Below, one piece after another: positions 1-64,000 of a DNA stretch of 64,000 nucleotides (the stretch's first letter is position 1; the number at the start of each line of letters is the position of its first letter). A program made the position numbers and the translations under genes. The notes under the pieces were generated by a model that was given only the letters and a program-made list of their open reading frames with translations, made no database searches and was not told the DNA's origin. The stretch covers positions 45,926 through 109,925 of the forward strand of contig JAGBJI010000006.1 of the NCBI GenBank assembly GCA_017934545.1, read 5' to 3'. This DNA is from Bacteroidales bacterium (lineage in GTDB: Bacteria > Bacteroidota > Bacteroidia > Bacteroidales > P3).

Positions 1-1659
1 GTCCATCACTTTGTGATGTGCCGTTGAGGCAACAGGTTCAGTATAAATGTAAGGGTTTTCGTAAGTTCCGTATTTTATAGAGGCATTTGCCGAAGAAAAA
101 TCAGTGAAGTTAAGGCAATCATCGTACGCCGTACGGAACTGTGCAGAGCGTTCGCACGAATATTGTCCGTCATTGCAAAGGGCATACACCTTTACGGTGT
201 ATTGCGTAAAGTTTTCCAAACCTTTGATTACGGCCGTATCTTCCGCATTGGACACTACGGCAGAGTAAACCAATAGATTGCCGTTGTAGCACTCCACCAA
301 ATAGGTGTCAATGTCACTGTCGTTTCTTATCCAATGCACTGTCGCCGAAGTGGCTTGTATGTCCGTAGCCTTCACAGTCAGCGGTATACCGCACGGATAG
401 TTGAATTGGTAAGCATAGAAATAACTGTCGCACCAAAGTTTGTCCTTATCGGTCTGGTTGACGGTATCTCCGACAATGAAAATAGTAAATTCGTAGCAAT
501 CCAAATCCGCTTCGAAATACGGGGCGTTGAGTTCGTATTCCTTTCCTTTGTACTTTACATACCATTTGGTGTTGTCATAATCCTGCGGCCATGATATTTT
601 GACTTTGCCGTTAGCCGTGTCAGCAACTACGGAGTCGGGTATGACGGCAAGGCAAGGCTCTTTGAATGCCATGGATGCGGAAAGAAACAGGCAAAAATCA
701 GCTTCGTCAAGCGTAGTGTCGGCAGTGACGGCAAAGGTTATGTGATTGGCTTGGCCTATAGGGCATTCAAAATGTTTGGAAGTGCCGCTGTGTACCACTC
801 CGCCGTCAAGGTTGGTGTGGTAAAACCACGTAATGCCGTCCTGCGGATAGTACCAATCAAAATAAGCCACGCCTTGGGCGGTGTCAATCTTTACGGAATC
901 GGGTATCAAAGCAAAGCATTCCGTTCCCGTGTTCATGACTCCGCAGGCTATAGGTTCGGTTGAACACGAGCCGTATACGTCGTAACAAATGTTATCCGAC
1001 AAATCGTTTTCAATGGGTACATCTATAATCACCGAAGTGTCGGAAGTGGTGAGGGTTTGATATTTAGTTTCGTCTGCAAGCCATGATTTCAACATGTTGT
1101 CGGGGCAATACAAAGCATAATCCACGCTCCATGTCACCCCGCTTACCGCAGGCGACCACCATAGTTGTATTTTTCCCGGTGCTATCATCTTGGAATGCGT
1201 TTCTTCGGGCGAAATGCAGTTGCAGGCAGTCAGCAGTATGTCAAAACCTTCCGACGGATTGTCATCATCGGCTGTAAACCTTACGGTTACTTTGTTGGTA
1301 GAAGAATAAACCCTGCCTTGTTTCTGTCCCGTCAGTTGCCCTGCGTTGAGGTACTTTAAGGAGGTTTCATCGCCGTCCAATATCTCTATTTTGGCTTTGT
1401 TGGCGTTGTTGTTTATGTTGATATGGTAAATTACGCGGAAGCGCGCACTTTCTTCGGGAGCGGTAATAGTATAAACGGCACTGTACACACGTTTGGCATG
1501 GGGTGAATCCTTGCCTCCGTCGTCGTAAATGCGGCAATAGTCCGACACAGCCTCTTGTTTGCCCTGTGTTCCCAAAAGATACACGTCCTGTGCGTTGACG
1601 CAGTGCAATATAAATAAGATTAAAACAAACGGAAATATTTTTAATTTTATGCTTTTCAT
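1..1659 (-). CDS. T9SS-type secreted surface protein with CUB and FN3 domains, partial (C-terminus beyond window)
   Basis: An open frame runs on the minus strand from an ATG at 1657-1659 to the left edge with no stop (553 codons visible). It opens with a signal peptide (K-rich start, hydrophobic run, 'VNAQ' cleavage site). Next comes a CUB-like domain at about residues 40-150, with the YDDGG motif and a C-terminal 'FTADDDNPSEGF' signature. FN3-like modules follow, including one near residues 420-510, and then the 'CLNFTDF' linker shared with the two upstream genes. The domain order matches the neighbours at 1977-5879 and 5876-10063, so this is the third member of a tandem paralogous group. 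A C-terminal sorting domain is expected off the window but not seen. The ligand or substrate is unknown. Confidence 0.85.
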   Translation of the reverse strand, partial: MKSIKLKIFPFVLILFILHCVNAQDVYLLGTQGKQEAVSDYCRIYDDGGKDSPHAKRVYSAVYTITAPEESARFRVIYHININNNANKAKIEILDGDETSLKYLNAGQLTGQKQGRVYSSTNKVTVRFTADDDNPSEGFDILLTACNCISPEETHSKMIAPGKIQLWWSPAVSGVTWSVDYALYCPDNMLKSWLADETKYQTLTTSDTSVIIDVPIENDLSDNICYDVYGSCSTEPIACGVMNTGTECFALIPDSVKIDTAQGVAYFDWYYPQDGITWFYHTNLDGGVVHSGTSKHFECPIGQANHITFAVTADTTLDEADFCLFLSASMAFKEPCLAVIPDSVVADTANGKVKISWPQDYDNTKWYVKYKGKEYELNAPYFEADLDCYEFTIFIVGDTVNQTDKDKLWCDSYFYAYQFNYPCGIPLTVKATDIQATSATVHWIRNDSDIDTYLVECYNGNLLVYSAVVSNAEDTAVIKGLENFTQYTVKVYALCNDGQYSCERSAQFRTAYDDCLNFTDFSSANASIKYGTYENPYIYTEPVASTAHHKVMD

Positions 1660-1784
1660 AATCTGTATTTTTATAAATATGTGCCGCAAAATTAATATCT
1701 TTTTTGATAAAAACCAAACAAAAACGCAGTTTTGTCAGAATATGCTCTGAAAAATGCCCTTTTTTACTCTGCGGCAGCCCGACG

Positions 1785-1935
1785 TCAAACAAATTCCGCC
1801 CCTTGCGAAAGTAATCCCGAAAAAATCACATTTTTTGCCTCAAAAAAATAGTTTTTTTGACCGAAAAAATCAGATTTTTTCGGGATTACTTTCGCAAGGG
1901 GCGGAAAAATTTTGCCTTACGGCAGAGGTGTTCTG
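1785..1935. repeat. Long-arm 22-bp phased array, copy A
   Basis: The arms 1796-1827 and 1873-1904 are perfect 32-bp inverted repeats. Between and overlapping them are three A6-N5-T6 units starting at 1820, 1842 and 1864, exactly 22 bp apart, with words TCACA, TAG and TCAGA. The outer flanks (GCAGCCC / CTTACGGCAG) resemble those of copies B-H. It fills most of the 317-bp gap between two co-directional surface-protein genes; no other feature is seen in that gap. As RNA it would form a very stable hairpin, so it could also end transcription of the upstream gene. Confidence 0.85.
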
Positions 1936-1976
1936 ACATAAGGCAAAATTAAAACTTAAAACTTGGGTTTCAGATA

Positions 1977-4900
1977 CTATCTTAACACCTCTATAGTACC
2001 CGTAAAGTCAAGGGTTTTGCGTTTGGCTTTGGCTACAAACCTGAAGAAATAACTTCCGTCAGGGGTATTGGTAGCAGCAGGGTCCCAAAAATCTTCCTTG
2101 GTTCTGATATTTTCTTTTTCATATATCAGTTTGCCGTAGCGGGTATAGATTATAAGTTTGTTTTCTTCGTAAATACTTTGGTCTAAAAGACCGGCAATCT
2201 CAAAAATATCGTTTTGTCCGTCACCGTTAGGCGTTACGAAGTTAGGGAACGACAGTTCCACCACGTGCAAATCCAAAACCAATGTTGAATCGCAGCCGTA
2301 CATGTCGGTAAAGACATTGGTGTATACGCCCGTTTCCGATTCGTTGAACTCATGTTGGTCGTATGTTTCGTTTTTGAATATTTCCACGTGCAGCGTATCC
2401 ACAAACGGTTCCACTCTGATGAAATTCAAGGTTACCAAAGAGTCGCAACCCCACACTGATTGCAGTTCTTGGGTGTATATACCCGTTTGCTCTTGGTCAA
2501 AACCGTAGCCTTGGTATCCTTCGCCGCAGCCTATGGCAAATACGGTATCATAAAAATTGTTTCTTATCGTAAGGTTCAGAGTTACGGTGCTGTCGCAGCC
2601 GCTTACGGATTGCAATGCCTGCGTGTAAACGCCCGTTTGGTTCTCGTTGAAATTGTTTTCAGTGTATGTTTCCCCGTTGCAGATATTGGCAAAGATAGTT
2701 GTGTCGTAAACAGGATTGACCGTAAGGTTTAAATGTACGGTACTGTCGCAACCGTTTACGGATTTAAGATATTGGACGTACTCTCCGGTCATGTGTTCGT
2801 CAAAGTTGTTTTCCGTGTAAGAAGTTCCCTGACAAATATCGGCGGAGATAACCGTGTCGTATACGGGACATACTTCCAAAGTTAGCGTAATTACGGAATC
2901 GCAACCGTTTTCGGTTGTCAGATTTTGAACATATACGCCCGTAGCGTTTTCTTCAAAGCCGTAGAAAGCGTATGTTTCGCCTTGGCAAACGGTGTCCGAA
3001 AGATTTATATTGTATACGGGATACACCGAAAGGTTAAGCACCGTTATTGAGTCGCAGCCCGCCTGCGATTGATAGTGTTTTTTGTACTGTCCTGCGGCAC
3101 TTTCGTTAAATCCGAAGTTGTTGTACGTTTCCCCTTGGCATATCTGTGCCTCTATGGTGTCGGCATAAACAGGGCTGACGGTGATGTGTTTGTATGCAGA
3201 GCCTCCGCAAGTACCGTTGTACAGCAGTTCCAAACCGTAGAGGGTGTCTTGCAGTTGCGGATATACGGTTATGCTTGACGCAGTGTCACCCGTACTCCAT
3301 TTATAACTCATTCCCTGTATGTTTTGTGTGGATGCGGTCAAAAGAAGCGAATCTCCCAAACATATTTTATCATTTGCGAATATTTCTGCATTGAAATTGA
3401 ACTGAATATTCAGCGGAATATGCAACGTGTCAGTGCATTGCGAAGCGGACAGGCGGCACACCAGCTTTATGTCATACAGTCCGTTTGCCGTGTATTCCCT
3501 TTCCACAGTGTCTTGGTAAGATATGCTTCCGTCCTCAAATATCCAAAATGCAGTGTCTACGAATTGTCTTGTGTAAACTCCCTGCGTTGAGTCAAAATCA
3601 AGGAAACTTTCGTTGCAGAAAATCACTTTTGAAGCACATGTATCTATTTTGTACGATGCTTTAGCGACAGGATTGATGTCCAAAGGTATGGTTTCAATGG
3701 TGAAATTGCACGAAGGCTTGCCCACAAACGACGCTACGCATTGGTAAACATTGTCGTCAACGGGAACTTTTACTTCATATGTTTTGGACAAAGTGTCGGT
3801 TTTGCCTTTTTGATGCCAATAGTAATCAAAACCTAACGGTGCCTGCAACCAAACGGAATCAACTCCGTCGCAGCGGTTGAGTACATATATCTTTTTGTTG
3901 TCGCATTTTATGTTGAAATAAGCATAACCGAAGTGTCCCCCTTCGTCACAATCGTAAGTTGTAAGTCTGACGTGTATGGTTTGTTCGTGATAAGGGGCAA
4001 GGTCAATGCCGACCGTAGTCCAGTCTTTCCATATTACTTTAGGTACAGAGTTCTCTACTTCGTTCCAACCTAAATCTCCTGCGGCGTAAAAGTCGGCAAA
4101 GCAACATGTAGTGTCTATTACATTGTCGTTACTGTCAAGTATTTCCAACGTGAAACGCGGTTGGTTTTCTTTAGTGTGACCCGGGTCTTGCATCACAACG
4201 GCATATTTCAACACTATCATGTCCTTATCCGCCGTGTCAACGGTGTATTCGTACGATATACTTTCGGCCTTGCGTCCGACTTCCGTACTTCCCAACTGTA
4301 CGGATGCTATTTCGTCGGGTGCAATACATCTTAAAAGTCCGTTGGTTGTCCAATCGTATGAGCTTGTATCATTGATTACCGTGTGTGAACCCGTACCCCA
4401 GAAATATTTATTGGTGCCTCCGTTGTGTATGTCGTAGTTTGCTTCCCATGTGTTGTAGTACGGGTCGTCGTACGTTCCCCATGTAAGAAAAGTTTTTTCA
4501 CCCGTTAAATTGGTAAAATCAAGACAGTTGTCAAACGTTGTGGTGATATAGCGTGATACATCGCACGAAGGTCCGCCCGAACACAAGGTGTAAAGGAATA
4601 CTTCATATGTAGTATTCGGTTCAAGTCCGTAGATAGTGTCTTTTTCTTTACTTTTGTCAACTGTATCGTAATATACTAAACTGTCCATCGGTTGATACAG
4701 TTTTTTGTATGCTACAATTACTTTGGAAACCGTATCATATACGGAGTTGTTTTCAGTTTCCCATGCCGTAGCTATTGACGTAGGGGTTACACCTTCAAAT
4801 CCTACACTCCAGAGTTGCGGACAAAGGGTAGGAGTTAGTATGGAACTGTTATATGAACAGTAAATATCTTTTTCGAATTTCTGCGACAAACGGTCGCAGT

Positions 4901-5879
4901 TGCCCGATATATCTAAATTATAAGTATAGCAAGTTCTCGGAAGAGTGATGTAAGGTTCGTATACATATACTTCCGTTTCGTTATATGAGAACGGGTCGTA
5001 GTAATGAACCGACCAAACGGTTGAAGTGTCGTTTTCGTCCCAAGAATAAAACACTGAATCTGCATCCCAAGCTATGTTTAAATTGGTCGGAATTTCACAA
5101 GGACAGTAGTAATACAACCCTCCGCAACCAATGACTTCATCGTCGTGCGAGACGTAAACGTCAAAGCTTAAGCTTAAACCCGGTTTAAGATTGGATATTA
5201 TAATAAAGTTTGTATCGGAATATGCGGTTTGTACGTTTGCTTCGTCACCGAAATTGTATTCTTCCTGTATGGAGAAATCATTGGTTCCCCATCCGTTGCC
5301 TCCGCTTGCGTATATCCATTCCCCGGCGTACGGATTGTAACCTTGGTGTTGCGAATAGTCAACAGCCCAATGCAGAGTTGTGTCTTTTTCGTCCCAAGAT
5401 ATTTTTACAGTAGTTGAATCTATGAAACTGTATTTTACGTTTTCGGGTGCTTGAGTGCCGCATTCCCACAATTCAATCTTGAATCCGTCGTCCGTATTGT
5501 CGTTATCAGAGGTAAATTCTACAGAAACGGTGTTTGAATTTACGTAAAACAATTTCTCCATCGGGTAAGGTTCGGAAAATACAACTTCGGAATTCGTATC
5601 TCCTGCGTAGATTGTGATTAATGCTTTGTTCCAATCCCACGTTTGTAAATAGGAATGCACCAATACTTTAAATCTATGGGTGGATTGTTTTGCGTGTACG
5701 GTGATTTTTCCGTTGCAAAGCGGCGAATAGTTTCCGTTAGCACCGCCGTCGTCGTAGATTATAAGTTCAGAAGCCGTAGTATCTTTAAATCCGTTTACGG
5801 GCATAAGCACGGAATTTTGTGCCAAAAGGGCATTGTAAGCAGATAACAATGCGGCTAATAACAATATTTTCTTTATCAT
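1977..5879 (-). CDS. T9SS cargo: CUB/FN3/PKD multidomain surface protein with six GCDS repeats and a type B (CHU_C) sorting domain
   Basis: A 1300-aa secreted protein. Visible parts: signal peptide 1-21; CUB-like domain about 38-134 (YDDGG motif); FN3-like modules to about residue 450; a jelly-roll-like segment near 450-660 containing 'MQDPGHTK'; a PKD-like domain ('FWIFEDGS'); an Ig-like segment; then six repeats of about 65 residues of pattern C-x-G-x-x-Y...TG-x-Y...GCDS...L-x-L-x-V. The last ~85 residues carry 'FVTPNGDGQNDIF' and 'DGSYFFRFVA', the signature of the type B T9SS sorting domain (TIGR04131), so the protein should be exported and anchored or released at the cell surface. Its ATG overlaps the stop of the upstream paralogue as ATGA, implying translational coupling. 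Role unknown; adhesion is plausible. Confidence 0.9.
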   Translation of the reverse strand: MIKKILLLAALLSAYNALLAQNSVLMPVNGFKDTTASELIIYDDGGANGNYSPLCNGKITVHAKQSTHRFKVLVHSYLQTWDWNKALITIYAGDTNSEVVFSEPYPMEKLFYVNSNTVSVEFTSDNDNTDDGFKIELWECGTQAPENVKYSFIDSTTVKISWDEKDTTLHWAVDYSQHQGYNPYAGEWIYASGGNGWGTNDFSIQEEYNFGDEANVQTAYSDTNFIIISNLKPGLSLSFDVYVSHDDEVIGCGGLYYYCPCEIPTNLNIAWDADSVFYSWDENDTSTVWSVHYYDPFSYNETEVYVYEPYITLPRTCYTYNLDISGNCDRLSQKFEKDIYCSYNSSILTPTLCPQLWSVGFEGVTPTSIATAWETENNSVYDTVSKVIVAYKKLYQPMDSLVYYDTVDKSKEKDTIYGLEPNTTYEVFLYTLCSGGPSCDVSRYITTTFDNCLDFTNLTGEKTFLTWGTYDDPYYNTWEANYDIHNGGTNKYFWGTGSHTVINDTSSYDWTTNGLLRCIAPDEIASVQLGSTEVGRKAESISYEYTVDTADKDMIVLKYAVVMQDPGHTKENQPRFTLEILDSNDNVIDTTCCFADFYAAGDLGWNEVENSVPKVIWKDWTTVGIDLAPYHEQTIHVRLTTYDCDEGGHFGYAYFNIKCDNKKIYVLNRCDGVDSVWLQAPLGFDYYWHQKGKTDTLSKTYEVKVPVDDNVYQCVASFVGKPSCNFTIETIPLDINPVAKASYKIDTCASKVIFCNESFLDFDSTQGVYTRQFVDTAFWIFEDGSISYQDTVEREYTANGLYDIKLVCRLSASQCTDTLHIPLNIQFNFNAEIFANDKICLGDSLLLTASTQNIQGMSYKWSTGDTASSITVYPQLQDTLYGLELLYNGTCGGSAYKHITVSPVYADTIEAQICQGETYNNFGFNESAAGQYKKHYQSQAGCDSITVLNLSVYPVYNINLSDTVCQGETYAFYGFEENATGVYVQNLTTENGCDSVITLTLEVCPVYDTVISADICQGTSYTENNFDEHMTGEYVQYLKSVNGCDSTVHLNLTVNPVYDTTIFANICNGETYTENNFNENQTGVYTQALQSVSGCDSTVTLNLTIRNNFYDTVFAIGCGEGYQGYGFDQEQTGIYTQELQSVWGCDSLVTLNFIRVEPFVDTLHVEIFKNETYDQHEFNESETGVYTNVFTDMYGCDSTLVLDLHVVELSFPNFVTPNGDGQNDIFEIAGLLDQSIYEENKLIIYTRYGKLIYEKENIRTKEDFWDPAATNTPDGSYFFRFVAKAKRKTLDFTGTIEVLR

Positions 5880-8800
5880 TTCTTTATTAATTTTTCTGTT
5901 TTGATTTTGTTTTCAGTTTTTATTTGAATGTAATACGAACCGCTCGGCAAATTGTTAAGATTGACGGTTATTTCATCCGCATTTGCAGGCTTTGTATATT
6001 CATTGAGTTTCTTTCCTGTAATATCCGTAAGCGTTACGGTGTAATCCGAAGAGATTCCGTTTAGTTTTAAAGTTACGTAATTGCCTGCAGGGTTAGGGTA
6101 CATGTTGATTGAAACGCCTTCGTTGTTAATTTGGTTCAATGAATTCTGATATTGAACTATGAAAGTAACAACCGAATCGCAATTGTCTGCGGATTTAAAT
6201 CCGTAAGTGTATATTCCGTTTTGTGTAATTGATATATCGCCTAAATAAATCTGCGTTCCTTCGTTGAGCATTACCTGCAATGTGTCGTCATAAAGCGGTG
6301 CTACTCTCAAGTCCAGCGATATTACGGAATCGCAACCTGAAAATGCAGTCATTGTATCGGCATAATATCCTGTCAGATACAGTTCCTGGCCGTTGAAAGT
6401 GTAGGTTTGTCCTTCGCAGACGGTTACTTTGTTGTAGTTGTGTAAGGTCGGGTTGACGTTAAGCGTCATTGTGATTACGGAATCGCACCCGTGAATGGTT
6501 TGCAATGTGTCCGTATAAGTTCCGGGTGAAGAAATAATTCTGCCGTTGAAGTCAAAATTATCTCCTTCGCATATTTGGGCGGAAACATCTGAAGTTTTGT
6601 TGTCATACATCGCCGCCGTGATGTGAATAATACTGTCACAACCCATCGGTGTTTGCAATGTGTCAAAATATATTCCCTCTTTTTCAATCACAATATCATT
6701 GAATACAAAAGGATGTTCAGGACATATGTCAACCTCAAGCGTAGAAGTTGTGATATAATTGAAATATGCGTCCATTATTATTGAACTGTCGCAACCTTTG
6801 TCTGTTTGTAATATTTTTATATATGTTCCGCTGCGGAAGATGTCCGTTCCGAAGAAATCCACTGTGTCGCCTACGCAGGAATAAAACGTGCTGTCGTACA
6901 GTTGGACGGGGTGTACGGTGATGTGGAAGGTGAAAACGCTGTCGTACAATCCGAATTTGGCGGTGTCAACATACACTCCCTGTTGGTTGTAAGAGAATTG
7001 ACGGTAATGAAATTCCGTTCCTTCGCATATGTCGGCGTAAATAACCGTATCGTAAACAGGAATCACCAAAAGGTCAAGCGTAACTACGGAATCGCAACCT
7101 TTGTCGGTAAGAAGCGATTGTGTATATACACCCGTAGAACTCTGATTGAAATTATGCTTATCATAAACCGAACCTTGTACTATGGTATCAAAGACGGTGT
7201 AATTATAAGACGGGTTGACCGTTATTTGTTTTTTCAGCACTCCTCCGCAACCTGCCGCAAGGTAAAGGTTGACGCTGTATTCCGTGTCCTCATCGGGTTG
7301 GACTGTTATTGCGGAAGAAGTCTGTCCGGTTGACCAAAGATAGTTGACATTGTGCGGAAAAGTGTTGTCAATTGCGACGGACAGAGTGTCCTTGTCGCCT
7401 TGGCATATAATGTCTTTGCCTTTCAGTTCGGCGGGAATGATGAAATCTATGTTTAAAGGTATGGTTAACGTGTCGGTACACTTTGATTCGGACAACACGC
7501 TTACCAATTTGACGGTATGTGTTCCGTTTTCGGTGTATTCTAGTGTCAACGAATCGCCGTAGACTATGTCCGTGTCGTTGTCAACTAACCAAAACGTGGA
7601 GTCAACGAACTGTTTGGTATACGCACCGAGCGTTGAATCAAAATCCAAATAACATTCATTGAATAAAGTTACAGAATTGGAGCATGTATCTACTGTATAT
7701 GACGCTTTGGCTACGGGTTTTACGTGAACGGGAAGGGTAGATATCGTAAAATAACAGTCGGGTTTGCCCACAAAAGAGGCAACGCATTCGTATATATTGT
7801 CGTCAACGGGTACTTTGACCTCAAATTGCTTGGACAAAGTGTCCGTCTTGCCCACTTGATGCCAATAGTAATCAAATCCCAAAGGAGCCTGAAGCCAAAC
7901 GGAATCCTCTGCATCGCAACGGTCTACTATATACAGCCGTTTGTTGTCGCACTTGATGTTAAAGTATGCGTAACCGTAATGAGCTCCCTCGTCGCAATCG
8001 TAAGTTGTAAGCCTTACGCGTATGGTTTGACCGTGATACGGAGCTATGTCAATGCCTATCGTAGTCCAATCTTTCCATATTCTTTTCGGTGAAGACGACG
8101 CTACTTCGTTCCAACCCAAGTCCCCGGCGGCATAGAAATCGGCAAAACAACATGCAGTATCTATTACCGTGTTGGTACTGTCAAGAATTTCCAGCGTAAA
8201 ACGCGGTTGGTTCAGTTTTGTATGTCCCGGGTCCTGCATCACAACGGCATATTTCAACACCAACATGTCTTTGTCCGTGCTGTCAACGAAATATTCGTAC
8301 GATATACTCTCGGCTTCACGCCCTACGGAACTGTTTCCCAAACGTACGGAAGCCTTTTCGCCCGGAGGAACGCAATATAGTTGTGAGCCGGTCAGATTAT
8401 CTTTTTGGTTGACGTTGCGGAACACCTTGTGTCTGTCGTCTTCTTCAAAGGCAAACCATTCGTTGTTGTCCGAGTTTATGCGGTAATAATACAGTTTTGC
8501 GTGTACGGAATCCAAAAATCCGCCGTGCGGATTGTCGTAATCACCCCATGTGAGAAAAGTTTTAGTACTTAACAAATCCGTAAAGTCCATACATGTGCCT
8601 AAAGTTGTGGCAACGGTGCGTGATTTGACCGCTTTGCAATACGGACAAAGCATTTCTATTTGTATGTAATATTCTGTATTGCTCTCCAAGTTGCGTATGG
8701 TGTAAACCGAATCCGAATACGCTACGGTATCATACATAGGTGTTGCCGAGTAATTATCGGCTTTACGCCATGAGATGACATATTTTTCGGTTATTGTGTC

Positions 8801-10063
8801 CTCTATTTTGGAACTTTTTTCCCACACAACGCATATACTGTCTGCACCTACGGATTTAACTCCTATACTTTCTTGTATGTTTTTATAGAAAGTTTTGAAT
8901 TGGTTGTGAATGTTTAAATATCCGTAATAGGAATACCCCGTGTAATTGTCGTAAGTGCTTTCCGAAGAGTAGTAAGTGCTGGGCAAATCTCTGTATTTGG
9001 TGTACGGAACGGTATAACAACTTCTTTTTGTTGAATTTGTTGTAAAGCCATTGCACCATTCAACCGTTCCCGTTGTGTCGCCTACAATGGAGATTTTTTT
9101 GTATGTATTGCATATTAACGCCTGTGCATAGAAAGGCGTGTCAAGTTGGATAGTGTCGGTATAGTTGTCAAGGACGTACCAAGTCACTCCCTCTATATCG
9201 TTCCACGAAAACAGCATGGTGTCAAAGGTTTCGTTGTATTTGTATGTGATACCCGCAGGGTAAACCGCCTTACAGGTATTGCAAAAACTTAGGCTATGAT
9301 TGTTATTTATATAACCTCTGCACATAAGTGTATCGTTGGTTTCGGTTACCTTCACTCCGTATACATTGTAATACAGCCAACGGCATGACCCAAGCCCCGT
9401 TAACAAGACTGAATCAGCCTTTACGGTTACGGTTTTTTTGTCGTACGGTGTTGAATCGCATATAACATGATATACAGGAGAGCAGTTATAGAATACTTGT
9501 GTGGTGTCTACGTAATCAATTACATAATAGTCCGCATCGCCCATACCGTTCCAGGACAGCAAAGCAGTGTTGGCGTCCTGGAATTTGCATGTTACGGATT
9601 TTTCAGGGCAATAAACTTCCTGCAAACCTATGACAAAACCCTCTTTGGGTGAGGCATCGTCGCTTTTGAACCATATGGTAATGGTGTCTTTAGAGGAATA
9701 GTAAAGATAGTCAACCGTTTGGTTGGTGTTGCATATGTATACGGTGTTTGAAGAGTTGGTATCGCCGTTGCATATACGCAGCATGGCTATATTAGAATTG
9801 CTTGAATTTATATTTTGATGTATGGATATGCGGAAGTAATTGCCCGGCTGCGAGGTTACAAAGGTGTATGACCCGTTGCAAGAGGAAGAATAGTTGTTTT
9901 GTTTGCCTCCGTCATCGTATACAATCACTTTGCTGACTGTTTTTTGCATGTGCGAATTGACGGGCATGTGGACTGTGTCCTGCGAATGCAGGTTTGTAAC
10001 CGCAGCGATACATGACAATAAAGGCAGGATATATATAACCCAAGTGCGTATATTTGTTTTCAT
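5876..10063 (-). CDS. T9SS cargo: CUB/FN3/PKD multidomain surface protein with seven GCDS repeats and a type A (Por) sorting domain
   Basis: A 1395-aa secreted protein, paralogous to the downstream gene over the CUB, FN3, jelly-roll and PKD parts. The frame is open to an ATG at 10096, but the internal Met at 10061-10063 is preferred because it opens a standard signal peptide (MKTN..., cleavage after 'LHSQ'). After the Ig-like segment come about seven degenerate repeats ending in GCDS or CDSV. The C-terminus reads 'MYPNPAGNYVTLKL' ... 'LPSGSYYIQI' ... 'KTEKLIKK', the type A T9SS sorting domain (TIGR04183), unlike the type B domain of its neighbour. It is the first gene of a tandem group. Surface localisation is well supported; molecular function is not known. 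Confidence 0.9.
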   Translation of the reverse strand: MKTNIRTWVIYILPLLSCIAAVTNLHSQDTVHMPVNSHMQKTVSKVIVYDDGGKQNNYSSSCNGSYTFVTSQPGNYFRISIHQNINSSNSNIAMLRICNGDTNSSNTVYICNTNQTVDYLYYSSKDTITIWFKSDDASPKEGFVIGLQEVYCPEKSVTCKFQDANTALLSWNGMGDADYYVIDYVDTTQVFYNCSPVYHVICDSTPYDKKTVTVKADSVLLTGLGSCRWLYYNVYGVKVTETNDTLMCRGYINNNHSLSFCNTCKAVYPAGITYKYNETFDTMLFSWNDIEGVTWYVLDNYTDTIQLDTPFYAQALICNTYKKISIVGDTTGTVEWCNGFTTNSTKRSCYTVPYTKYRDLPSTYYSSESTYDNYTGYSYYGYLNIHNQFKTFYKNIQESIGVKSVGADSICVVWEKSSKIEDTITEKYVISWRKADNYSATPMYDTVAYSDSVYTIRNLESNTEYYIQIEMLCPYCKAVKSRTVATTLGTCMDFTDLLSTKTFLTWGDYDNPHGGFLDSVHAKLYYYRINSDNNEWFAFEEDDRHKVFRNVNQKDNLTGSQLYCVPPGEKASVRLGNSSVGREAESISYEYFVDSTDKDMLVLKYAVVMQDPGHTKLNQPRFTLEILDSTNTVIDTACCFADFYAAGDLGWNEVASSSPKRIWKDWTTIGIDIAPYHGQTIRVRLTTYDCDEGAHYGYAYFNIKCDNKRLYIVDRCDAEDSVWLQAPLGFDYYWHQVGKTDTLSKQFEVKVPVDDNIYECVASFVGKPDCYFTISTLPVHVKPVAKASYTVDTCSNSVTLFNECYLDFDSTLGAYTKQFVDSTFWLVDNDTDIVYGDSLTLEYTENGTHTVKLVSVLSESKCTDTLTIPLNIDFIIPAELKGKDIICQGDKDTLSVAIDNTFPHNVNYLWSTGQTSSAITVQPDEDTEYSVNLYLAAGCGGVLKKQITVNPSYNYTVFDTIVQGSVYDKHNFNQSSTGVYTQSLLTDKGCDSVVTLDLLVIPVYDTVIYADICEGTEFHYRQFSYNQQGVYVDTAKFGLYDSVFTFHITVHPVQLYDSTFYSCVGDTVDFFGTDIFRSGTYIKILQTDKGCDSSIIMDAYFNYITTSTLEVDICPEHPFVFNDIVIEKEGIYFDTLQTPMGCDSIIHITAAMYDNKTSDVSAQICEGDNFDFNGRIISSPGTYTDTLQTIHGCDSVITMTLNVNPTLHNYNKVTVCEGQTYTFNGQELYLTGYYADTMTAFSGCDSVISLDLRVAPLYDDTLQVMLNEGTQIYLGDISITQNGIYTYGFKSADNCDSVVTFIVQYQNSLNQINNEGVSINMYPNPAGNYVTLKLNGISSDYTVTLTDITGKKLNEYTKPANADEITVNLNNLPSGSYYIQIKTENKIKTEKLIKK

Positions 10064-10216
10064 TTCGTTTATTGTTTGTAAATAAAATATATACATTATA
10101 TATATAAATTTGCAAAGATAATAAAATTAAATGTATTTTGCGGTAAAATGCGGATAAATAATCAATAAAATTTGCTTAACAGTGTTTTTACTGTATTATT
10201 TTCTGATTTCAGTATG

Positions 10217-10345
10217 TAAAAAGTGTGATTTTATTAATATAAAAATCACACTTTTTTGATATAAAAATGTGACTTTTTATGGTCAAAAGTGTGATTTATA
10301 CAGTATAAAAATGTGATTTTTATATCAAAAAAATGTGAGTTTTTT
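10217..10345. repeat. 22-bp phased array J (TGTGA word)
   Basis: Five to six units with a TGTGA or TCACA core flanked by A and T runs. Successive units (for example from 10241 on) start 22 bp apart. It lies in the 383-bp gap between the divergently transcribed surface-protein gene and the OprP-like porin. No long inverted arms like those of copies A-H. No clear TTTG/TAnnTTTG promoter could be assigned for either neighbour; otherwise the gap holds only AT-rich sequence. Confidence 0.75.
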
Positions 10346-10446
10346 TATCTTCTTTTCTGAATTTATTTGCGGCAAAGCATATAATAAATATTTGTTTTCT
10401 GCGTTACAATGCTTGTAAATAAACAATAAAACACACAAAACACAAA

Positions 10447-11640
10447 ATGAAGAAAAGTATAATAATACTGGCGGCGTTGACATTAGGATGTTTTTACGCC
10501 AAATCGCAGACAACTGACGGTTTAAAGATAACGGGTTACATTCAGTCGCAGGCCGAATACGCAGGCAAGGACGCTTTGCAGGTGTGGACGGGCAGTTACG
10601 ACAGTGAAAAATATCACGGCAACGACCATTTTCTTACTTACGGAGTGAGAAGGGGCAGAATACGTTTTACATATTCTAAAAACAGTGCCAAGGCAGTGGT
10701 GGAAATCAACACCAGTGAAGCAGGCGTCAGCCCTATAAAAGCATACATGGGTTGGGATGCGTTGGATTGGTTGAGTTTTCAGGCAGGATTGATAAATTCT
10801 TTCTTCGGTGACGAACTTATGTACTTATCTCCGGTACAGGAAACTATGGACAGAACGGTTTTGACCCACCAATTGTTCCCGGGATTGCACGAAATAGGGT
10901 TGAAAGCCATACTTAAAGCACCGCAAAATTCTGATTTCAAGGGTTTGAAACTTGAACTTGCAGCCGTAAGCGGCAACGGTATAAGCAAAACTCCCGACGG
11001 TCACATCAACTTTGAGTCGCATTTGAAATACGACAAAGTCAACAGTGACAATACATTCAAATACGGCGTCGGCGTTTCGTATTACAACGGCAGGGTAAAC
11101 AATGCCGACACTAACTATTTTAAGTTTGAAAACGGCACATGGACACCCCATGCAGTTCAAGCCGACACCAAAAACAAAAGAGAGTATTTCGGCGTTGACG
11201 CACAGGTGACTTTCTATCCCTCAATAGGCAAGTCAAACATAAGAGGGGAGTATTTGTTCGGTACGCAACCCTCCGTGCAAAAATCTTTTACGGCTCCGAA
11301 AAACACACAATACAATTCCTCAAATCCTTTTGCCTACGAACGTAAGTTTTCGGGCGGATATCTTTACTACGTTCAGGATTTGTTCTCACCAAAATGGCAG
11401 AGTGTGTTGAAAGCAGCGTACTATGATTTCAACACAAAGGCCGACGGCAAGACGGCAGTCAATGCTTATGATTTGAAATATACCAACTTGGGTCTTGGAT
11501 TTATATACAACCCGACGGCCAATGTACGTTTGAGTGCGTTCTACGATTGGTATATCAACGAAGAAGCCGAGAATATACCCGGTTATGACAGACAAGTGCC
11601 TAACGATGTGTTGACCTTGCGTATGCAGGTAAGTTTTTAA
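10447..11640 (+). CDS. OprP/OprO-like outer-membrane porin
   Basis: A 397-aa protein with a signal peptide (residues 1-20, 'YAKSQ'), then 'ITGYIQSQAEY', followed by alternating amphipathic strands and a C-terminal Phe typical of outer-membrane barrels. The pattern 'RRGRIRFTYS...AVVEINTSEAG...KAYMGW...FQAGLINSFFGDEL' is typical of the phosphate-selective porin O/P superfamily in Bacteroidota. Substrate is not predictable from sequence; phosphate or another anion is only a family-based guess. Monocistronic as far as can be seen: fabG follows from its own promoter. Confidence 0.8.
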   Translation: MKKSIIILAALTLGCFYAKSQTTDGLKITGYIQSQAEYAGKDALQVWTGSYDSEKYHGNDHFLTYGVRRGRIRFTYSKNSAKAVVEINTSEAGVSPIKAYMGWDALDWLSFQAGLINSFFGDELMYLSPVQETMDRTVLTHQLFPGLHEIGLKAILKAPQNSDFKGLKLELAAVSGNGISKTPDGHINFESHLKYDKVNSDNTFKYGVGVSYYNGRVNNADTNYFKFENGTWTPHAVQADTKNKREYFGVDAQVTFYPSIGKSNIRGEYLFGTQPSVQKSFTAPKNTQYNSSNPFAYERKFSGGYLYYVQDLFSPKWQSVLKAAYYDFNTKADGKTAVNAYDLKYTNLGLGFIYNPTANVRLSAFYDWYINEEAENIPGYDRQVPNDVLTLRMQVSF

Positions 11641-11661
11641 CGGCAGAATTTGCGGAATTTA

Positions 11662-11693
11662 TTTGTTCAAAACAAATAAAATATGTAATTTTG
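11662..11693 (+). promoter_or_regulatory. Bacteroidota promoter of fabG
   Basis: TTTG at 11662-11665, 20-bp spacer, TAATTTTG at 11686-11693; this matches the Bacteroidota sigma-ABfr consensus TTTG / TAnnTTTG and predicts a start near 11700, giving a leader of about 50 nt before the fabG ATG. Confidence 0.75.
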
Positions 11694-11749
11694 CAGCGTT
11701 GAACGACAGACAAAAACAATAGTTATAAACAATAAAAACAAACAGTATT

Positions 11750-12487
11750 ATGAGATTACAAGGTAAGACTGCCGTTATCACGGGCGGTACATCGGGAATA
11801 GGTAAAGCTACGGCTTTGCGTTTTGCTAAAGAAGGAGCAAATGTTATAGTTTGGGCAAGAAACAAAGAAAAGGGCGAGGCATTCATAGCAGACGCCAAAG
11901 CACAGGGGTTGAACATGACATTCATGCCTGTTGACGTAAGCAATTTCTCTGATGTTGAAGCCGCAGCGGCAAAAGTTAAAGACATGGGCGGTTGCGATGT
12001 GTTGATAAACAACGCAGGTATAACCAACGATTCCACACTTAAAAAGATGACGCCTGAGATTTGGCAGAGCGTTATAGACATCAACCTGACGGGAACATTC
12101 AATTGCGTTAAATGTCTTTCACCTATGATGTTGGAAAAAGGCTGGGGAAGAATAGTAAACGTGTCTTCGGTAGTCGGATTGTACGGAAACTTCGGACAGA
12201 CCAACTATGTGGCTACAAAAGCAGGTATTATAGGAATGACAAAGACACTAGGCCGTGAATTAGGACGCAAAGGTGTTACGGTCAATGCAGTTGCTCCGGG
12301 ATTTATTGCTACTGACATGGTTGCCAAAATGCCTAAAGAGGTTTTGGACTGTATGATTGCCAAAGTTCCTGTGGGACGTTTGGGAACACCTGAAGACATT
12401 GCAGCGATGTTCGTCTTCTTGGCAAGCGACGAAAGTGCATATGTAAACGGTGCAACATTCTCCGTAGACGGCGGAATGACCGTTTAA
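11750..12487 (+). CDS. fabG: 3-oxoacyl-[acyl-carrier-protein] reductase FabG
   Basis: A 245-aa short-chain dehydrogenase that reduces 3-oxoacyl-ACP with NADPH in type II fatty acid elongation. Visible: TGGTSGIG cofactor loop (11-18), NNAG (87-90), Asn112, Ser140, Tyr153 and Lys157 of the catalytic tetrad, and the C-terminal 'VNGATFSVDGGMTV' typical of FabG. Length matches the family. It sits next to, but on the opposite strand from, the yceD-rpmF-plsX-fabH cluster, which supports the lipid-synthesis role. A strong terminator follows. Confidence 0.92.
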   Translation: MRLQGKTAVITGGTSGIGKATALRFAKEGANVIVWARNKEKGEAFIADAKAQGLNMTFMPVDVSNFSDVEAAAAKVKDMGGCDVLINNAGITNDSTLKKMTPEIWQSVIDINLTGTFNCVKCLSPMMLEKGWGRIVNVSSVVGLYGNFGQTNYVATKAGIIGMTKTLGRELGRKGVTVNAVAPGFIATDMVAKMPKEVLDCMIAKVPVGRLGTPEDIAAMFVFLASDESAYVNGATFSVDGGMTV

Positions 12488-12510
12488 CTTTAAGTACAAT
12501 ATATTTTAAA

Positions 12511-12550
12511 CAATACAGGAGCGGAATTGTCCGCTCCTGTATTGCTTTTT
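12511..12550 (+). terminator. Rho-independent terminator after fabG
   Basis: A 13-bp perfect stem (AATACAGGAGCGG with its complement) around a 6-nt loop, followed by GCTTTTT. It lies between converging fabG and the MBL hydrolase gene and may serve both. Confidence 0.85.
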
Positions 12551-12597
12551 AATTACGGTATATTGCGTCTTATGTTTACTGAAAATAAGTTTTGAAG

Positions 12598-13416
12598 TTA
12601 TTGTGCGTGGATTTGCAGCCCGTCATATGCCAAAAAAACATTGGCGGGAAGGCGTTTTTGAAATGTTTCGTAAGGTCCCATCAGATGCGACATATGGGTT
12701 AAGTAAGCCACATCGGGTTTTATTTCCTCTATCAAGTCCAATGCCTGCTGCAGAGTGAAGTGTGAAAAATGTTCTTCTTCTCTTAAAGCGTTAACGACCA
12801 ACGTTTTTACGCCGTTAAGTTTTTGTTTTTCTTTTTCGGAAATAGTTTTGGCGTCGGTAATATATGCAAAGTTGCCGATACGGTATGCAAGTACGGGCAG
12901 TTTGGCGTGCATTACTTCAATAGGTACTATATCTATTCCGCCCACGGTGAAATATTTGTCATTGTTTACGTCCAAAAAGTGCAGTTCAAACTCGGGTACA
13001 CCCGGATACATTGGGTGAAAAGCGTAATACATCATCTTTTCCACGCCTTGCAATGCCTTTTTGTTGCCGTAAAGCGGCATTGCCTTTTGCTGCAAATAGT
13101 TGTAAGCCCTCACATCGTCCAATCCTGCGGTGTGGTCCCTGTGTTCGTGGGTGATTAATATTGCATCCAAATGCTGCACGTCAGCCCTTAACATCTGATA
13201 ACGGAAATCCGGCCCCGCATCAATTGCTATTTGCAGCGGACGCAAAGCCGTTTTGTTTACAATATTTTCAAAAGTTATCAAACACGAAGTACGCAGGCGT
13301 TTGTCCCTTTTGTCGTTTGACGAGCATACTTCGCATTTGCACCCCGGTATAGGTACGCCCAAAGATGTTCCGGTGCCTAAAAAAGTGACTTTAAACGTTG
13401 ATTGGGGAGTATTCAT
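12598..13416 (-). CDS. MBL-fold metallo-hydrolase (PhnP-like phosphodiesterase family)
   Basis: A 272-aa cytoplasmic metallo-beta-lactamase-fold hydrolase. It begins 'FKVTFLGTGTSLGVP' and has the Zn-binding motif HEHRDH (90-95), 'IDAGPDFR' before it, and later 'EVMHAKLPVLAYRI', 'ITDAK' and 'LTHMSH' supplying further ligands. The early Cys pair (C-x-C-x-x-C near 26-31) is common in the PhnP-like subgroup. The frame is open upstream to a TTG at 13461, but the ATG at 13416 fits the family start. It is the last gene after fabH and may be co-transcribed with it. Substrate unknown; a cyclic phosphodiester is the family-based guess. Confidence 0.85.
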   Translation of the reverse strand: MNTPQSTFKVTFLGTGTSLGVPIPGCKCEVCSSNDKRDKRLRTSCLITFENIVNKTALRPLQIAIDAGPDFRYQMLRADVQHLDAILITHEHRDHTAGLDDVRAYNYLQQKAMPLYGNKKALQGVEKMMYYAFHPMYPGVPEFELHFLDVNNDKYFTVGGIDIVPIEVMHAKLPVLAYRIGNFAYITDAKTISEKEKQKLNGVKTLVVNALREEEHFSHFTLQQALDLIEEIKPDVAYLTHMSHLMGPYETFQKRLPANVFLAYDGLQIHAQ

Positions 13417-13474
13417 TGTTAAACTGTTGTTTTGAACAATACATATACTCTTGTTAAACAATCAACCTGTTTTC

Positions 13475-14464
13475 TTACAATGCCCACTTAACCAACACGG
13501 CTCCCCAAGTAAAGCCCGCACCGAAAGAAGTAAGTATCAGATTGTCCCCTTTGGTGAATTTATCTTGGTTTTCGTACATAAGCATAGGGATAGTTGCACT
13601 TGTCGTGTTGCCGTATTTCTCTATGTTAACCAGAACTTGTTCGTCTTTTAACTCCAAACGTTCTCCCGTAGCCTTAATTATACGCAGGTTAGCCTGATGC
13701 GGAAGCAGGAAGTTGATGTCCGATTTTTGCATTCCGTTCTTTTGCAACAACTCTTCGGTCACATCAGCCATTTTAGTTACCGCCCATTTGAATACGGCTT
13801 GCCCTTCTTGGTAGATGAAGTGCTGTTTGTTCATCACGGTTTCTACAGATGCAGGGTGCAAACTTCCTCCTGCCACCTGATGAAGATGTTTTACTCCCAC
13901 TCCGTCCGAATGTAACACTTGGTCAATCACACCGTAAGGCGAATTTTCGCTGGCTTCCAACAGTACGGCAGCCGCTCCGTCCCCGAAAATAGGGCATGTA
14001 GTGCGGTCTTCGTAGTTTACAATTGATGTCATCTTCTCTGCACCGATGACCAAGACTTTTTTGCAAAAACCGCTTTCTATATATTTTGTTCCCGTAGTCA
14101 GACCGTAGATAAACCCGGAGCAACCTGCGTTGACGTCAAAGCCGAATCCGTTCTTTATACCGCACTTGTCGGCGATTATGTTTGCCGTTGCAGGAAACTG
14201 CATGTCGGGTGTGACGGTGCAGCAAATGATTAAATCAATCTCCGACGGGGAAATATTTTTTTTCTGTAATATTTTGTTAACGACAATCTCCGCCATATCC
14301 GACGGACCTTTCTCTCCTTTAAGAATATGTCTGGTTTTAATACCGATACGGCTCATAATCCATTCGTCCGTAGTATCAACCATTTTGCTTAACATCTCGT
14401 TGGTGATTACGTCCTGCGGGACATAACCCTCAACAGCCGTTATTATAGCTCTTGTTTTTGCCAT
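13475..14464 (-). CDS. fabH: 3-oxoacyl-ACP synthase III FabH
   Basis: A 329-aa ketoacyl synthase III that condenses an acyl-CoA starter with malonyl-ACP to begin fatty acid synthesis. The catalytic triad is visible: Cys115 in 'VNAGCSG', His256 in 'LLPHQANLR', Asn286 in 'YGNTTSA'. Full length for the family. It starts 17 bp after plsX in the conserved yceD-rpmF-plsX-fabH order. Confidence 0.95.
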   Translation of the reverse strand: MAKTRAIITAVEGYVPQDVITNEMLSKMVDTTDEWIMSRIGIKTRHILKGEKGPSDMAEIVVNKILQKKNISPSEIDLIICCTVTPDMQFPATANIIADKCGIKNGFGFDVNAGCSGFIYGLTTGTKYIESGFCKKVLVIGAEKMTSIVNYEDRTTCPIFGDGAAAVLLEASENSPYGVIDQVLHSDGVGVKHLHQVAGGSLHPASVETVMNKQHFIYQEGQAVFKWAVTKMADVTEELLQKNGMQKSDINFLLPHQANLRIIKATGERLELKDEQVLVNIEKYGNTTSATIPMLMYENQDKFTKGDNLILTSFGAGFTWGAVLVKWAL

Positions 14465-14481
14465 TTTGTATTTTCAAAAAT

Positions 14482-15426
14482 TTACTTGTTCGCTTTGAAA
14501 CTCTCGCCCAAGCGTGAGATAATGCCGGATTGGTAAATGTTTTTTGATTGCAACACCATTGATTTAACGGCTTTTTGGTTTGAAACGCCGTGTCCGATTA
14601 TCACAACCTTGTTCGCTCCCAGCAAAGGCAGCCCTCCGTATATCTCGTAGTTAAATCTTTTTATGAAATCATCAACAAAACCTCTCTTAATAATGCTTTT
14701 GGCAAACGCTTCTATGTTTTTCATTATAAGGTTGCCCACAAAACCGTCGCAGACAATGACATCGGCATTGTCTTTAAAGATTTCGCACGGTTCGGCGTTG
14801 CCTACAAAGTTGTAAGAAGCGTCTTTCATAAGTTGGTATGCGGCTTTGCACTGAAGGTTTCCTTTTCCTTCTTCTTCGCCTATATTCAACAAAGCGACAC
14901 GCGGTGATTTTATGTTCAGCGTACTCTCTGCATACAGACTTCCTAACAGACCGAACTGATACAAAGTGTCGGGTTTGGTGTCAGTGTCCACGCCTACATC
15001 CAACAAAACGGTAACGCCTTCTTTTTCTTTTGGGATTAAAGCGGCAAGACAAGGCCTTAAAACGCCTTGTGCAAGCCCTACGCTGTACATGGTTCCCACA
15101 AGCATTGCACCCGAATTGCCCGCCGAAGCAAACGTATCTATTTTTCCGTTTTTCAAAAAGTTGAAACCCACCGCCAAAGACGAATCAGGTTTTACTTTGA
15201 ATGCCTTTATAGGCGAATCGTGCATGTCTATGACATCGCTGCAATCCACTATGGTGAGCGAAGAAGGGTCACAATTTTCCTGCAAAGCGATACGTTCAAT
15301 ATCGCTTTTGCGTCCGAAAAGGACTAATTCATCGTCTGAAGAAAGGTCCTGCAGTGCTGAAATTGCACCTTTAACAATAGCATCGGGAGCAAAGTCGCCC
15401 CCCATAACATCCAAACCTATTCTCAT
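14482..15426 (-). CDS. plsX: Phosphate acyltransferase PlsX
   Basis: A 314-aa enzyme making acyl-phosphate from acyl-ACP for phospholipid synthesis. Typical features: 'IGLDVMGGDFAP' start, 'SAGNSGAML' (near 102-110), 'LNIGEEEGKG' and 'VVCDGFVGNL'-like segments. It lies 15 bp downstream of rpmF and 17 bp upstream of fabH, the classic arrangement linking ribosome and membrane synthesis. Confidence 0.95.
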   Translation of the reverse strand: MRIGLDVMGGDFAPDAIVKGAISALQDLSSDDELVLFGRKSDIERIALQENCDPSSLTIVDCSDVIDMHDSPIKAFKVKPDSSLAVGFNFLKNGKIDTFASAGNSGAMLVGTMYSVGLAQGVLRPCLAALIPKEKEGVTVLLDVGVDTDTKPDTLYQFGLLGSLYAESTLNIKSPRVALLNIGEEEGKGNLQCKAAYQLMKDASYNFVGNAEPCEIFKDNADVIVCDGFVGNLIMKNIEAFAKSIIKRGFVDDFIKRFNYEIYGGLPLLGANKVVIIGHGVSNQKAVKSMVLQSKNIYQSGIISRLGESFKANK

Positions 15427-15441
15427 ACTTGTAAGAATAGA

Positions 15442-15627
15442 TTACTTGTCGTCTTTCTTTTCTATTGCTAATTTACCTCTGTAATATCCGCATTCAGGGC
15501 AAACTCTGTGTGATTGGTGAACTGCACCGCAATTGGGACAATTTGCTAACTGTACGCTTTCTACATGATCGTGTGATCTTCTTTTTGCTGTTCTCGTCTG
15601 TGAGAATCTGTGTTTTGGATTTGGCAT
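15442..15627 (-). CDS. rpmF: 50S ribosomal protein bL32
   Basis: A 61-aa protein starting 'MPNPKHRFSQTRTAKRRSHD', with the zinc-binding pairs C-P-N-C (30-33) and C-P-E-C (43-46). This is the Cys4 zinc form of bL32, so no zinc-free form is implied here. Second gene of the yceD-rpmF-plsX-fabH operon. Confidence 0.95.
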   Translation of the reverse strand: MPNPKHRFSQTRTAKRRSHDHVESVQLANCPNCGAVHQSHRVCPECGYYRGKLAIEKKDDK

Positions 15628-15693
15628 TTTATTTAAATTTTTTAGTTATTTGTTTTATCTTTATTTTGTTCTTTCTTAAAGAATTGTTTTTAC

Positions 15694-16224
15694 TCAAAGC
15701 AATTCTTTAAGTTTATCCCATCTGGGGTCTGTTTCTTTGTTTTCGGTTTTGTTCACTGCATCGAGTTTTTCCAACATGCCTTTGTCACAATCTTCGGCGT
15801 GAAGGTGAACCGGTGCAATGGGTATAAGCGTTACCAATTCTTCGTATATATAGTGCGATAAGTCCATCTTGGTTTCGTTTTCGTCCAAAAGCCATTGGTC
15901 AACGTCAATTTCCAGGATACCGTCGGTTGAAGATTTTTTGTCAACGTCGTCAATTTTGACATACAGTGCCGTTTGCTTGTCAACGGGTATTGAAAGTGTA
16001 TTCAGACAACGGCTGCACACAACTTTCAGTTCGCCTTTGAACACAAATCCCAACTCAATCAATTTGTCGTTTTTCACCACTTTGATTGATATGTCCGCCG
16101 CAGCGTCAGATATATCGGGGTATTGAAAATTGTCAAACAAGGCTTTGTCTGCTTTCATCTCAAAAGCATTGCTTCCTTCAGACAATTTATTGACCTCTAT
16201 TATATAATCGTTTGCGTCAAACAT
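15694..16224 (-). CDS. yceD: YceD/DUF177 family protein (23S rRNA accumulation protein)
   Basis: A 176-aa protein with the DUF177 pattern: 'VVCSRCLNTLSIPV' in the middle, a strongly acidic central part, and 'DPRWDKLKELL' at the C-terminus. Members are encoded directly upstream of rpmF and in E. coli and plants affect 23S rRNA levels. It is the first gene of the cluster. A promoter-like TATCTTTG lies at 16248-16255, about 24 bp upstream. Confidence 0.88.
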   Translation of the reverse strand: MFDANDYIIEVNKLSEGSNAFEMKADKALFDNFQYPDISDAAADISIKVVKNDKLIELGFVFKGELKVVCSRCLNTLSIPVDKQTALYVKIDDVDKKSSTDGILEIDVDQWLLDENETKMDLSHYIYEELVTLIPIAPVHLHAEDCDKGMLEKLDAVNKTENKETDPRWDKLKELL

Positions 16225-16247
16225 ACAGTCCCAAGAATTTGAAGTTG

Positions 16248-16255
16248 CAAAGATA
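16248..16255 (-). promoter_or_regulatory. -7 promoter element of the yceD-rpmF-plsX-fabH operon
   Basis: TATCTTTG on the minus strand matches TAnnTTTG; a CTTG 18 bp upstream could serve as a weak -33 element. Confidence 0.55.
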
Positions 16256-16444
16256 CATCTTTTTTTTAATATAGCAAGAATAATGTGCGAAAAAAAGACA
16301 ATCTCCGGCGGTTAACAATTGTTATGCAGGTATTTAACCGAAAGGGTAGGGCGTTAAACAAAACCTATTTTGATAAGTTGTCATAATTTATAATTGACTA
16401 TAAAAAATAAAATTCACTGTATAAAAATTTCTTTTCAGAAAATG

Positions 16445-16536
16445 AAATAAAAAAACATATGTATTTTTTCAAAAAAACATATGAATTTTAATCAAAAAAC
16501 ATATGTTTTTCGTTTCAAAAACATATGTTTTTTTAA
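16445..16536. repeat. 22-bp phased array K (CATATG word)
   Basis: Four copies of CATATG, each embedded between A-runs and T-runs, spaced exactly 22 bp from one to the next. It lies in the 488-bp gap between the divergent yceD operon and the DPP IV gene. The same word and spacing recur 35 kb away in array N. The rest of this gap holds only the two promoters and unremarkable AT-rich sequence. Confidence 0.85.
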
Positions 16537-16666
16537 TTTGGTTCCGCAAAACAGTACGTCAAAAGCGTTGTTGGCATTGCAATGCGGGGAGTTTTTATCC
16601 GATAGGTTGTTGAACGTGCAATATCAAATAAATGTTTTACTGTAATATGAAGTTGATATTTTTTTG

Positions 16667-16674
16667 TATTTTTG
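16667..16674 (+). promoter_or_regulatory. -7 promoter element of the DPP IV gene
   Basis: TATTTTTG matches TAnnTTTG and lies 38 bp upstream of the chosen ATG. No good TTTG was found at the expected -33 spacing. Confidence 0.45.
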
Positions 16675-16712
16675 CAAAACATAAAACGTATAATCAATAT
16701 TTATTACATATA

Positions 16713-18770
16713 ATGAGAACTGAAAGAAAACAAACGGGCAAAGCACGTATCAAAACCTTGTTTTTGGTGGCAATAGCTGCGGCAGGTATCAACACGGCAG
16801 CGGCACAAAACACTGCAAACCAAGATAATAAATTGGATATAGAGCATTTGATGGACGGTACGTACAGATTGAAAATCAATGTATACCAACCTGAATTCAT
16901 TGACAACGATTCCTATTCGTACTACGACAACAAGTGGCAACAGCATATTGTTGACAAAAAAGGCAACGATAAGATTGCAGAACCCAAAGAAGAGGAAACC
17001 ATAGAGGGGGCAAGATTTTCAGAAATGTCAAACGGCAACAGGGCTTATATAAAGGATAACAATCTTTTCGTTAAAAAGGCAAACAACGAAAAACAGATAA
17101 CCTTTGACGGCGACAGCCTTGACATAATTATCGGTCAGAGTGTACACAGAAACGAGTTTGGAATAGACAAGGGTTTGTTCTTTTCGCCTGACGGAAGATT
17201 TTTGGCGTATTACCGTATGGACCAATCCATGGTCGGCAGTTATCCGTTGGTAAACACTATGACAAGGGAGGCAACGCACACTCCTATAAAGTATCCTATG
17301 GCAGGTATGCGTTCGCACGAAGTGGAAGTTTGGGTATACGATTTTGACCAAGACACTAAAGTTTGCCTTAAAACCCGCAAAGATAACAGCGTGGAGCAAA
17401 GGGAAAATTATCTGACCAATGTTTGTTTCTCTCCTGACGGGCAGACGGTATATATTCAGAAACTTAACCGTAAGCAAAACCATATGTGGTTGGAGGCGTA
17501 CTCATCGCAGACGGGTATGTTGAAAAGAGTTTTGTTTGAAGAGGTAAGCAACAAGTATGTAGAACCCGAACATCCGATAGCATTCATACCTAATGATGAA
17601 GGAAAGTTTTTGTATTTCTCCGAAAAAGACGGTTGGCAACACCTATATATATACGATACTTTGGGAAGAGAGATAAAACAGTTGACCAAGGGCAATTGGA
17701 TGGTTAACGATATAGCGGGTTTCAACGACAAGGGTACGGTTTGCTATATTTATGCAACCAAAGACTCACCGTTGGAAAGGAATTTTTATGCAGTGAATAT
17801 TAAAGACGGAAACATAACACGTATAACCCTTGACCACGGAACGCATACCGTTGCTTTCAATCCTAAAGGTACGCGTTTTATAGACTCATATTCTTCAACC
17901 GATGTGGCATACCGCACGGTTATAAGGGACGGAAAAGGAAAAATAATTAAGGAGTTGGATAATGTAAAAGACCCGTTTGACGCTTTAAGCAACAAACCCG
18001 TTATCACCGTTGACTCGCTTATTGCTTCGGACGGTACGGTTCTTTACACCCGAATGATAAAACCCAAAGATTTTAATCCTAACAAAAAATATCCTGTCAT
18101 CGTTTACGTATACGGCGGTCCGCATGCACAGTTGATAACTGACTATTGGACGGCGGGAGCAGGCAACTTTTTGCCGTTTTTAGCTACACAGGGATACATT
18201 GTTTGGACAATGGATTCACGCGGAAGTGCCAACCGCGGCTATGAATTTGAGAGTGCGATATGGCACAACTGCGGAACGCAGGAAATAGACGACCAAATGG
18301 CAGGGGTGAACTACTTAAAATCGTTGCCTTATGTAGATGCAAACAGAATAGGTGTTGACGGATGGTCGTACGGCGGCTTTATGACCTTGGGGCTTACGCT
18401 TCGCAACCCCGGAGTGTTCAAAGTAGCAACGGCAGGCGGCCCTGTGATAGATTGGAAATGGTATGAGGTGATGTACGGCGAGCGTTACATGGGAACACCT
18501 GACGATAACCCTGAAGGATATGAGCATTCGTCACTGTTGAACTATATAGACAACATCACCGACAGTACACGTATACTTGTAATGCAAGGCTATCAGGACA
18601 ATACAGTGCTGCCGCAGCATTCCTTGGAGTTTATCCGTCTTTGCGTAGAGAAGAAAAAACCTGTTGATTACTTTATGTATACCAACCATGAGCATAACGT
18701 AAGAGGCAAAGACCGCGTAGAACTTTACAAAAAGATTTTCCGCTATTACGAAGACTTTTTAAAGAAATAA
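16713..18770 (+). CDS. S9B family dipeptidyl/prolyl tripeptidyl peptidase
   Basis: A 685-aa exported serine peptidase. The frame is open further upstream, but the ATG at 16713 gives a twin-basic signal peptide ('MRTERKQTGKARIK', hydrophobic run, 'TAAAQ') and lies downstream of the promoter. The N-terminal part is the DPP IV beta-propeller; the C-terminal alpha/beta-hydrolase has Ser552 in GWSYGG, Asp629 in 'GYQDNTVLP' and His661 in 'HEHNV'. It removes di- or tripeptides, usually after proline, from peptides in the periplasm or at the surface. A methyltransferase gene starts only 7 bp after the stop. Confidence 0.92.
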   Translation: MRTERKQTGKARIKTLFLVAIAAAGINTAAAQNTANQDNKLDIEHLMDGTYRLKINVYQPEFIDNDSYSYYDNKWQQHIVDKKGNDKIAEPKEEETIEGARFSEMSNGNRAYIKDNNLFVKKANNEKQITFDGDSLDIIIGQSVHRNEFGIDKGLFFSPDGRFLAYYRMDQSMVGSYPLVNTMTREATHTPIKYPMAGMRSHEVEVWVYDFDQDTKVCLKTRKDNSVEQRENYLTNVCFSPDGQTVYIQKLNRKQNHMWLEAYSSQTGMLKRVLFEEVSNKYVEPEHPIAFIPNDEGKFLYFSEKDGWQHLYIYDTLGREIKQLTKGNWMVNDIAGFNDKGTVCYIYATKDSPLERNFYAVNIKDGNITRITLDHGTHTVAFNPKGTRFIDSYSSTDVAYRTVIRDGKGKIIKELDNVKDPFDALSNKPVITVDSLIASDGTVLYTRMIKPKDFNPNKKYPVIVYVYGGPHAQLITDYWTAGAGNFLPFLATQGYIVWTMDSRGSANRGYEFESAIWHNCGTQEIDDQMAGVNYLKSLPYVDANRIGVDGWSYGGFMTLGLTLRNPGVFKVATAGGPVIDWKWYEVMYGERYMGTPDDNPEGYEHSSLLNYIDNITDSTRILVMQGYQDNTVLPQHSLEFIRLCVEKKKPVDYFMYTNHEHNVRGKDRVELYKKIFRYYEDFLKK

Positions 18771-18777
18771 CGAAAAC

Positions 18778-19755
18778 ATGCCGGGCAATCAGACATTAGC
18801 AATTGCGGATAATATTCAGAGAGAATCTTTCAATAGGTTTTATTTTGTAAACGGCAAACCTATGAAAGAAAATAAGGATAATGCCTTAGACCAATTTTTT
18901 ACGGACAGAAAAGTTGCGGAAAAACTTGTTAAAACGGCAAAATCCGTCATTTCCTCTTATGAAAAGAGTATAGATGATTTTGTGTGGATAGAACCGAGTG
19001 CTGGGGACGGAGTTTTTTACGATTTATTTCCTAAAGATAAAAGAATAGGTATTGACATATTGCCGTTAAGAAACGAATTTATCAAGTCTGATTACCTGCA
19101 ATACCGTCTTCCCGATGGGAAACTGATAGTCATGGGTAACCCTCCGTTCGGACACAGAGGCGTTACGGCATTGGAATTTATAAACCATTCCGATAAGGCG
19201 GAGTATGTTTGTTTTATTCTTCCTATGTTTTTTGAAAGTCAAGGCAAAGGTTCAATAAAGTACAGGGTAAAAGGATTCAATCTTATACACAGTGAGATGT
19301 TGCAGGGCAATGTTTTCTATTCATACACTGCTAAACGTTTCACCAATATAAAGTGTGTTTTTCAAATTTGGAGCAAAAACCATAAACTTGAAAATACGGA
19401 ATACAGTTGGTATAACAACAATAGCAAAGAACCGTTCAGCGATGTAGTTAAAGTAGTTACCGTTTCACTTGCAAAGAAAAGGGAATGCGGCAAAGAATGG
19501 ATATTTAACAAAAAAGCGGATTTCTATATTTCCTCTACGTTTTACGGAGATATTTCCGTCGTTGATTCTTTTGATAAAGTAAAATATAAATCGGGTATTG
19601 CCATTATACTGCAAACCGATGACGAAAATATAAGACGTAAAATCGGAGATATACTTATAAATGCCAAATGGAAAGATTACGCAACTTCGGCGACGAATTC
19701 GTGCTATCATTTAGGCAAATCAAACATTTTCAGATTACTGAAAGATAATTTATAG
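18778..19755 (+). CDS. Gamma-class N6-adenine DNA methyltransferase (probable type II R-M modification subunit)
   Basis: A 325-aa protein. Motif X-like 'LDQFFTDRKVAEKLV' (37-51) precedes the AdoMet motif I 'EPSAGDG' (72-78), and the catalytic motif IV is 'GNPPF' (120-124), the order of the gamma class. The NPPF tetrapeptide points to amino-adenine methylation. It starts 7 bp after the peptidase stop; an alternative start is Met29 (18862). It is followed at 15 bp by a PD-(D/E)xK nuclease-like gene, which makes a type II restriction-modification pair the most economical reading. The recognition site cannot be read from sequence. Confidence 0.8.
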   Translation: MPGNQTLAIADNIQRESFNRFYFVNGKPMKENKDNALDQFFTDRKVAEKLVKTAKSVISSYEKSIDDFVWIEPSAGDGVFYDLFPKDKRIGIDILPLRNEFIKSDYLQYRLPDGKLIVMGNPPFGHRGVTALEFINHSDKAEYVCFILPMFFESQGKGSIKYRVKGFNLIHSEMLQGNVFYSYTAKRFTNIKCVFQIWSKNHKLENTEYSWYNNNSKEPFSDVVKVVTVSLAKKRECGKEWIFNKKADFYISSTFYGDISVVDSFDKVKYKSGIAIILQTDDENIRRKIGDILINAKWKDYATSATNSCYHLGKSNIFRLLKDNL

Positions 19756-19770
19756 ACAGATTTTGTTATT

Positions 19771-20340
19771 ATGAAAACGTTTAGCTTGGATAATTTAAAC
19801 AAGAGTCTTTTGGATATAATAGAGAGAAAACATGAGGAATTGCAGTTAGGCAGAGGTTATCAGCATATTTTCTCAAAGATAAAAGATTTTGAAGGCAATG
19901 CAATCGGTCAAATAGGGGAGGAATATGCTAAAAATATTTGCAGGCAAATCTGTCCTATAGTGCAGGATACGGAAACAACCATACACGATGAGTATGATAT
20001 ATGCACCGAAGGCGGAAAAACAATTGAGGTAAAAACTTCAAGAAAAGGCAGAACCACCAACACATTCCAATTCAACGGCATTAACCCTACGTATACATAC
20101 GATTTTCTATTGTGTATAGGTATTTGTGAAGATAAAGTTCTGTACAGAATATTCAACAAATCGTCCGTTAAGCGAATCCATGCAGAAAGAAAATGGTTTA
20201 TTACGGAAGATAATTTTAAAAGGCAGCTTGTGCAGATGAATCCAGACAATATGGTCAGTTATAAATTGACATTAAACATCAAGGATTTGTACTCCATAGA
20301 TAATTTACCCGCAGAACTGCAAAAGTTGTTGTGTGTTTAA
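19771..20340 (+). CDS. Putative type II restriction endonuclease (PD-(D/E)xK fold)
   Basis: A 189-aa protein with no recognised family name. It has a nuclease-like core: 'GQIGEEYAKNI' (46-56) as the helix carrying an acidic residue, then Asp76 in 'DEYDICTEGG' and Glu86-Val87-Lys88 in 'TIEVKTSRKG', i.e. D-x9-E-x-K. Size and position directly after an adenine methyltransferase suggest it is the cognate restriction enzyme. It could instead be a repair- or transposon-type nuclease; the pairing is inference from context. Confidence 0.65.
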   Translation: MKTFSLDNLNKSLLDIIERKHEELQLGRGYQHIFSKIKDFEGNAIGQIGEEYAKNICRQICPIVQDTETTIHDEYDICTEGGKTIEVKTSRKGRTTNTFQFNGINPTYTYDFLLCIGICEDKVLYRIFNKSSVKRIHAERKWFITEDNFKRQLVQMNPDNMVSYKLTLNIKDLYSIDNLPAELQKLLCV

Positions 20341-20353
20341 TCGTAAGAAAAGC

Positions 20354-20830
20354 ATGACAGTGAATAGACAAAACGGCATTACACCGACAACCAAAGAAGA
20401 ACATAAGGGGATAATTGAGGCGATGCGTCCGTATTTAAATACGGAAGAAAAACCTCAAATAGGAATCTTTTGGTATGATGCAGCGGAAAACGATTTCTTC
20501 GGTGTTAATTCATTGGATTATGACCAAATACAAGATATAAACAACCGCCGTACGTATCCTAAATTGCATAAAACCATTTGGCAAAAGCAGCGTTACAGGG
20601 GTAAGGACAAACACTATTTCGGTGATTATACTATGGTTCCCCGCGGCAGAGTCAATTATGAAAACGGAGAATTCGTGGTTTATGTCGGCAGTTGGATAGA
20701 TGAATACAATGAAAGTGTAACGGAATTACTTAAAAACTATTTTAATTTAAAACAATTCAGATTTAAAAAGGACATTCATTGGGACTTGGGTCATGGATGG
20801 AGTGAAGAAGATGTTTTTGATGATTTGTAA
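20354..20830 (+). CDS. Uncharacterised protein downstream of R-M genes
   Basis: A 158-aa soluble protein from the ATG at 20354; a GTG at 20333 would overlap the previous stop by 8 bp. Notable segments: 'IGIFWYDAAENDFFGV' (about 33-48), 'YPKLHKTIW', 'FGDYTMVPRGRV', 'VVYVGSWI' and 'DIHWDLGHGWSEEDVF'. These look like a conserved single domain rich in aromatic residues, but I do not recognise the family. Tight spacing makes it part of the same transcript as the nuclease. It could be a third component of the restriction system or an unrelated passenger. Confidence 0.7.
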   Translation: MTVNRQNGITPTTKEEHKGIIEAMRPYLNTEEKPQIGIFWYDAAENDFFGVNSLDYDQIQDINNRRTYPKLHKTIWQKQRYRGKDKHYFGDYTMVPRGRVNYENGEFVVYVGSWIDEYNESVTELLKNYFNLKQFRFKKDIHWDLGHGWSEEDVFDDL

Positions 20831-20879
20831 AACAAGATTATATCGGATATTAAGTTAATAAATAATAATTGTAAAAAAT

Positions 20880-21488
20880 ATGTTTACGGGAATAGTTGAA
20901 CGGACGGCAAAAGTCGTAAAGATAGAACAGGAAGGTACGAATTTCCATTTTACATTGGAGTGTGCCGTTGCCGATGAATTGCATATAGACCAAAGTTTTG
21001 CACACGACGGTTGTTGCCTTACGGTGGTCAAACTTGACAAGGAAAAGAAGCAATACGTAGTCACGGCGATGAAAGAAACAATGGACAGAACCAATTTGGG
21101 ACATTGGCAGGTAGGGACGGAAGTTAACGTTGAACGGAGCATGTTGCAGGACGGCCGTTTTGACGGTCACATTGTGCAAGGGCATGTTGACAACACCGCA
21201 ACATGCACTCGGATAGTTGACGAACAGGGTTCATGGCGTTATTATTTTACTTTTAACGACAAAGAACATGTTCACGCAACGGTGGAAAAGGGCAGTATAT
21301 GCGTCAACGGCGTTTCCCTGACGGTAGTTGACAGTAATGACAACGATTTTTCCGTATCTATTATCCCTTATACGCAGGAACATACCAATTTTCATAACTT
21401 CAAAGTCGGCACTGTGGTCAATATAGAGTTTGACGTTATAGGAAAATACATAGAAAAAATGTTACAACAATACTTACCAAAGAAATAA
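20880..21488 (+). CDS. ribE: Riboflavin synthase alpha chain
   Basis: A 202-aa enzyme that dismutates two 6,7-dimethyl-8-ribityllumazine molecules to riboflavin. The start 'MFTGIVERTAKV' and two lumazine-binding repeats ('GCCLTVV' near 44-50 and 'GVSLTVVDSND' in the second half) are diagnostic, as is 'IIPYTQEHTNF'. No FMN riboswitch is seen in the 49 bp upstream. Ends at a strong terminator. Confidence 0.95.
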   Translation: MFTGIVERTAKVVKIEQEGTNFHFTLECAVADELHIDQSFAHDGCCLTVVKLDKEKKQYVVTAMKETMDRTNLGHWQVGTEVNVERSMLQDGRFDGHIVQGHVDNTATCTRIVDEQGSWRYYFTFNDKEHVHATVEKGSICVNGVSLTVVDSNDNDFSVSIIPYTQEHTNFHNFKVGTVVNIEFDVIGKYIEKMLQQYLPKK

Positions 21489-21507
21489 TTTCAGTTTAAA
21501 AACTTTT

Positions 21508-21546
21508 AAGGGCTGACGGATTCACAATCCGTCAGCCCTTTTTGTT
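21508..21546 (+). terminator. Rho-independent terminator after ribE
   Basis: A 15-bp perfect stem (AAGGGCTGACGGATT and complement) with loop CAC, then TTTTT. Confidence 0.9.
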
Positions 21547-21577
21547 GTTTCGTTTTTGCCGAACGGCGTTTTAATTC

Positions 21578-21700
21578 GGAAAAAACCTGCTTTTTTACAT
21601 GAAAAAACCCATTTTTTTGCATCAAAAAACCTGCTTTTTCGGGTTAAAAAACCTGCTTTTTTGAGATTGTTTTCTGAAAACAAATTTTTCTTTTCTGAAA
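21578..21700. repeat. 22-bp phased array I (CCTGC word)
   Basis: Four A6-N5-T6 units with cores CCTGC, CCCA, CCTGC and CCTGC, starting at 21580, 21602, 21624 and 21646: 22 bp apart. A T4-CTG-A4 / T4-CTG-A4 segment follows, resembling array L. It lies between the converging ribE and glyS genes. Confidence 0.85.
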
Positions 21701-21701
21701 A

Positions 21702-21735
21702 GAAGACGCCGAACAGTCGTTCGGCGTCTTCTTTA
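21702..21735 (-). terminator. Terminator between ribE and glyS
   Basis: A 13-bp perfect stem GAAGACGCCGAAC with its complement around AGTC. T runs or A runs on both sides allow it to act on either strand; it lies 50 bp beyond the glyS stop. Confidence 0.75.
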
Positions 21736-21785
21736 ACTGCAAAAAATATTTTTGCAATGAGTTATTTCCGTGTAAAAAGCTTTAA

Positions 21786-23294
21786 TTAGTGTTGTGTAAT
21801 AAAGGTTTTGATGTTGTCAACGGCGATACGTTCCTGCTGCATGGTATCACGTAAACGTACGGTTACACTGTTGTCTTGCAGCGAGTCGTTGTCAACGGTG
21901 ATACAGAACGGTGTGCCTATGGCATCTTGGCGTCTGTAGCGTTTGCCGATAGTATCTTTTTCTTCGTAGTGCGTGCGCATGCTGAATTTCAAATCGTTGA
22001 CTATGCGGCGTGCCATTTCCGGCAGACCGTCTTTGTTTACCAACGGCAAGACGCTTACTTTGTACGGAGCCAATTGTTTAGGCAAGTTCAAAACCGTACG
22101 TGTCTGTCCGTCGGAAAGAGTTTCCTCTTGGTATGCGTGCGAAAATACAGCCAAGAATGTACGGTCCAATCCTATGGAAGTTTCAACGCAATACGGTGTA
22201 TAGCTTTCGTTTATCTCCGAATCAAAGTATTGTATTTTTTTACCGCTGAACTCTTGGTGGCGTTTCAAATCGAAGTCCGTCCTTGAGTGGATGCCTTCCA
22301 ATTCTTTGAAACCGAACGGGAATTCAAACTCAATATCCGTTGCTGCGTTGGCATAGTGTGCCAATTTTTCGTGGTCGTGGTAACGGTATTTCTCCTTCGG
22401 TATTCCCAAAGCCAAGTGCCAATTCATACGTTCTTCTTTCCAATAGTTGAACCACTCCATCTCCGTTCCCGGACGGCAGAAAAACTCCATCTCCATCTGT
22501 TCGAACTCACGCATACGGAAGATAAACTGCCTTGCAACTATTTCGTTGCGGAACGCTTTGCCTATTTGTGCTATGCCGAAAGGTATTTTCATACGGTTGG
22601 TTTTCTGAACGTTCAGGTAGTTTACGAAAATACCCTGTGCCGTTTCGGGTCTTAAATATACGGTGTCCGAACCGTCGGAAACGGAACCCATCTTGGTTGC
22701 GAACATAAGGTTGAACTGTCTGACGTCAGTCCAATTTCTTGTACCCGATATAGGACATACGATGCCCAATTCCTCTATTAAAGACTTCAATCCTGCCAAA
22801 TCGTTTGCGTTCATCAGCTCTGCAAACCTCGTGTGTATGGATTCCATCTCCTGTTTGTAGCCTTTGACACGTTCGCTTGTGGCAAGGAATTGTTCTTCGT
22901 TGAAGTTGTCGCCGAAACGTTTCTTGGCTTTAGCAATTTCTTTATTGATTTTGTCTTCTATTTTGGCGATATGGTCTTCTATCAATACGTCTGCACGGTA
23001 GCGTTTCTTGCTGTCCTTGTTGTCAATCAAAGGGTCATTGAAGGCATCCACGTGTCCGCTGGCTTTCCATATCTTCGGGTGCATGAAGATGGCACTGTCC
23101 ACTCCGACAATATTCTCATGCATCTGTGTCATAGACCTCCACCAATATTGTTTTATGTTGTTTTTAAGTTCCACACCGTTGGGACCGTAATCATAGACCG
23201 CTCCCAAACCGTCGTACAATTCGCTCGAAGGAAAAATAAACCCGTACTCTTTTGCGTGCGAAACTATTTTCTTAAACAATTCTTCCGTATTCAT
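21786..23294 (-). CDS. glyS: Glycyl-tRNA synthetase (alpha2 type)
   Basis: A 502-aa class II synthetase charging tRNA-Gly. It has the single-chain dimeric form used in Bacteroidota, not the alpha2beta2 form. Visible: 'SSELYDGLGAVYDYGPNGVELK' region near 22-43 (class II motif 1 area), 'RPETAQGIFVNY' (motif 2 neighbourhood), 'FRMREFEQMEMEFFCRP' and 'ETSIGLDRTFLAVF' (motif 3), followed by the anticodon-binding domain beginning 'LAPYKVSVLPL'. Downstream of rho but separated from it by a terminator. Confidence 0.95.
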   Translation of the reverse strand: MNTEELFKKIVSHAKEYGFIFPSSELYDGLGAVYDYGPNGVELKNNIKQYWWRSMTQMHENIVGVDSAIFMHPKIWKASGHVDAFNDPLIDNKDSKKRYRADVLIEDHIAKIEDKINKEIAKAKKRFGDNFNEEQFLATSERVKGYKQEMESIHTRFAELMNANDLAGLKSLIEELGIVCPISGTRNWTDVRQFNLMFATKMGSVSDGSDTVYLRPETAQGIFVNYLNVQKTNRMKIPFGIAQIGKAFRNEIVARQFIFRMREFEQMEMEFFCRPGTEMEWFNYWKEERMNWHLALGIPKEKYRYHDHEKLAHYANAATDIEFEFPFGFKELEGIHSRTDFDLKRHQEFSGKKIQYFDSEINESYTPYCVETSIGLDRTFLAVFSHAYQEETLSDGQTRTVLNLPKQLAPYKVSVLPLVNKDGLPEMARRIVNDLKFSMRTHYEEKDTIGKRYRRQDAIGTPFCITVDNDSLQDNSVTVRLRDTMQQERIAVDNIKTFITQH

Positions 23295-23351
23295 TTTTAT
23301 AAATAATTATATTGTTGATGATAATTTACCGTGTTGATGAAAAGAAATATA

Positions 23352-23387
23352 AAACGGTTAAAATCGCATTGGATTTTAACCGTTTAT
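23352..23387 (-). terminator. Terminator of rho
   Basis: A 14-bp perfect stem (AAACGGTTAAAATC and complement), loop GCATTG, just after the rho stop on the minus strand, followed by a T-rich ATATTTCTTTT. Confidence 0.8.
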
Positions 23388-23392
23388 ATACA

Positions 23393-25162
23393 TTAACCGT
23401 TCATGTTCAAAAGAAATTCTTCGTTGGTTTTTGTTGCACTCATTCTGCTTTTTATTAAATCCATCGCTTCGTTAGGATTCATGTCCGCAATGTAGTTACG
23501 CAATATCAGCATACGACCCAGAACGTTGTCGCTCAAAAGCAAATCGTCGCGTCTGGTTGATGAAGCCACCAAGTCCACTGCAGGATATATTCTCTTGTTT
23601 GAAAGTTTTCTGTCCAATTGAAGCTCCATGTTACCCGTTCCTTTGAATTCCTCAAATATCACTTCGTCCATCTTTGAGCCTGTTTCTATAAGTGCGGTGG
23701 CTATAATCGTAAGCGAACCTCCGTTTTCTATATTACGTGCCGCTCCGAAGAAACGTTTAGGCTTTTGCAATGCGTTTGCTTCAACGCCGCCCGACAATAC
23801 TTTTCCGCTTGCAGGGGCTACAGTGTTGTAAGCACGTGCAAGACGGGTGATACTGTCCAAAACTATTACCACGTCATGTCCGCATTCCACCATACGTTTT
23901 GCTTTCTCCAAGACAATGTTAGCAATTTTTACATGTCTTTCGGCTGGTTCGTCAAACGTAGAGGCAATAACTTCGGCGTTAACCGTACGTTGCATGTCGG
24001 TAACTTCCTCCGGACGTTCGTCAATAAGCAATACAATTAGGTAAACATCGGGGTGGTTGGCTGCAATTGCGTTTGCAATCTCTTTCAAAAGAGTTGTTTT
24101 TCCCGTTTTAGGCGGAGCTACAATCATTGCTCTCTGACCTTTGCCTATCGGAGTGAACAAATCTATGATACGGGTTGAGATACTTTCGTTGTGATGTCCC
24201 GTAAGTTTGAATTTTTCTTCAGGAAACAACGGCGTCAAATACTCAAAAGGAACACGGTCACGTATGGATTCGGGTTTTCTTCCGTTGATACTGGTCACTT
24301 TAACCATAGGAAAATACTTCTCACCTTCTTTCGGAGGACGAATCATTCCGTGAACGGTATCACCCGTTTTAAGAGCAAAAAATTTGGATTGCGATTGAGA
24401 TATGTATACATCGTCGGGTGAGTTCAGGTAATTGTAATCCGACGAACGCAAAAAGCCGTATCCGTCGGGCATAATCTCCAATACGCCTTCCGCTTCCACC
24501 AATCCTTCGGTGTCGGACATATAAAAAGGCTTCGGTTCTTGCGTTGCAGGGCGTTGGAATGAGTTTGTGCGGACGTTGTTTGCCGTGTTGTTAACCGCAG
24601 GTGCGGGATTTTTCGTTGCAGGCGGCACAGGATTGTCGCTGACAGTAGGTTTAAATATTTCTTTTTGTTGGGTTATCGGTCTTTTTGGTTGAAAATCAGG
24701 GATTATAATCTCGTCTATCTTCGGTGTTTCGGGTATTTTGGAAACGTTTAAGTCCTGTACAATCTGTTGTTTTGCCTGAAGCAAAGTGGTTTGTTGGTTG
24801 TTGGTTGCAACGGTGCTTGTTCCTGCGATGTTAGCATCGGAAATGTTGCGTGTACGTATATGAGTGCGGACTCTTTTGACGGGTTGCGTTTCGTTGTTTT
24901 CTGATTTTACTGTTTCCGTTTGTGCAACGGCTTCCGTTTTTACAGCGTTTTTAGGCGGCCGTCCCCGTCTTTTGGGTTGTGCAACGGCATCGGGGTTCAC
25001 CGTTTTTACTTCCTGCTGCGGATTAGAGGCTTGAAAATCCAATATTTTGTAGATAAGTTCCTGTGCAGAGTTGAGTCTGCTCGTTTTAGGTATGTTCATT
25101 TGTTTGGCAATAGCCTTTAGTTCGGGCAAAGAACATTCTTCCAATTTGTTTTTACTGTACAT
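23393..25162 (-). CDS. rho: Transcription termination factor Rho with Bacteroidota-type N-terminal insertion
   Basis: A 589-aa hexameric RNA helicase. An N-terminal SAP-like Rho_N segment (about 1-45) is followed by a ~170-residue low-complexity insertion rich in P, Q, N, T and K. Then come the RNA-binding cold-shock-like domain (about 222-295, 'GYGFLRS') and the ATPase with Walker A '[10 protein letters not shown]' (350-359) and '[15 protein letters not shown]'. E. coli Rho is about 419 aa; the insertion explains the difference and is usual in this phylum. A TAATTTTG promoter element is about 125 bp upstream, so the leader is long, which would fit autoregulation. Confidence 0.95.
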
Positions 25163-25286
25163 AGTTAAATTATGTTGTACTATAATATAAAATTATTATC
25201 CGTCGGTTCCGTTCATAATATGTTTTTCGGGGGATATAATGCATTTGAAAGTGTATCAAATACATCTTAAAAGAAAAACTTTTCGG

Positions 25287-25294
25287 CAAAATTA
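25287..25294 (-). promoter_or_regulatory. -7 promoter element of rho
   Basis: TAATTTTG on the minus strand, with CAAC/CAAA complements (TTTG-like) 20-23 bp upstream; it predicts a leader of about 118 nt for rho. Confidence 0.55.
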
Positions 25295-25355
25295 CAATCT
25301 TTTTTTCAATCGGCAACAAAAAAACTTCAAAAAAATGAAGCCGACAGTACATTTA

Positions 25356-26453
25356 TCACTTTTTAAGCGACAGATAATACATGTCAATAAGTTTTTGTGC
25401 TATAATATATGCACTCATTCTGTTGTCCAATATATCATCTTTGGCAACGGGAAGTTCTTTTTGAACCGTAGGATTGTTATAAAAACCGTCCAAAAGGGCT
25501 TGTTTGACCGTTTCGTCCAGTATCCGCAGATTTTGTTCGTTCCTGTTTTTATAGAAATATCCGTTTTGTTTGGTCAGGGTTACAAATTCATTGACACAAT
25601 CCCATATTTCTTTGATACCTTCTTTTGAATAAGCCGAACATGTAAACACTTTGGGCGACCAACCGTTGTCGTTTGCGGGAAACAAATGCAGAGCGTTGCG
25701 GTAATTACCCGCAGCCGTTTCGCTTATCTCTTTCATTTTGCCTTCCGCTTTGTTGACTGCAATGGCGTCGGCCATCTCCATAATGCCGCGTTTTATGCCT
25801 TGCAGTTCGTCACCTGCGTTTGCCAATTGAAGCAAAAGGAAAAAGTCAACCATACTGTGTGCCAATACTTCGCTTTGACCAACACCTACCGTTTCCACTA
25901 TCACGGTGTCAAAACCTGCGGCTTCGCACAAAACTATTATTTCCCGTGTTTTGCGTGCCACTCCGCCCAAACTTCCCGCCGAAGGCGAAGGACGGATAAA
26001 TGCGTTTTCATCCTGCGACAGTTCTTCCATACGTGTTTTATCTCCGAGTATGGAACCTTTGGATTTTTGTGACGAAGGGTCTATTGCAAGTACGGCTACC
26101 TTGTGTCCTTGTGCGGTTAACATCTTGCCCAAGGCTTCAATAAATGTACTTTTGCCTACTCCCGGAACGCCCGTTATGCCCAAGCGGATGCTGTTGCCCG
26201 AAAACGGAAGACATTTTTCAATGACTTTTTGAGCCAAAATTGAATGTGCGTAAAGATTGCTTTCAATCAAAGTGATGGCACGCGACAATACGGTACGGTT
26301 GCCTTCGGTTATACCTTTAAGATATTCATCTGCCGAAAGTTCCTTGCGTTTTACGGCTTTGAAATTGTTGTTCACCGTAACCGGATTGGCTTTGCCTTTG
26401 GACACACTCAACGCCGAATTTTTGTTGTCTTTGTCTATTATTTGGTCGTACAT
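25356..26453 (-). CDS. meaB: Methylmalonyl-CoA mutase-associated GTPase MeaB
   Basis: A 365-aa G3E-family GTPase that loads and protects adenosylcobalamin on methylmalonyl-CoA mutase. Visible: P-loop 'GVPGVGKST' (about 95-103), 'VLAIDPSSQKSKGSILGDKTRM', 'VETVGVGQSE' and 'NKAEG' (NKxD-like). It implies the succinate-propionate pathway used by many Bacteroidales, although the mutase genes themselves are not in this window. Confidence 0.93.
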   Translation of the reverse strand: MYDQIIDKDNKNSALSVSKGKANPVTVNNNFKAVKRKELSADEYLKGITEGNRTVLSRAITLIESNLYAHSILAQKVIEKCLPFSGNSIRLGITGVPGVGKSTFIEALGKMLTAQGHKVAVLAIDPSSQKSKGSILGDKTRMEELSQDENAFIRPSPSAGSLGGVARKTREIIVLCEAAGFDTVIVETVGVGQSEVLAHSMVDFFLLLQLANAGDELQGIKRGIMEMADAIAVNKAEGKMKEISETAAGNYRNALHLFPANDNGWSPKVFTCSAYSKEGIKEIWDCVNEFVTLTKQNGYFYKNRNEQNLRILDETVKQALLDGFYNNPTVQKELPVAKDDILDNRMSAYIIAQKLIDMYYLSLKK

Positions 26454-26509
26454 TGCAATTTTTGTTTTCTTTTGTGCTTTTGAAAAATTAAATTCAAAAC
26501 GTGTTTTTA

Positions 26510-26595
26510 CAGAAAGTGTTTTGAGTAAAACTGTTTTCAGAAAAGAATTTTTTCTTTTCTGAAAACAATTTTTTCTTTTCAGAAAAGAGTTTTAC
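26510..26595. repeat. 21-bp phased array L (TTTTCTGAAAA word)
   Basis: Three to four units of CAGAAAAGAATTTTTTCTTTT type, spaced 21 bp, with alternate CAG/CTG forming inverted pairs (TTTTCAGAAAA / TTTTCTGAAAA). It fills most of the 150-bp gap between the SDR stop and the meaB start, both on the minus strand. Confidence 0.65.
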
Positions 26596-26604
26596 CCATG
26601 TATA

Positions 26605-27357
26605 TTATTGTCTGAAGAACAACCCTGAATTAGCCTGTGCGGTAGGCATAATAACCAAGTCGTTTATGTTTACATGTGCAGGAAGATATGCACAATAGAT
26701 GATAGTGTCGGCTATATCTTCGCCCGTCAACGGAGTAAAACCTTGGTAGGTTGCATCGTTTTTCTCTTTGTCGCCTTTGAATCTTACCATAGAGAATTCC
26801 GTTTCAACGGCTCCCGGACATATGTTGGTAACTTTTATATTGTACGGCAGACAGTCAATACGCATTCCTTTGGATATAGCGTCTACGGCGTGCTTTACTG
26901 CACAATATACACTGCCTCCTGCATACACTTCTTTGCCTGCTATGGAGCATATGTTGATTACATGACCTTTTTTTCTTGAACACATCCACGGCAAAACTAT
27001 CCGTGATACGTACAGCAAACCTTTTACATCGGTGTCAATCATTTGCTGCCAATCGTCCAGCAATGCAGATTGTATCGGGTCTTTTCCCGCAGCCAATCCT
27101 GCGTTGTTGACAAGTATGTCTATGTTTTGCCATTCCTGCGGCAGAGAGTTAAGATTTTCTTTTGTTTGTTCCCAACTGCGTACGTCAAAGTTCAGACTTT
27201 TTACTTTGACGTTGTATTTTTCTTCCAATTCTTTTTGCAATGATTGCAATCTGTCGTTTCTTCTGCCCGTTATGATTACGTCGCATCCCCTTTGGGCGAA
27301 TTTTTGTGCGCAGGCTTTGCCTATTCCGCTTGTCGCACCTGTGATTAATGCTATCAT
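26605..27357 (-). CDS. SDR family NAD(P)-dependent oxidoreductase (YdfG-like)
   Basis: A 250-aa classical short-chain dehydrogenase: TGATSGIG (6-13), NNAG, 'NICSIAG' catalytic Ser and 'YCAVKHA' (YxxxK). The segments 'PGAVETEFSMVRFKGD' and 'LTGEDIADTI' are typical of the YdfG / 3-hydroxy-acid dehydrogenase subgroup (serine, malonic semialdehyde or related hydroxy acids). It begins 15 bp after pgk, so it is probably co-transcribed. Confidence 0.88.
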   Translation of the reverse strand: MIALITGATSGIGKACAQKFAQRGCDVIITGRRNDRLQSLQKELEEKYNVKVKSLNFDVRSWEQTKENLNSLPQEWQNIDILVNNAGLAAGKDPIQSALLDDWQQMIDTDVKGLLYVSRIVLPWMCSRKKGHVINICSIAGKEVYAGGSVYCAVKHAVDAISKGMRIDCLPYNIKVTNICPGAVETEFSMVRFKGDKEKNDATYQGFTPLTGEDIADTIIYCAYLPAHVNINDLVIMPTAQANSGLFFRQ

Positions 27358-27372
27358 ATCAGATAAATGTTT

Positions 27373-28569
27373 TTAGTTTTCTATCGCTGCAATTCCGGGC
27401 AAGGTCTTTCCTTCCAAAAATTCAAGCATTGCACCGCCGCCCGTTGAGATATAAGACACTTTGTCTGCGAATCCTGATTGGTTGATTGCCGCAACAGAAT
27501 CGCCGCCTCCTATTGCCGAGAAAGCACGGTTGTCAACCGTTGCCTTGGCTACTGCTTTGGCTATTTCGTTTGTAGCTTTTGCAAATGCAGGGAATTCAAA
27601 CACGCCCATAGGACCGTTCCATAGTATAGTCTTTGACTGCAATACCACTTCGCAATATTGCTTGATACTTTTTTCTCCTATATCCATTCCTTCCCAACCG
27701 TCAGGTATGTCCATAGAATCTATATACATCGTTTCGGCTTCGTTTGAAAATTCTTTTGCAACTACGGAATCGCACGGCAGATACAGGTTTACTCCTTTTT
27801 CTTCTGCCTTTTGCATAAGTAATTGTGCGGTTTGGATTTTGTCGTCTTCGCAAAGCGAGTTGCCAATGGTGTGTCCTAATGCTTTATAAAACGTATAACG
27901 CATTCCGCCTCCTATAACCAAGTTGTCCGCTTTGTCCAACAACGACTCCAATATGCCTATTTTGGAAGATATTTTGCTTCCTCCGATGACTGCGGTGAAC
28001 GGATGCTCGGCGTTATTCATCAATTTGTTCAGATTAACCACCTCATTTTCCATCAGCAATCCGAAATATTTGTCGTTAGGGAAATATTTTGCTATCACTG
28101 CAGTGGAAGAATGTTCCCTGTGAGCGGCACCGAAAGCATCGTTAACATACGCATCGCCGAGCAAAGACAACTGTTTGGCCAATTCTTCGCCGCCTTTGGT
28201 TTCTTCGGGATAGAATCTGATGTTTTCCAACAGCATTACGTCACCTTTTTTCAGTGATGATGCCAAGTCGGAAACTTCTTTACCCAACAATTCTTGTGTA
28301 AATACTACTTGTTTACCTAACAATTTTGATAAGTATTCGGCAACGGGTTTGAGTGTAAATTCCGCTTCAAATCCGCCTTTCTTCGGTCTGCCCAAGTGAG
28401 CCATAAGTATAACCGAAGCACCGTCGGATACAAGTTTGTTGATTGTCGGAAGGGCTTCTCTGATACGGGTATCGTCGCTTATATTGCCTTGTTTGTCAAA
28501 CGGTACGTTGAAGTCTACTCTGACCAAAACTTTTTTACCGTTGAAGTTTACGTTTTTTATTGTTCTCAT
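27373..28569 (-). CDS. pgk: Phosphoglycerate kinase
   Basis: A 398-aa glycolytic enzyme transferring phosphate from 1,3-bisphosphoglycerate to ADP. 'VLVRVDFNVPFD' near the N-terminus, 'LMAHLGRPK', 'NDAFGAAHREHSS', 'IGGSKISSKI' and the C-terminal 'IGGGDSVAAI...STGGGAMLEFLEG' nucleotide-binding loops are all present. First gene of pgk-SDR. Confidence 0.97.
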   Translation of the reverse strand: MRTIKNVNFNGKKVLVRVDFNVPFDKQGNISDDTRIREALPTINKLVSDGASVILMAHLGRPKKGGFEAEFTLKPVAEYLSKLLGKQVVFTQELLGKEVSDLASSLKKGDVMLLENIRFYPEETKGGEELAKQLSLLGDAYVNDAFGAAHREHSSTAVIAKYFPNDKYFGLLMENEVVNLNKLMNNAEHPFTAVIGGSKISSKIGILESLLDKADNLVIGGGMRYTFYKALGHTIGNSLCEDDKIQTAQLLMQKAEEKGVNLYLPCDSVVAKEFSNEAETMYIDSMDIPDGWEGMDIGEKSIKQYCEVVLQSKTILWNGPMGVFEFPAFAKATNEIAKAVAKATVDNRAFSAIGGGDSVAAINQSGFADKVSYISTGGGAMLEFLEGKTLPGIAAIEN

Positions 28570-28618
28570 TTTTTAATTTTTTTGTCCTAAATTTACGATA
28601 AAAAATCTTTTTGCGGCA

Positions 28619-28651
28619 CAAAGTTACGAATTTTTTTTGTAGTCAAGCAAA
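28619..28651 (-). promoter_or_regulatory. Promoter of pgk
   Basis: On the minus strand: TTTG (28648-28651), 21-bp spacer, TAACTTTG (28619-28626). It interleaves with the divergent corA promoter. Confidence 0.7.
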
Positions 28652-28666
28652 AAAAGTCTAATTTTG
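28636..28666 (+). promoter_or_regulatory. Promoter of corA
   Basis: TTTG at 28636-28639, 19-bp spacer, TAATTTTG at 28659-28666; it predicts a start near 28673 and a ~30-nt leader with GGGGAAAGGG before the ATG. Confidence 0.75.
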
Positions 28667-28702
28667 CAAATTCAAAACTAAAAGGGGAAAGGGTGCAGGG
28701 CC

Positions 28703-29653
28703 ATGATAGATACGATAAACTTTGAAGATGTTAAGTGGTATCATGTTTTCAATCCTACGGATGAAGACTTTGATTATCTTATGGATACATTCGATTTTCA
28801 CCCTTTGGACATTGAAGACTGTAAGTCCTCAAACCAGCGTCCCAAAATAGACGAATACGACGAATATTATTTCATTATACTTCATTTTCCTTACTTTGAC
28901 AAGACCAATAAGTTTATAAGACTGAAAGAGGTTAAGATTTTCTGGGGACGTGATTACATTGTAACACTTGGTTCATCGCATTGGGTGGTAAAAAATATGT
29001 TCAATGAGATGAAAAAGAACAGAGATACGCTCATAGAAGAGAAAAAACTCAGGGACCAAGACCCCGATGACGACACTTTGGACATCATCGGTTCGTCCGA
29101 TGCGTTGCTTTACAACCTTTTGGACCGCCTTATGGTAGAAACCTATTCTCTTATTTTAAGGATAGGAACTGATGTGGATAATTTGAATATAGACATCTTT
29201 TCCAAGAAAGCTAAACAGGTCTTGGAACATCTTACAATTACAAGAAAAAACATAGTATCCATCAACACTTCGTTCAAGCCTCAGTTGCGTGTGTTCCATC
29301 AATTTGAAAGCGGAGCCATAAAAGGCTACGAGGAAGATATGGAAGATTATTGGGGAAATATACTTGACCAGTACCAAAAGATGTTTGATATGGTGGAAGA
29401 CTACGGTGAGTTGACGCAAGGCTTGGCTCAAACCTTTGATTCCCTGCAAGCCAACAAAGCAAACGAAACCAACAAAGCCCTGACTATAATTTCCACCGTC
29501 ATGTTACCTATGACAGTGGTGTCAAGTATATACGGTATGAACGTAAAACTTCCGTTTATGGACGACCCTAATGCGTTTTGGTATATTTGTGTGCTGATGT
29601 TGTTGGTTGTCGCATCGTTTTATATTTTGTTTAAGCGTAACGGTTGGTCGTAA
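28703..29653 (+). CDS. corA: CorA family magnesium/cobalt transporter
   Basis: A 316-aa ion channel protein: a long N-terminal cytoplasmic alpha/beta domain and coiled stalk, then two C-terminal membrane helices. The signature 'YGMN' (about 277-280) lies at the end of the first helix, followed by the acidic loop 'PFMDDPNAF' and the second helix. Acts as a pentamer taking up Mg2+. No Mg-responsive leader is visible; the leader is only about 30 nt. Confidence 0.93.
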   Translation: MIDTINFEDVKWYHVFNPTDEDFDYLMDTFDFHPLDIEDCKSSNQRPKIDEYDEYYFIILHFPYFDKTNKFIRLKEVKIFWGRDYIVTLGSSHWVVKNMFNEMKKNRDTLIEEKKLRDQDPDDDTLDIIGSSDALLYNLLDRLMVETYSLILRIGTDVDNLNIDIFSKKAKQVLEHLTITRKNIVSINTSFKPQLRVFHQFESGAIKGYEEDMEDYWGNILDQYQKMFDMVEDYGELTQGLAQTFDSLQANKANETNKALTIISTVMLPMTVVSSIYGMNVKLPFMDDPNAFWYICVLMLLVVASFYILFKRNGWS

Positions 29654-29778
29654 CAACTGATTGTACGGCGGCAAAAACATCGTTAAAAAATACGGATATT
29701 GAAAAAAATCTTGCAAAATATGTAATAAATGATGATAAATTGAGTTATCAATGACAGAGAATGTGAAATAAATGTAAT

Positions 29779-29850
29779 GCTTCCGTAGTTCAATGGATAG
29801 AATATCAGATTCCGGTTCTGACGATGAGAGTTCGATTCTCTCCGGGAGTA
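29779..29850 (+). tRNA. tRNA-Arg (anticodon CCG)
   Basis: A complete 72-nt cloverleaf: acceptor GCTTCCG pairing with CGGGAGT, anticodon stem TCAGA/TCTGA enclosing loop TTCCGGT (anticodon CCG, reading CGG), T arm GAGAG-TTCGATT-CTCTC, discriminator A. CCA is not encoded. Followed at once by a terminator. Confidence 0.95.
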
Positions 29851-29852
29851 CA

Positions 29853-29891
29853 AAAGAGTGGGCGGATTGCAAATCCGCCCACTCTTTTTTC
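29853..29891 (+). terminator. Terminator of tRNA-Arg
   Basis: A stem of 14 bp (AGAGTGGGCGGATT with complement) closed by a short GC/A loop and followed by TTTTTT. Confidence 0.93.
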
Positions 29892-29988
29892 AGGCCTTTC
29901 TGATAATTTATATACCGTTAGTTATTTGTCTTTCAGTTTCAGATACCGTCCGATTACAAATGCTTTCCGCCAGATTGTAAAAAGAAAT

Positions 29989-30197
29989 CCGCCCTTTTAC
30001 ATTTAAATCTTGCTCCGTCGCATTTTATTTCCGCCCTTTGCGAAAGTAATTGCGAAAAAATCTGATTTTTTACCTCAAAAAAATAGGTTTTTTCAGTGAA
30101 AAAATGTGATTTTTTTTAAACTCTTTTCGCAAAGGGCGAAAATTAAATGCGGTAGGGCAGCAGCAAACGGTGAAAAGGCAGGGTAGGAAAGGTATGA
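29989..30197. repeat. Long-arm 22-bp phased array, copy B
   Basis: Core units A6-TCTGA-T6, A7-TAGG-T6 and A6-TGTGA-T6 start at 30055, 30077 and 30099 (22 bp apart). Arms CCGCCCTTTGCGAAAG and CTTTTCGCAAAGGGCG are inverted. The right arm continues as a degenerate 21-bp repeat. Its left 65 bp (from CCGCCCTTTTAC) are nearly identical to copy C, 1.75 kb away on the other side of the amidohydrolase gene. This and the tRNA terminator account for the 480-bp gap. Confidence 0.85.
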
Positions 30198-30296
30198 TAA
30201 TAAAAGCAAAGTGCGGAAATTCGTATTTAAAAAGTTGTCAGACAGTATGAAAAGGTGAAAGTAATATATAAACACGTTTGTTTTGCCGTGTGGATT

Positions 30297-30327
30297 TTTG
30301 TGTTTAGGTGCTTTTTTCATACCTTTG
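30297..30327 (+). promoter_or_regulatory. Promoter of the amidohydrolase gene (near-leaderless)
   Basis: TTTG 30297-30300, 19-bp spacer, TACCTTTG 30320-30327. The -7 element ends 4 bp before the ATG, so the predicted start of transcription coincides with the start codon. Confidence 0.6.
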
Positions 30328-30331
30328 CAAA

Positions 30332-31798
30332 ATGAAAGCGAAGTATTGGATTTTTAATTTGTTATTTGCATTTTTTGTTATGGCAAACGCAGGCGGTCAA
30401 AGTATAATTGACTTTCACAGTCATATAATTACGCAGGATTATTTAACGTTTTTGAAAGATAATGACGCACTCTTGGACGAAGGTTTCCCTATTCCGTCTT
30501 GGGATGCGGAGAAACACTTGGATTTTATGCAAAAAGCAGGCATTGAAACCTCTGTTCTGACTATGGTTGCCCCGCATCCGTATTTTCAAAACATAAACCA
30601 GACCGTTAAAGAGGTAAGAAAGTTCAATGAATATTGTGCCGGGCTGAAAGCAAAGTCAAACGGAAAATTTCTTTTCTGTGCTGCATTGCCTTTGCCCGAC
30701 GTTGATGCCGCTATAAAGGAGGTTCGTTACGCTTTTGACACCTTGCACGCCGACGGAGTGAAACTTGCAACCAATGTCTGCGGACAGTACTTGGGTGATG
30801 AGGCATTGGACACTCTTTTTTCGGTGCTTAACGAGTACAAAGCCTTGATAATAATCCATCCGCATAAGCCTTCAAATTATCCTAATCAGTTGATGCAATC
30901 ACTGCCGTTGGCTTTGTATGAATATCCTGCCGAAACTTCGCGTGCAGTTTGCAATATGATAGCACGCAATGTGTTGGCACGGTACAATAATGTGAAAGTA
31001 GTCGTTCCGCACAGCGGTGCATATCTGCCGTTGGCTATAAAAAGGATGCAAAACGTCTATCCGATATTCAGAAATAAGGGATTGATGGGACGAATTGACT
31101 TTCAAAAGAATTTGGATTGCCTTTGGTTTGATTTGGCGGGCAATACGTCGGTGGAAATTATAAAAACAATGCTGCAAATCACCACGATAGACCGCATTCT
31201 TTACGGTTCGGACTATCCTTATGCCGATGCAAACGCTTTAATTAGCAACGCAGAAAAATTGCGTAAGGATTTGCAGGAAGATTTTATGCTTTCGCCCTAC
31301 GCAAAGATGATTTTAAGTGAAAATGCCCGCAATTTGTTAAACGGCAACATGACACGGACGGCACATTATGACATTGCGGAAAATTTAATCGTCAGAATAG
31401 CGGAAATAGAAGTGGATTCCAATCGGTTAAATGAATATTTGCAGCAAGCAAGAGAGATTGCCTCGGTGTCAATGGAGAAAGAAAAAGGCGTGATTTGCCT
31501 TTTGCCGATGCAGATTGAGAACAAACCTAATCATTTTCGGATTTTGGAAATTTACAGAGGTGAAAAGGCATATCCAAATCATATAAAAACGGAGCATTTC
31601 TTAAAATACAAACAACAAACCGCCGATATGGTCAAAGATTTGCAGTTGATAGACGTGCAAGCTCTGAATTACACGGATTTACATAAGATTTTTAAAATTG
31701 AATTAACTTTTTTTAGCGTTGCATATACAAAAAATCCCCGCCCTTTTACATTTAAATCTTGCTTCGTCGCACTTTATTTCCGCCCTTTGCGAAAGTAA
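30332..31798 (+). CDS. Secreted amidohydrolase-2 (ACMSD-like) fused to an antibiotic-biosynthesis-monooxygenase (YgiN-like) domain
   Basis: 488 aa from the ATG at 30332 (an upstream GTG at 30308 overlaps the promoter). Signal peptide 1-23 ('MANAGGQ'). Residues about 25-345 are an amidohydrolase-2 TIM barrel: 'IIDFHSHI' metal motif, 'GVKLATN', 'IIHPHKP', 'VVPHSGAYLP' and 'ILYGSDYPYA'. Residues about 355-460 look like a ferredoxin-like ABM domain ('NLIVRIAEIEVD', 'FRILEIYRGEKAYPNHIKTE'). The last ~20 residues are encoded by the left arm of repeat copy C and are probably not ancestral. Likely decarboxylase or hydrolase of a small aromatic or cyclic compound; substrate unknown. Confidence 0.82.
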   Translation: MKAKYWIFNLLFAFFVMANAGGQSIIDFHSHIITQDYLTFLKDNDALLDEGFPIPSWDAEKHLDFMQKAGIETSVLTMVAPHPYFQNINQTVKEVRKFNEYCAGLKAKSNGKFLFCAALPLPDVDAAIKEVRYAFDTLHADGVKLATNVCGQYLGDEALDTLFSVLNEYKALIIIHPHKPSNYPNQLMQSLPLALYEYPAETSRAVCNMIARNVLARYNNVKVVVPHSGAYLPLAIKRMQNVYPIFRNKGLMGRIDFQKNLDCLWFDLAGNTSVEIIKTMLQITTIDRILYGSDYPYADANALISNAEKLRKDLQEDFMLSPYAKMILSENARNLLNGNMTRTAHYDIAENLIVRIAEIEVDSNRLNEYLQQAREIASVSMEKEKGVICLLPMQIENKPNHFRILEIYRGEKAYPNHIKTEHFLKYKQQTADMVKDLQLIDVQALNYTDLHKIFKIELTFFSVAYTKNPRPFTFKSCFVALYFRPLRK

Positions 31799-31945
31799 TT
31801 GTAAAAAAATCTGATTTTTTGCCTCGAAAAAATAGGTTTTTTCAGTGAAAAAATGTGATTTTTTTTAAACTCTTTTCTGAAAAGGCAAAAATCAAATGCC
31901 GTTGGGCAGAATGAAACGGTGAAAAGGCTGCAAAAGTATGCGTTA
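31738..31945. repeat. Long-arm 22-bp phased array, copy C
   Basis: Near-identical to copy B over the left 65 bp and the three core units (TCTGA, TAGG, TGTGA words, 22-bp spacing). The right arm has CTTTTCTGAAAAGGC instead of CTTTTCGCAAAGGGC, so the inverted pairing is weaker. The left arm overlaps the 3' end of the amidohydrolase frame and provides its stop codon. It lies between converging genes. Confidence 0.85.
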
Positions 31946-32029
31946 TTATAAATGTAATATGTTAAATAATAGATAAAAAGGGTTGTAATAGTAAGCCGAG
32001 GTTTATGTTTTGATTAGAAAAAAATGCCG

Positions 32030-33262
32030 TTAAAGTTGATAAACCAAAAGCATAAGTATGGCAAACAAACTTGTCAATACGGTGATTATCAGTGCAGGGC
32101 GGTAGAATTTATGCGGCGTTATCTTTATGCCTTCTTTTTCCGCCTGTTCCATAACGATGAGGTTCGCCATTGCACCTATTACGGTCAGATTGCCGGCAAG
32201 CGTTGACGCAGAAGCCAAAGATAACCACAGTATGCTGCTGTTGGCTGCGGTGAACACGGGCAGTACCAAGACGGTGTACGGAACGTTTGAGATTATTTGC
32301 GACAAAACCGTTGACAGAGCGAAGATTATAAGTATTGAAACGGCGTTGGGTTGAAGCGTTATATCAAACACCATATTCAACATTCCGCTTTGTTTGACTG
32401 CGGCAACGATTACAAACAGCGAAGCGAAAAACAAAAGCAGCGAAAAGTCCACTTCTTTGAATATTTCTTTGCTCGGGCGGTCTGAAACCGTTATTGCAAG
32501 CACCGAACCCGCAAGGGCGATGACGGGAATGGATATATGAAAAATTTTTCCGAAGAAAAACCCGCATATAACCAACGCAAAAATCACCGAAACCTTGCGT
32601 ATGTTTTTGGCGTTGTATGTTTTATTGCCGCCGTCGTCAGAGGCAACGGGACGGTTTTGGGAAAAAATGTCACGGTTTGTCTTTTTGATAACCCAAACTA
32701 TTATCAGCATGGAAACAACGGCGATAGGCAGCATGTAGACCATGAACCCGCCGTAACTGATGCCCGATGCAATGCCGATAATCATGTTTTGCGGATTGCC
32801 CGTTATGCACATCAATGAACCCGCATTTGAAGAAAAAATCTCACCAAGCAAAAAGGGCATAGGGTCAAGCGAAGATTTGCGGCATATGTTGATGATTACG
32901 GGCGTAAAGAGCAGAACCACAGCATCGTTAACTAAAAACGCCGACGCCACTCCTGTGATAAAAACAATAAGAACCAACAACCGTGAGGCGTTTTTGGCGG
33001 AAGACATGGTTTTTTGCGAAATCAACGTAAAAAATCCTTCCGCTTGCAGAACGGATATTATAACCATCATACCCAAAAGCAATGCAATGGTGTTGAAATC
33101 AATGCTTTTGACGGCATCTTCAAAGCTTATCACGCCGAAAACTATCATCAACACACTGCCCGCATAAGCAGATGTTTTGCGGTTGAGGTTTAAAAACGGC
33201 AGTTTGTTGAAGATTATTCCTATGTAAGCGATGGCGAAAATTATTAAAGCCGTAATCTGCAT
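32030..33262 (-). CDS. ArsB/NhaD-type (SLC13-like) anion permease
   Basis: A 410-aa polytopic membrane protein with about 11 hydrophobic segments, in the arsenite/citrate/Na+:H+ permease (IT) superfamily. Conserved segments: 'FNTIALLLGMMVII', 'LVNDAVVLLFTP' and 'SSNAGSLMCITGNPQNMII' in the first half and 'SNVPYTVLVLPV' and 'ASTLAGNLTVIGAMANLIV' in the second, giving the inverted internal repeat of the fold. Ion or organic anion specificity is not clear; no ars genes are nearby. Confidence 0.85.
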   Translation of the reverse strand: MQITALIIFAIAYIGIIFNKLPFLNLNRKTSAYAGSVLMIVFGVISFEDAVKSIDFNTIALLLGMMVIISVLQAEGFFTLISQKTMSSAKNASRLLVLIVFITGVASAFLVNDAVVLLFTPVIINICRKSSLDPMPFLLGEIFSSNAGSLMCITGNPQNMIIGIASGISYGGFMVYMLPIAVVSMLIIVWVIKKTNRDIFSQNRPVASDDGGNKTYNAKNIRKVSVIFALVICGFFFGKIFHISIPVIALAGSVLAITVSDRPSKEIFKEVDFSLLLFFASLFVIVAAVKQSGMLNMVFDITLQPNAVSILIIFALSTVLSQIISNVPYTVLVLPVFTAANSSILWLSLASASTLAGNLTVIGAMANLIVMEQAEKEGIKITPHKFYRPALIITVLTSLFAILMLLVYQL

Positions 33263-33429
33263 GGCAATATTATGGATTTATAACTGTTGGTTTGTGCTTT
33301 CGTTTTTTGCGGTCAATGTTTTTGCTTTTATATTACGTGCCAAAACCGTTTTTATTATATGTTTAGGATAAATTCTGTCCGTATTTTTATAAATTTTTTT
33401 CGCCGCTTTATGCAGCAGATAGTTTCCGT

Positions 33430-33500
33430 TATACAAACATTATTCTTTTTTATATACACATTTTTCTTCTTTATATACACATTTTCCCTTGTGATACAAA
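33430..33500. repeat. Possible degenerate 21/22-bp array O (ATACACATT word)
   Basis: Three related units containing ATACAAACATT, ATACACATT and ATACACATT, then ATACAAAATC, spaced about 21-23 bp. Weaker than the other arrays; directly upstream of copy D in the same 605-bp gap. Confidence 0.4.
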
Positions 33501-33549
33501 ATCTTAGGACTCTTTATCCTAATTATTTATTACTTTTTTATTGCCCTTT

Positions 33550-33740
33550 CATAATAAAATTTTGCCCAACGGCATTTGATTTTTGCCCTTTGCGAAAGTA
33601 ATTGCGAAAAAATCTGATTTTTTACCTCAAAAAAATAGGTTTTTTTAGTGAAAAAATGTGATTTTTTTTTAACTCTTTTCGCAAAGGGCAAAAATTGAAT
33701 GCGAAAGGGCAGCGGTAAATGGTGATAGGGCAGAGAGGAT
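33550..33740. repeat. Long-arm 22-bp phased array, copy D
   Basis: Core units TCTGA, TAGG and TGTGA words at 22-bp spacing. Inverted arms: left from GCCCAACGGCATT at 33564 to GCGAAAG, right from CTTTTCGC to GAATGCGAAAGGGC ending 33710. The right side continues with a 21-bp degenerate repeat. With array O and the terminator at 33811 it accounts for the gap between the permease and the four-helix-bundle gene; no coding sequence is seen there. Confidence 0.85.
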
Positions 33741-33810
33741 TTTTGGTTTAGCGGGCGTGCGGACAGAAATGATTGCGGTAGGGTATATAATTAAGAATGC
33801 AAAATAATAA

Positions 33811-33845
33811 AAAAGCACCGTTTTAGTCAAAAACGGTGCTTTTGT
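33811..33845 (-). terminator. Terminator of the four-helix-bundle gene
   Basis: Stem AAAAGCACCGTTTT with its complement around AGTC/A, with A and T runs on both sides; it lies 23 bp past the stop of the minus-strand gene. Confidence 0.8.
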
Positions 33846-33867
33846 TTTGTATAAAAATTATTGTAGA

Positions 33868-34356
33868 TTAATAAGAAAAATCAAATTCCGAAGCAATGTC
33901 ATCTTGTTTAATGTCAGAATTGAACGATTGTTCTTTGTCTGTGTTGTTTGTTTTCAGATTGCGGTCTTCGCGGTTGGACGGTTTTTGCAAAGAAAATACC
34001 ATCGCACCGACCATTTTTGTCATTTCAATTAAGATATTGCGTGAAAATTCCGCTTGTTGTTGGTCAAACAGTCCGTTTTGTTGTGCCATCGTGGTGAACA
34101 CAACACACTGACGTACTTGTGCTTTTGCAGCTTTCAGATACTCAACAAATGTTGCTTTGTTGTGATTTGAAGAACCCTCTGCAATATTGATTGCAATCTT
34201 GGCAGCAGTATCTAATAAAGGAGTTAATAATGTTTTACTTGCAAATTCGTCTGCATTCTTTACCTGATTTATCAACCAGCCATAGTATTCTAAAGCTTTG
34301 TGATACACCCTCAGATCCTCAAATCTGAAAAAACTGGTACTTCTCTGGTCTTCCAT
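33868..34356 (-). CDS. Four-helix-bundle protein (S23 / TIGR02436 family)
   Basis: A 162-aa protein. Residues about 10-130 show the family pattern 'FRFEDLRVYHKALEYY', 'AKIAINIAEGSSNHNKATFVEYLKAAKAQVRQC' and 'EMTKMVGAMVFSLQK'. The family was first found in intervening sequences of 23S rRNA genes and is common as free genes in Bacteroidota; its cellular role is unknown. The last ~30 residues are polar and variable. No rRNA genes are nearby. Confidence 0.88.
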   Translation of the reverse strand: MEDQRSTSFFRFEDLRVYHKALEYYGWLINQVKNADEFASKTLLTPLLDTAAKIAINIAEGSSNHNKATFVEYLKAAKAQVRQCVVFTTMAQQNGLFDQQQAEFSRNILIEMTKMVGAMVFSLQKPSNREDRNLKTNNTDKEQSFNSDIKQDDIASEFDFSY

Positions 34357-34451
34357 GATTATAATTTTTTAATTGTTTTTTATATTTCCGTCGGTATAAA
34401 GCAAGGAGTTGTTAGCAGTGAACGAAAAAAAAGATCATTACTTTGCGGTTT

Positions 34452-35435
34452 TTATTCTATTCCTGCGTAGTATTTCATATATTGAACACGGTAAAAAGTG
34501 GATGCTTTGTCGTTTTTGTCTATCGCAAGCTTGCCTCTGAAGTCGTTAAGTTTGGAATAACCTTTTTCTTGCATCCATTGCATAAGGCGGGTGTTGGCTT
34601 TTGCAAAATAATCAAAGCCTTTGTTGTACAAAACCGACGCTACCTGAACGGTGTTTGCTCCTGCCAATATCAGTTTTATAGGGTCGTCGGCAGTGTGAAC
34701 ACCTCCTCCGCTGGTAAGAGGGCAATTGATTAGTTTGGAAAGAATAGCCGTCCAACGCAATGTATGATACAGTTCGTCAGATGATGAAAGTATGTTAATA
34801 GGTTTAGTAGTTTCGGTGTTGATGTCTATATCGTGTTCAATAAAGCGGTTGAATATTGAAAGATTTGCGATACCCATCCATGATAGTTTCTGACAGAATT
34901 TGGCCAAAGCCGCAGAATACGGACTTATTTTCAGAGATACGGGTATTGTTATGGCACGCCGCAAAATTTGAATAGTATCTTCGTAGACTTGTTCAACGTC
35001 TTCACTTGACATATTTATGTTTGTCGGCATTATAAACATATTTAATTCCAATCCGTCCGCACCTGCCTGTTGTATACTCGTAGCAAATTGCATCCATTCG
35101 TTCGCCGAAACGCAGTTGATGCTTGCAATGACGGGAATGTTAACGCTCTCTTTTGCCTGTCTTATGAGATTTAAGTATTTTTCTAAATTGTCCCTTTTGG
35201 TGTGTTCTGCGATATAAGTGTATGCTTCTATCATTTCGCCGGCGTTTTGCATCAACCTCATGTTGTTGCTTATCTCCTGCGATATTTGTTCTTCAAATAA
35301 GGATTTAAGGATAACTGCACCTGCTCCTTTGTCTTCCGAAAGTTTTATATTGCCAAGCTCTGCTGTCTTGCCGCAACTTCCTGCTATGATTGGGGATTTG
35401 ATGGTTTGCCCCATGAATTTTGTAGAAAGATCCAT
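34452..35435 (-). CDS. Dihydroorotate dehydrogenase-like FMN protein
   Basis: A 327-aa TIM barrel of the DHOD superfamily, in the Bacteroidota 'dihydroorotate dehydrogenase-like' branch. 'MGQTIKSPIIAGSCG' starts the barrel; 'VIASINCVSANEW', 'VSLKISPY', 'SGGGVHTADDPIKLILAGANTVQVASVLY' form the FMN phosphate site. The usual DHOD motif 'NLSCPN' is replaced by 'ELNMFIMPTN', so true pyrimidine synthesis is uncertain. A TACTTTTG promoter element is at 35460-35467. Confidence 0.85.
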   Translation of the reverse strand: MDLSTKFMGQTIKSPIIAGSCGKTAELGNIKLSEDKGAGAVILKSLFEEQISQEISNNMRLMQNAGEMIEAYTYIAEHTKRDNLEKYLNLIRQAKESVNIPVIASINCVSANEWMQFATSIQQAGADGLELNMFIMPTNINMSSEDVEQVYEDTIQILRRAITIPVSLKISPYSAALAKFCQKLSWMGIANLSIFNRFIEHDIDINTETTKPINILSSSDELYHTLRWTAILSKLINCPLTSGGGVHTADDPIKLILAGANTVQVASVLYNKGFDYFAKANTRLMQWMQEKGYSKLNDFRGKLAIDKNDKASTFYRVQYMKYYAGIE

Positions 35436-35459
35436 TGTAACCGTACTTAATTTAATTTA

Positions 35460-35467
35460 CAAAAGTA
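35460..35467 (-). promoter_or_regulatory. -7 promoter element of the DHOD-like gene
   Basis: TACTTTTG on the minus strand, 24 bp before the ATG; -33 element not identified. Confidence 0.5.
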
Positions 35468-35572
35468 TATAATTATTTTTATTCACGCAAACTTTTTTAT
35501 CTTTTTTTTCAAAAAACGTACTTTTTTTATAAAAATATGGTAAAAAATTGCCTGTGTTTTGTTGAAATACTA

Positions 35573-35580
35573 TATCTTTG
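35573..35580 (+). promoter_or_regulatory. -7 promoter element of the TPR gene
   Basis: TATCTTTG matches TAnnTTTG, about 64 bp before the ATG; an ATTG 22 bp upstream is the best -33 candidate. Confidence 0.5.
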
Positions 35581-35644
35581 CAAACTGAAAATATGATTTT
35601 AAGAAAAAATTAGTAAAAAATAATTCAGCAAAACACGAAGAAAA

Positions 35645-36373
35645 ATGAAAGAAGACATTAAAAACCATTCTCAAAGTGATACTTCCATACAGGAAAATGC
35701 GGAAAAACAAGACAAAAACCTGCAGATAGGCGACATTATCTCCAAGACACAACTGTTTATAGAGAAAAATAAAAAGACATTAATCATTATTGTTTCGGCA
35801 ATAGTGCTGTTGGTGGTAGCATTTTGCCTTTATAAATTCTGGTATGTGCCGTCCCAAGAGAAGAATGCAGAGAATGAAATGTTTGCTGCTGAATATTACT
35901 TCATGCAGGAGGATTACAACAAAGCTTTAAAGGGTGACGGAAAGCATGCAGGGTTCATTGCAATAAGTGAAGACTATTCCCGTACCCGTCATGGTAAACT
36001 TGCCAAGTTTTATATCGGAAGAATATATCTTGAACAGGGAAAATACCAAGAGGCAATCTCATATTTTGAAGGTTTTAACCCTAAAGACGCATTTATGGCT
36101 TCGCAAAACAAGGCTTTGATTGCGGATTGCTATTGGGAATTGAACAATTTGGACAAGGCAATATCGTATTACAACGATGCAGCGTCAACCGAACCTAACA
36201 ATTTCACAACTCCTGCCATTTTGATGAAGCTTGCTGCGGCTTATGAGGTGAAAAAAGATTTCAAAAAAGCACTTGAATGCTACAACAAGATAAAAACAGA
36301 ATATCCGAGAAGCCCTGAATTCGCACAGATAGAGAAATACATCTCGCGTATGGAGGCTTTGTTGGGAAAATAA
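35645..36373 (+). CDS. Tetratricopeptide-repeat membrane protein
   Basis: A 242-aa protein. A charged cytoplasmic N-terminus (1-43) leads to one membrane helix (about 44-65, 'TLIIIVSAIVLLVVAFCLYKF'-like), and then TPR units ('AKFYIGRIYLEQGKYQEAISYF', 'ADCYWELNNLDKAISYYNDA', 'LAAAYEVKKDFKKALECYN'). Topology and size resemble YfgM/DUF2133-type proteins that assist envelope protein folding, but assignment is by architecture only. A terminator follows. Confidence 0.85.
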   Translation: MKEDIKNHSQSDTSIQENAEKQDKNLQIGDIISKTQLFIEKNKKTLIIIVSAIVLLVVAFCLYKFWYVPSQEKNAENEMFAAEYYFMQEDYNKALKGDGKHAGFIAISEDYSRTRHGKLAKFYIGRIYLEQGKYQEAISYFEGFNPKDAFMASQNKALIADCYWELNNLDKAISYYNDAASTEPNNFTTPAILMKLAAAYEVKKDFKKALECYNKIKTEYPRSPEFAQIEKYISRMEALLGK

Positions 36374-36408
36374 TCAGAAATTATTAATTTTCATATTGCT
36401 TGAATTTT

Positions 36409-36447
36409 TCCGTAAGGATGGTTTGCGCCGTTCCTTACGGTTTTTAT
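36409..36447 (+). terminator. Terminator of the TPR gene
   Basis: Stem CCGTAAGGA / TCCTTACGG (9 bp) with a 13-nt loop and TTTTTATTTTT. The remaining 185 bp to the next gene show nothing recognisable. Confidence 0.8.
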
Positions 36448-36632
36448 TTTTATTAAATATGGTAGATGCTGATTTAATCAATCAATTTATTGGATTTTAA
36501 TATGAATGCAATCCGTGCTTTGTGCAATTTATTATCACTAATACGGCAAAATACACTGTAAGGCAGTGAATTTGTTTGACTGAAATTACTCTCTGCAATG
36601 CGTAAATGCGGAAACGGTGTGATTCAGATGAG

Positions 36633-37250
36633 TTAACGGTTTTTCTGTTGCTTGTAAGCAGTGAACCAAGCGTCCAATTGTTTTATTTTGTCAGCCTCCG
36701 TAACAGAGGCATCGCTCAAAACCGCTGCCAAAGCATAAGGATGTACGGTCTTGTTTATATAATTGTTGAATGCCGTTATCTCCCTTTGGCTTGCAAAAGG
36801 CTTGCGTTCAAGCGGCGATTTGTCGTGCGAAAGATGTTTGGCGTAATAATAAATATGTGCAAACAGATATGGCAACAACCCGAAGCAAAGAAACCTGTAT
36901 TTGTTTATCTGCGGAACGTGCGAAACCTCATGGCACAGAATGTTTATCCACATGGTGATGTCCTGCATGGTGATGTCGTCGTCATGGAAAAATGTTTTCT
37001 TCAGCGATATATGAGCTTTCTCCGATTTGCGTCCCCAAGTTATGGCGTCAAAACCTTTGGGAAGCGGAACCAAATTGTTGTGTACGCAAAGATTGTACAT
37101 ATAACGTTTTTTCACTCCCGTAATCAAACTGATTAAGTGTGCGGCTGACGGAGTGAGATGGTACACCGTTGAATGCAAAAACCGTTTCTTCCTTTTTACA
37201 GGATAGACTACGGGAATTACATTCAAAGGCCGTGTCAGTGTTTCAAGCAT
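36633..37250 (-). CDS. HExxH metalloprotease-like protein
   Basis: A 205-aa protein from the ATG at 37250 (16-bp overlap with the upstream gene; AGGA lies 9 nt before it). It contains HEVSH at 107-111, a zinc-protease motif, followed by a hydrophobic stretch ('CFGLLPYLFAHIYYY') and 'LERKPFASQREITAFNNY', which could hold the third ligand. No signal peptide is evident. Family not recognised; catalytic function is inferred only from the motif. Translational overlap with the PorG-like gene suggests a related envelope role. Confidence 0.7.
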   Translation of the reverse strand: MLETLTRPLNVIPVVYPVKRKKRFLHSTVYHLTPSAAHLISLITGVKKRYMYNLCVHNNLVPLPKGFDAITWGRKSEKAHISLKKTFFHDDDITMQDITMWINILCHEVSHVPQINKYRFLCFGLLPYLFAHIYYYAKHLSHDKSPLERKPFASQREITAFNNYINKTVHPYALAAVLSDASVTEADKIKQLDAWFTAYKQQKNR

Positions 37251-38122
37251 TTGGTTCTTCCTGTTGACAGTTTGGTGGTAAGGGTTATGCCGAAAAAGTT
37301 GTACCAATCGTTTGTAGTGGGGTTGCCTCTCATTTCGCCTTCTTTGTGATACACTCCCTCAAAACCTTCCAACTCGTTGGTGCGGTCCGAAGCCCTTGCG
37401 GCGTTTTCGTTTACGGCATACATGATGTTGTTTCTGCCCGCATACTCCGAACTTATGTCGTCAATGTAATCGGTGAACGTTTTTCTGAATCCCCATTCTA
37501 TTCCTACGCAAACGTATTGGCTTAACGAAAATTTCATTCCCAACCCGAACGGAATACTTATCTGCCACAGATGGTAATTGCTTTTGTCTGCATAAAAGCC
37601 TTGTCCTTCAGTGTGCATCTGATGCAGTTCCAAGGTAACGGTTTGCCCGTTTTTGTCAACGATTTCCGTTTTGGGATTGAAATGAAACAGAGCCAACCCG
37701 CCGAAAATATAAGGCGTTATCCTGTGTTGCAACGAACCTGTACGGTAATCAAGGAAATTGAACTCAAAAACCGCAGCCAATTCCTGCAATGCAGAATGGA
37801 AGTTTAGGTTTCTGTCGTTTGAAAAGTGTTTGTCATCGCCCGAAAGTTTTGAAAACAAGAGTGAGCCTCTGAAAACCCAACGCGGATTGAAATTGTACCG
37901 TGCAATCAAGCCGCCCATTGCGTGTGCGTTGTAAAAATTGAAGCTGCTTTCGAATTGGTTCCACTCTTTTGAATCGTCGCTTCCGTTGCGGAACATGTTG
38001 TTTATATCCCCTGCATAATTACCAGCTCCCGCCATTATGCCGAATTCCCATGCGTGAAACTGTGCAAAGGCAGTGGCTGCGGACAAAACGAGGATTGATG
38101 TTACAAAAAGTCTTTTTAGCAT
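37235..38122 (-). CDS. PorG-like DUF6089 outer-membrane beta-barrel protein
   Basis: A 295-aa protein with signal peptide (1-20, 'ATAFAQ') and alternating beta-strand pattern. 'WEFGIMAGAGNYAGDIN', 'GGLIARYNFNPRWVFRGSL' and 'IPFGLGMKFSLSQYVCVGIEWGFRKTFTDYIDDIS' match the DUF6089 family, which includes PorG, an outer-membrane part of the T9SS. This fits the T9SS cargo at the start of the window. The family also has paralogues, so PorG identity is likely, not certain. It ends inside the start of the HExxH gene. Confidence 0.78.
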   Translation of the reverse strand: MLKRLFVTSILVLSAATAFAQFHAWEFGIMAGAGNYAGDINNMFRNGSDDSKEWNQFESSFNFYNAHAMGGLIARYNFNPRWVFRGSLLFSKLSGDDKHFSNDRNLNFHSALQELAAVFEFNFLDYRTGSLQHRITPYIFGGLALFHFNPKTEIVDKNGQTVTLELHQMHTEGQGFYADKSNYHLWQISIPFGLGMKFSLSQYVCVGIEWGFRKTFTDYIDDISSEYAGRNNIMYAVNENAARASDRTNELEGFEGVYHKEGEMRGNPTTNDWYNFFGITLTTKLSTGRTKCLKH

Positions 38123-38159
38123 AAAATATCTTTAAAAACCACGGGTTTTAAAATGTTGT

Positions 38160-38654
38160 TTAAAATTTACTGAAATCCAATACGTCCAAATCTTTTATCT
38201 GTTTACCGTCTATCACAAACCGTACCAAAGTGGATTTTTGATGAAATCCTTCTTTGCCGCATGCACCGGGATTGATTACAAGAAAATTGAACTCATCGTC
38301 ATACACAATTTTCAGTATGTGTGAATGACCGCAGATGAACAAATCCGGTTTTTGTTCGCGGAAAACGGGAATCAAATCCTTGTTGTAGTGTTTAGGATAG
38401 CCTCCGATGTGGGTCATCAATATTTTGACTTCCTCTATATCAAAACTTATTAAGCCGTGCAGATTGTTATCCAAATACTTGCCGTCGCAATTGCCGTAGA
38501 CGGCGACGATTTGTTTGAAATTTCTCAACTCTTTCAACACTTCCACCGAACCCAAATCACCTGCGTGCAGAATGATGTCGGCATCATTGAAAAAGGTGTA
38601 TACTTGCTCGGGAACAGACCCGTGCGTATCACTCATTACTCCAATCCGTGTCAT
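38160..38654 (-). CDS. YfcE/MJ0936-family metallophosphoesterase
   Basis: A 164-aa calcineurin-like phosphodiesterase: 'GVMSDTHGS' (D-x-H), 'LHAGDLGS' (G-D), 'VYGNCDG' (G-N-C-D), 'LMTHIGG' and 'FICGHSH' (G-H-x-H) provide the bimetal site. A small soluble enzyme; YfcE-like members hydrolyse phosphodiesters in vitro and the natural substrate is unknown. Confidence 0.92.
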   Translation of the reverse strand: MTRIGVMSDTHGSVPEQVYTFFNDADIILHAGDLGSVEVLKELRNFKQIVAVYGNCDGKYLDNNLHGLISFDIEEVKILMTHIGGYPKHYNKDLIPVFREQKPDLFICGHSHILKIVYDDEFNFLVINPGACGKEGFHQKSTLVRFVIDGKQIKDLDVLDFSKF

Positions 38655-38724
38655 ACCTATTCATCTTTTTTTGTTAATAATATCTGCAACGTAACAAAGC
38701 CTTAACGCATTTAACCGTCGCTTT

Positions 38725-38870
38725 ATTGCTTTTGGTTTCTGCCCTTTGCGAAAGTAATTTCAAAAAAAATAGGTTTTTTGATGCAAAAAAATAGTTTTTT
38801 TTAGTCAAAAAAATAGTTTTTTTCAGCATTACTTTCGCAAGGGGCAAAAATTAAACGCCGTAAGGCATTG
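38725..38870. repeat. Long-arm 22-bp phased array, copy E
   Basis: Units with TAGG, TAG and TAG words spaced 22 bp. Inverted arms GCCCTTTGCGAAAGTAAT (38741 on) and ATTACTTTCGCAAGGGGC (to 38844), with outer flanks resembling ACGGC/GCCGT. It lies in the 313-bp gap between divergent metallophosphoesterase and tsaD genes. Confidence 0.82.
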
Positions 38871-38940
38871 CTATAATTAATAACGGCGGAATTGAAAATA
38901 AATTTTTTGAAACTGTAAATAAATATTAGTTTAAAATGTG

Positions 38941-38948
38941 TAACTTTG
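38941..38948 (+). promoter_or_regulatory. -7 promoter element of tsaD
   Basis: TAACTTTG, 19 bp before the tsaD ATG; -33 not clear. Confidence 0.5.
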
Positions 38949-38967
38949 CATTCTTAAAAGTGAAAAC

Positions 38968-39981
38968 ATGCTGATGAAACAATATATTTTGGCAATAGAA
39001 TCTTCGTGCGATGACACCTCGGCAGCGGTGATGGACACCGATTTTATGTGTTTGAGCAATGTTACGGCTTCGCAACAGGTTCACCAACAGTACGGGGGAG
39101 TGGTGCCGGAGTTGGCTTCAAGAGCCCACCAACAAAACATAATTCCCGTCGTTGACGTGGCGTTGCAAAAAGCGGGCATTACCAAAAAGGATTTGGCTGC
39201 CGTAGCCTTTACACGCGGCCCCGGATTGTTGGGGTCTTTGCTTGTGGGGGTGAGTTTTGCGAAAACCTTTGCCATGGCTTTGGATATACCCGTGATAGAC
39301 GTCAACCATCTTCACGCACATGTACTTGCCCATTTCGTAAAGGACGAAGACAACGCCGAATGTCCGCAGTTTCCGTATCTGTGCCTGTTGGTTTCGGGCG
39401 GCAATACGCAGATAATCAAAGTCAATGATTACAACGATATGGAAATTATCGGCAAAACCATTGACGATGCAGCAGGCGAAACCATTGACAAGGCAGCCAA
39501 AATACTTTCTTTGCCCTATCCGGGCGGTCCGCATATAGACCGTTTGGCCAAGCAGGGCAAACCTTCGTTGCAATTCGCCCGTTCGCATATACAAGGCTAC
39601 GATTACAGTTTCTCGGGTCTGAAAACAAGTATTTTGTATACCCTCAGGGATAAACTGAAAGACGACCCGCAGTACTTGGAACACAACCTTAACGACATTG
39701 CATGCTCGGTTCAAAAAACCGTAGTGGATTCTTTGCTTGACAAATTTGACAAAGCCCTGCGTGATACGGGCATAAAAACCGTGGCTCTTGCGGGGGGAGT
39801 GAGTGCCAACTCGCTTTTGCGGGAAAGGTTCAACGCTTTGGGACAAAAATACGGTTGCCGTGTTTTTATACCGCGTTTTTCTTATACAACGGACAATGCA
39901 GCCATGGTGGCGGCATGCGGAGTGTTTAAATTCAAACACGGTGAGTTTGCACCGTTAAATCTTACCGCTTATGCAAGGTAA
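38968..39981 (+). CDS. tsaD: tRNA N6-adenosine threonylcarbamoyltransferase TsaD
   Basis: A 337-aa ASKHA-fold protein transferring threonylcarbamoyl to A37 of ANN-decoding tRNAs. Visible: 'LAIESSCDDTSAAV' (8-21), metal ligands His114 and His118 in 'NHLHAHVLAH', 'VSGGNTQI' (142-149), 'GGPHIDRLA' and 'LAGGVSANSLLRERF'. Met3 is an alternative start. Its 3' end overlaps aroK by 11 bp, so the two are translationally linked. Confidence 0.96.
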   Translation: MLMKQYILAIESSCDDTSAAVMDTDFMCLSNVTASQQVHQQYGGVVPELASRAHQQNIIPVVDVALQKAGITKKDLAAVAFTRGPGLLGSLLVGVSFAKTFAMALDIPVIDVNHLHAHVLAHFVKDEDNAECPQFPYLCLLVSGGNTQIIKVNDYNDMEIIGKTIDDAAGETIDKAAKILSLPYPGGPHIDRLAKQGKPSLQFARSHIQGYDYSFSGLKTSILYTLRDKLKDDPQYLEHNLNDIACSVQKTVVDSLLDKFDKALRDTGIKTVALAGGVSANSLLRERFNALGQKYGCRVFIPRFSYTTDNAAMVAACGVFKFKHGEFAPLNLTAYAR

Positions 39982-40507
39982 ATATTCAAGGATAGTGATT
40001 GTGGGCTATATGTTCACGGGCAAGACATCAATAGCAAGAAGGACTGCCAAGAAATTGGGAATGCGTTTTTTTGATGTTGATACGGAGGTGGAAACCAAGT
40101 ACCATTACTCCGTTTACGATATTTTTAAGAAATTCGGCGAAAACGTTTTCAGAAAAATGGAACGTCAGATGTTGGAACAACTGTTGCAAACGGATAACGC
40201 AATTATTGCAACGGGCGGCGGAACGCCGTGTTTTGAGGACAACATGCAGTTGATTAAGCAAAAATCGTTTTCAATATATATTGACATGGACCCCAAACAG
40301 ATTATATCCCGCCAAAAAACCTCAAAAGTAAAGCGTCCTTTGCTTGACGGTATGACCCAAGAGGAAAAAGAACGGTTTATGCTCGCACAGATAGAACAAA
40401 GAAAGCCTTTTTACATGCAGGCTGATGCTGTTTTGCCGCACGGCGACGATATATCGGAGAGAATAGTTCAGCTTATAGAACAAGAAAACAAAAGCGGCGT
40501 AAAATAA
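39971..40507 (+). CDS. aroK: Shikimate kinase
   Basis: A 178-aa kinase phosphorylating shikimate in aromatic amino acid synthesis. Walker A 'GYMFTGKTS' (12-20), 'FDVDTEVE' shikimate site, 'RKMERQML' and 'ATGGGTP' glycine loop are all present; the lid region has 'KRPLLDG'. It overlaps tsaD by 11 bp. Its stop codon lies in the loop of the terminator. Confidence 0.94.
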   Translation: MQGKYSRIVIVGYMFTGKTSIARRTAKKLGMRFFDVDTEVETKYHYSVYDIFKKFGENVFRKMERQMLEQLLQTDNAIIATGGGTPCFEDNMQLIKQKSFSIYIDMDPKQIISRQKTSKVKRPLLDGMTQEEKERFMLAQIEQRKPFYMQADAVLPHGDDISERIVQLIEQENKSGVK

Positions 40508-40520
40508 ACGCCGCTTTTTT
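40492..40520 (+). terminator. Terminator overlapping the aroK stop
   Basis: Stem AAGCGGCGT / ACGCCGCTT with the TAA stop in the 7-nt loop, followed by TTTTTT; compact and probably shared with the converging gene. Confidence 0.88.
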
Positions 40521-40525
40521 GTCAT

Positions 40526-41272
40526 TTATTCCACTATATCAAAATTGTCAAACGGAGTTTTCCTTGTAATCAAACTTCTGAATTCCGACACACCGTAGTA
40601 GTTTTTGTCGCTGCCTTGTGAACGCAGAAAGACATAACGGTTCATAAGGAAGTTAAAGAAATATACGGCACTTGTGTGTGCGTTGTTGAACGCCGCAGCA
40701 TACGCATCGTTAGGGTTTATTTCCGTGATTTCGTAGTTTACGTATATGTTTTGCGGGGATTCTTTCTCAAAATAGCCGTCAAAATCAGGGTTTACCTGAA
40801 CGTCGTTGTAGAAAACGAATTGCTCCGTGTCGGTTGCGTTGTTGTACGTCAGCCATGCGTTGAAACGGCATGCAGAAAGTTTTTTGTAAAACGTCATATC
40901 GCCGCCGCCTTCTGACACAACTGAGTCGTAATATTCAAATTCTTCCGCTTCCAATTGCGATATTATCACTGCGGATTCATTTTCCCTGTTTAATTTCGGC
41001 AGACTTGACACCGTTTTAACCTCAAAGCCCAAAAATTCCAACTGCGAAGAAAATTCTTTTATGAATATATCCTTAAGTAAAGAGTCTTCCGCAGCCTGCG
41101 TAAGCACGTTGTCCGTCCGTATAATGTTGTCCGTGGGCAGCAGATATACGGTTTCACGCTTCAAGGCGTCTTTTTGGTTGTTTAAAAATTCGTTTGCATA
41201 CTTTTGACAGTGGGATTGAACGCTTATAGTCATAAAGCAGCACAGTGCCAATAATATTTTGTTTGTTTTCAT
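40526..41272 (-). CDS. Secreted protein of unknown function downstream of topoisomerase IV
   Basis: A 248-aa protein with an N-terminal signal peptide ('MKTNKILLALCCFMTISVQS'). A Cys at position 22 is not in a convincing lipobox. The rest is a soluble, acidic domain ('VIISQLEAEEFEYYDSV', 'FNAWLTYNN', 'YVNYEITEINPNDAYAAAFNNAH') that I do not recognise. It starts 22 bp after the topoisomerase gene, so it is probably on the same transcript. Likely periplasmic or outer-membrane associated. Confidence 0.75.
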   Translation of the reverse strand: MKTNKILLALCCFMTISVQSHCQKYANEFLNNQKDALKRETVYLLPTDNIIRTDNVLTQAAEDSLLKDIFIKEFSSQLEFLGFEVKTVSSLPKLNRENESAVIISQLEAEEFEYYDSVVSEGGGDMTFYKKLSACRFNAWLTYNNATDTEQFVFYNDVQVNPDFDGYFEKESPQNIYVNYEITEINPNDAYAAAFNNAHTSAVYFFNFLMNRYVFLRSQGSDKNYYGVSEFRSLITRKTPFDNFDIVE

Positions 41273-41294
41273 TGCCTTTTAGTTTTTTTTCTTT

Positions 41295-43868
41295 TCACTC
41301 AAACAAAGAACCCTGTACGCCGTTTTCTTCTTCGGGTTGAGCATCAAAAAATTCATCTTGCGTAATGTCGGCCGTATCTTCCTCTTCCGTTACTTCTTCT
41401 TGGTAAGGCAGCGGCGGCAAAACTTTGATTTTTGCTTTTTTGTCCTTGCTTATCTTCTTTCCTTTGGCTTTGTATTTCATCACATCCGCAAGTTCGCTGA
41501 CTTGTTTTTGCTCTCCGTCAATACTGATTACGGGAAGATAATCGGTAAGGCAGAATTTCAATACATTGTTCTGTCCGTTAAGGAAACTTATTCTTTCGTT
41601 TGAAATCATTTCGGGGATAAAACGCTTGATGTAATACGCCTCTGCCTCGCCGTCCCAATAGATTGCGGTTACGGGTTTGTTGTCTTTGAATTTTTCAACC
41701 GTCAATGTATCGTCATCAAAGTGAAGGTTTAAGTCCGGGTCTGTTATTCTGTACGTACCTTTTTGTGTAATTATCAAAATTTTGTCACCGCCTTTGAATT
41801 CTCCGATGAGATTGCCGCGTTCCAAAGTGTTGAGTTGCATTATTGAAGTGTCAAACCAAATCTTTTGGGCCTGCAGTGTGGACACTCCGGCGGTCTTTTT
41901 GCTTACGCGGCGTACGGGATTGGCGTCTACAATGTTGCCGTGGGCGTTGCGGCCTTTGATTGCAAGTTGTGCAAAGTCGAATATAAAACTCAATCTTCTC
42001 ATTCTCGGGCGGGCTTTTAAGAATACGGTGACTTTTTCCGCCTCTCCGTTGGCATTGGCAGAGAAATAAAGCAACGCAGAACCCTTTACACCTTGGGTGA
42101 AATCGTATTCTTTGTCACGGATAACGCCCGTTATGGCACAGCGTTTAGCAAAACATCTGCCGTAAGGGCCGTTGTTGTACATTATATTATATATGGTGCG
42201 TTCGTCGTTGCGTTTGAATACGGCAATATGTATAATGTTTTTGCCCACAAAGTCTTTCTCTGCAATCTTTTTTACAATATAGGTACCGTCTTGGTGAACC
42301 ACTATGATGTCGTCCAGTGTTGAGCAGTCGGCTACATATTCCACGTCATCGCCTTTTAGTTTGTAACCTGCAAAGCCGTCCTTGAAATTGCAATAAAGTT
42401 TTTCCGTTGCGGCTGCGGCTTGCGTTACTTCTATTCTGTGGAAGTTGCGTATCTCTGTTTTGCGGTCTTTTTGTTTGCCGTATTTGTCTTTAAGGTGTTT
42501 GAACCACCGTATGGAATATTCGGTCAGATGTTCCAAATTGTTTTTCACCTCGTCCATGTCGGTTTCTATCGCCTGAAGGTCTTTGTCGGCCTTGTCACTG
42601 TTGTAACGCGATATTCTGTCAATAGGAATTTTCCTTAACCGCTGAATATCTTCCGCAGTTACTTCACGGATAAGGTCTTTTACAAAAGGTTTAAGTCCGT
42701 TGGCGATAGTGGTGTTGATGGATTCGTCGGTTTTGCACGGCTTTATGTCTTCGTAAATTTCATTTTCAATGAATATTCTCTCCAATGAAATCCATTGCCA
42801 TTTGTCTTTCAAATCCTGCAAATCCAATTCCAACTCTTTTTTCAGCAGATTGACCGTGGTGTTTGTGCTTCGGCGTAAGATTTCGCTCACAGGCATAAAG
42901 CAAGGCTTCTGATTGTCAATCACGCACGAGTTGGGAGAGATGCTTTTTTGGCAATCCGTGAAAGCATAGAGTGCGTCTATTGTCTGGTCAACCGAAACGT
43001 CGTTAGGCAGGTGCAGCCTTATCTCCGCCGTTTTGGCTGTATTGTTTTCTATCTTCTTTATTTTCAGTTTGCCAGAGTCGGTTGCTTTGGCTATGGACTC
43101 AATAAGCGAATCGCTTGTAGTGGAATACGGTATTTCGGTTATGACCAACGTGCGTGCGTCCTCACGCTGAATTCTCGCCCTTATCAAAAGTCTGCCTCCG
43201 CGTACGCCGTCGTTGTATTCGTTTACGTCCATAAGACCTCCGGTAGGGAAATCGGGGTAAAGAGTGAACGCTTCGCCCTTCAGAATGGAGATGCTGGCGT
43301 CAAGCAATTCGTTGAAATTGTGCGGCAATATCTCACAGGCCAAACCGACTGCAATACCTTTGGAACCTTGTGCCAAAAGCAACGGAAACTTTATGGGAAG
43401 AGTGTCGGGTTCTTGGTTTCTGCCGTCGTACGATGGGTGGAAAGTGGTGGTGCGGTAGTTGAAAGAAGTTTCCAAAGCGAACTTGCTCAAACGGGCTTCT
43501 ATATAACGGGGAGCGGCTGCAGAGTCGCCCGTGAGTATGTTGCCCCAGTTGCCCTGCGTGTCAATCATCAGCTCTTTTTGTCCCAAACCCGTGATGGCGT
43601 CACCTATTGATGCGTCGCCGTGAGGGTGGTATTTCATGGTGTTACCCACAATGTTCGCCACCTTGTTATATCTGCCGTCGTCAAGTTCGTGCATTGAGTG
43701 CAGTATTCTACGTTGTACGGGTTTCAATCCGTCGTTCAAATGGGGTATAGCCCTTTCCAATATTACGTAAGAAGCATAGTCCAAAAACCAATCTTGATAC
43801 ATGCCTCTTATGCTGGTCATTTGACGCGGTTGATTGTTGTTTTTTTGTTCGGTGTTGTCCTCTCCCAT
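41295..43868 (-). CDS. parC: DNA topoisomerase IV / gyrase-like subunit A
   Basis: An 857-aa type IIA topoisomerase A subunit. The breakage-reunion domain has 'GLKPVQRRIL' (48-57), 'HPHGDASIGDAI' and the catalytic Arg121-Tyr122 in 'AAPRYIEARLS'. A C-terminal beta-pinwheel domain and an acidic tail ('EEVTEEEDTADITQDEF') follow. In Bacteroidota this form is annotated ParC rather than GyrA; the classical gyrA box is not seen, supporting topo IV. No parE is adjacent in the window. Confidence 0.88.
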   Translation of the reverse strand: MGEDNTEQKNNNQPRQMTSIRGMYQDWFLDYASYVILERAIPHLNDGLKPVQRRILHSMHELDDGRYNKVANIVGNTMKYHPHGDASIGDAITGLGQKELMIDTQGNWGNILTGDSAAAPRYIEARLSKFALETSFNYRTTTFHPSYDGRNQEPDTLPIKFPLLLAQGSKGIAVGLACEILPHNFNELLDASISILKGEAFTLYPDFPTGGLMDVNEYNDGVRGGRLLIRARIQREDARTLVITEIPYSTTSDSLIESIAKATDSGKLKIKKIENNTAKTAEIRLHLPNDVSVDQTIDALYAFTDCQKSISPNSCVIDNQKPCFMPVSEILRRSTNTTVNLLKKELELDLQDLKDKWQWISLERIFIENEIYEDIKPCKTDESINTTIANGLKPFVKDLIREVTAEDIQRLRKIPIDRISRYNSDKADKDLQAIETDMDEVKNNLEHLTEYSIRWFKHLKDKYGKQKDRKTEIRNFHRIEVTQAAAATEKLYCNFKDGFAGYKLKGDDVEYVADCSTLDDIIVVHQDGTYIVKKIAEKDFVGKNIIHIAVFKRNDERTIYNIMYNNGPYGRCFAKRCAITGVIRDKEYDFTQGVKGSALLYFSANANGEAEKVTVFLKARPRMRRLSFIFDFAQLAIKGRNAHGNIVDANPVRRVSKKTAGVSTLQAQKIWFDTSIMQLNTLERGNLIGEFKGGDKILIITQKGTYRITDPDLNLHFDDDTLTVEKFKDNKPVTAIYWDGEAEAYYIKRFIPEMISNERISFLNGQNNVLKFCLTDYLPVISIDGEQKQVSELADVMKYKAKGKKISKDKKAKIKVLPPLPYQEEVTEEEDTADITQDEFFDAQPEEENGVQGSLFE

Positions 43869-43929
43869 ATTGCAGTTTGCGTTGATTTTCAGTTAATATA
43901 TAATCTTTTTAAAGCCCTTTTTGGTTTTC

Positions 43930-44090
43930 CCGCCGCTTTTTGCGTTTTCATTTCCGCCCCTTCGCACTTTAGCTTGAAAAAAATCTGATTTTTTGCATGA
44001 AAAAACCTATTTTTTTACTCAAAAAAAACTATTTTTTTTCGGATTAAAACCGCAAAGGGCGGAATTTATTCGCCGTTAGGCGGCGGTTAA
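43930..44090. repeat. Long-arm 22-bp phased array, copy F
   Basis: Three units with TCTGA, CCTA and ACTA words, 22 bp apart. Arms CCGCCCCTTCGC (43954 on) and GCAAAGGGCGG (to 44062) are imperfect inverted repeats; outer flanks CGCCGC / GCGGCG also pair. Between parC and lemA, both on the minus strand. Confidence 0.78.
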
Positions 44091-44124
44091 ATCCGACGGG
44101 GCAAAAATTTTTTCAGCCTTTTTG

Positions 44125-44709
44125 CTATTCAAAACTTACCTGCGGCGCTTTTTCGCTGCCTTTGTCCGCATTGTAATACTCTTTAGCCTTGAAACCGAAT
44201 ATATTGGCAAGAATATTTGTAGGAAATACATTGCGTTTTTGGTTGTATTGCTGCACCGTTTCGGCATATCTTTGGCGTTCTACGGCAATGCGGTTTTCCG
44301 TACCCTCAATCTGCGATTGCAGTTCCAAAAAGTTTTGGTTTGCTTTCAAGTCAGGGTATCTTTCAACGACAATATTCAAATCACGCATTGCGGAAGTCAA
44401 CTGACTTTGTGCCTGTTGGTATTGTGCGGCATTGCTTTCGTCCTTGCTTACTGACGAAGCATTGTTGCGGGCTTCAATAACTTTGGTAAGCGTTTGCTGT
44501 TCGTGTTGTGCATAACCTTTAACCGTTGCCACAAGATTAGGTATCAAATCCATACGGCGTTGGTATTGGCTTTCCACTTTGCTCCATTGCGACGAGCAAC
44601 CTTCGTTCAGTTTGATTAAAGAGTTGTATCCGTTCATCGCCCAGCCCCCTAAAATGACTATAACGGCTATGATAACAATACCGATTGTCAATGTTTTTGA
44701 ATTTTTCAT
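44125..44709 (-). CDS. lemA: LemA family protein
   Basis: A 194-aa protein: one N-terminal membrane helix ('IVIIAVIVILGGWAMNGYNSL'-type), then a long helical coiled domain with 'QWSKVESQYQRRMDLIPNLVATVKGYA' pattern of LemA. Function not established. It follows a TPM-domain gene, a very common pairing. Confidence 0.93.
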   Translation of the reverse strand: MKNSKTLTIGIVIIAVIVILGGWAMNGYNSLIKLNEGCSSQWSKVESQYQRRMDLIPNLVATVKGYAQHEQQTLTKVIEARNNASSVSKDESNAAQYQQAQSQLTSAMRDLNIVVERYPDLKANQNFLELQSQIEGTENRIAVERQRYAETVQQYNQKRNVFPTNILANIFGFKAKEYYNADKGSEKAPQVSFE

Positions 44710-44775
44710 CGTATGTATAAATTTAAATGTTAATATTCCTTAATTAATTGTATGCTTTGCTGTCTGCAACAGTCT

Positions 44776-46053
44776 TTACCAACTGCCGCCTCCGCCGCCT
44801 CCGCCCGAGAATCCGCCTCCGAAACTTCCTCCGGTAAAGCCTCCTCCGAACGAACCGCCCCAACTGCTGCGTCCCGCCGCACCCGCAGCCATTGAACCGG
44901 CGATAAACGGAGCGGAAGACTGCATGCGTTCGTCTTTGTAGTCACGGTGATGACAGTTTTTGCAGCTGTACGTCTTTCTTAATATATTGTGTTGGCTCAA
45001 AATGCCCGTGTGAATCATTTGTTCGGCAATCACGCCGTATGTCTTGGCATGGCAAACGGGACAAACCTCATAAGGCGAATTTTCTTCGTAGCAATAAATC
45101 TCCGTTCTGCCGCATGCAGTGCATAGCCACACATCGTAATCCCTTGAATGCAGCGTTTCTTCCAACTGTTGCGTGTGTGTAAGGAATTCATCTTCCTGTT
45201 TTTCGCTCAAAAGTTTCATTTCGCTGCCGCACGGACAGAATATTTTTTCGTGCCTTATGTTTTTAAGCCTGCGTTTGTAGATGATATAAAACACGGGTAA
45301 GGTAAAAACGGAGAGCAATGCCACTATGCCCACATAGTTTCTGAATGTTTTTCTGTAAGTGTTTACTCTTTTGGAGCGGAACGTATGCTCAATGTATTTT
45401 ATTGAGTTGTTGAGTTGGTAAAACGCAAAAGCAAAGACCAAACATCCCATGATAATATAACAGGCAATCAATCCCTTTGCCATGTTTCTGATTTCTTTGC
45501 CGCCGTTTTCGTTTTTACCGCCGCCGTCGTAATATTTATATATTTGGTTTACGCATTCAACAGTTCCTTGCAGTACTCCTTTGTCCCAATCTCCGTTGAT
45601 GAAGCAGGGTTTCATGGTTTGGTTGAAAATTCTTGTGCTTTTGGCGTCGGTGATTATGTCTTCAATGCCGTAGCCCGTGCGGAAAAAACATTGTCTTGCC
45701 TCCGTAACTACGAGGATTATCAATCCGTTGTCCTTGTCTTTCATTCCCGGGTGCCACAAATCAAACAATTCCATACTCAATTCACGTGCCGAAGTCATCT
45801 TGTCGCCTTTTACCGCCACCACGCTTATTTGGCACGAAGTGGAATCGTACAAGCGGTTGAGCATGCGGTTTAAGGAGTCAACGGTTTGCTGTGTTAGTAT
45901 GTTGTCTTGATTGCTTACCCAAGAAGAAAGTGATTCTGACTTGGGGTTTTGTACTTCATTGGCTTTCATTTGTGCATATACGCCGTTGCAATGCGATGTT
46001 GACACTGCAAGCAAGAGAAACAAAATCCATTTTATGCACAACTGTTTTCCCAT
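44776..46053 (-). CDS. TPM-domain membrane protein with zinc-ribbon insert and Gly-rich tail
   Basis: 425 aa from the ATG at 46053 (the frame is open to a TTG at 46065). Signal peptide to 'GVYAQ'; TPM domain about 45-170 ('LSSWVSNQDNILTQQTVDSLN', 'DNGLIILVVTEARQCFFRTGYGIEDIITD'); two membrane segments (about 195-215 and 240-262); then three CxxC-type pairs ('FCPCG', 'WLCTACG', 'YEVCPVCHA', 'SCKNCH'), and a C-terminal 'GGGFSGGGGGGGSW' tail. TPM proteins are envelope proteins of debated function. The paired-Cys insert is an additional zinc-ribbon-like module. Confidence 0.87.
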   Translation of the reverse strand: MGKQLCIKWILFLLLAVSTSHCNGVYAQMKANEVQNPKSESLSSWVSNQDNILTQQTVDSLNRMLNRLYDSTSCQISVVAVKGDKMTSARELSMELFDLWHPGMKDKDNGLIILVVTEARQCFFRTGYGIEDIITDAKSTRIFNQTMKPCFINGDWDKGVLQGTVECVNQIYKYYDGGGKNENGGKEIRNMAKGLIACYIIMGCLVFAFAFYQLNNSIKYIEHTFRSKRVNTYRKTFRNYVGIVALLSVFTLPVFYIIYKRRLKNIRHEKIFCPCGSEMKLLSEKQEDEFLTHTQQLEETLHSRDYDVWLCTACGRTEIYCYEENSPYEVCPVCHAKTYGVIAEQMIHTGILSQHNILRKTYSCKNCHHRDYKDERMQSSAPFIAGSMAAGAAGRSSWGGSFGGGFTGGSFGGGFSGGGGGGGSW

Positions 46054-46073
46054 ATTACGTATCAATTGACGGA

Positions 46074-46081
46074 CAAAATTA
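46074..46081 (-). promoter_or_regulatory. -7 promoter element of the TPM-lemA operon
   Basis: TAATTTTG on the minus strand, 20 bp before the ATG at 46053; supports that start over the TTG at 46065. Confidence 0.6.
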
Positions 46082-46181
46082 CTTAAATTTTTTTAAATGA
46101 AGAAATACTTCGTTTCAATTCACTGTATAAAATATTGTTTTGCATGTTTTGTGAGTTTAAATCTGTTTTCATTACCGGCAA

Positions 46182-48026
46182 TCAGTTGAGCAGTTTCCAC
46201 ACAAAGCCGTAACGGAACGTAAAACCTTCGGAAGGGTAGAGCGGGGAGTTGAAATAAGAGTGGTTAATCAGCCCTGCATGCGGGTGTTGCAGCATTATAT
46301 ACATGCAAAATCTGTCTATGTTTATGTTTATGTAAGTATCTGCAAAAATATAGTTGCCTATCTTTTCTTCGTTTTGGTAACAAAACATGCCTGTATGCAC
46401 ATTGTATCGGTCTGCGTAGTATTTTGAGAAATATTTTATGTCCATTCCCGTTTTTACGGTCAGTTTTCCTTTGAATACGGAGAAATCGTACGCAAATCCT
46501 TGCTTGATTGTCAACAGCGGAAGGTGAATACCAGAGTTTTTGTCCACTTTTTGCAACAGACAAAAGCCTTTGAAACGCCATCGTTTGTAGGAAAAATTGT
46601 TTTTTAACATCAATTCCGCAACGCCGTTGTCGGTTGTATTAACGTTAAGCGTGTTTGCATCCAAATAGCAATAGTCTTTCAATTTGGTATAACCTGCACT
46701 GAGGGAAATGTTTTCCGATTTTGACAGACCTATAACCGCTCTTTGTGTTTTTGTTTTCACAAAAGGATAATCCCAAGCGAGCGAATCCGTCTGATAGTGC
46801 GAGAAAATATAGTCCGCAGTCCGCTTTTGAATGAAAACATCTGCGAAAACAAAGCAGTCTTTTGCGTTGTTAAGATATTGACGCAGCGAAACGTTGAACT
46901 GATACGACCCTTTGTACATGCCGGACGAGATGATACCCGACGCATTTGCCTTGAGCAAAAAGCGGTTTGCCTCTACGGCGGTTTTTATCTCGGGTGCAAG
47001 GACACGGAACGAAGTACTGTAAAGCGAATCGTTGAAATTAATCACGTCATAGTTCATTCCCAAGGAAAGAGGTATGAAAAAAGAGTTTTTGTCTGCGAAA
47101 ACATCGTTGGTCCAAAACAAACTGTTACGCCAGATATTGTTTCCCAAAGAATCTTTTACGGTTTTGTTTTCATCGTCGTACAATCCGGCACAACGCATGT
47201 ACGACATACTGTGAACGATAGCCCCCGGGTTGAAAAATTTTAACCTTTGCTCTTTGTCGGAATTGAATCTGTAAGTCTGCGAGAAGACATACTCACTTGA
47301 TTTCCACTTGCTCCAACCCTGCGTTATGTTTACAGGATAAGAACCGGGCTTGCTGTAAAGCGAGTTTCTGAATACGCTGTCGTCACTTATCCCTCCGTTT
47401 TCTTGGATATAGGCACGGTTGTGAACGAATGCGGCATTGCTGCGGTAACGTCCCGATTGGGAGATGTAGTTCAGCGTTGTATTGAAAAATTGGTTCATAA
47501 CCTGCGAGTTGGAAAACTCTCCGTCGGCATAGTTGACGTAATAATCGGTCTGTAAGTTCAATCCGCGGTAAATGTTGCGTGCAAAGTTTACGTTGAAATA
47601 CTGTCCGCCGTTCATGCTGTTGGAATAAGCAACGGAGGTGTAAGCCTTGCGGTTTTGGAAATATTTTATATTGTTGCGGGTGTAGATATAGGGTTGATAA
47701 ACATTGGGTTGCCAACGGTAATCAAATATTCCGTTCATTTGAAATGCCATGTTCTTGGTTGCAGAACCCGGCGTACAAAGTTGCAAATAGTAATTGCCGT
47801 CGGGCATGTCGGCTTTGTTGTAATAATGTTGCTCAAAAACGTCGTAATGCACTCCGAAAACGGAGTCAATTATATAATCCGTTTTGCTGTTGTGGTAATA
47901 TATAATATTGTTAAGCGAAGTGTCGTTTTTGAAAAAAGAATGCACGGCGGGGTTTTGGGCATTGACCGCAGTCAACCCCGCCGTACACATTATCAATATG
48001 CAGATATTTTTCAGTCTTTGCAACAT
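46182..48026 (-). CDS. Putative outer-membrane porin (Porin_10 family)
   Basis: A 614-aa protein with signal peptide ('MCTAGLTAVNAQ') and long alternating strand pattern; the central 'NFARNIYRGLNLQTDYYVNYADGEFSNSQVMNQFF' area and the ending 'FTFRYGFVWKLLN' are typical of the large putative porin family (PF14121) of Bacteroidota. It starts 9 bp after trxB on the minus strand, so it shares that transcript. Substrate unknown. Confidence 0.82.
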   Translation of the reverse strand: MLQRLKNICILIMCTAGLTAVNAQNPAVHSFFKNDTSLNNIIYYHNSKTDYIIDSVFGVHYDVFEQHYYNKADMPDGNYYLQLCTPGSATKNMAFQMNGIFDYRWQPNVYQPYIYTRNNIKYFQNRKAYTSVAYSNSMNGGQYFNVNFARNIYRGLNLQTDYYVNYADGEFSNSQVMNQFFNTTLNYISQSGRYRSNAAFVHNRAYIQENGGISDDSVFRNSLYSKPGSYPVNITQGWSKWKSSEYVFSQTYRFNSDKEQRLKFFNPGAIVHSMSYMRCAGLYDDENKTVKDSLGNNIWRNSLFWTNDVFADKNSFFIPLSLGMNYDVINFNDSLYSTSFRVLAPEIKTAVEANRFLLKANASGIISSGMYKGSYQFNVSLRQYLNNAKDCFVFADVFIQKRTADYIFSHYQTDSLAWDYPFVKTKTQRAVIGLSKSENISLSAGYTKLKDYCYLDANTLNVNTTDNGVAELMLKNNFSYKRWRFKGFCLLQKVDKNSGIHLPLLTIKQGFAYDFSVFKGKLTVKTGMDIKYFSKYYADRYNVHTGMFCYQNEEKIGNYIFADTYININIDRFCMYIMLQHPHAGLINHSYFNSPLYPSEGFTFRYGFVWKLLN

Positions 48027-48035
48027 TTACACTCT

Positions 48036-48974
48036 TTAAAGCGGATGTTCAAGCAACCATCTTTCGCAGTCTATTGCGGCTTTTGCACCGCTTCCCGCAG
48101 CCACTACGGCCTGACGGTAACGGTTGTCCTGCACGTCGCCGCATGCAAACACGCCTTCAACGCTTGTGTACGATGTCTGACCTTTGGTGATTATGTATCC
48201 GCTTTCGTCCAACTCCAACTGCGATTTAAACAATTCGGTTGCAGGTTCGTTGCCTATGGCTACAAAAAGTCCGGTTACGGATATGTCGCTTTGTTCTCCG
48301 TTTACGGAAGACTCTATTCTCAATCCCGTGACACCGCTTTCATCTCCCAAGACTTCTTTTGGCTTGTTTTGCCAAAGTATCTCTATATTGGGTTTTTCCT
48401 GTACCATGCGTGCAAGTATGGCAGTAGCCCTCAACTGATTGCGTCGTACAACCATGTAAACTTTGTTGCAAATGCCTGCCAGATAGAGTGCTTCGGCACA
48501 TGCCGTATCGCCTCCTCCGACGACGGCAACGTCTTTTTTACGGTAGAAAAAGCCGTCGCATGTGGTACAGGTACTCACTCCTTGTCCGCGGAACTTGCTT
48601 TCGCTTTCCAATCCCAACCATTTGGCTCTTGCACCCGTTGAGATGATGATGCTTTGTGCCGAGTATTGATTGCCGTCTTCGTCTTCCAAGACAAAAGGTC
48701 TTTGTTTTAAATCAACCTTGCTGATAACTTTGCTGCGGATGTCCGCACCGAATCTTTCGGCTTGTTTACGCATGTCTTCCATAAGCCCGAAGCCGCTTGT
48801 TCCCTGCGGATATCCGGGGAAGTTATCTATTTGTTCGGTCATCGTTATCTGACCTCCCGGGGCAGAACCCTCAAACATCACGGGTTTGATGTCGGCACGC
48901 AGGGCATAGATTGCCGCCGTATAGCCCGCAGGCCCCGAGCCGATTATGGCACATTTTATATTTTCAGTTGTCAT
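48036..48974 (-). CDS. trxB: Thioredoxin reductase
   Basis: A 312-aa FAD/NADPH enzyme reducing thioredoxin. GSGPAGYTAA FAD site (12-21), redox pair Cys136-Cys139 in 'TCTTCDG', NADPH site 'VVGGGDTACAEA' and C-terminal 'VFACGDVQD'. Full length. Promoter-like TAGTTTTG lies 30 bp upstream. Operon with the Porin_10 gene. Confidence 0.96.
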   Translation of the reverse strand: MTTENIKCAIIGSGPAGYTAAIYALRADIKPVMFEGSAPGGQITMTEQIDNFPGYPQGTSGFGLMEDMRKQAERFGADIRSKVISKVDLKQRPFVLEDEDGNQYSAQSIIISTGARAKWLGLESESKFRGQGVSTCTTCDGFFYRKKDVAVVGGGDTACAEALYLAGICNKVYMVVRRNQLRATAILARMVQEKPNIEILWQNKPKEVLGDESGVTGLRIESSVNGEQSDISVTGLFVAIGNEPATELFKSQLELDESGYIITKGQTSYTSVEGVFACGDVQDNRYRQAVVAAGSGAKAAIDCERWLLEHPL

Positions 48975-49004
48975 ATCTTTTTTCCTTTAACAATTATTAT
49001 TTTG

Positions 49005-49012
49005 CAAAACTA
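49005..49012 (-). promoter_or_regulatory. -7 promoter element of trxB
   Basis: TAGTTTTG on the minus strand (TAnnTTTG), 30 bp before the ATG. Confidence 0.5.
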
Positions 49013-49116
49013 CAAAAAATAAACGAAAGAATGCTTAAAAACCGCTTCACTTTTACAGACGGGCAAAAAATATCTTTAGTTTCTGACTTTATTTTGTTGT
49101 TTTCAGAATTGATTTT

Positions 49117-49203
49117 GTTTTGAACCGTCCGAAAGTATATTTCAGACCGTCCAAAACTTACTTTCGGACGGTTCAAAAGTGAGTTTCGGACGGTTCAAAA
49201 CAA
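49117..49203. repeat. 22-bp phased array M (ACCGTCC word, two units each orientation)
   Basis: ACCGTCC at about 49124 and 49146 (forward) and GGACGGT twice after it (reverse); consecutive units are 22 bp apart. The whole is a palindrome of about 85 bp with TTTTGAACC / GGTTCAAAA ends. Much less AT-rich than the other arrays but with the same spacing. It lies in the 481-bp gap between divergent trxB and araC-type genes. The rest of the gap has only the two promoters and unremarkable sequence. Confidence 0.82.
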
Positions 49204-49406
49204 TTTCTTTTCTGAAAATGCAAAAATTAAATGTGTTTTTACAAAAATAAAGCGGCGTTTTACAAAAATGTGTTGCATGTATGAATCCGCACAGTGCGGA
49301 CAAATGTGTCGGCAGATATGGATATAATATGGTTTAATGGGTATAATCTTACAAAAAGACCGTAAATAACGGCATATATTATACATTTAAACCATTTTTT
49401 TTTTTA

Positions 49407-49414
49407 TAATTTTG
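49407..49414 (+). promoter_or_regulatory. -7 promoter element of the AraC-family gene
   Basis: TAATTTTG after a T-run; TTTA 18 bp upstream is the -33 candidate; leader about 35 nt. Confidence 0.55.
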
Positions 49415-49455
49415 CATTCAAAAATAAAAAACACTTAAAATCTTTTTACAACACG

Positions 49456-50472
49456 ATGCGGATTGTAACACTCAAAGACGACATGGGATTTCCGTTCGCA
49501 CAGTATAACGACGGAGATATTTTTATAAGCAATGATTTCTTTACGGTCAAACATGACAACGAGCCTTTCAAAACCACTATGACCATAGTATGTCTGTGTA
49601 CGCAGGGGTCGGGGACTATATCTATTAACGATACTACCTACAATTATTCCGACAGGGATATGGTAGTCATCGCTCCGTACTCAATCATTTGCGGCGGCGC
49701 GGCAGCGAAACAATCCAAGTTCCGTATCATGGCTTTTGACGGGTTGAGTATGCGTAACAATATTGCGGTCAGCAAAGATACATGGACAAGTCTGATGTAT
49801 GTAAAGAACAATCCCGTCTGCAAACTCTCGGACTATCAGTACAAGGTGATGAATCATTATTTTGAATTGGCATATCTGTACGTTCAAAACCCGCACGACA
49901 TTTATCAAAAGGACAAGATGAGCAATCTGACGCGGTGTTGGATTTACGATTTGCTGACCATGATTTCCGAGTATTCGGATTACAAAAGTTTTAACAAGGA
50001 ACGGTTTTCGTCAAACGATGTTATGTTTCAGAAGTTTATAGAAATACTTTCGTTGCATAACGGCAAAATGCGGTCGGTTCAGAGTGCGGCAAAGCAAATA
50101 GGCATGTCACCCAAATATCTTTCATATGTAGTCAAGCAGGCTACGGGTAAAACGCCGCAGACTTTCATCCACGAGTTCACAATCAATGCCATGAAAGAGC
50201 AGTTGAAGTATTCTGGCAAGTCAATCAAAGAGATAAGCAACGACATGGACTTTACGGAGCCGTCGTTTTTCGGAAAATTTTTCAAACAGCACACTTCAAT
50301 GACGCCGCTTGAGTACAGACGGCAGGTACTTCAACAACAAAAAGAACCTAAAGAAGATTTACCGTCTGCAAACCGCACCTTTGCGTCTGCAAACATTTAT
50401 TCGCAGGACGCAAAACTCAATGAAGATATTTCTTCTCTGTATTCCGCCTTGGGTTTTATGTGTTGGATGTAA
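49456..50472 (+). CDS. AraC family transcriptional regulator
   Basis: A 338-aa regulator: an N-terminal cupin-like sensor (about 15-110, 'GSGTISINDTTYNYSDRDMVVIAP') and a C-terminal double helix-turn-helix (about 200-298, 'SAAKQIGMSPKYLSYVVKQATGKTPQTFI', 'IKEISNDMDFTEPSFFGKFFKQHTSMTPLEYRR'). A ~40-residue extension follows. It may control the adjacent C39-like lipoprotein gene 92 bp downstream, or the divergent trxB; no operator was identified. Confidence 0.9.
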   Translation: MRIVTLKDDMGFPFAQYNDGDIFISNDFFTVKHDNEPFKTTMTIVCLCTQGSGTISINDTTYNYSDRDMVVIAPYSIICGGAAAKQSKFRIMAFDGLSMRNNIAVSKDTWTSLMYVKNNPVCKLSDYQYKVMNHYFELAYLYVQNPHDIYQKDKMSNLTRCWIYDLLTMISEYSDYKSFNKERFSSNDVMFQKFIEILSLHNGKMRSVQSAAKQIGMSPKYLSYVVKQATGKTPQTFIHEFTINAMKEQLKYSGKSIKEISNDMDFTEPSFFGKFFKQHTSMTPLEYRRQVLQQQKEPKEDLPSANRTFASANIYSQDAKLNEDISSLYSALGFMCWM

Positions 50473-50529
50473 ACAAAAGGCATAATTGCAATTGATAAAG
50501 CAGGATTTTTAAGTTTTAAACATTTGTTT

Positions 50530-50537
50530 TAACTTTG
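50530..50537 (+). promoter_or_regulatory. -7 promoter element of the C39-like lipoprotein gene
   Basis: TAACTTTG, 27 bp before the ATG at 50565; this placement rules out the upstream TTG at 50535 as start. Confidence 0.55.
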
Positions 50538-50564
50538 CAGATTCATAACACAAAACAACAGAAT

Positions 50565-51329
50565 ATGTATACAAAAGCAATAAAATCCGTTCTTATCTGT
50601 TCTATATTGGTTTTTGCAGGATGCAGTTCGCATTCTGACAAAGCGGATTGCGGCAATAACTCCGCAAGGACGGAAAATAAAAACGCAGTATTACTAAAAG
50701 ATTTTCCGACATTGCAACAGACCACAGACTATACATGCGGCAATGCAGCAAGTCTGATGGTTATGAAATTTTTCGGTGACAGCAGCGAAACGGAAAGCTC
50801 TTTGGCAGAGAAGATGCACACACATACCGACAGCCAAACGCCCGGTGCAAAACCCGGTTCGGCAAAACAATGGACTGATTACGGAACAAGTGTAGGGGAG
50901 ATATACAATTACTTTCTTAAAAATAAGAATTACCGCATCGTTTTTTCAAGTTATGACAACAAAAACTCTCTTCTTACCGATACTTCTGCGGTCGGCATTC
51001 AGGCAGTGAATAACAAAAAACCTGAATTTGCGGATTACGGAAAGGCAGCGAAGTTTTTTGCCGACAATATCAGAAACGGAAGACCTGTAATGGTATGTTG
51101 GAACGCTTGGGGCGGACATTGGACGGTGTGTATAGGATATGACGACAACCGAACCGCAGATTTCTTTGACGATGACGTGCTTACGATGGCTGACCCGTAC
51201 GATACGACCGACGGAATACAAGACGGCTATACCAAAGTGCCGTTAGTGCAGTTTTTTTACGATTGGTTCTGCACCATGACGCCCAAACCTTACCAGTTAC
51301 AACCTTATATAGTAGTTGAAAAACGCTGA
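50565..51329 (+). CDS. C39-like papain-fold peptidase, lipoprotein
   Basis: A 254-aa lipoprotein: lipobox 'LVFAGC' with Cys20, then a papain-like domain with Cys58 in 'DYTCGNAAS', His185 in 'GGHWTVCIGY' and Asp210 in 'TMADPYD'. This matches the Peptidase_C39_2 pattern. It is membrane-anchored on the periplasmic or outer side, so a bacteriocin-leader role is unlikely; peptide or wall-peptide cleavage is possible. Preceded by an AraC regulator. Confidence 0.83.
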   Translation: MYTKAIKSVLICSILVFAGCSSHSDKADCGNNSARTENKNAVLLKDFPTLQQTTDYTCGNAASLMVMKFFGDSSETESSLAEKMHTHTDSQTPGAKPGSAKQWTDYGTSVGEIYNYFLKNKNYRIVFSSYDNKNSLLTDTSAVGIQAVNNKKPEFADYGKAAKFFADNIRNGRPVMVCWNAWGGHWTVCIGYDDNRTADFFDDDVLTMADPYDTTDGIQDGYTKVPLVQFFYDWFCTMTPKPYQLQPYIVVEKR

Positions 51330-51354
51330 TTCGTTGCATTGTTTTCAGAATCCG

Positions 51355-51446
51355 TTTTCAAAAAACATATGTATTTGAAATAAAAAACATATGTTTTTTT
51401 ATAAAAATTCATATGTTTTTTTGAAAAAATACATATGTTTTTTGTT
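51355..51446. repeat. 22-bp phased array N (CATATG word)
   Basis: Four CATATG hexamers in A/T runs, exactly 22 bp apart, the same word as array K. It fills the gap between the converging C39-like and OMP genes and could also stop transcription from either side. Confidence 0.85.
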
Positions 51447-51497
51447 TTTACTTTCAGAATTTGTTTTTGTGCAAGGTCATACTTTGCCGGCAGATAG

Positions 51498-53849
51498 TTA
51501 CATTCCGAAGCGGGAAGTGTCCACCTGCTTTTGTTGTCTTTGCTTATAACCTTTGAATTTGTAGGCAATCTCAAGGCGGAAGAACCTGCTGTAAAAATTA
51601 CTGTTCATTTCGTAGTTCTGTCCTAACTTATTGCAATAATAAACTCCGTATCTGCTTTTGAAAATATCGTTAAGACTTAAATTCAGTGTCAATCTGCCGT
51701 CAAAAAATTCGCTTTTCAATGCCGCATCCGCCGCAATCTTTCCGTCATATTCCCTCATTGCCGCAAAACCGTGTGAATGGTAATCAACAAAAAGACTAAA
51801 AATTATCTTGGGTTTATAACTTATGGTAATATCCGTGCTGTTTGTTGCCGTAAATTGCACGTAACGGTTATCAAAACTCAAAGAAAACCAATCGTTTGCT
51901 TTGTATTGCTGCCACCGAACTTGACCTTGGAAACGCGAAGTGAGTCTTTGTCCTATTTCTATCGGAAAAGACAGACCTGCAAAGGCAAGCTGCGTTTTTT
52001 CAATGTTAAGTGTTTGGGTTAGTTTCACAAGCGTGTCGGGTAAGAAATAATCCTGTTGCACCAAATTGTCCTTTGAATACAGGTAACCGACGGTTAAAAC
52101 ATACTTTTGTTTGAATATATAGTTGAAATACGTCACGTTGGCAATATCAGGCCGCAAATAAGGATTGCCTTTTGAAATACTGTATTTGTCAGAGTGCGTT
52201 GTGTAGTCCTGCAATTGCCAATAAGACGGGTGGGTGCGAGATGTGTAGTTGTGCAATTGTAATATATAGTCAATATTCGGCATATACGACAGCGTAAAGT
52301 CAGGCAATAAATCATTTATTTTGTACCCGTCATTATTGTAATATTCATCTGTAAGCGTAGCATCTAAATTCAGTTTGTTGTTAAGGAAACTTTTTCTGAC
52401 GGAAACGAAAGCCCGTACGCTGTGTTCTGAAATGATTGCCGTAGTTTTGTAATTGTCCGCAGCGGATTGTGATAAATCGGTATTCATTTGCCTGTTTTTG
52501 TTCTCGGTATAAGAATATCTGCCGCCGTAAGCAAGACTCCAACCGTTGGAAAGCGAATTGTTTATATTCAAGTAGCCCATTACCTTGTTTATCTTTTGAT
52601 TTGCGTTGTACGAAAAGGCATCTGACAAAGGCAAAAGCGTAACGCCGTCCGGTGAATACTCACTGTATTGCATTTTTTGCGTGTAGTCGTTGTTGTAATT
52701 AGTGTATTCCGCACCTGCGTTAAAGGAAAAAATTTGTTCGGGTCTGCTTTTGCCGTGGTCATAGTGCAAAGAAATGTTGTGAAGATAGTTTTCAATGTCA
52801 TTATCCGACAAAGAATTGCCCGTATATGAGTTTTTGCTGCTGCCCTGTTGCGTTTGACGGGGTACATACGTCCCCATGTATGAAAGATTTATGGATTTAA
52901 AGTCATCAATGTTGTATGCGGCAGAAGAATATATGTTGTGAGTAGAGCCTTCGGTCAAGCTGTAAGAGTCGGAGTGGATGTCAAAGACATTATTTGCCAC
53001 TTTGTGATGGACATCGGTGATTAAGCGGCTTTTTCTCTTGCCTGCGGCGTAATCGTACGACAAGTCAAAATTCCATTTGGGCGAAGCAAAGAATGCCGAT
53101 GCCGCAGTACCGAAACTGTTTGCGGATTGGTTGCGGTATTTTGCCCCGATTTGACCGCTGTATGAGTAGTGACGCTCTTTTTTCAATATAACGTTGACGG
53201 CGGCACCCCTTACATTCCACTCGGCAGGTGCATTGTAGGAAATTTCCACGTTTTCAACCTTTTCTGCAGGCAATGTCTTTAAGTAATTTATCAAATTGTC
53301 ATAGCTCTTTGTAGAAACCCTGCCGTTGATAAGCAATGCCGAACCTTGAGTACCGACAACTGTCAGATTGTTTTCATCATTGCTGGCAACGGACGGCAAT
53401 TCCCGTATCAAATCAAAAGCACTTACGACAACCTTTTTCTGTCTTACCGCCTGTGCGTCATATTTCAATTTATTGTCTTGCAGAGTTACTATCTGCCGAG
53501 CAGCTTTCACTTCAACGGTTTGCAGAAAAGTGCCGTCCGATTCCAATATTACCTCGCTTTTAAGGTCTTTCAAATCTGCGGAATATGGTTTAAAGCCCAC
53601 GAAACTGATGATTACGAACTTGTTTTGAGTGTTTGCCGTGTTTAAAACAAATTTGCCCGTGCTGTCAGTCGCAGTTCCTTCAACCAAAGAGGAGTCCGCC
53701 TTGTTCAAAACCACAACATTGGCAAACATAATAGGGTTTTGTGCCGTGTCTTTGACAATATATTCCGAGGGTTGCGAAATTGCATTTAACCGGCAGGCAA
53801 TCACGGCAATCAAAATTAAGAGTTTTTTCATCGTTTTTAGTTTTTTCAT
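51498..53849 (-). CDS. Outer-membrane beta-barrel receptor (OMP_b-brl_3, TonB-receptor-like)
   Basis: A 783-aa protein. Signal peptide ('IAVIACRLNAISQ'; Met7 is an alternative start); carboxypeptidase-regulatory-like domain about 25-115 ('MFANVVVLNKADSSLVEGTATDSTGKFVL', 'ISFVGFKPY'); plug-like domain ('ELPSVASNDENNLTVVGTQGSALLINGR', 'LPAEKVENVEI'); then a large barrel. Such proteins resemble SusC/TonB receptors but are shorter and often regulated with surface variation. An 11-C run lies 25 bp upstream of the start. Confidence 0.88.
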   Translation of the reverse strand: MKKLKTMKKLLILIAVIACRLNAISQPSEYIVKDTAQNPIMFANVVVLNKADSSLVEGTATDSTGKFVLNTANTQNKFVIISFVGFKPYSADLKDLKSEVILESDGTFLQTVEVKAARQIVTLQDNKLKYDAQAVRQKKVVVSAFDLIRELPSVASNDENNLTVVGTQGSALLINGRVSTKSYDNLINYLKTLPAEKVENVEISYNAPAEWNVRGAAVNVILKKERHYSYSGQIGAKYRNQSANSFGTAASAFFASPKWNFDLSYDYAAGKRKSRLITDVHHKVANNVFDIHSDSYSLTEGSTHNIYSSAAYNIDDFKSINLSYMGTYVPRQTQQGSSKNSYTGNSLSDNDIENYLHNISLHYDHGKSRPEQIFSFNAGAEYTNYNNDYTQKMQYSEYSPDGVTLLPLSDAFSYNANQKINKVMGYLNINNSLSNGWSLAYGGRYSYTENKNRQMNTDLSQSAADNYKTTAIISEHSVRAFVSVRKSFLNNKLNLDATLTDEYYNNDGYKINDLLPDFTLSYMPNIDYILQLHNYTSRTHPSYWQLQDYTTHSDKYSISKGNPYLRPDIANVTYFNYIFKQKYVLTVGYLYSKDNLVQQDYFLPDTLVKLTQTLNIEKTQLAFAGLSFPIEIGQRLTSRFQGQVRWQQYKANDWFSLSFDNRYVQFTATNSTDITISYKPKIIFSLFVDYHSHGFAAMREYDGKIAADAALKSEFFDGRLTLNLSLNDIFKSRYGVYYCNKLGQNYEMNSNFYSRFFRLEIAYKFKGYKQRQQKQVDTSRFGM

Positions 53850-53874
53850 CGTTTAAACTGCATTATAACGAAAT

Positions 53875-53885
53875 CCCCCCCCCCC
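53875..53885. repeat. Homopolymeric C11 (G11) tract at the 5' end of the OMP receptor gene
   Basis: Eleven consecutive C residues on the plus strand, 25 bp before the OMP ATG on the minus strand. Long G/C runs in an AT-rich intergenic region are prone to slipped-strand mispairing, and this position could alter promoter spacing or the leader. Confidence 0.9.
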
Positions 53886-53974
53886 TGAAAATTGTGCAAA
53901 AAGAGGAAAAAATTTCATTAAACTTCACACTTGTATAACAGTTGAGCGGTAAAAAAGGTTACAAAAACTTTTTT

Positions 53975-54232
53975 TCCTGCCGCCCAAAAACGTTTTCCTG
54001 CTGCCTAACGGCATTTCAATTTTGCCCTTTCTGAAAAGAGTTTGAAAAAAAATAGGTTTTTTGCATCAAAAAAATAGGTTTTTTGATGCAAAAAATGTGA
54101 TTTTTTTAATCTTACTTTCAGAAGGGGCGGAAATCAAATGCGAAAAGGCAACAACGAAATGCGAAAAAGCAGAAATTAAATACGATAGGGCGGCAGTACA
54201 GTATGATAGGATAGTAGTAAATAATAAAACGA
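53975..54232. repeat. Long-arm 22-bp phased array, copy G
   Basis: Core units TAGG, TAGG and TGTGA words at 22-bp spacing; inverted arms GCCCTTTCTGAAA and CTTTCAGAAGGGGC. Both flanks are degenerate 21-bp tandem repeats: left 'AACGGCATTTCAATTTTGCCC' type (one unit more than 20 is not shown in full elsewhere), right 'ATGCGAAAAGGCAAC...' type with four units. Near-identical to copy H on the far side of the TetR-ABC-ABC cassette. Confidence 0.85.
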
Positions 54233-54256
54233 CTGAAAAAAATACTGAAAAGAGAG

Positions 54257-54289
54257 TATTGCACGGCGGAAATACTTGCCGTAATTTTG
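54257..54289 (+). promoter_or_regulatory. Promoter of the tetR-ABC cassette
   Basis: TATTG (54257-54261, close to TTTG), 20-bp spacer, TAATTTTG (54282-54289); predicts a leader of about 15-20 nt with GTGAGG before the ATG. Confidence 0.6.
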
Positions 54290-54311
54290 CATCGTTAAAA
54301 TTTTTGTGAGG

Positions 54312-54923
54312 ATGCAAATAATTAAAGACGACATACAGCGAAATATTATCTTAAAATCCAAGGATATTTTCTTAAACCACGGATTTCAAAAGGCAAATAT
54401 GCGGGATATTTCCGCACAAAGCGGCGTTTCGCTCGGCAATCTTTACAATTATTTCGCATCCAAAGACGAAATATTCTTATCTGTCGTCTGTCCGGTTATG
54501 GTTTCTTTGTACAAAATGCTGGACAGACATCACGGAAAGCAATCTTCGGACATCACAGTGCTGAAAAACGAAAATTATCTTCCGAATGTGCTTGACGAAT
54601 ATCTGACTTTGATAAGACAGCATAAGGATTTGTTGCGGTTACTTTTGATTTTATCCGACGGAAGCCGCCTTAAAAACTTTAAAACCGAATACATACAACG
54701 TTCAAACTCCGTGGTACGCACGTGGCTTTCAGACATGAAGGAAAAATATCCGCACATACAAACGGATTTTTCGGACAATTTTCTTTCGCTTCACACATTT
54801 TGGATGTTTGAAACCATAGAACAAATCATCAAAACCGAAACATCGGACAGTGATGCCGCAAAAACGCTCGGCGAATACTTAACCTTTGAAATTCAAGGGT
54901 GGAAACAACTCACCGGAATATGA
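54312..54923 (+). CDS. TetR/AcrR family transcriptional regulator
   Basis: 203 aa from the ATG at 54312 (a GTG at 54306 is also in frame). N-terminal HTH about 10-60: 'FLNHGFQKANMRDISAQSGVSLGNLYNYFASKDEIFLSVV'. The C-terminal ligand domain is all-helical. It precedes two ABC exporter half-transporters and is likely their regulator; a terminator separates it from them, so read-through or an additional promoter must serve the ABC genes. Confidence 0.92.
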   Translation: MQIIKDDIQRNIILKSKDIFLNHGFQKANMRDISAQSGVSLGNLYNYFASKDEIFLSVVCPVMVSLYKMLDRHHGKQSSDITVLKNENYLPNVLDEYLTLIRQHKDLLRLLLILSDGSRLKNFKTEYIQRSNSVVRTWLSDMKEKYPHIQTDFSDNFLSLHTFWMFETIEQIIKTETSDSDAAKTLGEYLTFEIQGWKQLTGI

Positions 54924-54977
54924 AAACAAAAAAGCCATATCTAAATATACTGCCTTTAAGTGCAGAAAAATCATTGC

Positions 54978-55013
54978 AAGAGGTTGCTTTACGGCAGCCT
55001 CTTTTCTTTTTTA
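54978..55013 (+). terminator. Terminator/attenuator between tetR and the ABC genes
   Basis: Stem AGAGGTTGC / GGCAGCCTCT (one G-T pair), loop TTTAC, then TTTTCTTTTTT. It lies 73 bp before the first ABC gene. Confidence 0.75.
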
Positions 55014-55085
55014 TGAACCGAAACGGCTTTTGTTCGTTTTTGAATAAGCAAATAAATAATTTAAATCATAAAAAACTTTACTCAA

Positions 55086-56879
55086 ATGAATAGAAAACAA
55101 AAACACGGCGTGGCAAGATTGTTAGAGATTGCGGGACAAAAGAAAATTCTTCTTATTGTTTCGTCAGTTTTTTCCGTTTTTTCCGCCGTTATGATGCTTG
55201 TTCCTTATTTTGCGGTGTACAAAATATTGGAGGAATTGCTGAAAAATTTTAACCACATCGGCAGTATAAACACCCCTTTTCTGCAATCGTGGGCGTGGAT
55301 AGCCTTGTTAGGGCTTGCAGGCGGCCTTTTGTCGCTGTATCTTTCGCTTATACTGTCGCACATTGCGGCATTCAACATTCTTTACGGCTTAAGAATGACA
55401 ATAAGTGAGCATATTGCCAAACTGCCGTTGGGATTTATTACCTCCACATCCACAGGTGCGGTAAAGAAAACTATGGAACAAAACGTTGAAAAGGCAGAAA
55501 CGTTCATCGCCCACACAATTCCCGACATTGTAAACGTAATTGCTACCATTGCGGTGATGTTTGCCGTATTTTTTACGTTGAACGGTTGGCTTGCAACGGT
55601 ATGTTGCTTGGTTATAGCCGCAAGTCTTTATTTACAGTTCTCGGTTTTTTACGGCAAAAAGGCAACGGAACTTGTTAAATCCTATTATGACACCCAGGAA
55701 TCCTTATCCGCTTCGGCTGTGGAGTATGTAAGCGGAATGCAGGTCATAAAAATCTTTTCCCAAAGCTTAAACTCTTTCAAAAACTTCGCAAAACAAATCA
55801 ACGAATACAAGACTTTCGCCCTTAAAATCTGCAACCTTTACGAGAAGCCTATGATCCGTTTTACTGTGGGGCTGAATTCCGTTGTTGCGTTCATACTTCC
55901 CGTGGGTATAGTGCTGTTTGAACGCTCTGCGTCTTCGGTTTCTTTCGCTGCGGTGTGGTTATTTTTCATTATAATGTCACCCGGACTGGCTTCTCCCGTA
56001 TATAAATTGATGTATTTAGGCTCTTCAACCAAAGAAATTGACGAAGGAGTGCAGCGGATTGACAATATATTGAATCAAAAACCCTTGCCCGAGCCGTCAA
56101 ATCCGAAAATACCGAATTCTTATGACATAAAATTCTCTCAAGTTTACTTTTCCTACGATGCAAATGCGGGCAAAGACAACTGCGTTTTAAAAGATATTAA
56201 TTTTACTGCACAAAACGGCAAAATAACTGCACTTGTCGGAGCGTCGGGAAGCGGAAAATCTACGCTGGCAAGCCTTATTGCGAGATTTTATGACGTAAAT
56301 GCGGGCGTAATATCCATAGGTGAGGTAAATATAAAGGACATTGCTTCAAGCGAACTTATGAATCTTGTCGCTTTTGTCTTCCAAGATACGTTTCTTTTGC
56401 GGGATACCGTCGCTAAGAACATAAATCCTAACAATGAAAAGGCAACTACGGACGATATAATCTTATCTGCCAAAAAGGCGCAGTGCCATGATTTCATTAT
56501 GTCTTTACCTAACGGTTATCAAACCGTAATCGGTGACAACGGGGTTAATCTTTCGGGCGGTGAAAGGCAAAGAATCTGTCTTGCGAGGGCTGTTATGAAA
56601 AATGCTCCCATACTTGTCTTGGACGAAGCGACTGCTTTTGCCGACACGGAGAATGAACAGTTGATTCAAAAGGCAGTTTATGAAATTGCAAAGGACAAAA
56701 CCGTCATCCTAATCGCACACCGCTTGTCTACAATCCGCAATGCCGACAAAATTATCGTACTTGACAAAGGCCGAATCGCACAAAAAGGCACTCACTCTTC
56801 GCTTTTACAAACCGAAGGCATATATAATAATATGTATAAGGCGTTTTGCCGTTCACAACAATGGAAGATAAAGAATTAG
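55086..56879 (+). CDS. ABC exporter half-transporter (first of a pair)
   Basis: A 597-aa protein: six membrane helices in residues about 20-310, then an ABC ATPase with Walker A 'GASGSGKST' (about residue 385), 'LSGGERQR' signature, Walker B 'ILVLDEATAF' and 'AHRLST' H-loop. The D-loop reads 'AFADTENEQ' rather than SALD; this form is common in heterodimeric exporters related to YbtP/YbtQ and IrtA/B. Together with the next gene it should form a heterodimer. Substrate unknown: drug, peptide or siderophore. Confidence 0.9.
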   Translation: MNRKQKHGVARLLEIAGQKKILLIVSSVFSVFSAVMMLVPYFAVYKILEELLKNFNHIGSINTPFLQSWAWIALLGLAGGLLSLYLSLILSHIAAFNILYGLRMTISEHIAKLPLGFITSTSTGAVKKTMEQNVEKAETFIAHTIPDIVNVIATIAVMFAVFFTLNGWLATVCCLVIAASLYLQFSVFYGKKATELVKSYYDTQESLSASAVEYVSGMQVIKIFSQSLNSFKNFAKQINEYKTFALKICNLYEKPMIRFTVGLNSVVAFILPVGIVLFERSASSVSFAAVWLFFIIMSPGLASPVYKLMYLGSSTKEIDEGVQRIDNILNQKPLPEPSNPKIPNSYDIKFSQVYFSYDANAGKDNCVLKDINFTAQNGKITALVGASGSGKSTLASLIARFYDVNAGVISIGEVNIKDIASSELMNLVAFVFQDTFLLRDTVAKNINPNNEKATTDDIILSAKKAQCHDFIMSLPNGYQTVIGDNGVNLSGGERQRICLARAVMKNAPILVLDEATAFADTENEQLIQKAVYEIAKDKTVILIAHRLSTIRNADKIIVLDKGRIAQKGTHSSLLQTEGIYNNMYKAFCRSQQWKIKN

Positions 56880-56908
56880 AAACAAAGATTAAAAAACAGT
56901 AAACTGAT

Positions 56909-58681
56909 ATGGGAGCAATAAAAAATATAACCGTAGGGGATTATTCCAAGATTAAAAAGCCCGCAATGATGAACATAGCGGCAAATATTTTCAATATAGT
57001 GCCGTTTGCGTTGAGTATAGAGGCGGTAAACTTGATATTCCGTTTGTCATCGGGCGTTGCAATGCCCAAAGATAAGATTGCACTGTGGGTAATAGCCGCC
57101 GCAATGCTTTTATATATGACGGTGATGGCGTATTTTGAGAAACTGTCGTACCGTTCAGCCTTTACGGGTGCGTACAATGTGAGTGCAGAAGGACGGGTTA
57201 AGCTTGCCGAACATTTACGCCGCCTTCCGTTAGGATTCTTAAGCAAGTACGACCCTGCAGATTTGTCTTCAATGTTGATAACTGACTTTGCAATGGCGGA
57301 AACAGGCCTTTCGCATCATTTACCTCAGTTGATAGGGGCGTTGGTTATGCCTTTGCTGGCGTTTTTGGGCTTGGTATGGATAGATTGGCGGATGTCAATG
57401 GCCATGTTTGCCGCCTTACCGATAGCAATACTGATAATGTTTTTGGCAGTTAAGGTTCAAAACAAATTAAGTAAGGCACAAATTCAGGCAAAACTCTCTG
57501 CAGCGGCACGTATCGAAGAATATCTGCAAGGGCTTCGCATCATAAAGGCGTATAATATGGAGGGAGAGAAATTTTCACGCCTCAAAAGTGCGTATCTTGC
57601 CTTAAAAACTTCGTCAATTAAGCAAGAAGCACTGTTAGGTCCGTTTATACTGTTGTCAATAGCCGTCGTGCGTGCGGGACTTACGTTTATGATACTTTTG
57701 GGTGTGTATTTAATCTCGCAAAGTGACCTTAGCGTAATGAATTTTGTGATGTTTTTGGTGATAGGTGCCAGAGTGTTTGACCCGTTGACCAAAGCACTGA
57801 CAAATTTTGCGGAGTTCCGTTATTTTTCTATTGCAGGCGGGCGGATATTGTCGCTTATGGACGCAAAGGAACAAGAAGGCACGGAAGAATTACCGCAGGA
57901 AAATTCATTAAACACTGAAGAAAAAACAAAGAATCCGCACCGCAATTTGATAGAATTTAAAGACGTTTCGTTTTCTTATAATGACAAGGAGGTGTTGAGC
58001 CGCATTAATTTAAAATTTACCGAAAACACTTTGACGGCATTAGTAGGTAAATCGGGCAGCGGCAAAAGTACGGTGATGAAACTAATTGCCAGGTTTTACG
58101 ATTGCAACAACGGAGCGGTGCTGTATCAAGGCAAAAATCTCAAAACGCTTAACCCCGAGGCGTTTATGCGTAATATTTCGATGGTATTTCAAGACGTGTA
58201 TTTGTTTAAAGACACTGTGAGGAACAATCTTTTGTTTGCCAAACCCGATGCTGACGATGAGGAGTTAATATCGGTCTGCAAAAAAGCACAGTGCCACAAT
58301 TTCATTATGAATTTGCCTAACGGTTATGACACAATGGTAGGCGAGGGCGGCCAAACCTTATCCGGAGGCGAGAAACAGCGTATTTCCATCGCCCGTGCCA
58401 TGCTTAAAGATGCCAAAATCATACTTTTGGACGAGGCAACGGCCTCTTTGGATGCGGAAAACGAATTTTGGGTTCAGCAAGCCATAAACAACCTGATTAA
58501 AGACAAGACTGTAATTGTTATTGCCCACAGACTGAATACTATTGTCGCCGCTGACAACATTGCAGTGCTTGATGACGGGCGTATAACCGAACAAGGAACG
58601 CACCAAGAGTTGATTAAAAACAATAAACTCTACAACAAACTGTGGCAAATGCAGATGTCGGATAACGAAACCGACGAATAA
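56909..58681 (+). CDS. ABC exporter half-transporter (second of a pair)
   Basis: A 590-aa protein with the same architecture: six membrane helices to about residue 310, then Walker A 'GKSGSGKST', 'LSGGEKQRISIARA' signature, Walker B 'IILLDEATASLD' and 'AHRLNT'. It keeps a canonical ATPase, unlike the slightly deviating first half. It starts 29 bp after the first half-transporter; heterodimer formation is inferred from pairing. Confidence 0.9.
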   Translation: MGAIKNITVGDYSKIKKPAMMNIAANIFNIVPFALSIEAVNLIFRLSSGVAMPKDKIALWVIAAAMLLYMTVMAYFEKLSYRSAFTGAYNVSAEGRVKLAEHLRRLPLGFLSKYDPADLSSMLITDFAMAETGLSHHLPQLIGALVMPLLAFLGLVWIDWRMSMAMFAALPIAILIMFLAVKVQNKLSKAQIQAKLSAAARIEEYLQGLRIIKAYNMEGEKFSRLKSAYLALKTSSIKQEALLGPFILLSIAVVRAGLTFMILLGVYLISQSDLSVMNFVMFLVIGARVFDPLTKALTNFAEFRYFSIAGGRILSLMDAKEQEGTEELPQENSLNTEEKTKNPHRNLIEFKDVSFSYNDKEVLSRINLKFTENTLTALVGKSGSGKSTVMKLIARFYDCNNGAVLYQGKNLKTLNPEAFMRNISMVFQDVYLFKDTVRNNLLFAKPDADDEELISVCKKAQCHNFIMNLPNGYDTMVGEGGQTLSGGEKQRISIARAMLKDAKIILLDEATASLDAENEFWVQQAINNLIKDKTVIVIAHRLNTIVAADNIAVLDDGRITEQGTHQELIKNNKLYNKLWQMQMSDNETDE

Positions 58682-58701
58682 AAAAGTTATTTTTACGCTT
58701 T

Positions 58702-58985
58702 TCCGCCGACAGAAAACGTTTTATAACCGCCTAAAAATGTTTTACCGCAGCCTAACGGCATTTCAATTTTGCCCTTTCAGAAAAGAGTTTGAAAAAAATA
58801 GGTTTTTTACCTCAAAAAAATAGGTTTTTTGATGCAAAAAATGTGATTTTTTTACTCTTATTTTCAGAAAGGGCGGAAATTAAATGCGAAACGGCAACGA
58901 CAAAATGCGAAACGGCAGAATTTAAATGCGTTAGGGTGGTAGTACAACATAATAGGGTAATAGTAAATAGTAAAACTGGCGGCAG
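58702..58985. repeat. Long-arm 22-bp phased array, copy H
   Basis: Core TAGG, TAGG, TGTGA words at 22-bp spacing with arms GCCCTTTCAGAAAAGAG and TTTTCAGAAAGGGC. Left and right flanks repeat with a 21-bp period as in copy G, with which it shares order, words and flanks in the same orientation. It lies between the converging ABC cassette and the broken AraC gene; no coding sequence is supported in this 392-bp gap. Confidence 0.85.
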
Positions 58986-59073
58986 TAAAAAATGAAAAAG
59001 AAACAACAAAAAACAAAACTATAGGCGTAAAGTGGTGATTTACGGTTTATGTTGTTGAGGTTTAAAACGGTAG

Positions 59074-59902
59074 TTAATAAATTCTTTGGTTTCTGAACGA
59101 GGTAAGGTTTTTGCCTGTTTTGTTTTTGAAAAAGCGGCATAAGTACGAAGCGTCGCCAAATCCCAATCTGTCGGCTATTTCTTTGATTGTGAGGTCGCTG
59201 TTTAATAAAAGGTTTTTGGTTTCATTGACTAACTGACGGTGAATGGCCTCTTTGGGAGTTTGTTTTGTTATCTTGCTGACCGTTTTTGTCAAATAGTTGC
59301 GGCTGACTCCCAACTTTTCGGCGTAATATTCCACTCCGTGATGGTGTTTGCACTCTTTGGCAACGAGATTATAGAAATCACGGCACAATTGCGTCAATTC
59401 GTTGTTGTTTGTTGTGATTTTACTGTTTTTAGGTTGCTTTTGCCAAAACTCAAACGATACAAGAGTTAAGTTATTCAACAAGTTGGCCAATAATTTCAGC
59501 GTATAAATGTAGTTCTTTGCGATAATATCCTCGTAATCGGCAATAAAGTCGCTGTAAATGCATATTTCACCTTTGTCAAGTGTGATAATAGGTTGTTTAT
59601 TAACTATATCGTAAAATTCCGACGGCAATCCGTAGTTGGCTTTGCAGAAAAAATCTTCGTCAATTGCGATAACAAAAATTTCACTTGCGTCCTCAATGCT
59701 GACAAATTTGCAAAACAAATCCTTGGAAAGAAAGCCACGCTGTTTTCTTGCAATTTAAAGACGTCAAAACCTATTTTCAGCGTTACGGATTTATGCACTG
59801 AAAAAACTATAAGCCAATAATTTTCATACAAATCCCGCAAAGAATTAAAATCCTCCGCACTTGCAATCCTTTTATACGTTATCGGTAAAATCTTTGCCCC
59901 AT
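59074..59902 (-). pseudogene. AraC family regulator disrupted by frameshift(s)
   Basis: The C-terminal part (59074 to about 59723) encodes a good AraC DNA-binding domain ('YAEKLGVSRNYLTKTVSKITK', 'IKEIADRLGFGDASYLCRFFKNKTGKN') but has only a TTG to start from. The N-terminal sensor continues upstream in another frame ('YENYWLIVFSVHKSVTLKIGFD', 'ENSVAFFPR'). Adding one A at 59723 (CCAAGG to CCAAAGG) would join them as 'AFFPKDLFCKF'. A second shift is needed to reach the ATG at 59900-59902, at a GGGG run. Either a decaying gene or sequencing errors in short homopolymers. Confidence 0.75.
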
Positions 59903-59910
59903 ACAGCCTG

Positions 59911-59918
59911 CAAAGGTA
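59911..59918 (-). promoter_or_regulatory. -7 promoter element of the broken AraC gene
   Basis: TACCTTTG on the minus strand, 8 bp before the putative ATG; divergent from the 6S RNA promoter about 70 bp away. Confidence 0.4.
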
Positions 59919-59982
59919 CGGATAAAATTACAGAGATGTGATAAATCAAACCGGAAATTCCTCATTATTCAAATTTTATTTG

Positions 59983-59990
59983 TACTTTTG
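59983..59990 (+). promoter_or_regulatory. -7 promoter element of the 6S RNA candidate
   Basis: TACTTTTG matches TAnnTTTG and predicts an RNA start near 59997. No TTTG at the expected -33 spacing. Confidence 0.5.
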
Positions 59991-59996
59991 CAGTTG

Positions 59997-60215
59997 CAAA
60001 ACGACAGATTGTTTTGCCGCTTTGTAGAAGCGTGTGCTTAGAATGTAAGTGGGAACCTGAGAAATTTCTTTTTGCATTCCAAAAACCGATTAGCCGACAA
60101 AGCATGTTAATGTTGTCACGTATATTTGCGTGAAACGTTGTTCATGTTAGGCTAATAGGTAATTCTCAGGACCTCCACTTACGATGTGAGCAAGCAGTTT
60201 CACGCTTGATTTATG
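59997..60215 (+). ncRNA. ssrS: Probable 6S RNA (Bacteroidales type)
   Basis: A ~215-nt segment without a coding frame that folds into one long interrupted hairpin. AAGCGTG near 60028 pairs with CACGCTT near 60202; GTAAGTGG (60045) with CCACTTAC (60174); CCTGAG (60056) with CTCAGG (60164); ATTAGCC (60089) with GGCTAAT (60150); TCACG with CGTGA at the tip. A closing stem, bulged middle and long apical stem are the 6S design that mimics an open promoter and binds RNA polymerase. Bacteroidales 6S/Bacteroidales-1 RNAs have this size. Exact ends are estimates. Confidence 0.7.
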
Positions 60216-60268
60216 TAATAATATTTCCTTAAGACTGCGGGGAAAGTATTTAATAATTAATAAAAAGT

Positions 60269-60586
60269 ATGGAAAATACTAATCAATTAAATCAACAACC
60301 TGCAACAATGCAAGGAGGTCAGACAACAGTAGTGGTTAATCAGACAGAACAGAAATCAAACGGTTTGGGAACGGCGGGATTTGTTCTTGCATTGATTTGT
60401 TTGTTCTTGTTTTGGATTCCTGTTTTTGATTGGATACTTTGGATATTGGGATTGATATTCTCATTTGTAGGAGTATTCAAAAAACCAAGAGGTTTAGCCA
60501 TCGCAGGTTTAGTTATTTCTTTGTTAGGATTGATTTTGATTGTTGCAATAGCAGGTACTATTGCTGCAATAATAGGTCTGTCTTAA
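60269..60586 (+). CDS. Small membrane protein (DUF4190-like)
   Basis: A 105-aa protein: a polar, Q/N/T-rich N-terminus (1-30), then 'GLGTAGFVLALICLFLFWIPVFDWILWILGLIFSFVGVFKKPRGLAIAGLVISLLGLILI' architecture with two to three hydrophobic helices and a central 'KKPRGLA' hinge, typical of DUF4190-like proteins. Function unknown. It lies 54 bp after the 6S candidate. Confidence 0.82.
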   Translation: MENTNQLNQQPATMQGGQTTVVVNQTEQKSNGLGTAGFVLALICLFLFWIPVFDWILWILGLIFSFVGVFKKPRGLAIAGLVISLLGLILIVAIAGTIAAIIGLS

Positions 60587-60605
60587 TTAAGTAATGACTT
60601 AAAGC

Positions 60606-60640
60606 AAAAGGTGTAAGAAATTAATCTTACACCTTTCTGT
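60606..60640 (+). terminator. Terminator of the small membrane protein gene
   Basis: Stem AAAGGTGTAAGA / TCTTACACCTTT (12 bp), loop AATTAA, then CTGTTTG. Confidence 0.8.
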
Positions 60641-60680
60641 TTGACATCTTGTAAATAACAAGTTGTAAGCATAATTTCAT

Positions 60681-62012
60681 TTATAAAAACATTGTCATAT
60701 AAACAGGAATATATAAGACGTCGTTTTCTTTGTGTAAATCCTTCGGAGAGATAACGTATTTCTCGGAAACACGCTCCGAAAATTTGTTACTGAAAGCGTC
60801 TAATGACTTATGGGTTTTATAACCTGAGGATTTGACTTCAATAGGACATATTTTATTGTTTTTTGTCAGCAAGAAATCAACTTCATAATTGTGTGTGCTG
60901 TTTTCTTTCGGAAATGTGTAATAATAAAGTCCATGTCCGCTTGCGCATAACATCTGGGCAATCATATTTTCATAGACATAGCCCAAATCAACACTCAATT
61001 TGTCACTCAAAAGTTTGTTATAGATGGTGTTTTCAGTGAAATCTTTGTCTTTAAATGCCAATGTAACGAACAGACCTGTATCACAAAGAAACATTTTGTA
61101 TCGGTTTATATCCTTGTGCATTGACATACCGACCATAGGATTATCAGCGTGGTAAGCAAAATTAACAGTCATTGAATCCTGCATATCTGCTATTACTTCG
61201 TTAAGGCGTGAGGGCCTGCTGTTCTCCAATACGGAAGAAACCTTGTAGCGTGCATCATTTTTGTTTAGTTGTGACGGGATAGCGGAAAATAATAACGATG
61301 CTCTGCCAAGAGGGTCTATTTTTCTGAAATCTTCTTCGTACAACTCCAAAATATTTCGTTTTATTCTGTCTACTGATTCAAAATTGTTCTTTGTTATGTA
61401 TTCATTGACGGCTTGCGGCATTCCTCCCACCAACATATACAATCTGAATTTGCGCATTAACATTCGGTTCGTACTGTCGCCTAAAGGTTTCTTTTGGTTG
61501 AACATCTGCCGTATTAAATCCACGCTTGTTTTGTCGTCCATCGCCCAGCAAAACTCTTCGTAATCCATCGGGTAAAGCGTTATGCGGGTTTCTTCGCTCG
61601 GAATCACAATATCTTTTACATTTTTCTTGATTGACAACAACGAACCTGTTTCTATATAGTCGTATCTTCCGTCTTTGACCAAATGTTTTATGGCTTGACG
61701 TGCTAAAGGTTGCATCTGCACTTCGTCAAATATGATAACGGAATTTCTTTCATATAATGTTACGCCGTAGATTACTTGTAAGCGTAAAAAGAAGTAATCT
61801 AAATCGTAAATATGATTAAACAATTCGTTGACCTCAGGCGGAACTGTGGAGAAATCAACAAGAATGTATGACTTGTATTCTTGCTGTGCAAAATTCTCTG
61901 CTAATGTTGATTTCCCCGTTCTTCTTGCTCCTTTAATCAGTAATGCACTTGTGCCGTTTTCTTGCTTCCACGACAACATTTTATCGTATAATTTCCTCTT
62001 AAAAACTATCAT
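60681..62012 (-). CDS. AAA ATPase with DUF4143 C-terminal domain
   Basis: 443 aa from the ATG at 62012; the frame is open to 62228 but that part is a lysine/cysteine-rich translation of promoter sequence. Walker A 'GARRTGKST' (28-36), Walker B 'VIIFDEVQ', 'ETGSLLSI' and a C-terminal DUF4143 segment with 'YEVDFLLTKNNKICPIEVKSSG', a PD-(D/E)xK-like core. These proteins are widespread, solitary and of unclear function, possibly defence or toxin related. A canonical promoter is directly upstream. Confidence 0.9.
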   Translation of the reverse strand: MIVFKRKLYDKMLSWKQENGTSALLIKGARRTGKSTLAENFAQQEYKSYILVDFSTVPPEVNELFNHIYDLDYFFLRLQVIYGVTLYERNSVIIFDEVQMQPLARQAIKHLVKDGRYDYIETGSLLSIKKNVKDIVIPSEETRITLYPMDYEEFCWAMDDKTSVDLIRQMFNQKKPLGDSTNRMLMRKFRLYMLVGGMPQAVNEYITKNNFESVDRIKRNILELYEEDFRKIDPLGRASLLFSAIPSQLNKNDARYKVSSVLENSRPSRLNEVIADMQDSMTVNFAYHADNPMVGMSMHKDINRYKMFLCDTGLFVTLAFKDKDFTENTIYNKLLSDKLSVDLGYVYENMIAQMLCASGHGLYYYTFPKENSTHNYEVDFLLTKNNKICPIEVKSSGYKTHKSLDAFSNKFSERVSEKYVISPKDLHKENDVLYIPVYMTMFL

Positions 62013-62038
62013 TGTTGTTATCTTGTTGAATTTGAGTG

Positions 62039-62069
62039 CAAAATTACTACAATTGCACAATATTTCAAA
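62039..62069 (-). promoter_or_regulatory. Promoter of the AAA/DUF4143 gene
   Basis: On the minus strand: TTTG (62066-62069), 19-bp spacer, TAATTTTG (62039-62046). It decides the start codon at 62012 in favour of the longer frame. Confidence 0.8.
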
Positions 62070-62211
62070 ATGTTTTAGCGAATTTTTGCACGAAAATTCA
62101 ATTTTTATTTTGCACTTTTTGCACGTTTTTTCAATTTTTACAGTTTTCTTTTGCGTGCAGAAGTACCGATATTGTGTGCAAAATGAAAATGTTTGTTTAG
62201 ATTTGTCGGCG

Positions 62212-62219
62212 TACTTTTG
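62212..62219 (+). promoter_or_regulatory. -7 promoter element of the MATE gene
   Basis: TACTTTTG; TTTG 16 bp upstream (62192-62195) is a short-spaced -33 candidate; leader about 75 nt. Confidence 0.5.
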
Positions 62220-62299
62220 CAAACTCAAATTTTTATATGGTTTTTAACAAAATTAAGGTAACAAAACAGTTTTAACAACAAGCAATTTACGAAAAGAGT

Positions 62300-63727
62300 A
62301 TGCAAAGGGACAGTATTGATTTCAAAAACGAAAAAATTTCGGTCTTGTTTTCCAAGATTTTTATTCCGACTCTGCTCGGTATGTTCTTATCTTCCACTAT
62401 CAGCGTGGCGGACGGTATCTTTGTAGGCAAAGGTGCGGGAGCTGATGCGTTGGCTGCGGTCAATATTGCCGCACCTTTCTTTATGATAACCACAGGTCTT
62501 GGGCTTATGTTCGGAAGCGGCGTCAGTGTTGTGTCATCTATTCACTTGTCAAAGGGCAAAACCAAGGCGGCAAACATCAATATGACGCAGGCTTTTACTA
62601 CTTCGTTCCTTTTGATGTTGATTGTGTCTTTGGTAGTTTTGATTACACCGCAGTCATTTGCCCGTTTATTAGGATGCAGTGATAGATTGATGCCGTTAGT
62701 GTTGGATTATCTTTATTTGATTGTGCCGTCTTTGCCTTTCCTTGTCGCACTTACTATCGGTATGTTCGTAATCCGTGTTGACGGTTCGCCTACTTATTCC
62801 ATGCTATGTGAGGCTGTGCCGGCCGTAATCAATATTGTGCTGGATTATGTCTTCGTTTTCCCGTGCCGGATGGGAATAAAAGGGGCTGCACTTGCCACCG
62901 CAATAGCACAAGTGGTCGGTTTTGTAATGGTATGCGTCTATATGGCAGGATTTCATAAGACTTTAAGTTTTTACAGACCCAAATTCTCCGCTACGGCTCT
63001 GAAACTGACGGCACGGAATATAGGTTACATGGTGCGGTTAGGCCTTTCGTCAATGATAAGCGAGGTTGCAATATCGTGCATTATGATTACGGGCAATTTA
63101 GTGTTCATAAAATATCTGCACGAAGAGGGTGTGGCGGCTTTTTCCGTCGCTTGCTACTGTATGCCCCTCGCTTTTATGATAGCAAATGACATCGGACAAA
63201 GTGCGCAACCGATAATAAGTTTCAACTATGCCGTTTCACAGACGCAAAGAGTGAGAAAAGCGGCAAAATTATCGCTTTTGACTGCACTGACAAGCGGTTT
63301 GATTGTAAGTTTTATTTGTATTGTCTTTTCAAAAACTGTAATCGGATTATTCCTTTCGCAAACGGATAAAGCCTATACTCTTGCCACGGCGGGCTTTCCG
63401 TACTTTGCCGTATCGTTTTTGTTTATGACGCTAAACATTACTGCAATCGGTTACTTCCAAAGCGTAGAAAATTTCAAACGTTCTATTTTTTATATGTCCC
63501 TTCGTGGATTTATTTTCGTCATACCGTGCTTTATCGTGTTGCCGATAGTTTTCGGTGCTGCGGGACTGTGGTTCGCAGTCCCGTTAAGCGAAATCCTTAC
63601 ATTTTTAACTATCGCCGTGATATTTTGTTGTAAAAGCGATGATGTAAATATTTGTTTCATAACAACGTTTGCAGCATTTTTTAACATTGAAGTAAGTAAT
63701 AAAGGATTATTAATTAAATACAACTGA
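62300..63727 (+). CDS. MATE family multidrug/cation exporter
   Basis: A 475-aa protein with twelve predicted membrane helices in two related halves. 'IFIPTLLGMFLSSTISVADGIFVGKGAGADALAAVNIA' at the N-terminus and 'MANDIGQSAQPIISFNYA'-like sequence in the second half are typical of MATE antiporters of the MepA/NorM-related type. It uses Na+ or H+ to export cationic compounds. The last ~25 residues after the final helix are atypical and may be strain-specific. Ends at a strong terminator. Confidence 0.9.
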   Translation: MQRDSIDFKNEKISVLFSKIFIPTLLGMFLSSTISVADGIFVGKGAGADALAAVNIAAPFFMITTGLGLMFGSGVSVVSSIHLSKGKTKAANINMTQAFTTSFLLMLIVSLVVLITPQSFARLLGCSDRLMPLVLDYLYLIVPSLPFLVALTIGMFVIRVDGSPTYSMLCEAVPAVINIVLDYVFVFPCRMGIKGAALATAIAQVVGFVMVCVYMAGFHKTLSFYRPKFSATALKLTARNIGYMVRLGLSSMISEVAISCIMITGNLVFIKYLHEEGVAAFSVACYCMPLAFMIANDIGQSAQPIISFNYAVSQTQRVRKAAKLSLLTALTSGLIVSFICIVFSKTVIGLFLSQTDKAYTLATAGFPYFAVSFLFMTLNITAIGYFQSVENFKRSIFYMSLRGFIFVIPCFIVLPIVFGAAGLWFAVPLSEILTFLTIAVIFCCKSDDVNICFITTFAAFFNIEVSNKGLLIKYN

Positions 63728-63770
63728 ATTAAAACCGTGCTTTATCAAATAATGTACGGTTTTAATTTTT
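63728..63770 (+). terminator. Terminator of the MATE gene
   Basis: Inverted repeat AATTAAAACCGT / ACGGTTTTAATT with a ~16-nt loop, followed by TTTTTTTT. Confidence 0.85.
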
Positions 63771-63910
63771 TTTTCTTTCGTAGATAAAATTCCGTATTTT
63801 TACTTCTCGTCGTTTTTTTTCAGAAAGTAAAATGAAACATCGGCTTAATGGACAAACTTTCTTTGTAAGAATCTAATAAAAAGGAGTGTTATGGTGTTGA
63901 AAGTTTATGA

Positions 63911-64000
63911 ATGAAAAAATTGCATATATTGTGGGAGTAAAAAAGTTCAAAAATATGGACTTGTAAAAGGTGTTCAACGATATAAATGTTCCTCATGTGG
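63911..64000 (+). mobile_element. 5' end of an insertion-sequence transposase (IS1/IS1595-like zinc ribbon), partial and apparently frameshifted
   Basis: From 63921 to the window edge one frame reads 'CIYCGSKKVQKYGLVKGVQ' followed by 'RYKCSSCG', the Cys4 zinc ribbon that begins many IS1/IS1595-type transposases. The frame has no start codon: an in-frame TGA lies at 63912. The ATG at 63911 followed by A6 would give 'MKNCIYCG' if one A were absent. The right part is outside the window, so family assignment and integrity cannot be settled. Confidence 0.6.

What the first reader, a model, noticed from the sequence alone, without database searches (positions are those of the whole stretch)
1785..58985. 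A family of intergenic arrays with a strict 22-bp period and changing 'words'
At 1.8, 10.2, 16.4, 21.6, 26.5, 30.0, 31.8, 33.6, 38.8, 44.0, 49.1, 51.4, 54.0 and 58.8 kb the gap between genes carries 3-5 units repeated every 22 bp (21 at 26.5 kb). The unit is usually A6-N5-T6; the central word differs between arrays (CATATG, TGTGA, CCTGC, ACCGTCC, TAGG, TCTGA) but tends to be uniform within one. Spacing, not sequence, is what is conserved. They occur in divergent, convergent and tandem gaps, so neither a promoter nor a terminator role explains all of them. I know of no described class with this design.
Basis: seen in the sequence. Interest (0 to 1): 0.85.

Follow-up and report, generated by a model that had tools for sequence, protein, structure and literature searches.

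The report
Helix-phased repeat arrays between genes
This bacterium and its relatives place short mirror-like repeat arrays, spaced two turns of the DNA helix apart, between genes about every 5 kb, and in several of them the genes carry a helix-paced A/T rhythm that stays in step for hundreds to thousands of bases, which suggests the chromosome is held at a fixed rotational setting by proteins not yet identified.

Summary
In 464 kb of this genome a single-lag detector finds non-coding arrays at lag 22 (47) and 21 (8), and only 1 at all other lags 12-40. Spacing outlives sequence: 10 of 14 sampled genomes of the genus carry 20-23 bp arrays, mostly with other words.

The unexpected part: coding DNA of own, G001, G009 and G005 carries a 10.5-10.6 bp A/T wave, phase-coherent over hundreds of bases to kilobases, across genes and strands, strongest at synonymous sites, destroyed by synonymous shuffling, not seen at long range in 150 kb of E. 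coli. Arrays follow its phase.

MITE, REP/BIME, slippage-minisatellite and terminator readings each fail a tested feature. Most likely the arrays are rotational docking or phasing sites of a nucleoid protein. The protein is inferred; histone-fold and RAYT genes were not found.

The parts
1811..1886 (.). class A array: 3 A6N5T6 units (TCACA, ATAGT, TCAGA), 22 bp, within a palindrome whose outer 34 bp pair perfectly (cap CCGCCCCTTGCGAAAGTAATC)
10200..10353 (.). class E array: 5-6 units AAAAGTGTGATTTT / AAAATCACATTTT in mixed orientation
16435..16542 (.). class B array: 4 units A6-CATATG-T6, 22 bp, divergent gap
21561..21674 (.). class C array: 4 units (CCTGC, CCCAT, CCTGC, CCTGC), convergent gap; G001 carries other arrays beside both flanking genes, G009 beside one of them
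26520..26615 (.). class F array: 3 copies of the cap motif TTTTCAGAAAAGAATTTTTTC, 21 bp
30052..30119 (.). class A array (TCTGA, ATAGG, TGTGA), near-copy of the next two
31804..31864 (.). class A array (TCTGA, ATAGG, TGTGA), just 3' of ORF 30308-31798
33601..33673 (.). class A array (TCTGA, ATAGG, TGTGA)
38748..38839 (.). class A array (ATAGG, ATAGT, ATAGT); used as query: 75 match rows in this genome (many places count once per strand), matches in 12 of 40 relatives
43966..44056 (.). class A array; the orthologous gap in G004, G002, G006 and G008 is short and has no array; in G001 it is about 2.5 kb with none detected
49110..49215 (.). class D array: 4 units ACCGTCC / GGACGGT, orientation switching once (long hairpin)
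51351..51458 (.). class B array: 4 CATATG units, convergent gap
54037..54221 (.). class A array (ATAGG, ATAGG, TGTGA) plus outer 21-bp units GGGCGGAAATCAAATGCGAAA
58783..58948 (.). class A array (ATAGG, ATAGG, TGTGA) plus outer 21-bp units; closest copy of the 54.0 kb array
46182..58681 (.). stretch of genes of the window that all show the coding 21-bp (2 x 10.5) signal (excess +0.016 to +0.090 at lag 21 over lags 18/24 in 8 genes)

Best explanation
SHOWN: the arrays are intergenic, palindrome-like clusters of A/T-tract dyads set two helical turns (21-22 bp) apart, with unit number fixed in class B and mostly fixed in class A, and caps in the same register, dispersed about every 5 kb. Their spacing is shared by related species that use other words. 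They follow the phase of a 10.5-10.6 bp A/T wave written into synonymous sites of the genes around them, coherent over hundreds of bases (this genome) to kilobases (G001, G009). INFERRED: in these bacteria long stretches of chromosome are held in one rotational setting against a protein surface (a nucleoid fibre or a wrapping protein). A/T minor grooves face the protein every turn; the intergenic arrays, free of codon constraint, are the strongest sites, where the protein docks or where rotational setting is fixed, and they separate transcription units. Sequence may change as long as phase and dyads stay, which lets copies spread and be replaced by new words in each species. The protein is unknown (HU-type or gyrase-type wrapping are the candidates).
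For: Sharp period 21-22 only. Class B has 4 units in 30 of 30 arrays. Same period, other words in the genus: 201 arrays at lags 20-23 against 19 at lags 12-19 and 24-40 (summed by me, own genome included). Modelled curvature z -2.5 for 61 arrays against -0.55 for 30 array-less gaps. All gap types are used, start codons are avoided (11 of 67 within 60 bp against 21.6 expected), stops are not. Even spacing in own genome (CV 0.515 against 0.785, 0 of 5000 label shuffles; 1 of 5000 on repeat). Wave: seen to lags of 1300-2500 bp, between genes and opposite strands, 3rd and 4-fold positions far stronger than positions 1-2, gone after synonymous shuffling. AT at 4-fold sites predicted from coding DNA 30-500 bp away: 61.1 to 44.2% own, 67.9 to 47.1 G001, 74.6 to 54.4 G009; arrays follow the same prediction, 81.4 to 70.1, 79.0 to 63.2, 80.8 to 66.5. 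Phase locking of flanking genes to array centres: 0 of 200 random shifts reach it, to 700 bp own, 1300 bp G001 and G009.
Against: Arrays and wave can be parted: G008 has arrays (9 in 57 kb) but no clear wave; G005 has the wave and few arrays (3 in 60 kb), and its array bases (287) do not follow the predicted phase. In this genome arrays run at 22 (11.0 per turn) while the wave is 10.6, and the lock phase is 56-73 degrees off exact continuation, so the arrays are not simply the wave. Array-less gaps are also phase-locked to the genes, so arrays are not shown to be its origin. An earlier lock test with 60 shifts and a fitted period was weaker: the observed value did not exceed the largest null for own at 400-700 bp, G009 at 60-200 bp and G001 at 1200-2000 bp (nor own beyond 700 bp). 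Even spacing is not significant in G001 (p 0.08) or G009 (p 0.41). Orthologous gene ends share arrays only weakly (G001 p 0.036 and 0.037; G009 p 1.0 and 0.19). Class C unit number varies (2 to 4). No bound protein was identified; no histone-fold gene. Long palindromes do not by themselves need a 22-bp period.
Confidence: 0.5

Rival explanations
1. Selfish non-autonomous mobile elements (MITE- or BIME-like palindromes). Bursts in each species explain species-specific words; the 22-bp layout is inherited from the founders and has no role.
For: Near-identical arrays with different flanks; caps shared between classes (read by eye); five of the nine most similar pairs of A6N5T6 arrays are chromosomal neighbours, 29 of 236 pairs being neighbours; at 43.9-44.1 kb four relatives have a short gap and no array; the exact A/T pattern is abundant only in own, G001 and G009 of the genomes searched.
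Against: No target-site duplication (best p 7.5e-4 among about 4875 offset tests); no Y1/RAYT transposase in 14 genomes; many unrelated families share one period; arrays follow the phase of neighbouring genes; over all pairs neighbours are not more alike (p 0.21).
Confidence: 0.22
2. Strong DNA-gyrase wrapping sites, comparable to BIME-2 of E. coli, that relieve transcription-driven supercoils every ~5 kb.
For: The E. coli gyrase motif is about 130 bp, symmetric, with 10.75-bp G/C periodicity, and gyrase cuts in BIME-2 (PMC6379681, passages read). Arrays are palindrome-like over about 120 bp, phased, evenly spaced in own and occur in gaps of every orientation.
Against: Not tested on gyrase. 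The wave runs through genes for kilobases, far beyond 130 bp. E. coli, which has gyrase, shows neither arrays nor long coherence in 150 kb.
Confidence: 0.13
3. RNA-level hairpins: transcription terminators or 3'-end mRNA protectors.
For: Single-strand folding is far better than shuffles (mean z -5.28, 53 of 61 below -2, against -1.15, 9 of 30 in other gaps); six arrays folded singly as DNA all beat their shuffles (z -4.97 to -15.07), some as one long stem, others as several shorter ones.
Against: 19 of 60 placed arrays lie in divergent gaps, no preference for the stop side (20 against 20.2 expected); hairpins need no 22-bp register; stems are mostly A:T.
Confidence: 0.07
4. The wave is a mutation or repair footprint of rotationally fixed DNA, without selection; arrays are slippage or copying products that prosper in such DNA.
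For: The wave is strongest at synonymous sites, as both selection and mutation bias would predict. A test restricted to changed third bases was not conclusive.
Against: Phase of orthologous genes is shared beyond the background from common descent (coherence at the wave period against the largest of 9 control periods: G001-G009 0.713 and 0.429; own-G009 0.444 and 0.319; own-G001 0.481 and 0.408); G008, without the wave, shows none (0.093 and 0.364), own-G002 (5 pairs) none (0.27 and 0.494). This favours selection only mildly.
Confidence: 0.25

Closest known systems
BIMEs / REP arrays (E. coli and others; PMC2817692, passages read)
   Same: intergenic, more than 100 copies, clusters of palindromic units in either orientation, mosaic, species-specific, suggested chromosome organisation role
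   Different: 22-bp rather than ~35-40-bp modules (latter recalled), A/T-tract arms, also common in divergent gaps, unit number fixed in class B, no RAYT gene in 14 genomes, following the phase of surrounding genes
BrickBuilt MITE of Porphyromonas gingivalis (PMC4596501; abstract, part 2 of 9 of the text, section 7 part 1, section 8 read)
   Same: Bacteroidota, intergenic, ~23-nt tandem unit inside flanking leader/tail, predicted long stem-loops
   Different: there one unit sequence, 19 loci, repeat number varying (0 to at least 18), IS5-type TIRs; here many words, about 3-7 units, nearly fixed in classes A and B, other caps, no TSD found
DNA-curvature-related 10-11 bp genome periodicity (PMC3431218 passages, PMC7537859 passages and Results part 1 of 4, PMC1242344 abstract)
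   Same: A/T-tract or dinucleotide periodicity at the helical repeat, not due to protein sequence, 'exceptionally persistent' in some chromosomes
   Different: PMC3431218 measures spacings of 30-100 bp and PMC7537859 up to 202 bp; the latter mentions local periodic regions of at least a kilobase in E. coli. Here one phase is kept over hundreds to thousands of bp, across genes and strands, with a 17-21 point AT swing at 4-fold sites and overt intergenic arrays; my script finds no long coherence in 150 kb of E. coli
PATC regions of C. elegans (PMC3819648, abstract read)
   Same: 10-bp periodic An/Tn, rotational constraint with the periodic sites on the protected face, arrays of cleavage sites persisting several hundred bp
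   Different: eukaryote with nucleosomes; mostly introns and noncoding (recalled); here bacterial, coding synonymous sites plus dyad arrays
E. coli gyrase motif (PMC6379681, passages read)
   Same: symmetric, helically phased A/T-G/C, indirect readout
   Different: degenerate, 130 bp, not an overt repeat array, no kilobase wave

Membership tests
MITE | terminal inverted repeats with defined ends | tested here: inconclusive
   class A caps are inverted repeats, but outer 21-bp units continue outward to 100 bp without a sharp end
MITE | target-site duplication | tested here: not met
   57 A6N5T6 and 31 CATATG elements (assembly duplicates not removed), about 4875 offset pairs, best p 7.5e-4
MITE | parent transposase with the same ends | not tested
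   only Y1/RAYT was searched
REP/BIME | palindromic units in alternating or mixed orientation, intergenic, >100 copies | tested here: met
   107 non-coding arrays in 634 kb, assembly duplicates included
REP/BIME | associated RAYT (Y1) transposase gene | tested here: not met
   0 of 14 genomes of the genus; 5 of 14 control genomes ring
BrickBuilt | 23-nt unit and IS5-like TIR GAGACCTTTGCA | tested here: not met
   units and caps compared by eye with those printed in PMC4596501
slippage minisatellite | variable repeat number between loci | tested here: not met
   class B 4 units in 30 of 30; class A 3 units in 44 of 62, 2 in 15, 4 in 3; but class C 4 in 5, 3 in 4, 2 in 1 of 10
intrinsic terminator | preference for 3' ends or convergent gaps | tested here: not met
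   tandem 29, divergent 19, convergent 12; no stop-side excess
helical-period (curvature) genome signal | A/T periodicity near 10.5 bp, independent of protein sequence | tested here: met
histone-type chromatin | histone-fold protein (PF00808) | tested here: not met
   0 of 14 genomes; 3 of 14 control genomes ring
HU-bound nucleoid | HU-family proteins present | tested here: met
   own genome 7 matches, all 14 genomes positive
HU-bound nucleoid | HU binds the arrays | not testable with these tools
   needs protein and DNA in the laboratory

The most novel reading that the evidence does not exclude
A bacterial chromatin code: in this clade the chromosome is held in one continuous rotational setting (period 10.52-10.6 bp) for hundreds to thousands of bases at a time by an unidentified fibre-forming protein. 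The code is written into synonymous codon choice and kept in phase by dedicated intergenic two-turn dyad arrays, whose words are replaced in each species while their geometry stays.
Probability: 0.4. Interest if true: 0.95.

Novelty: new variant of a known kind. Interest (0 to 1): 0.86.

Why it matters
The 10-11 bp periodicity of bacterial genomes has been observed for decades without an agreed function (PMC7537859 and PMC3431218, passages). Here it is strong enough to predict the A/T state of a synonymous site from DNA 30-500 bp away, it crosses genes and strands, and it comes with overt arrays that can be deleted, re-spaced and footprinted. That makes the question 'is bacterial DNA rotationally positioned on a protein surface?' directly testable. 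If true, it also means a repeat class in which geometry rather than sequence is inherited, and a layer of constraint on synonymous codon choice beyond codon usage.

Tried and rejected
Rejected readings, with the test: slippage minisatellite (unit number); BrickBuilt (units, caps); MITE with TSD; REP/RAYT; terminator or 3' element; histone chromatin. RNA-hairpin covariation in three-unit arrays: word 1 equals the reverse complement of word 3 in 1 of 28, so no support. Linkage between words and spacers is weak: 4 of 10 module pairs have uncorrected p below 0.05.

Led nowhere: naming the organism. Orthologous intergenic sequence is too diverged to read an insertion junction. The changed-site test of phase selection was ambiguous, because conditioning on change biases it. 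Similarity of A6N5T6 arrays does not fall with distance overall.

Limits: genes were called by a longest-ORF rule of my own (no annotation). Stretches of G001, G009 and some congeners were chosen around array hits or orthologous places, so their array densities are not unbiased; the 20 own stretches were placed at roughly regular steps on 8 contigs, chosen after but without regard to its hits. Own counts include 25 kb present twice through assembly redundancy. G006 counts 0 because its array lies under an ORF of my caller. G039 gave only two pieces of about 1.2 kb and was not analysed. Wedge-model parameters for curvature are recalled, not from a call. The shuffle keeps non-overlapping dinucleotides only. 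The class A profile was averaged with its mirror image, so it shows rhythm, not symmetry; the palindromes rest. One search timed out; one search failed on a file name.
Full report
WHAT WAS CLAIMED AND WHAT IS THERE. The window is G000:C8:45926-109925 of a 2.38-Mb genome in 14 contigs, GC 0.41. The only named relative found is a Bacteroidetes MAG.

IS IT MORE THAN CHANCE. In 464 kb (window plus 20 stretches at roughly regular steps) a 44-base self-match of at least 31 finds non-coding arrays 47 times at lag 22, 8 times at lag 21, once at lag 32 and never at the other 26 lags between 12 and 40; coding hits are 2, 1, 2 and 2 at lags 21, 22, 33 and 39. With a threshold of 28 the counts are 70 (lag 22), 30 (lag 21), 15 (lag 23) and 6 (lag 20), and 0-3 at each other lag from 14 to 30. 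Two arrays of the 58 are counted twice because 12,560-base pieces of contigs C4 and C7 are identical. The strict pattern A5N6T5N6A5N6T5 occurs 745 times per strand in this genome (overlapping matches counted), 218 in G001, 106 in G009, 13, 5 and 4 in three further congeners and 0 in the other 8 of 14; of 197 other genomes of the phylum 7 have any, at most 2.

ANATOMY. Units are A/T-tract dyads. Classes seen in this genome (named by me): A (ATAGG, TCAGA, TCACA and reverse complements; 3 units), B (CATATG; 4), C (CCTGC, CCACT; up to 4), D (ACCGTCC; about 4), E (GTGTGA; 5-6), F (cap motif only; 3), G (ACCCCC, ACCGGG; 3), H (AGTCCGACT; about 7), I (GTGACAC; 6-7) and a few singletons. Caps CTTTGCGAAAG or CTTTTCAGAAAAG flank the units (read); in the class A profile (49 arrays) A/T minima at 44, 65 and 86 bp from the centre continue the register. 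Class B has 4 units in 30 of 30 arrays, with 89 of 90 steps of 22; class A 3 in 44 of 62; class C varies from 2 to 4 in 10. In three-unit arrays words are not uniform (0.107 against 0.163 permuted, 28 arrays) and are only weakly linked to each other or to spacers. D arrays and one E array (L018) switch orientation once; the window's E array is mixed (by eye). Folded as single strands, arrays reach z -5.28 on average (53 of 61 below -2) against -1.15 (9 of 30) in other gaps; modelled curvature is also stronger (end-to-end 0.754 against 0.889 shuffled; other gaps 0.892 against 0.910) (wedge parameters recalled). In congeners both trends hold in G001, G009 and G013; G008 arrays fold well but are not curved; G005 and G011 (3 arrays each) lean to curvature and do not fold better than other gaps.

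PLACE. Of 61 arrays in 314 kb of contiguous sequence, 60 are placed in gaps of at least 120 bp: tandem 29, divergent 19, convergent 12. Start codons are avoided (11 of 67 array-to-start distances under 60 bp, 21.6 expected, 0 of 3000 random placements as low); stops are not (20 of 53, 20.2 expected). Arrays are more evenly spaced than random choice among such gaps: mean 4.4-5.2 kb, CV 0.515 against 0.785 (0 of 5000; 1 of 5000 on repeat), under 2 kb 5.6% against 18.8%. In G001 the trend is the same but not significant (p 0.08), in G009 not (p 0.41).

RELATIVES. Ten of 14 sampled genomes of the genus have 20-23 bp arrays; the four without (G003, G006, G007, G012) had 3-20 kb sampled, and G006 has one that my ORF caller covers. 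Summed over the genus: 201 arrays at lags 20-23 against 19 at lags 12-19 and 24-40. Words differ: G001 A7CTGT7, A7CCCT7 and ATCGCTGATTAATAAATTTTT; G009 A6ACTCTT6 and CCTATG/CCATGG; G008 AAAACAAAG types; G013 CATAATGCCATT. Outside the genus, at least one such array is seen in 4 of 5 family members, 1 of 2 in the order and 1 of 6 further Bacteroidota (one 20-kb stretch each). At orthologous gene ends own and G001 both have arrays more often than expected (both, own only, G001 only, neither: 5' 8, 9, 6, 27, p 0.036; 3' 5, 6, 6, 36, p 0.037), mostly of different sequence; own and G009 do not (p 1.0 and 0.19). Gap length confounds this, so I give it little weight. At 43.87-44.12 kb four relatives have a short gap without array.

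THE UNEXPECTED LINK. After removing codon-position means, the A/T signal of coding DNA has one sharp spectral peak at 10.5-10.6 bp in own, G001 and G009. Its autocorrelation amplitude at lags 15-120, 400-700 and 1300-2500 is 0.0080, 0.0028, 0.0006 (own), 0.0104, 0.0066, 0.0021 (G001) and 0.0108, 0.0077, 0.0039 (G009), against off-period maxima of 0.0031-0.0052, 0.0006-0.0011 and 0.0002-0.0005; G005 shows it too (0.0047, 0.0040, 0.0009); E. coli K-12 (150 kb) shows 0.0020 at 15-120 and nothing clear beyond. It is carried by third and fourfold positions rather than first and second (except that G001 fourfold sites do not exceed the control band at lags 15-200), holds between different genes and between opposite strands to 2 kb, is intermediate in G016, and weak or absent in G008, G011, G013, G002, G015, G018, G032, G026 and five other class members taken together. 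Synonymous-codon shuffling removes it (20 shuffles each: own 0.0080 to 0.0015, G001 0.0100 to 0.0023, G009 0.0099 to 0.0025 at lags 15-120). Using only coding bases 30-500 bp away to predict phase, AT at fourfold sites runs from 61.1% (predicted maximum) to 44.2% (predicted minimum) in own (n 34,859), 67.9 to 47.1 in G001 (20,329), 74.6 to 54.4 in G009 (20,167) and 81.9 to 73.9 in G005 (5,920); in E. coli (21,460), G018 (7,110) and G032 (5,691) the predicted maximum and minimum differ by less than 2 points. Arrays follow the same prediction in own, G001 and G009 (81.4 to 70.1, 79.0 to 63.2, 80.8 to 66.5), and so does other intergenic DNA, more weakly; G005 arrays (287 bases) do not. Flanking genes are phase-locked to array centres: 0 of 200 random shifts reach the observed value at 60-300 and 300-700 bp in all three genomes, and at 700-1300 bp in G001 and G009 but not own (p 0.70); array-less gaps lock as well, more weakly except in own at 60-300 and 700-1300 bp. 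A first version of this test, with 60 shifts, did not exceed the largest null in own at 400-700 bp and beyond, G009 at 60-200 bp or G001 at 1200-2000 bp. Orthologous genes share phase beyond the background from shared third bases in the three pairs among own, G001 and G009, and not in own-G008 or own-G002.

MECHANISM. Shown: geometry, palindromic build, unit number in class B, spacing, phase relation. Inferred: a protein surface holding DNA in one rotational setting. A period equal to two helical turns puts every dyad on one face, which a hairpin, a terminator or a slippage repeat does not need. HU-family genes exist (own 7 matches); histone-fold and RAYT genes were not found. The gyrase motif of E. 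coli (PMC6379681, passages) is the closest described DNA signal by shape.

AGAINST MY READING. G008 has arrays without a clear wave; own arrays run at 22 bp while the wave runs at 10.6, and their lock phase is 56-73 degrees off exact continuation; array-less gaps lock to genes too; even spacing is significant only in own; class C unit number varies; mutation bias is not excluded (changed-site test). Copying of whole arrays, by whatever route, surely contributes to their number.

NOVELTY. Helical periodicity and interspersed palindromes are known kinds. I found no description of two-turn dyad arrays with conserved geometry and changing words, or of long phase coherence at synonymous sites, in searches, of which I saw the listings; they cover open PMC papers only. 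PMC7537859 mentions local periodic regions of at least a kilobase in E. coli.

On holding the report against the calls I corrected the claim of fixed unit number (class C varies), of symmetry, of class E orientation, the range of the 4-fold swing, and added the weaker results. None of these changed my odds.

Noticed in passing
G000 contigs C4 and C7 (L016/L021, L017/L022): Two 12,560-base pieces are 100% identical at the same offset; C4 looks like an assembly duplicate of part of C7 and may account for the 8.1% contamination figure.
   Followed up: partly
window 33287-33601: A 104-aa ORF overlies a 21-bp array (33416-33507) and is probably not a gene.
   Followed up: no
L075-L077 (G015): A family member without 21-22 bp arrays has non-coding repeats at lags 16, 24, 32 and 40, multiples of 8.
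   Followed up: no
L051 1050-1600 (G034): A long array of GAAAAAACTTCTTTTT units, about 17-19 bp, in another family of the order, partly read as N.
   Followed up: no
window 53875-53885, approximately: A run of C just upstream of the gene at 51498-53849 (minus strand), a possible phase-variable tract.
   Followed up: no
window 11750-26453 against 46182-58681: The coding 10.5-bp signal varies along the window: weak in most genes of the first stretch, present in all 8 of the second. Whether this follows expression was not tested.
   Followed up: no
window 30052, 31804 and 33601; 54037 and 58783: Neighbouring arrays are near-copies including outer flanks, suggesting local copying or conversion.
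   Followed up: partly
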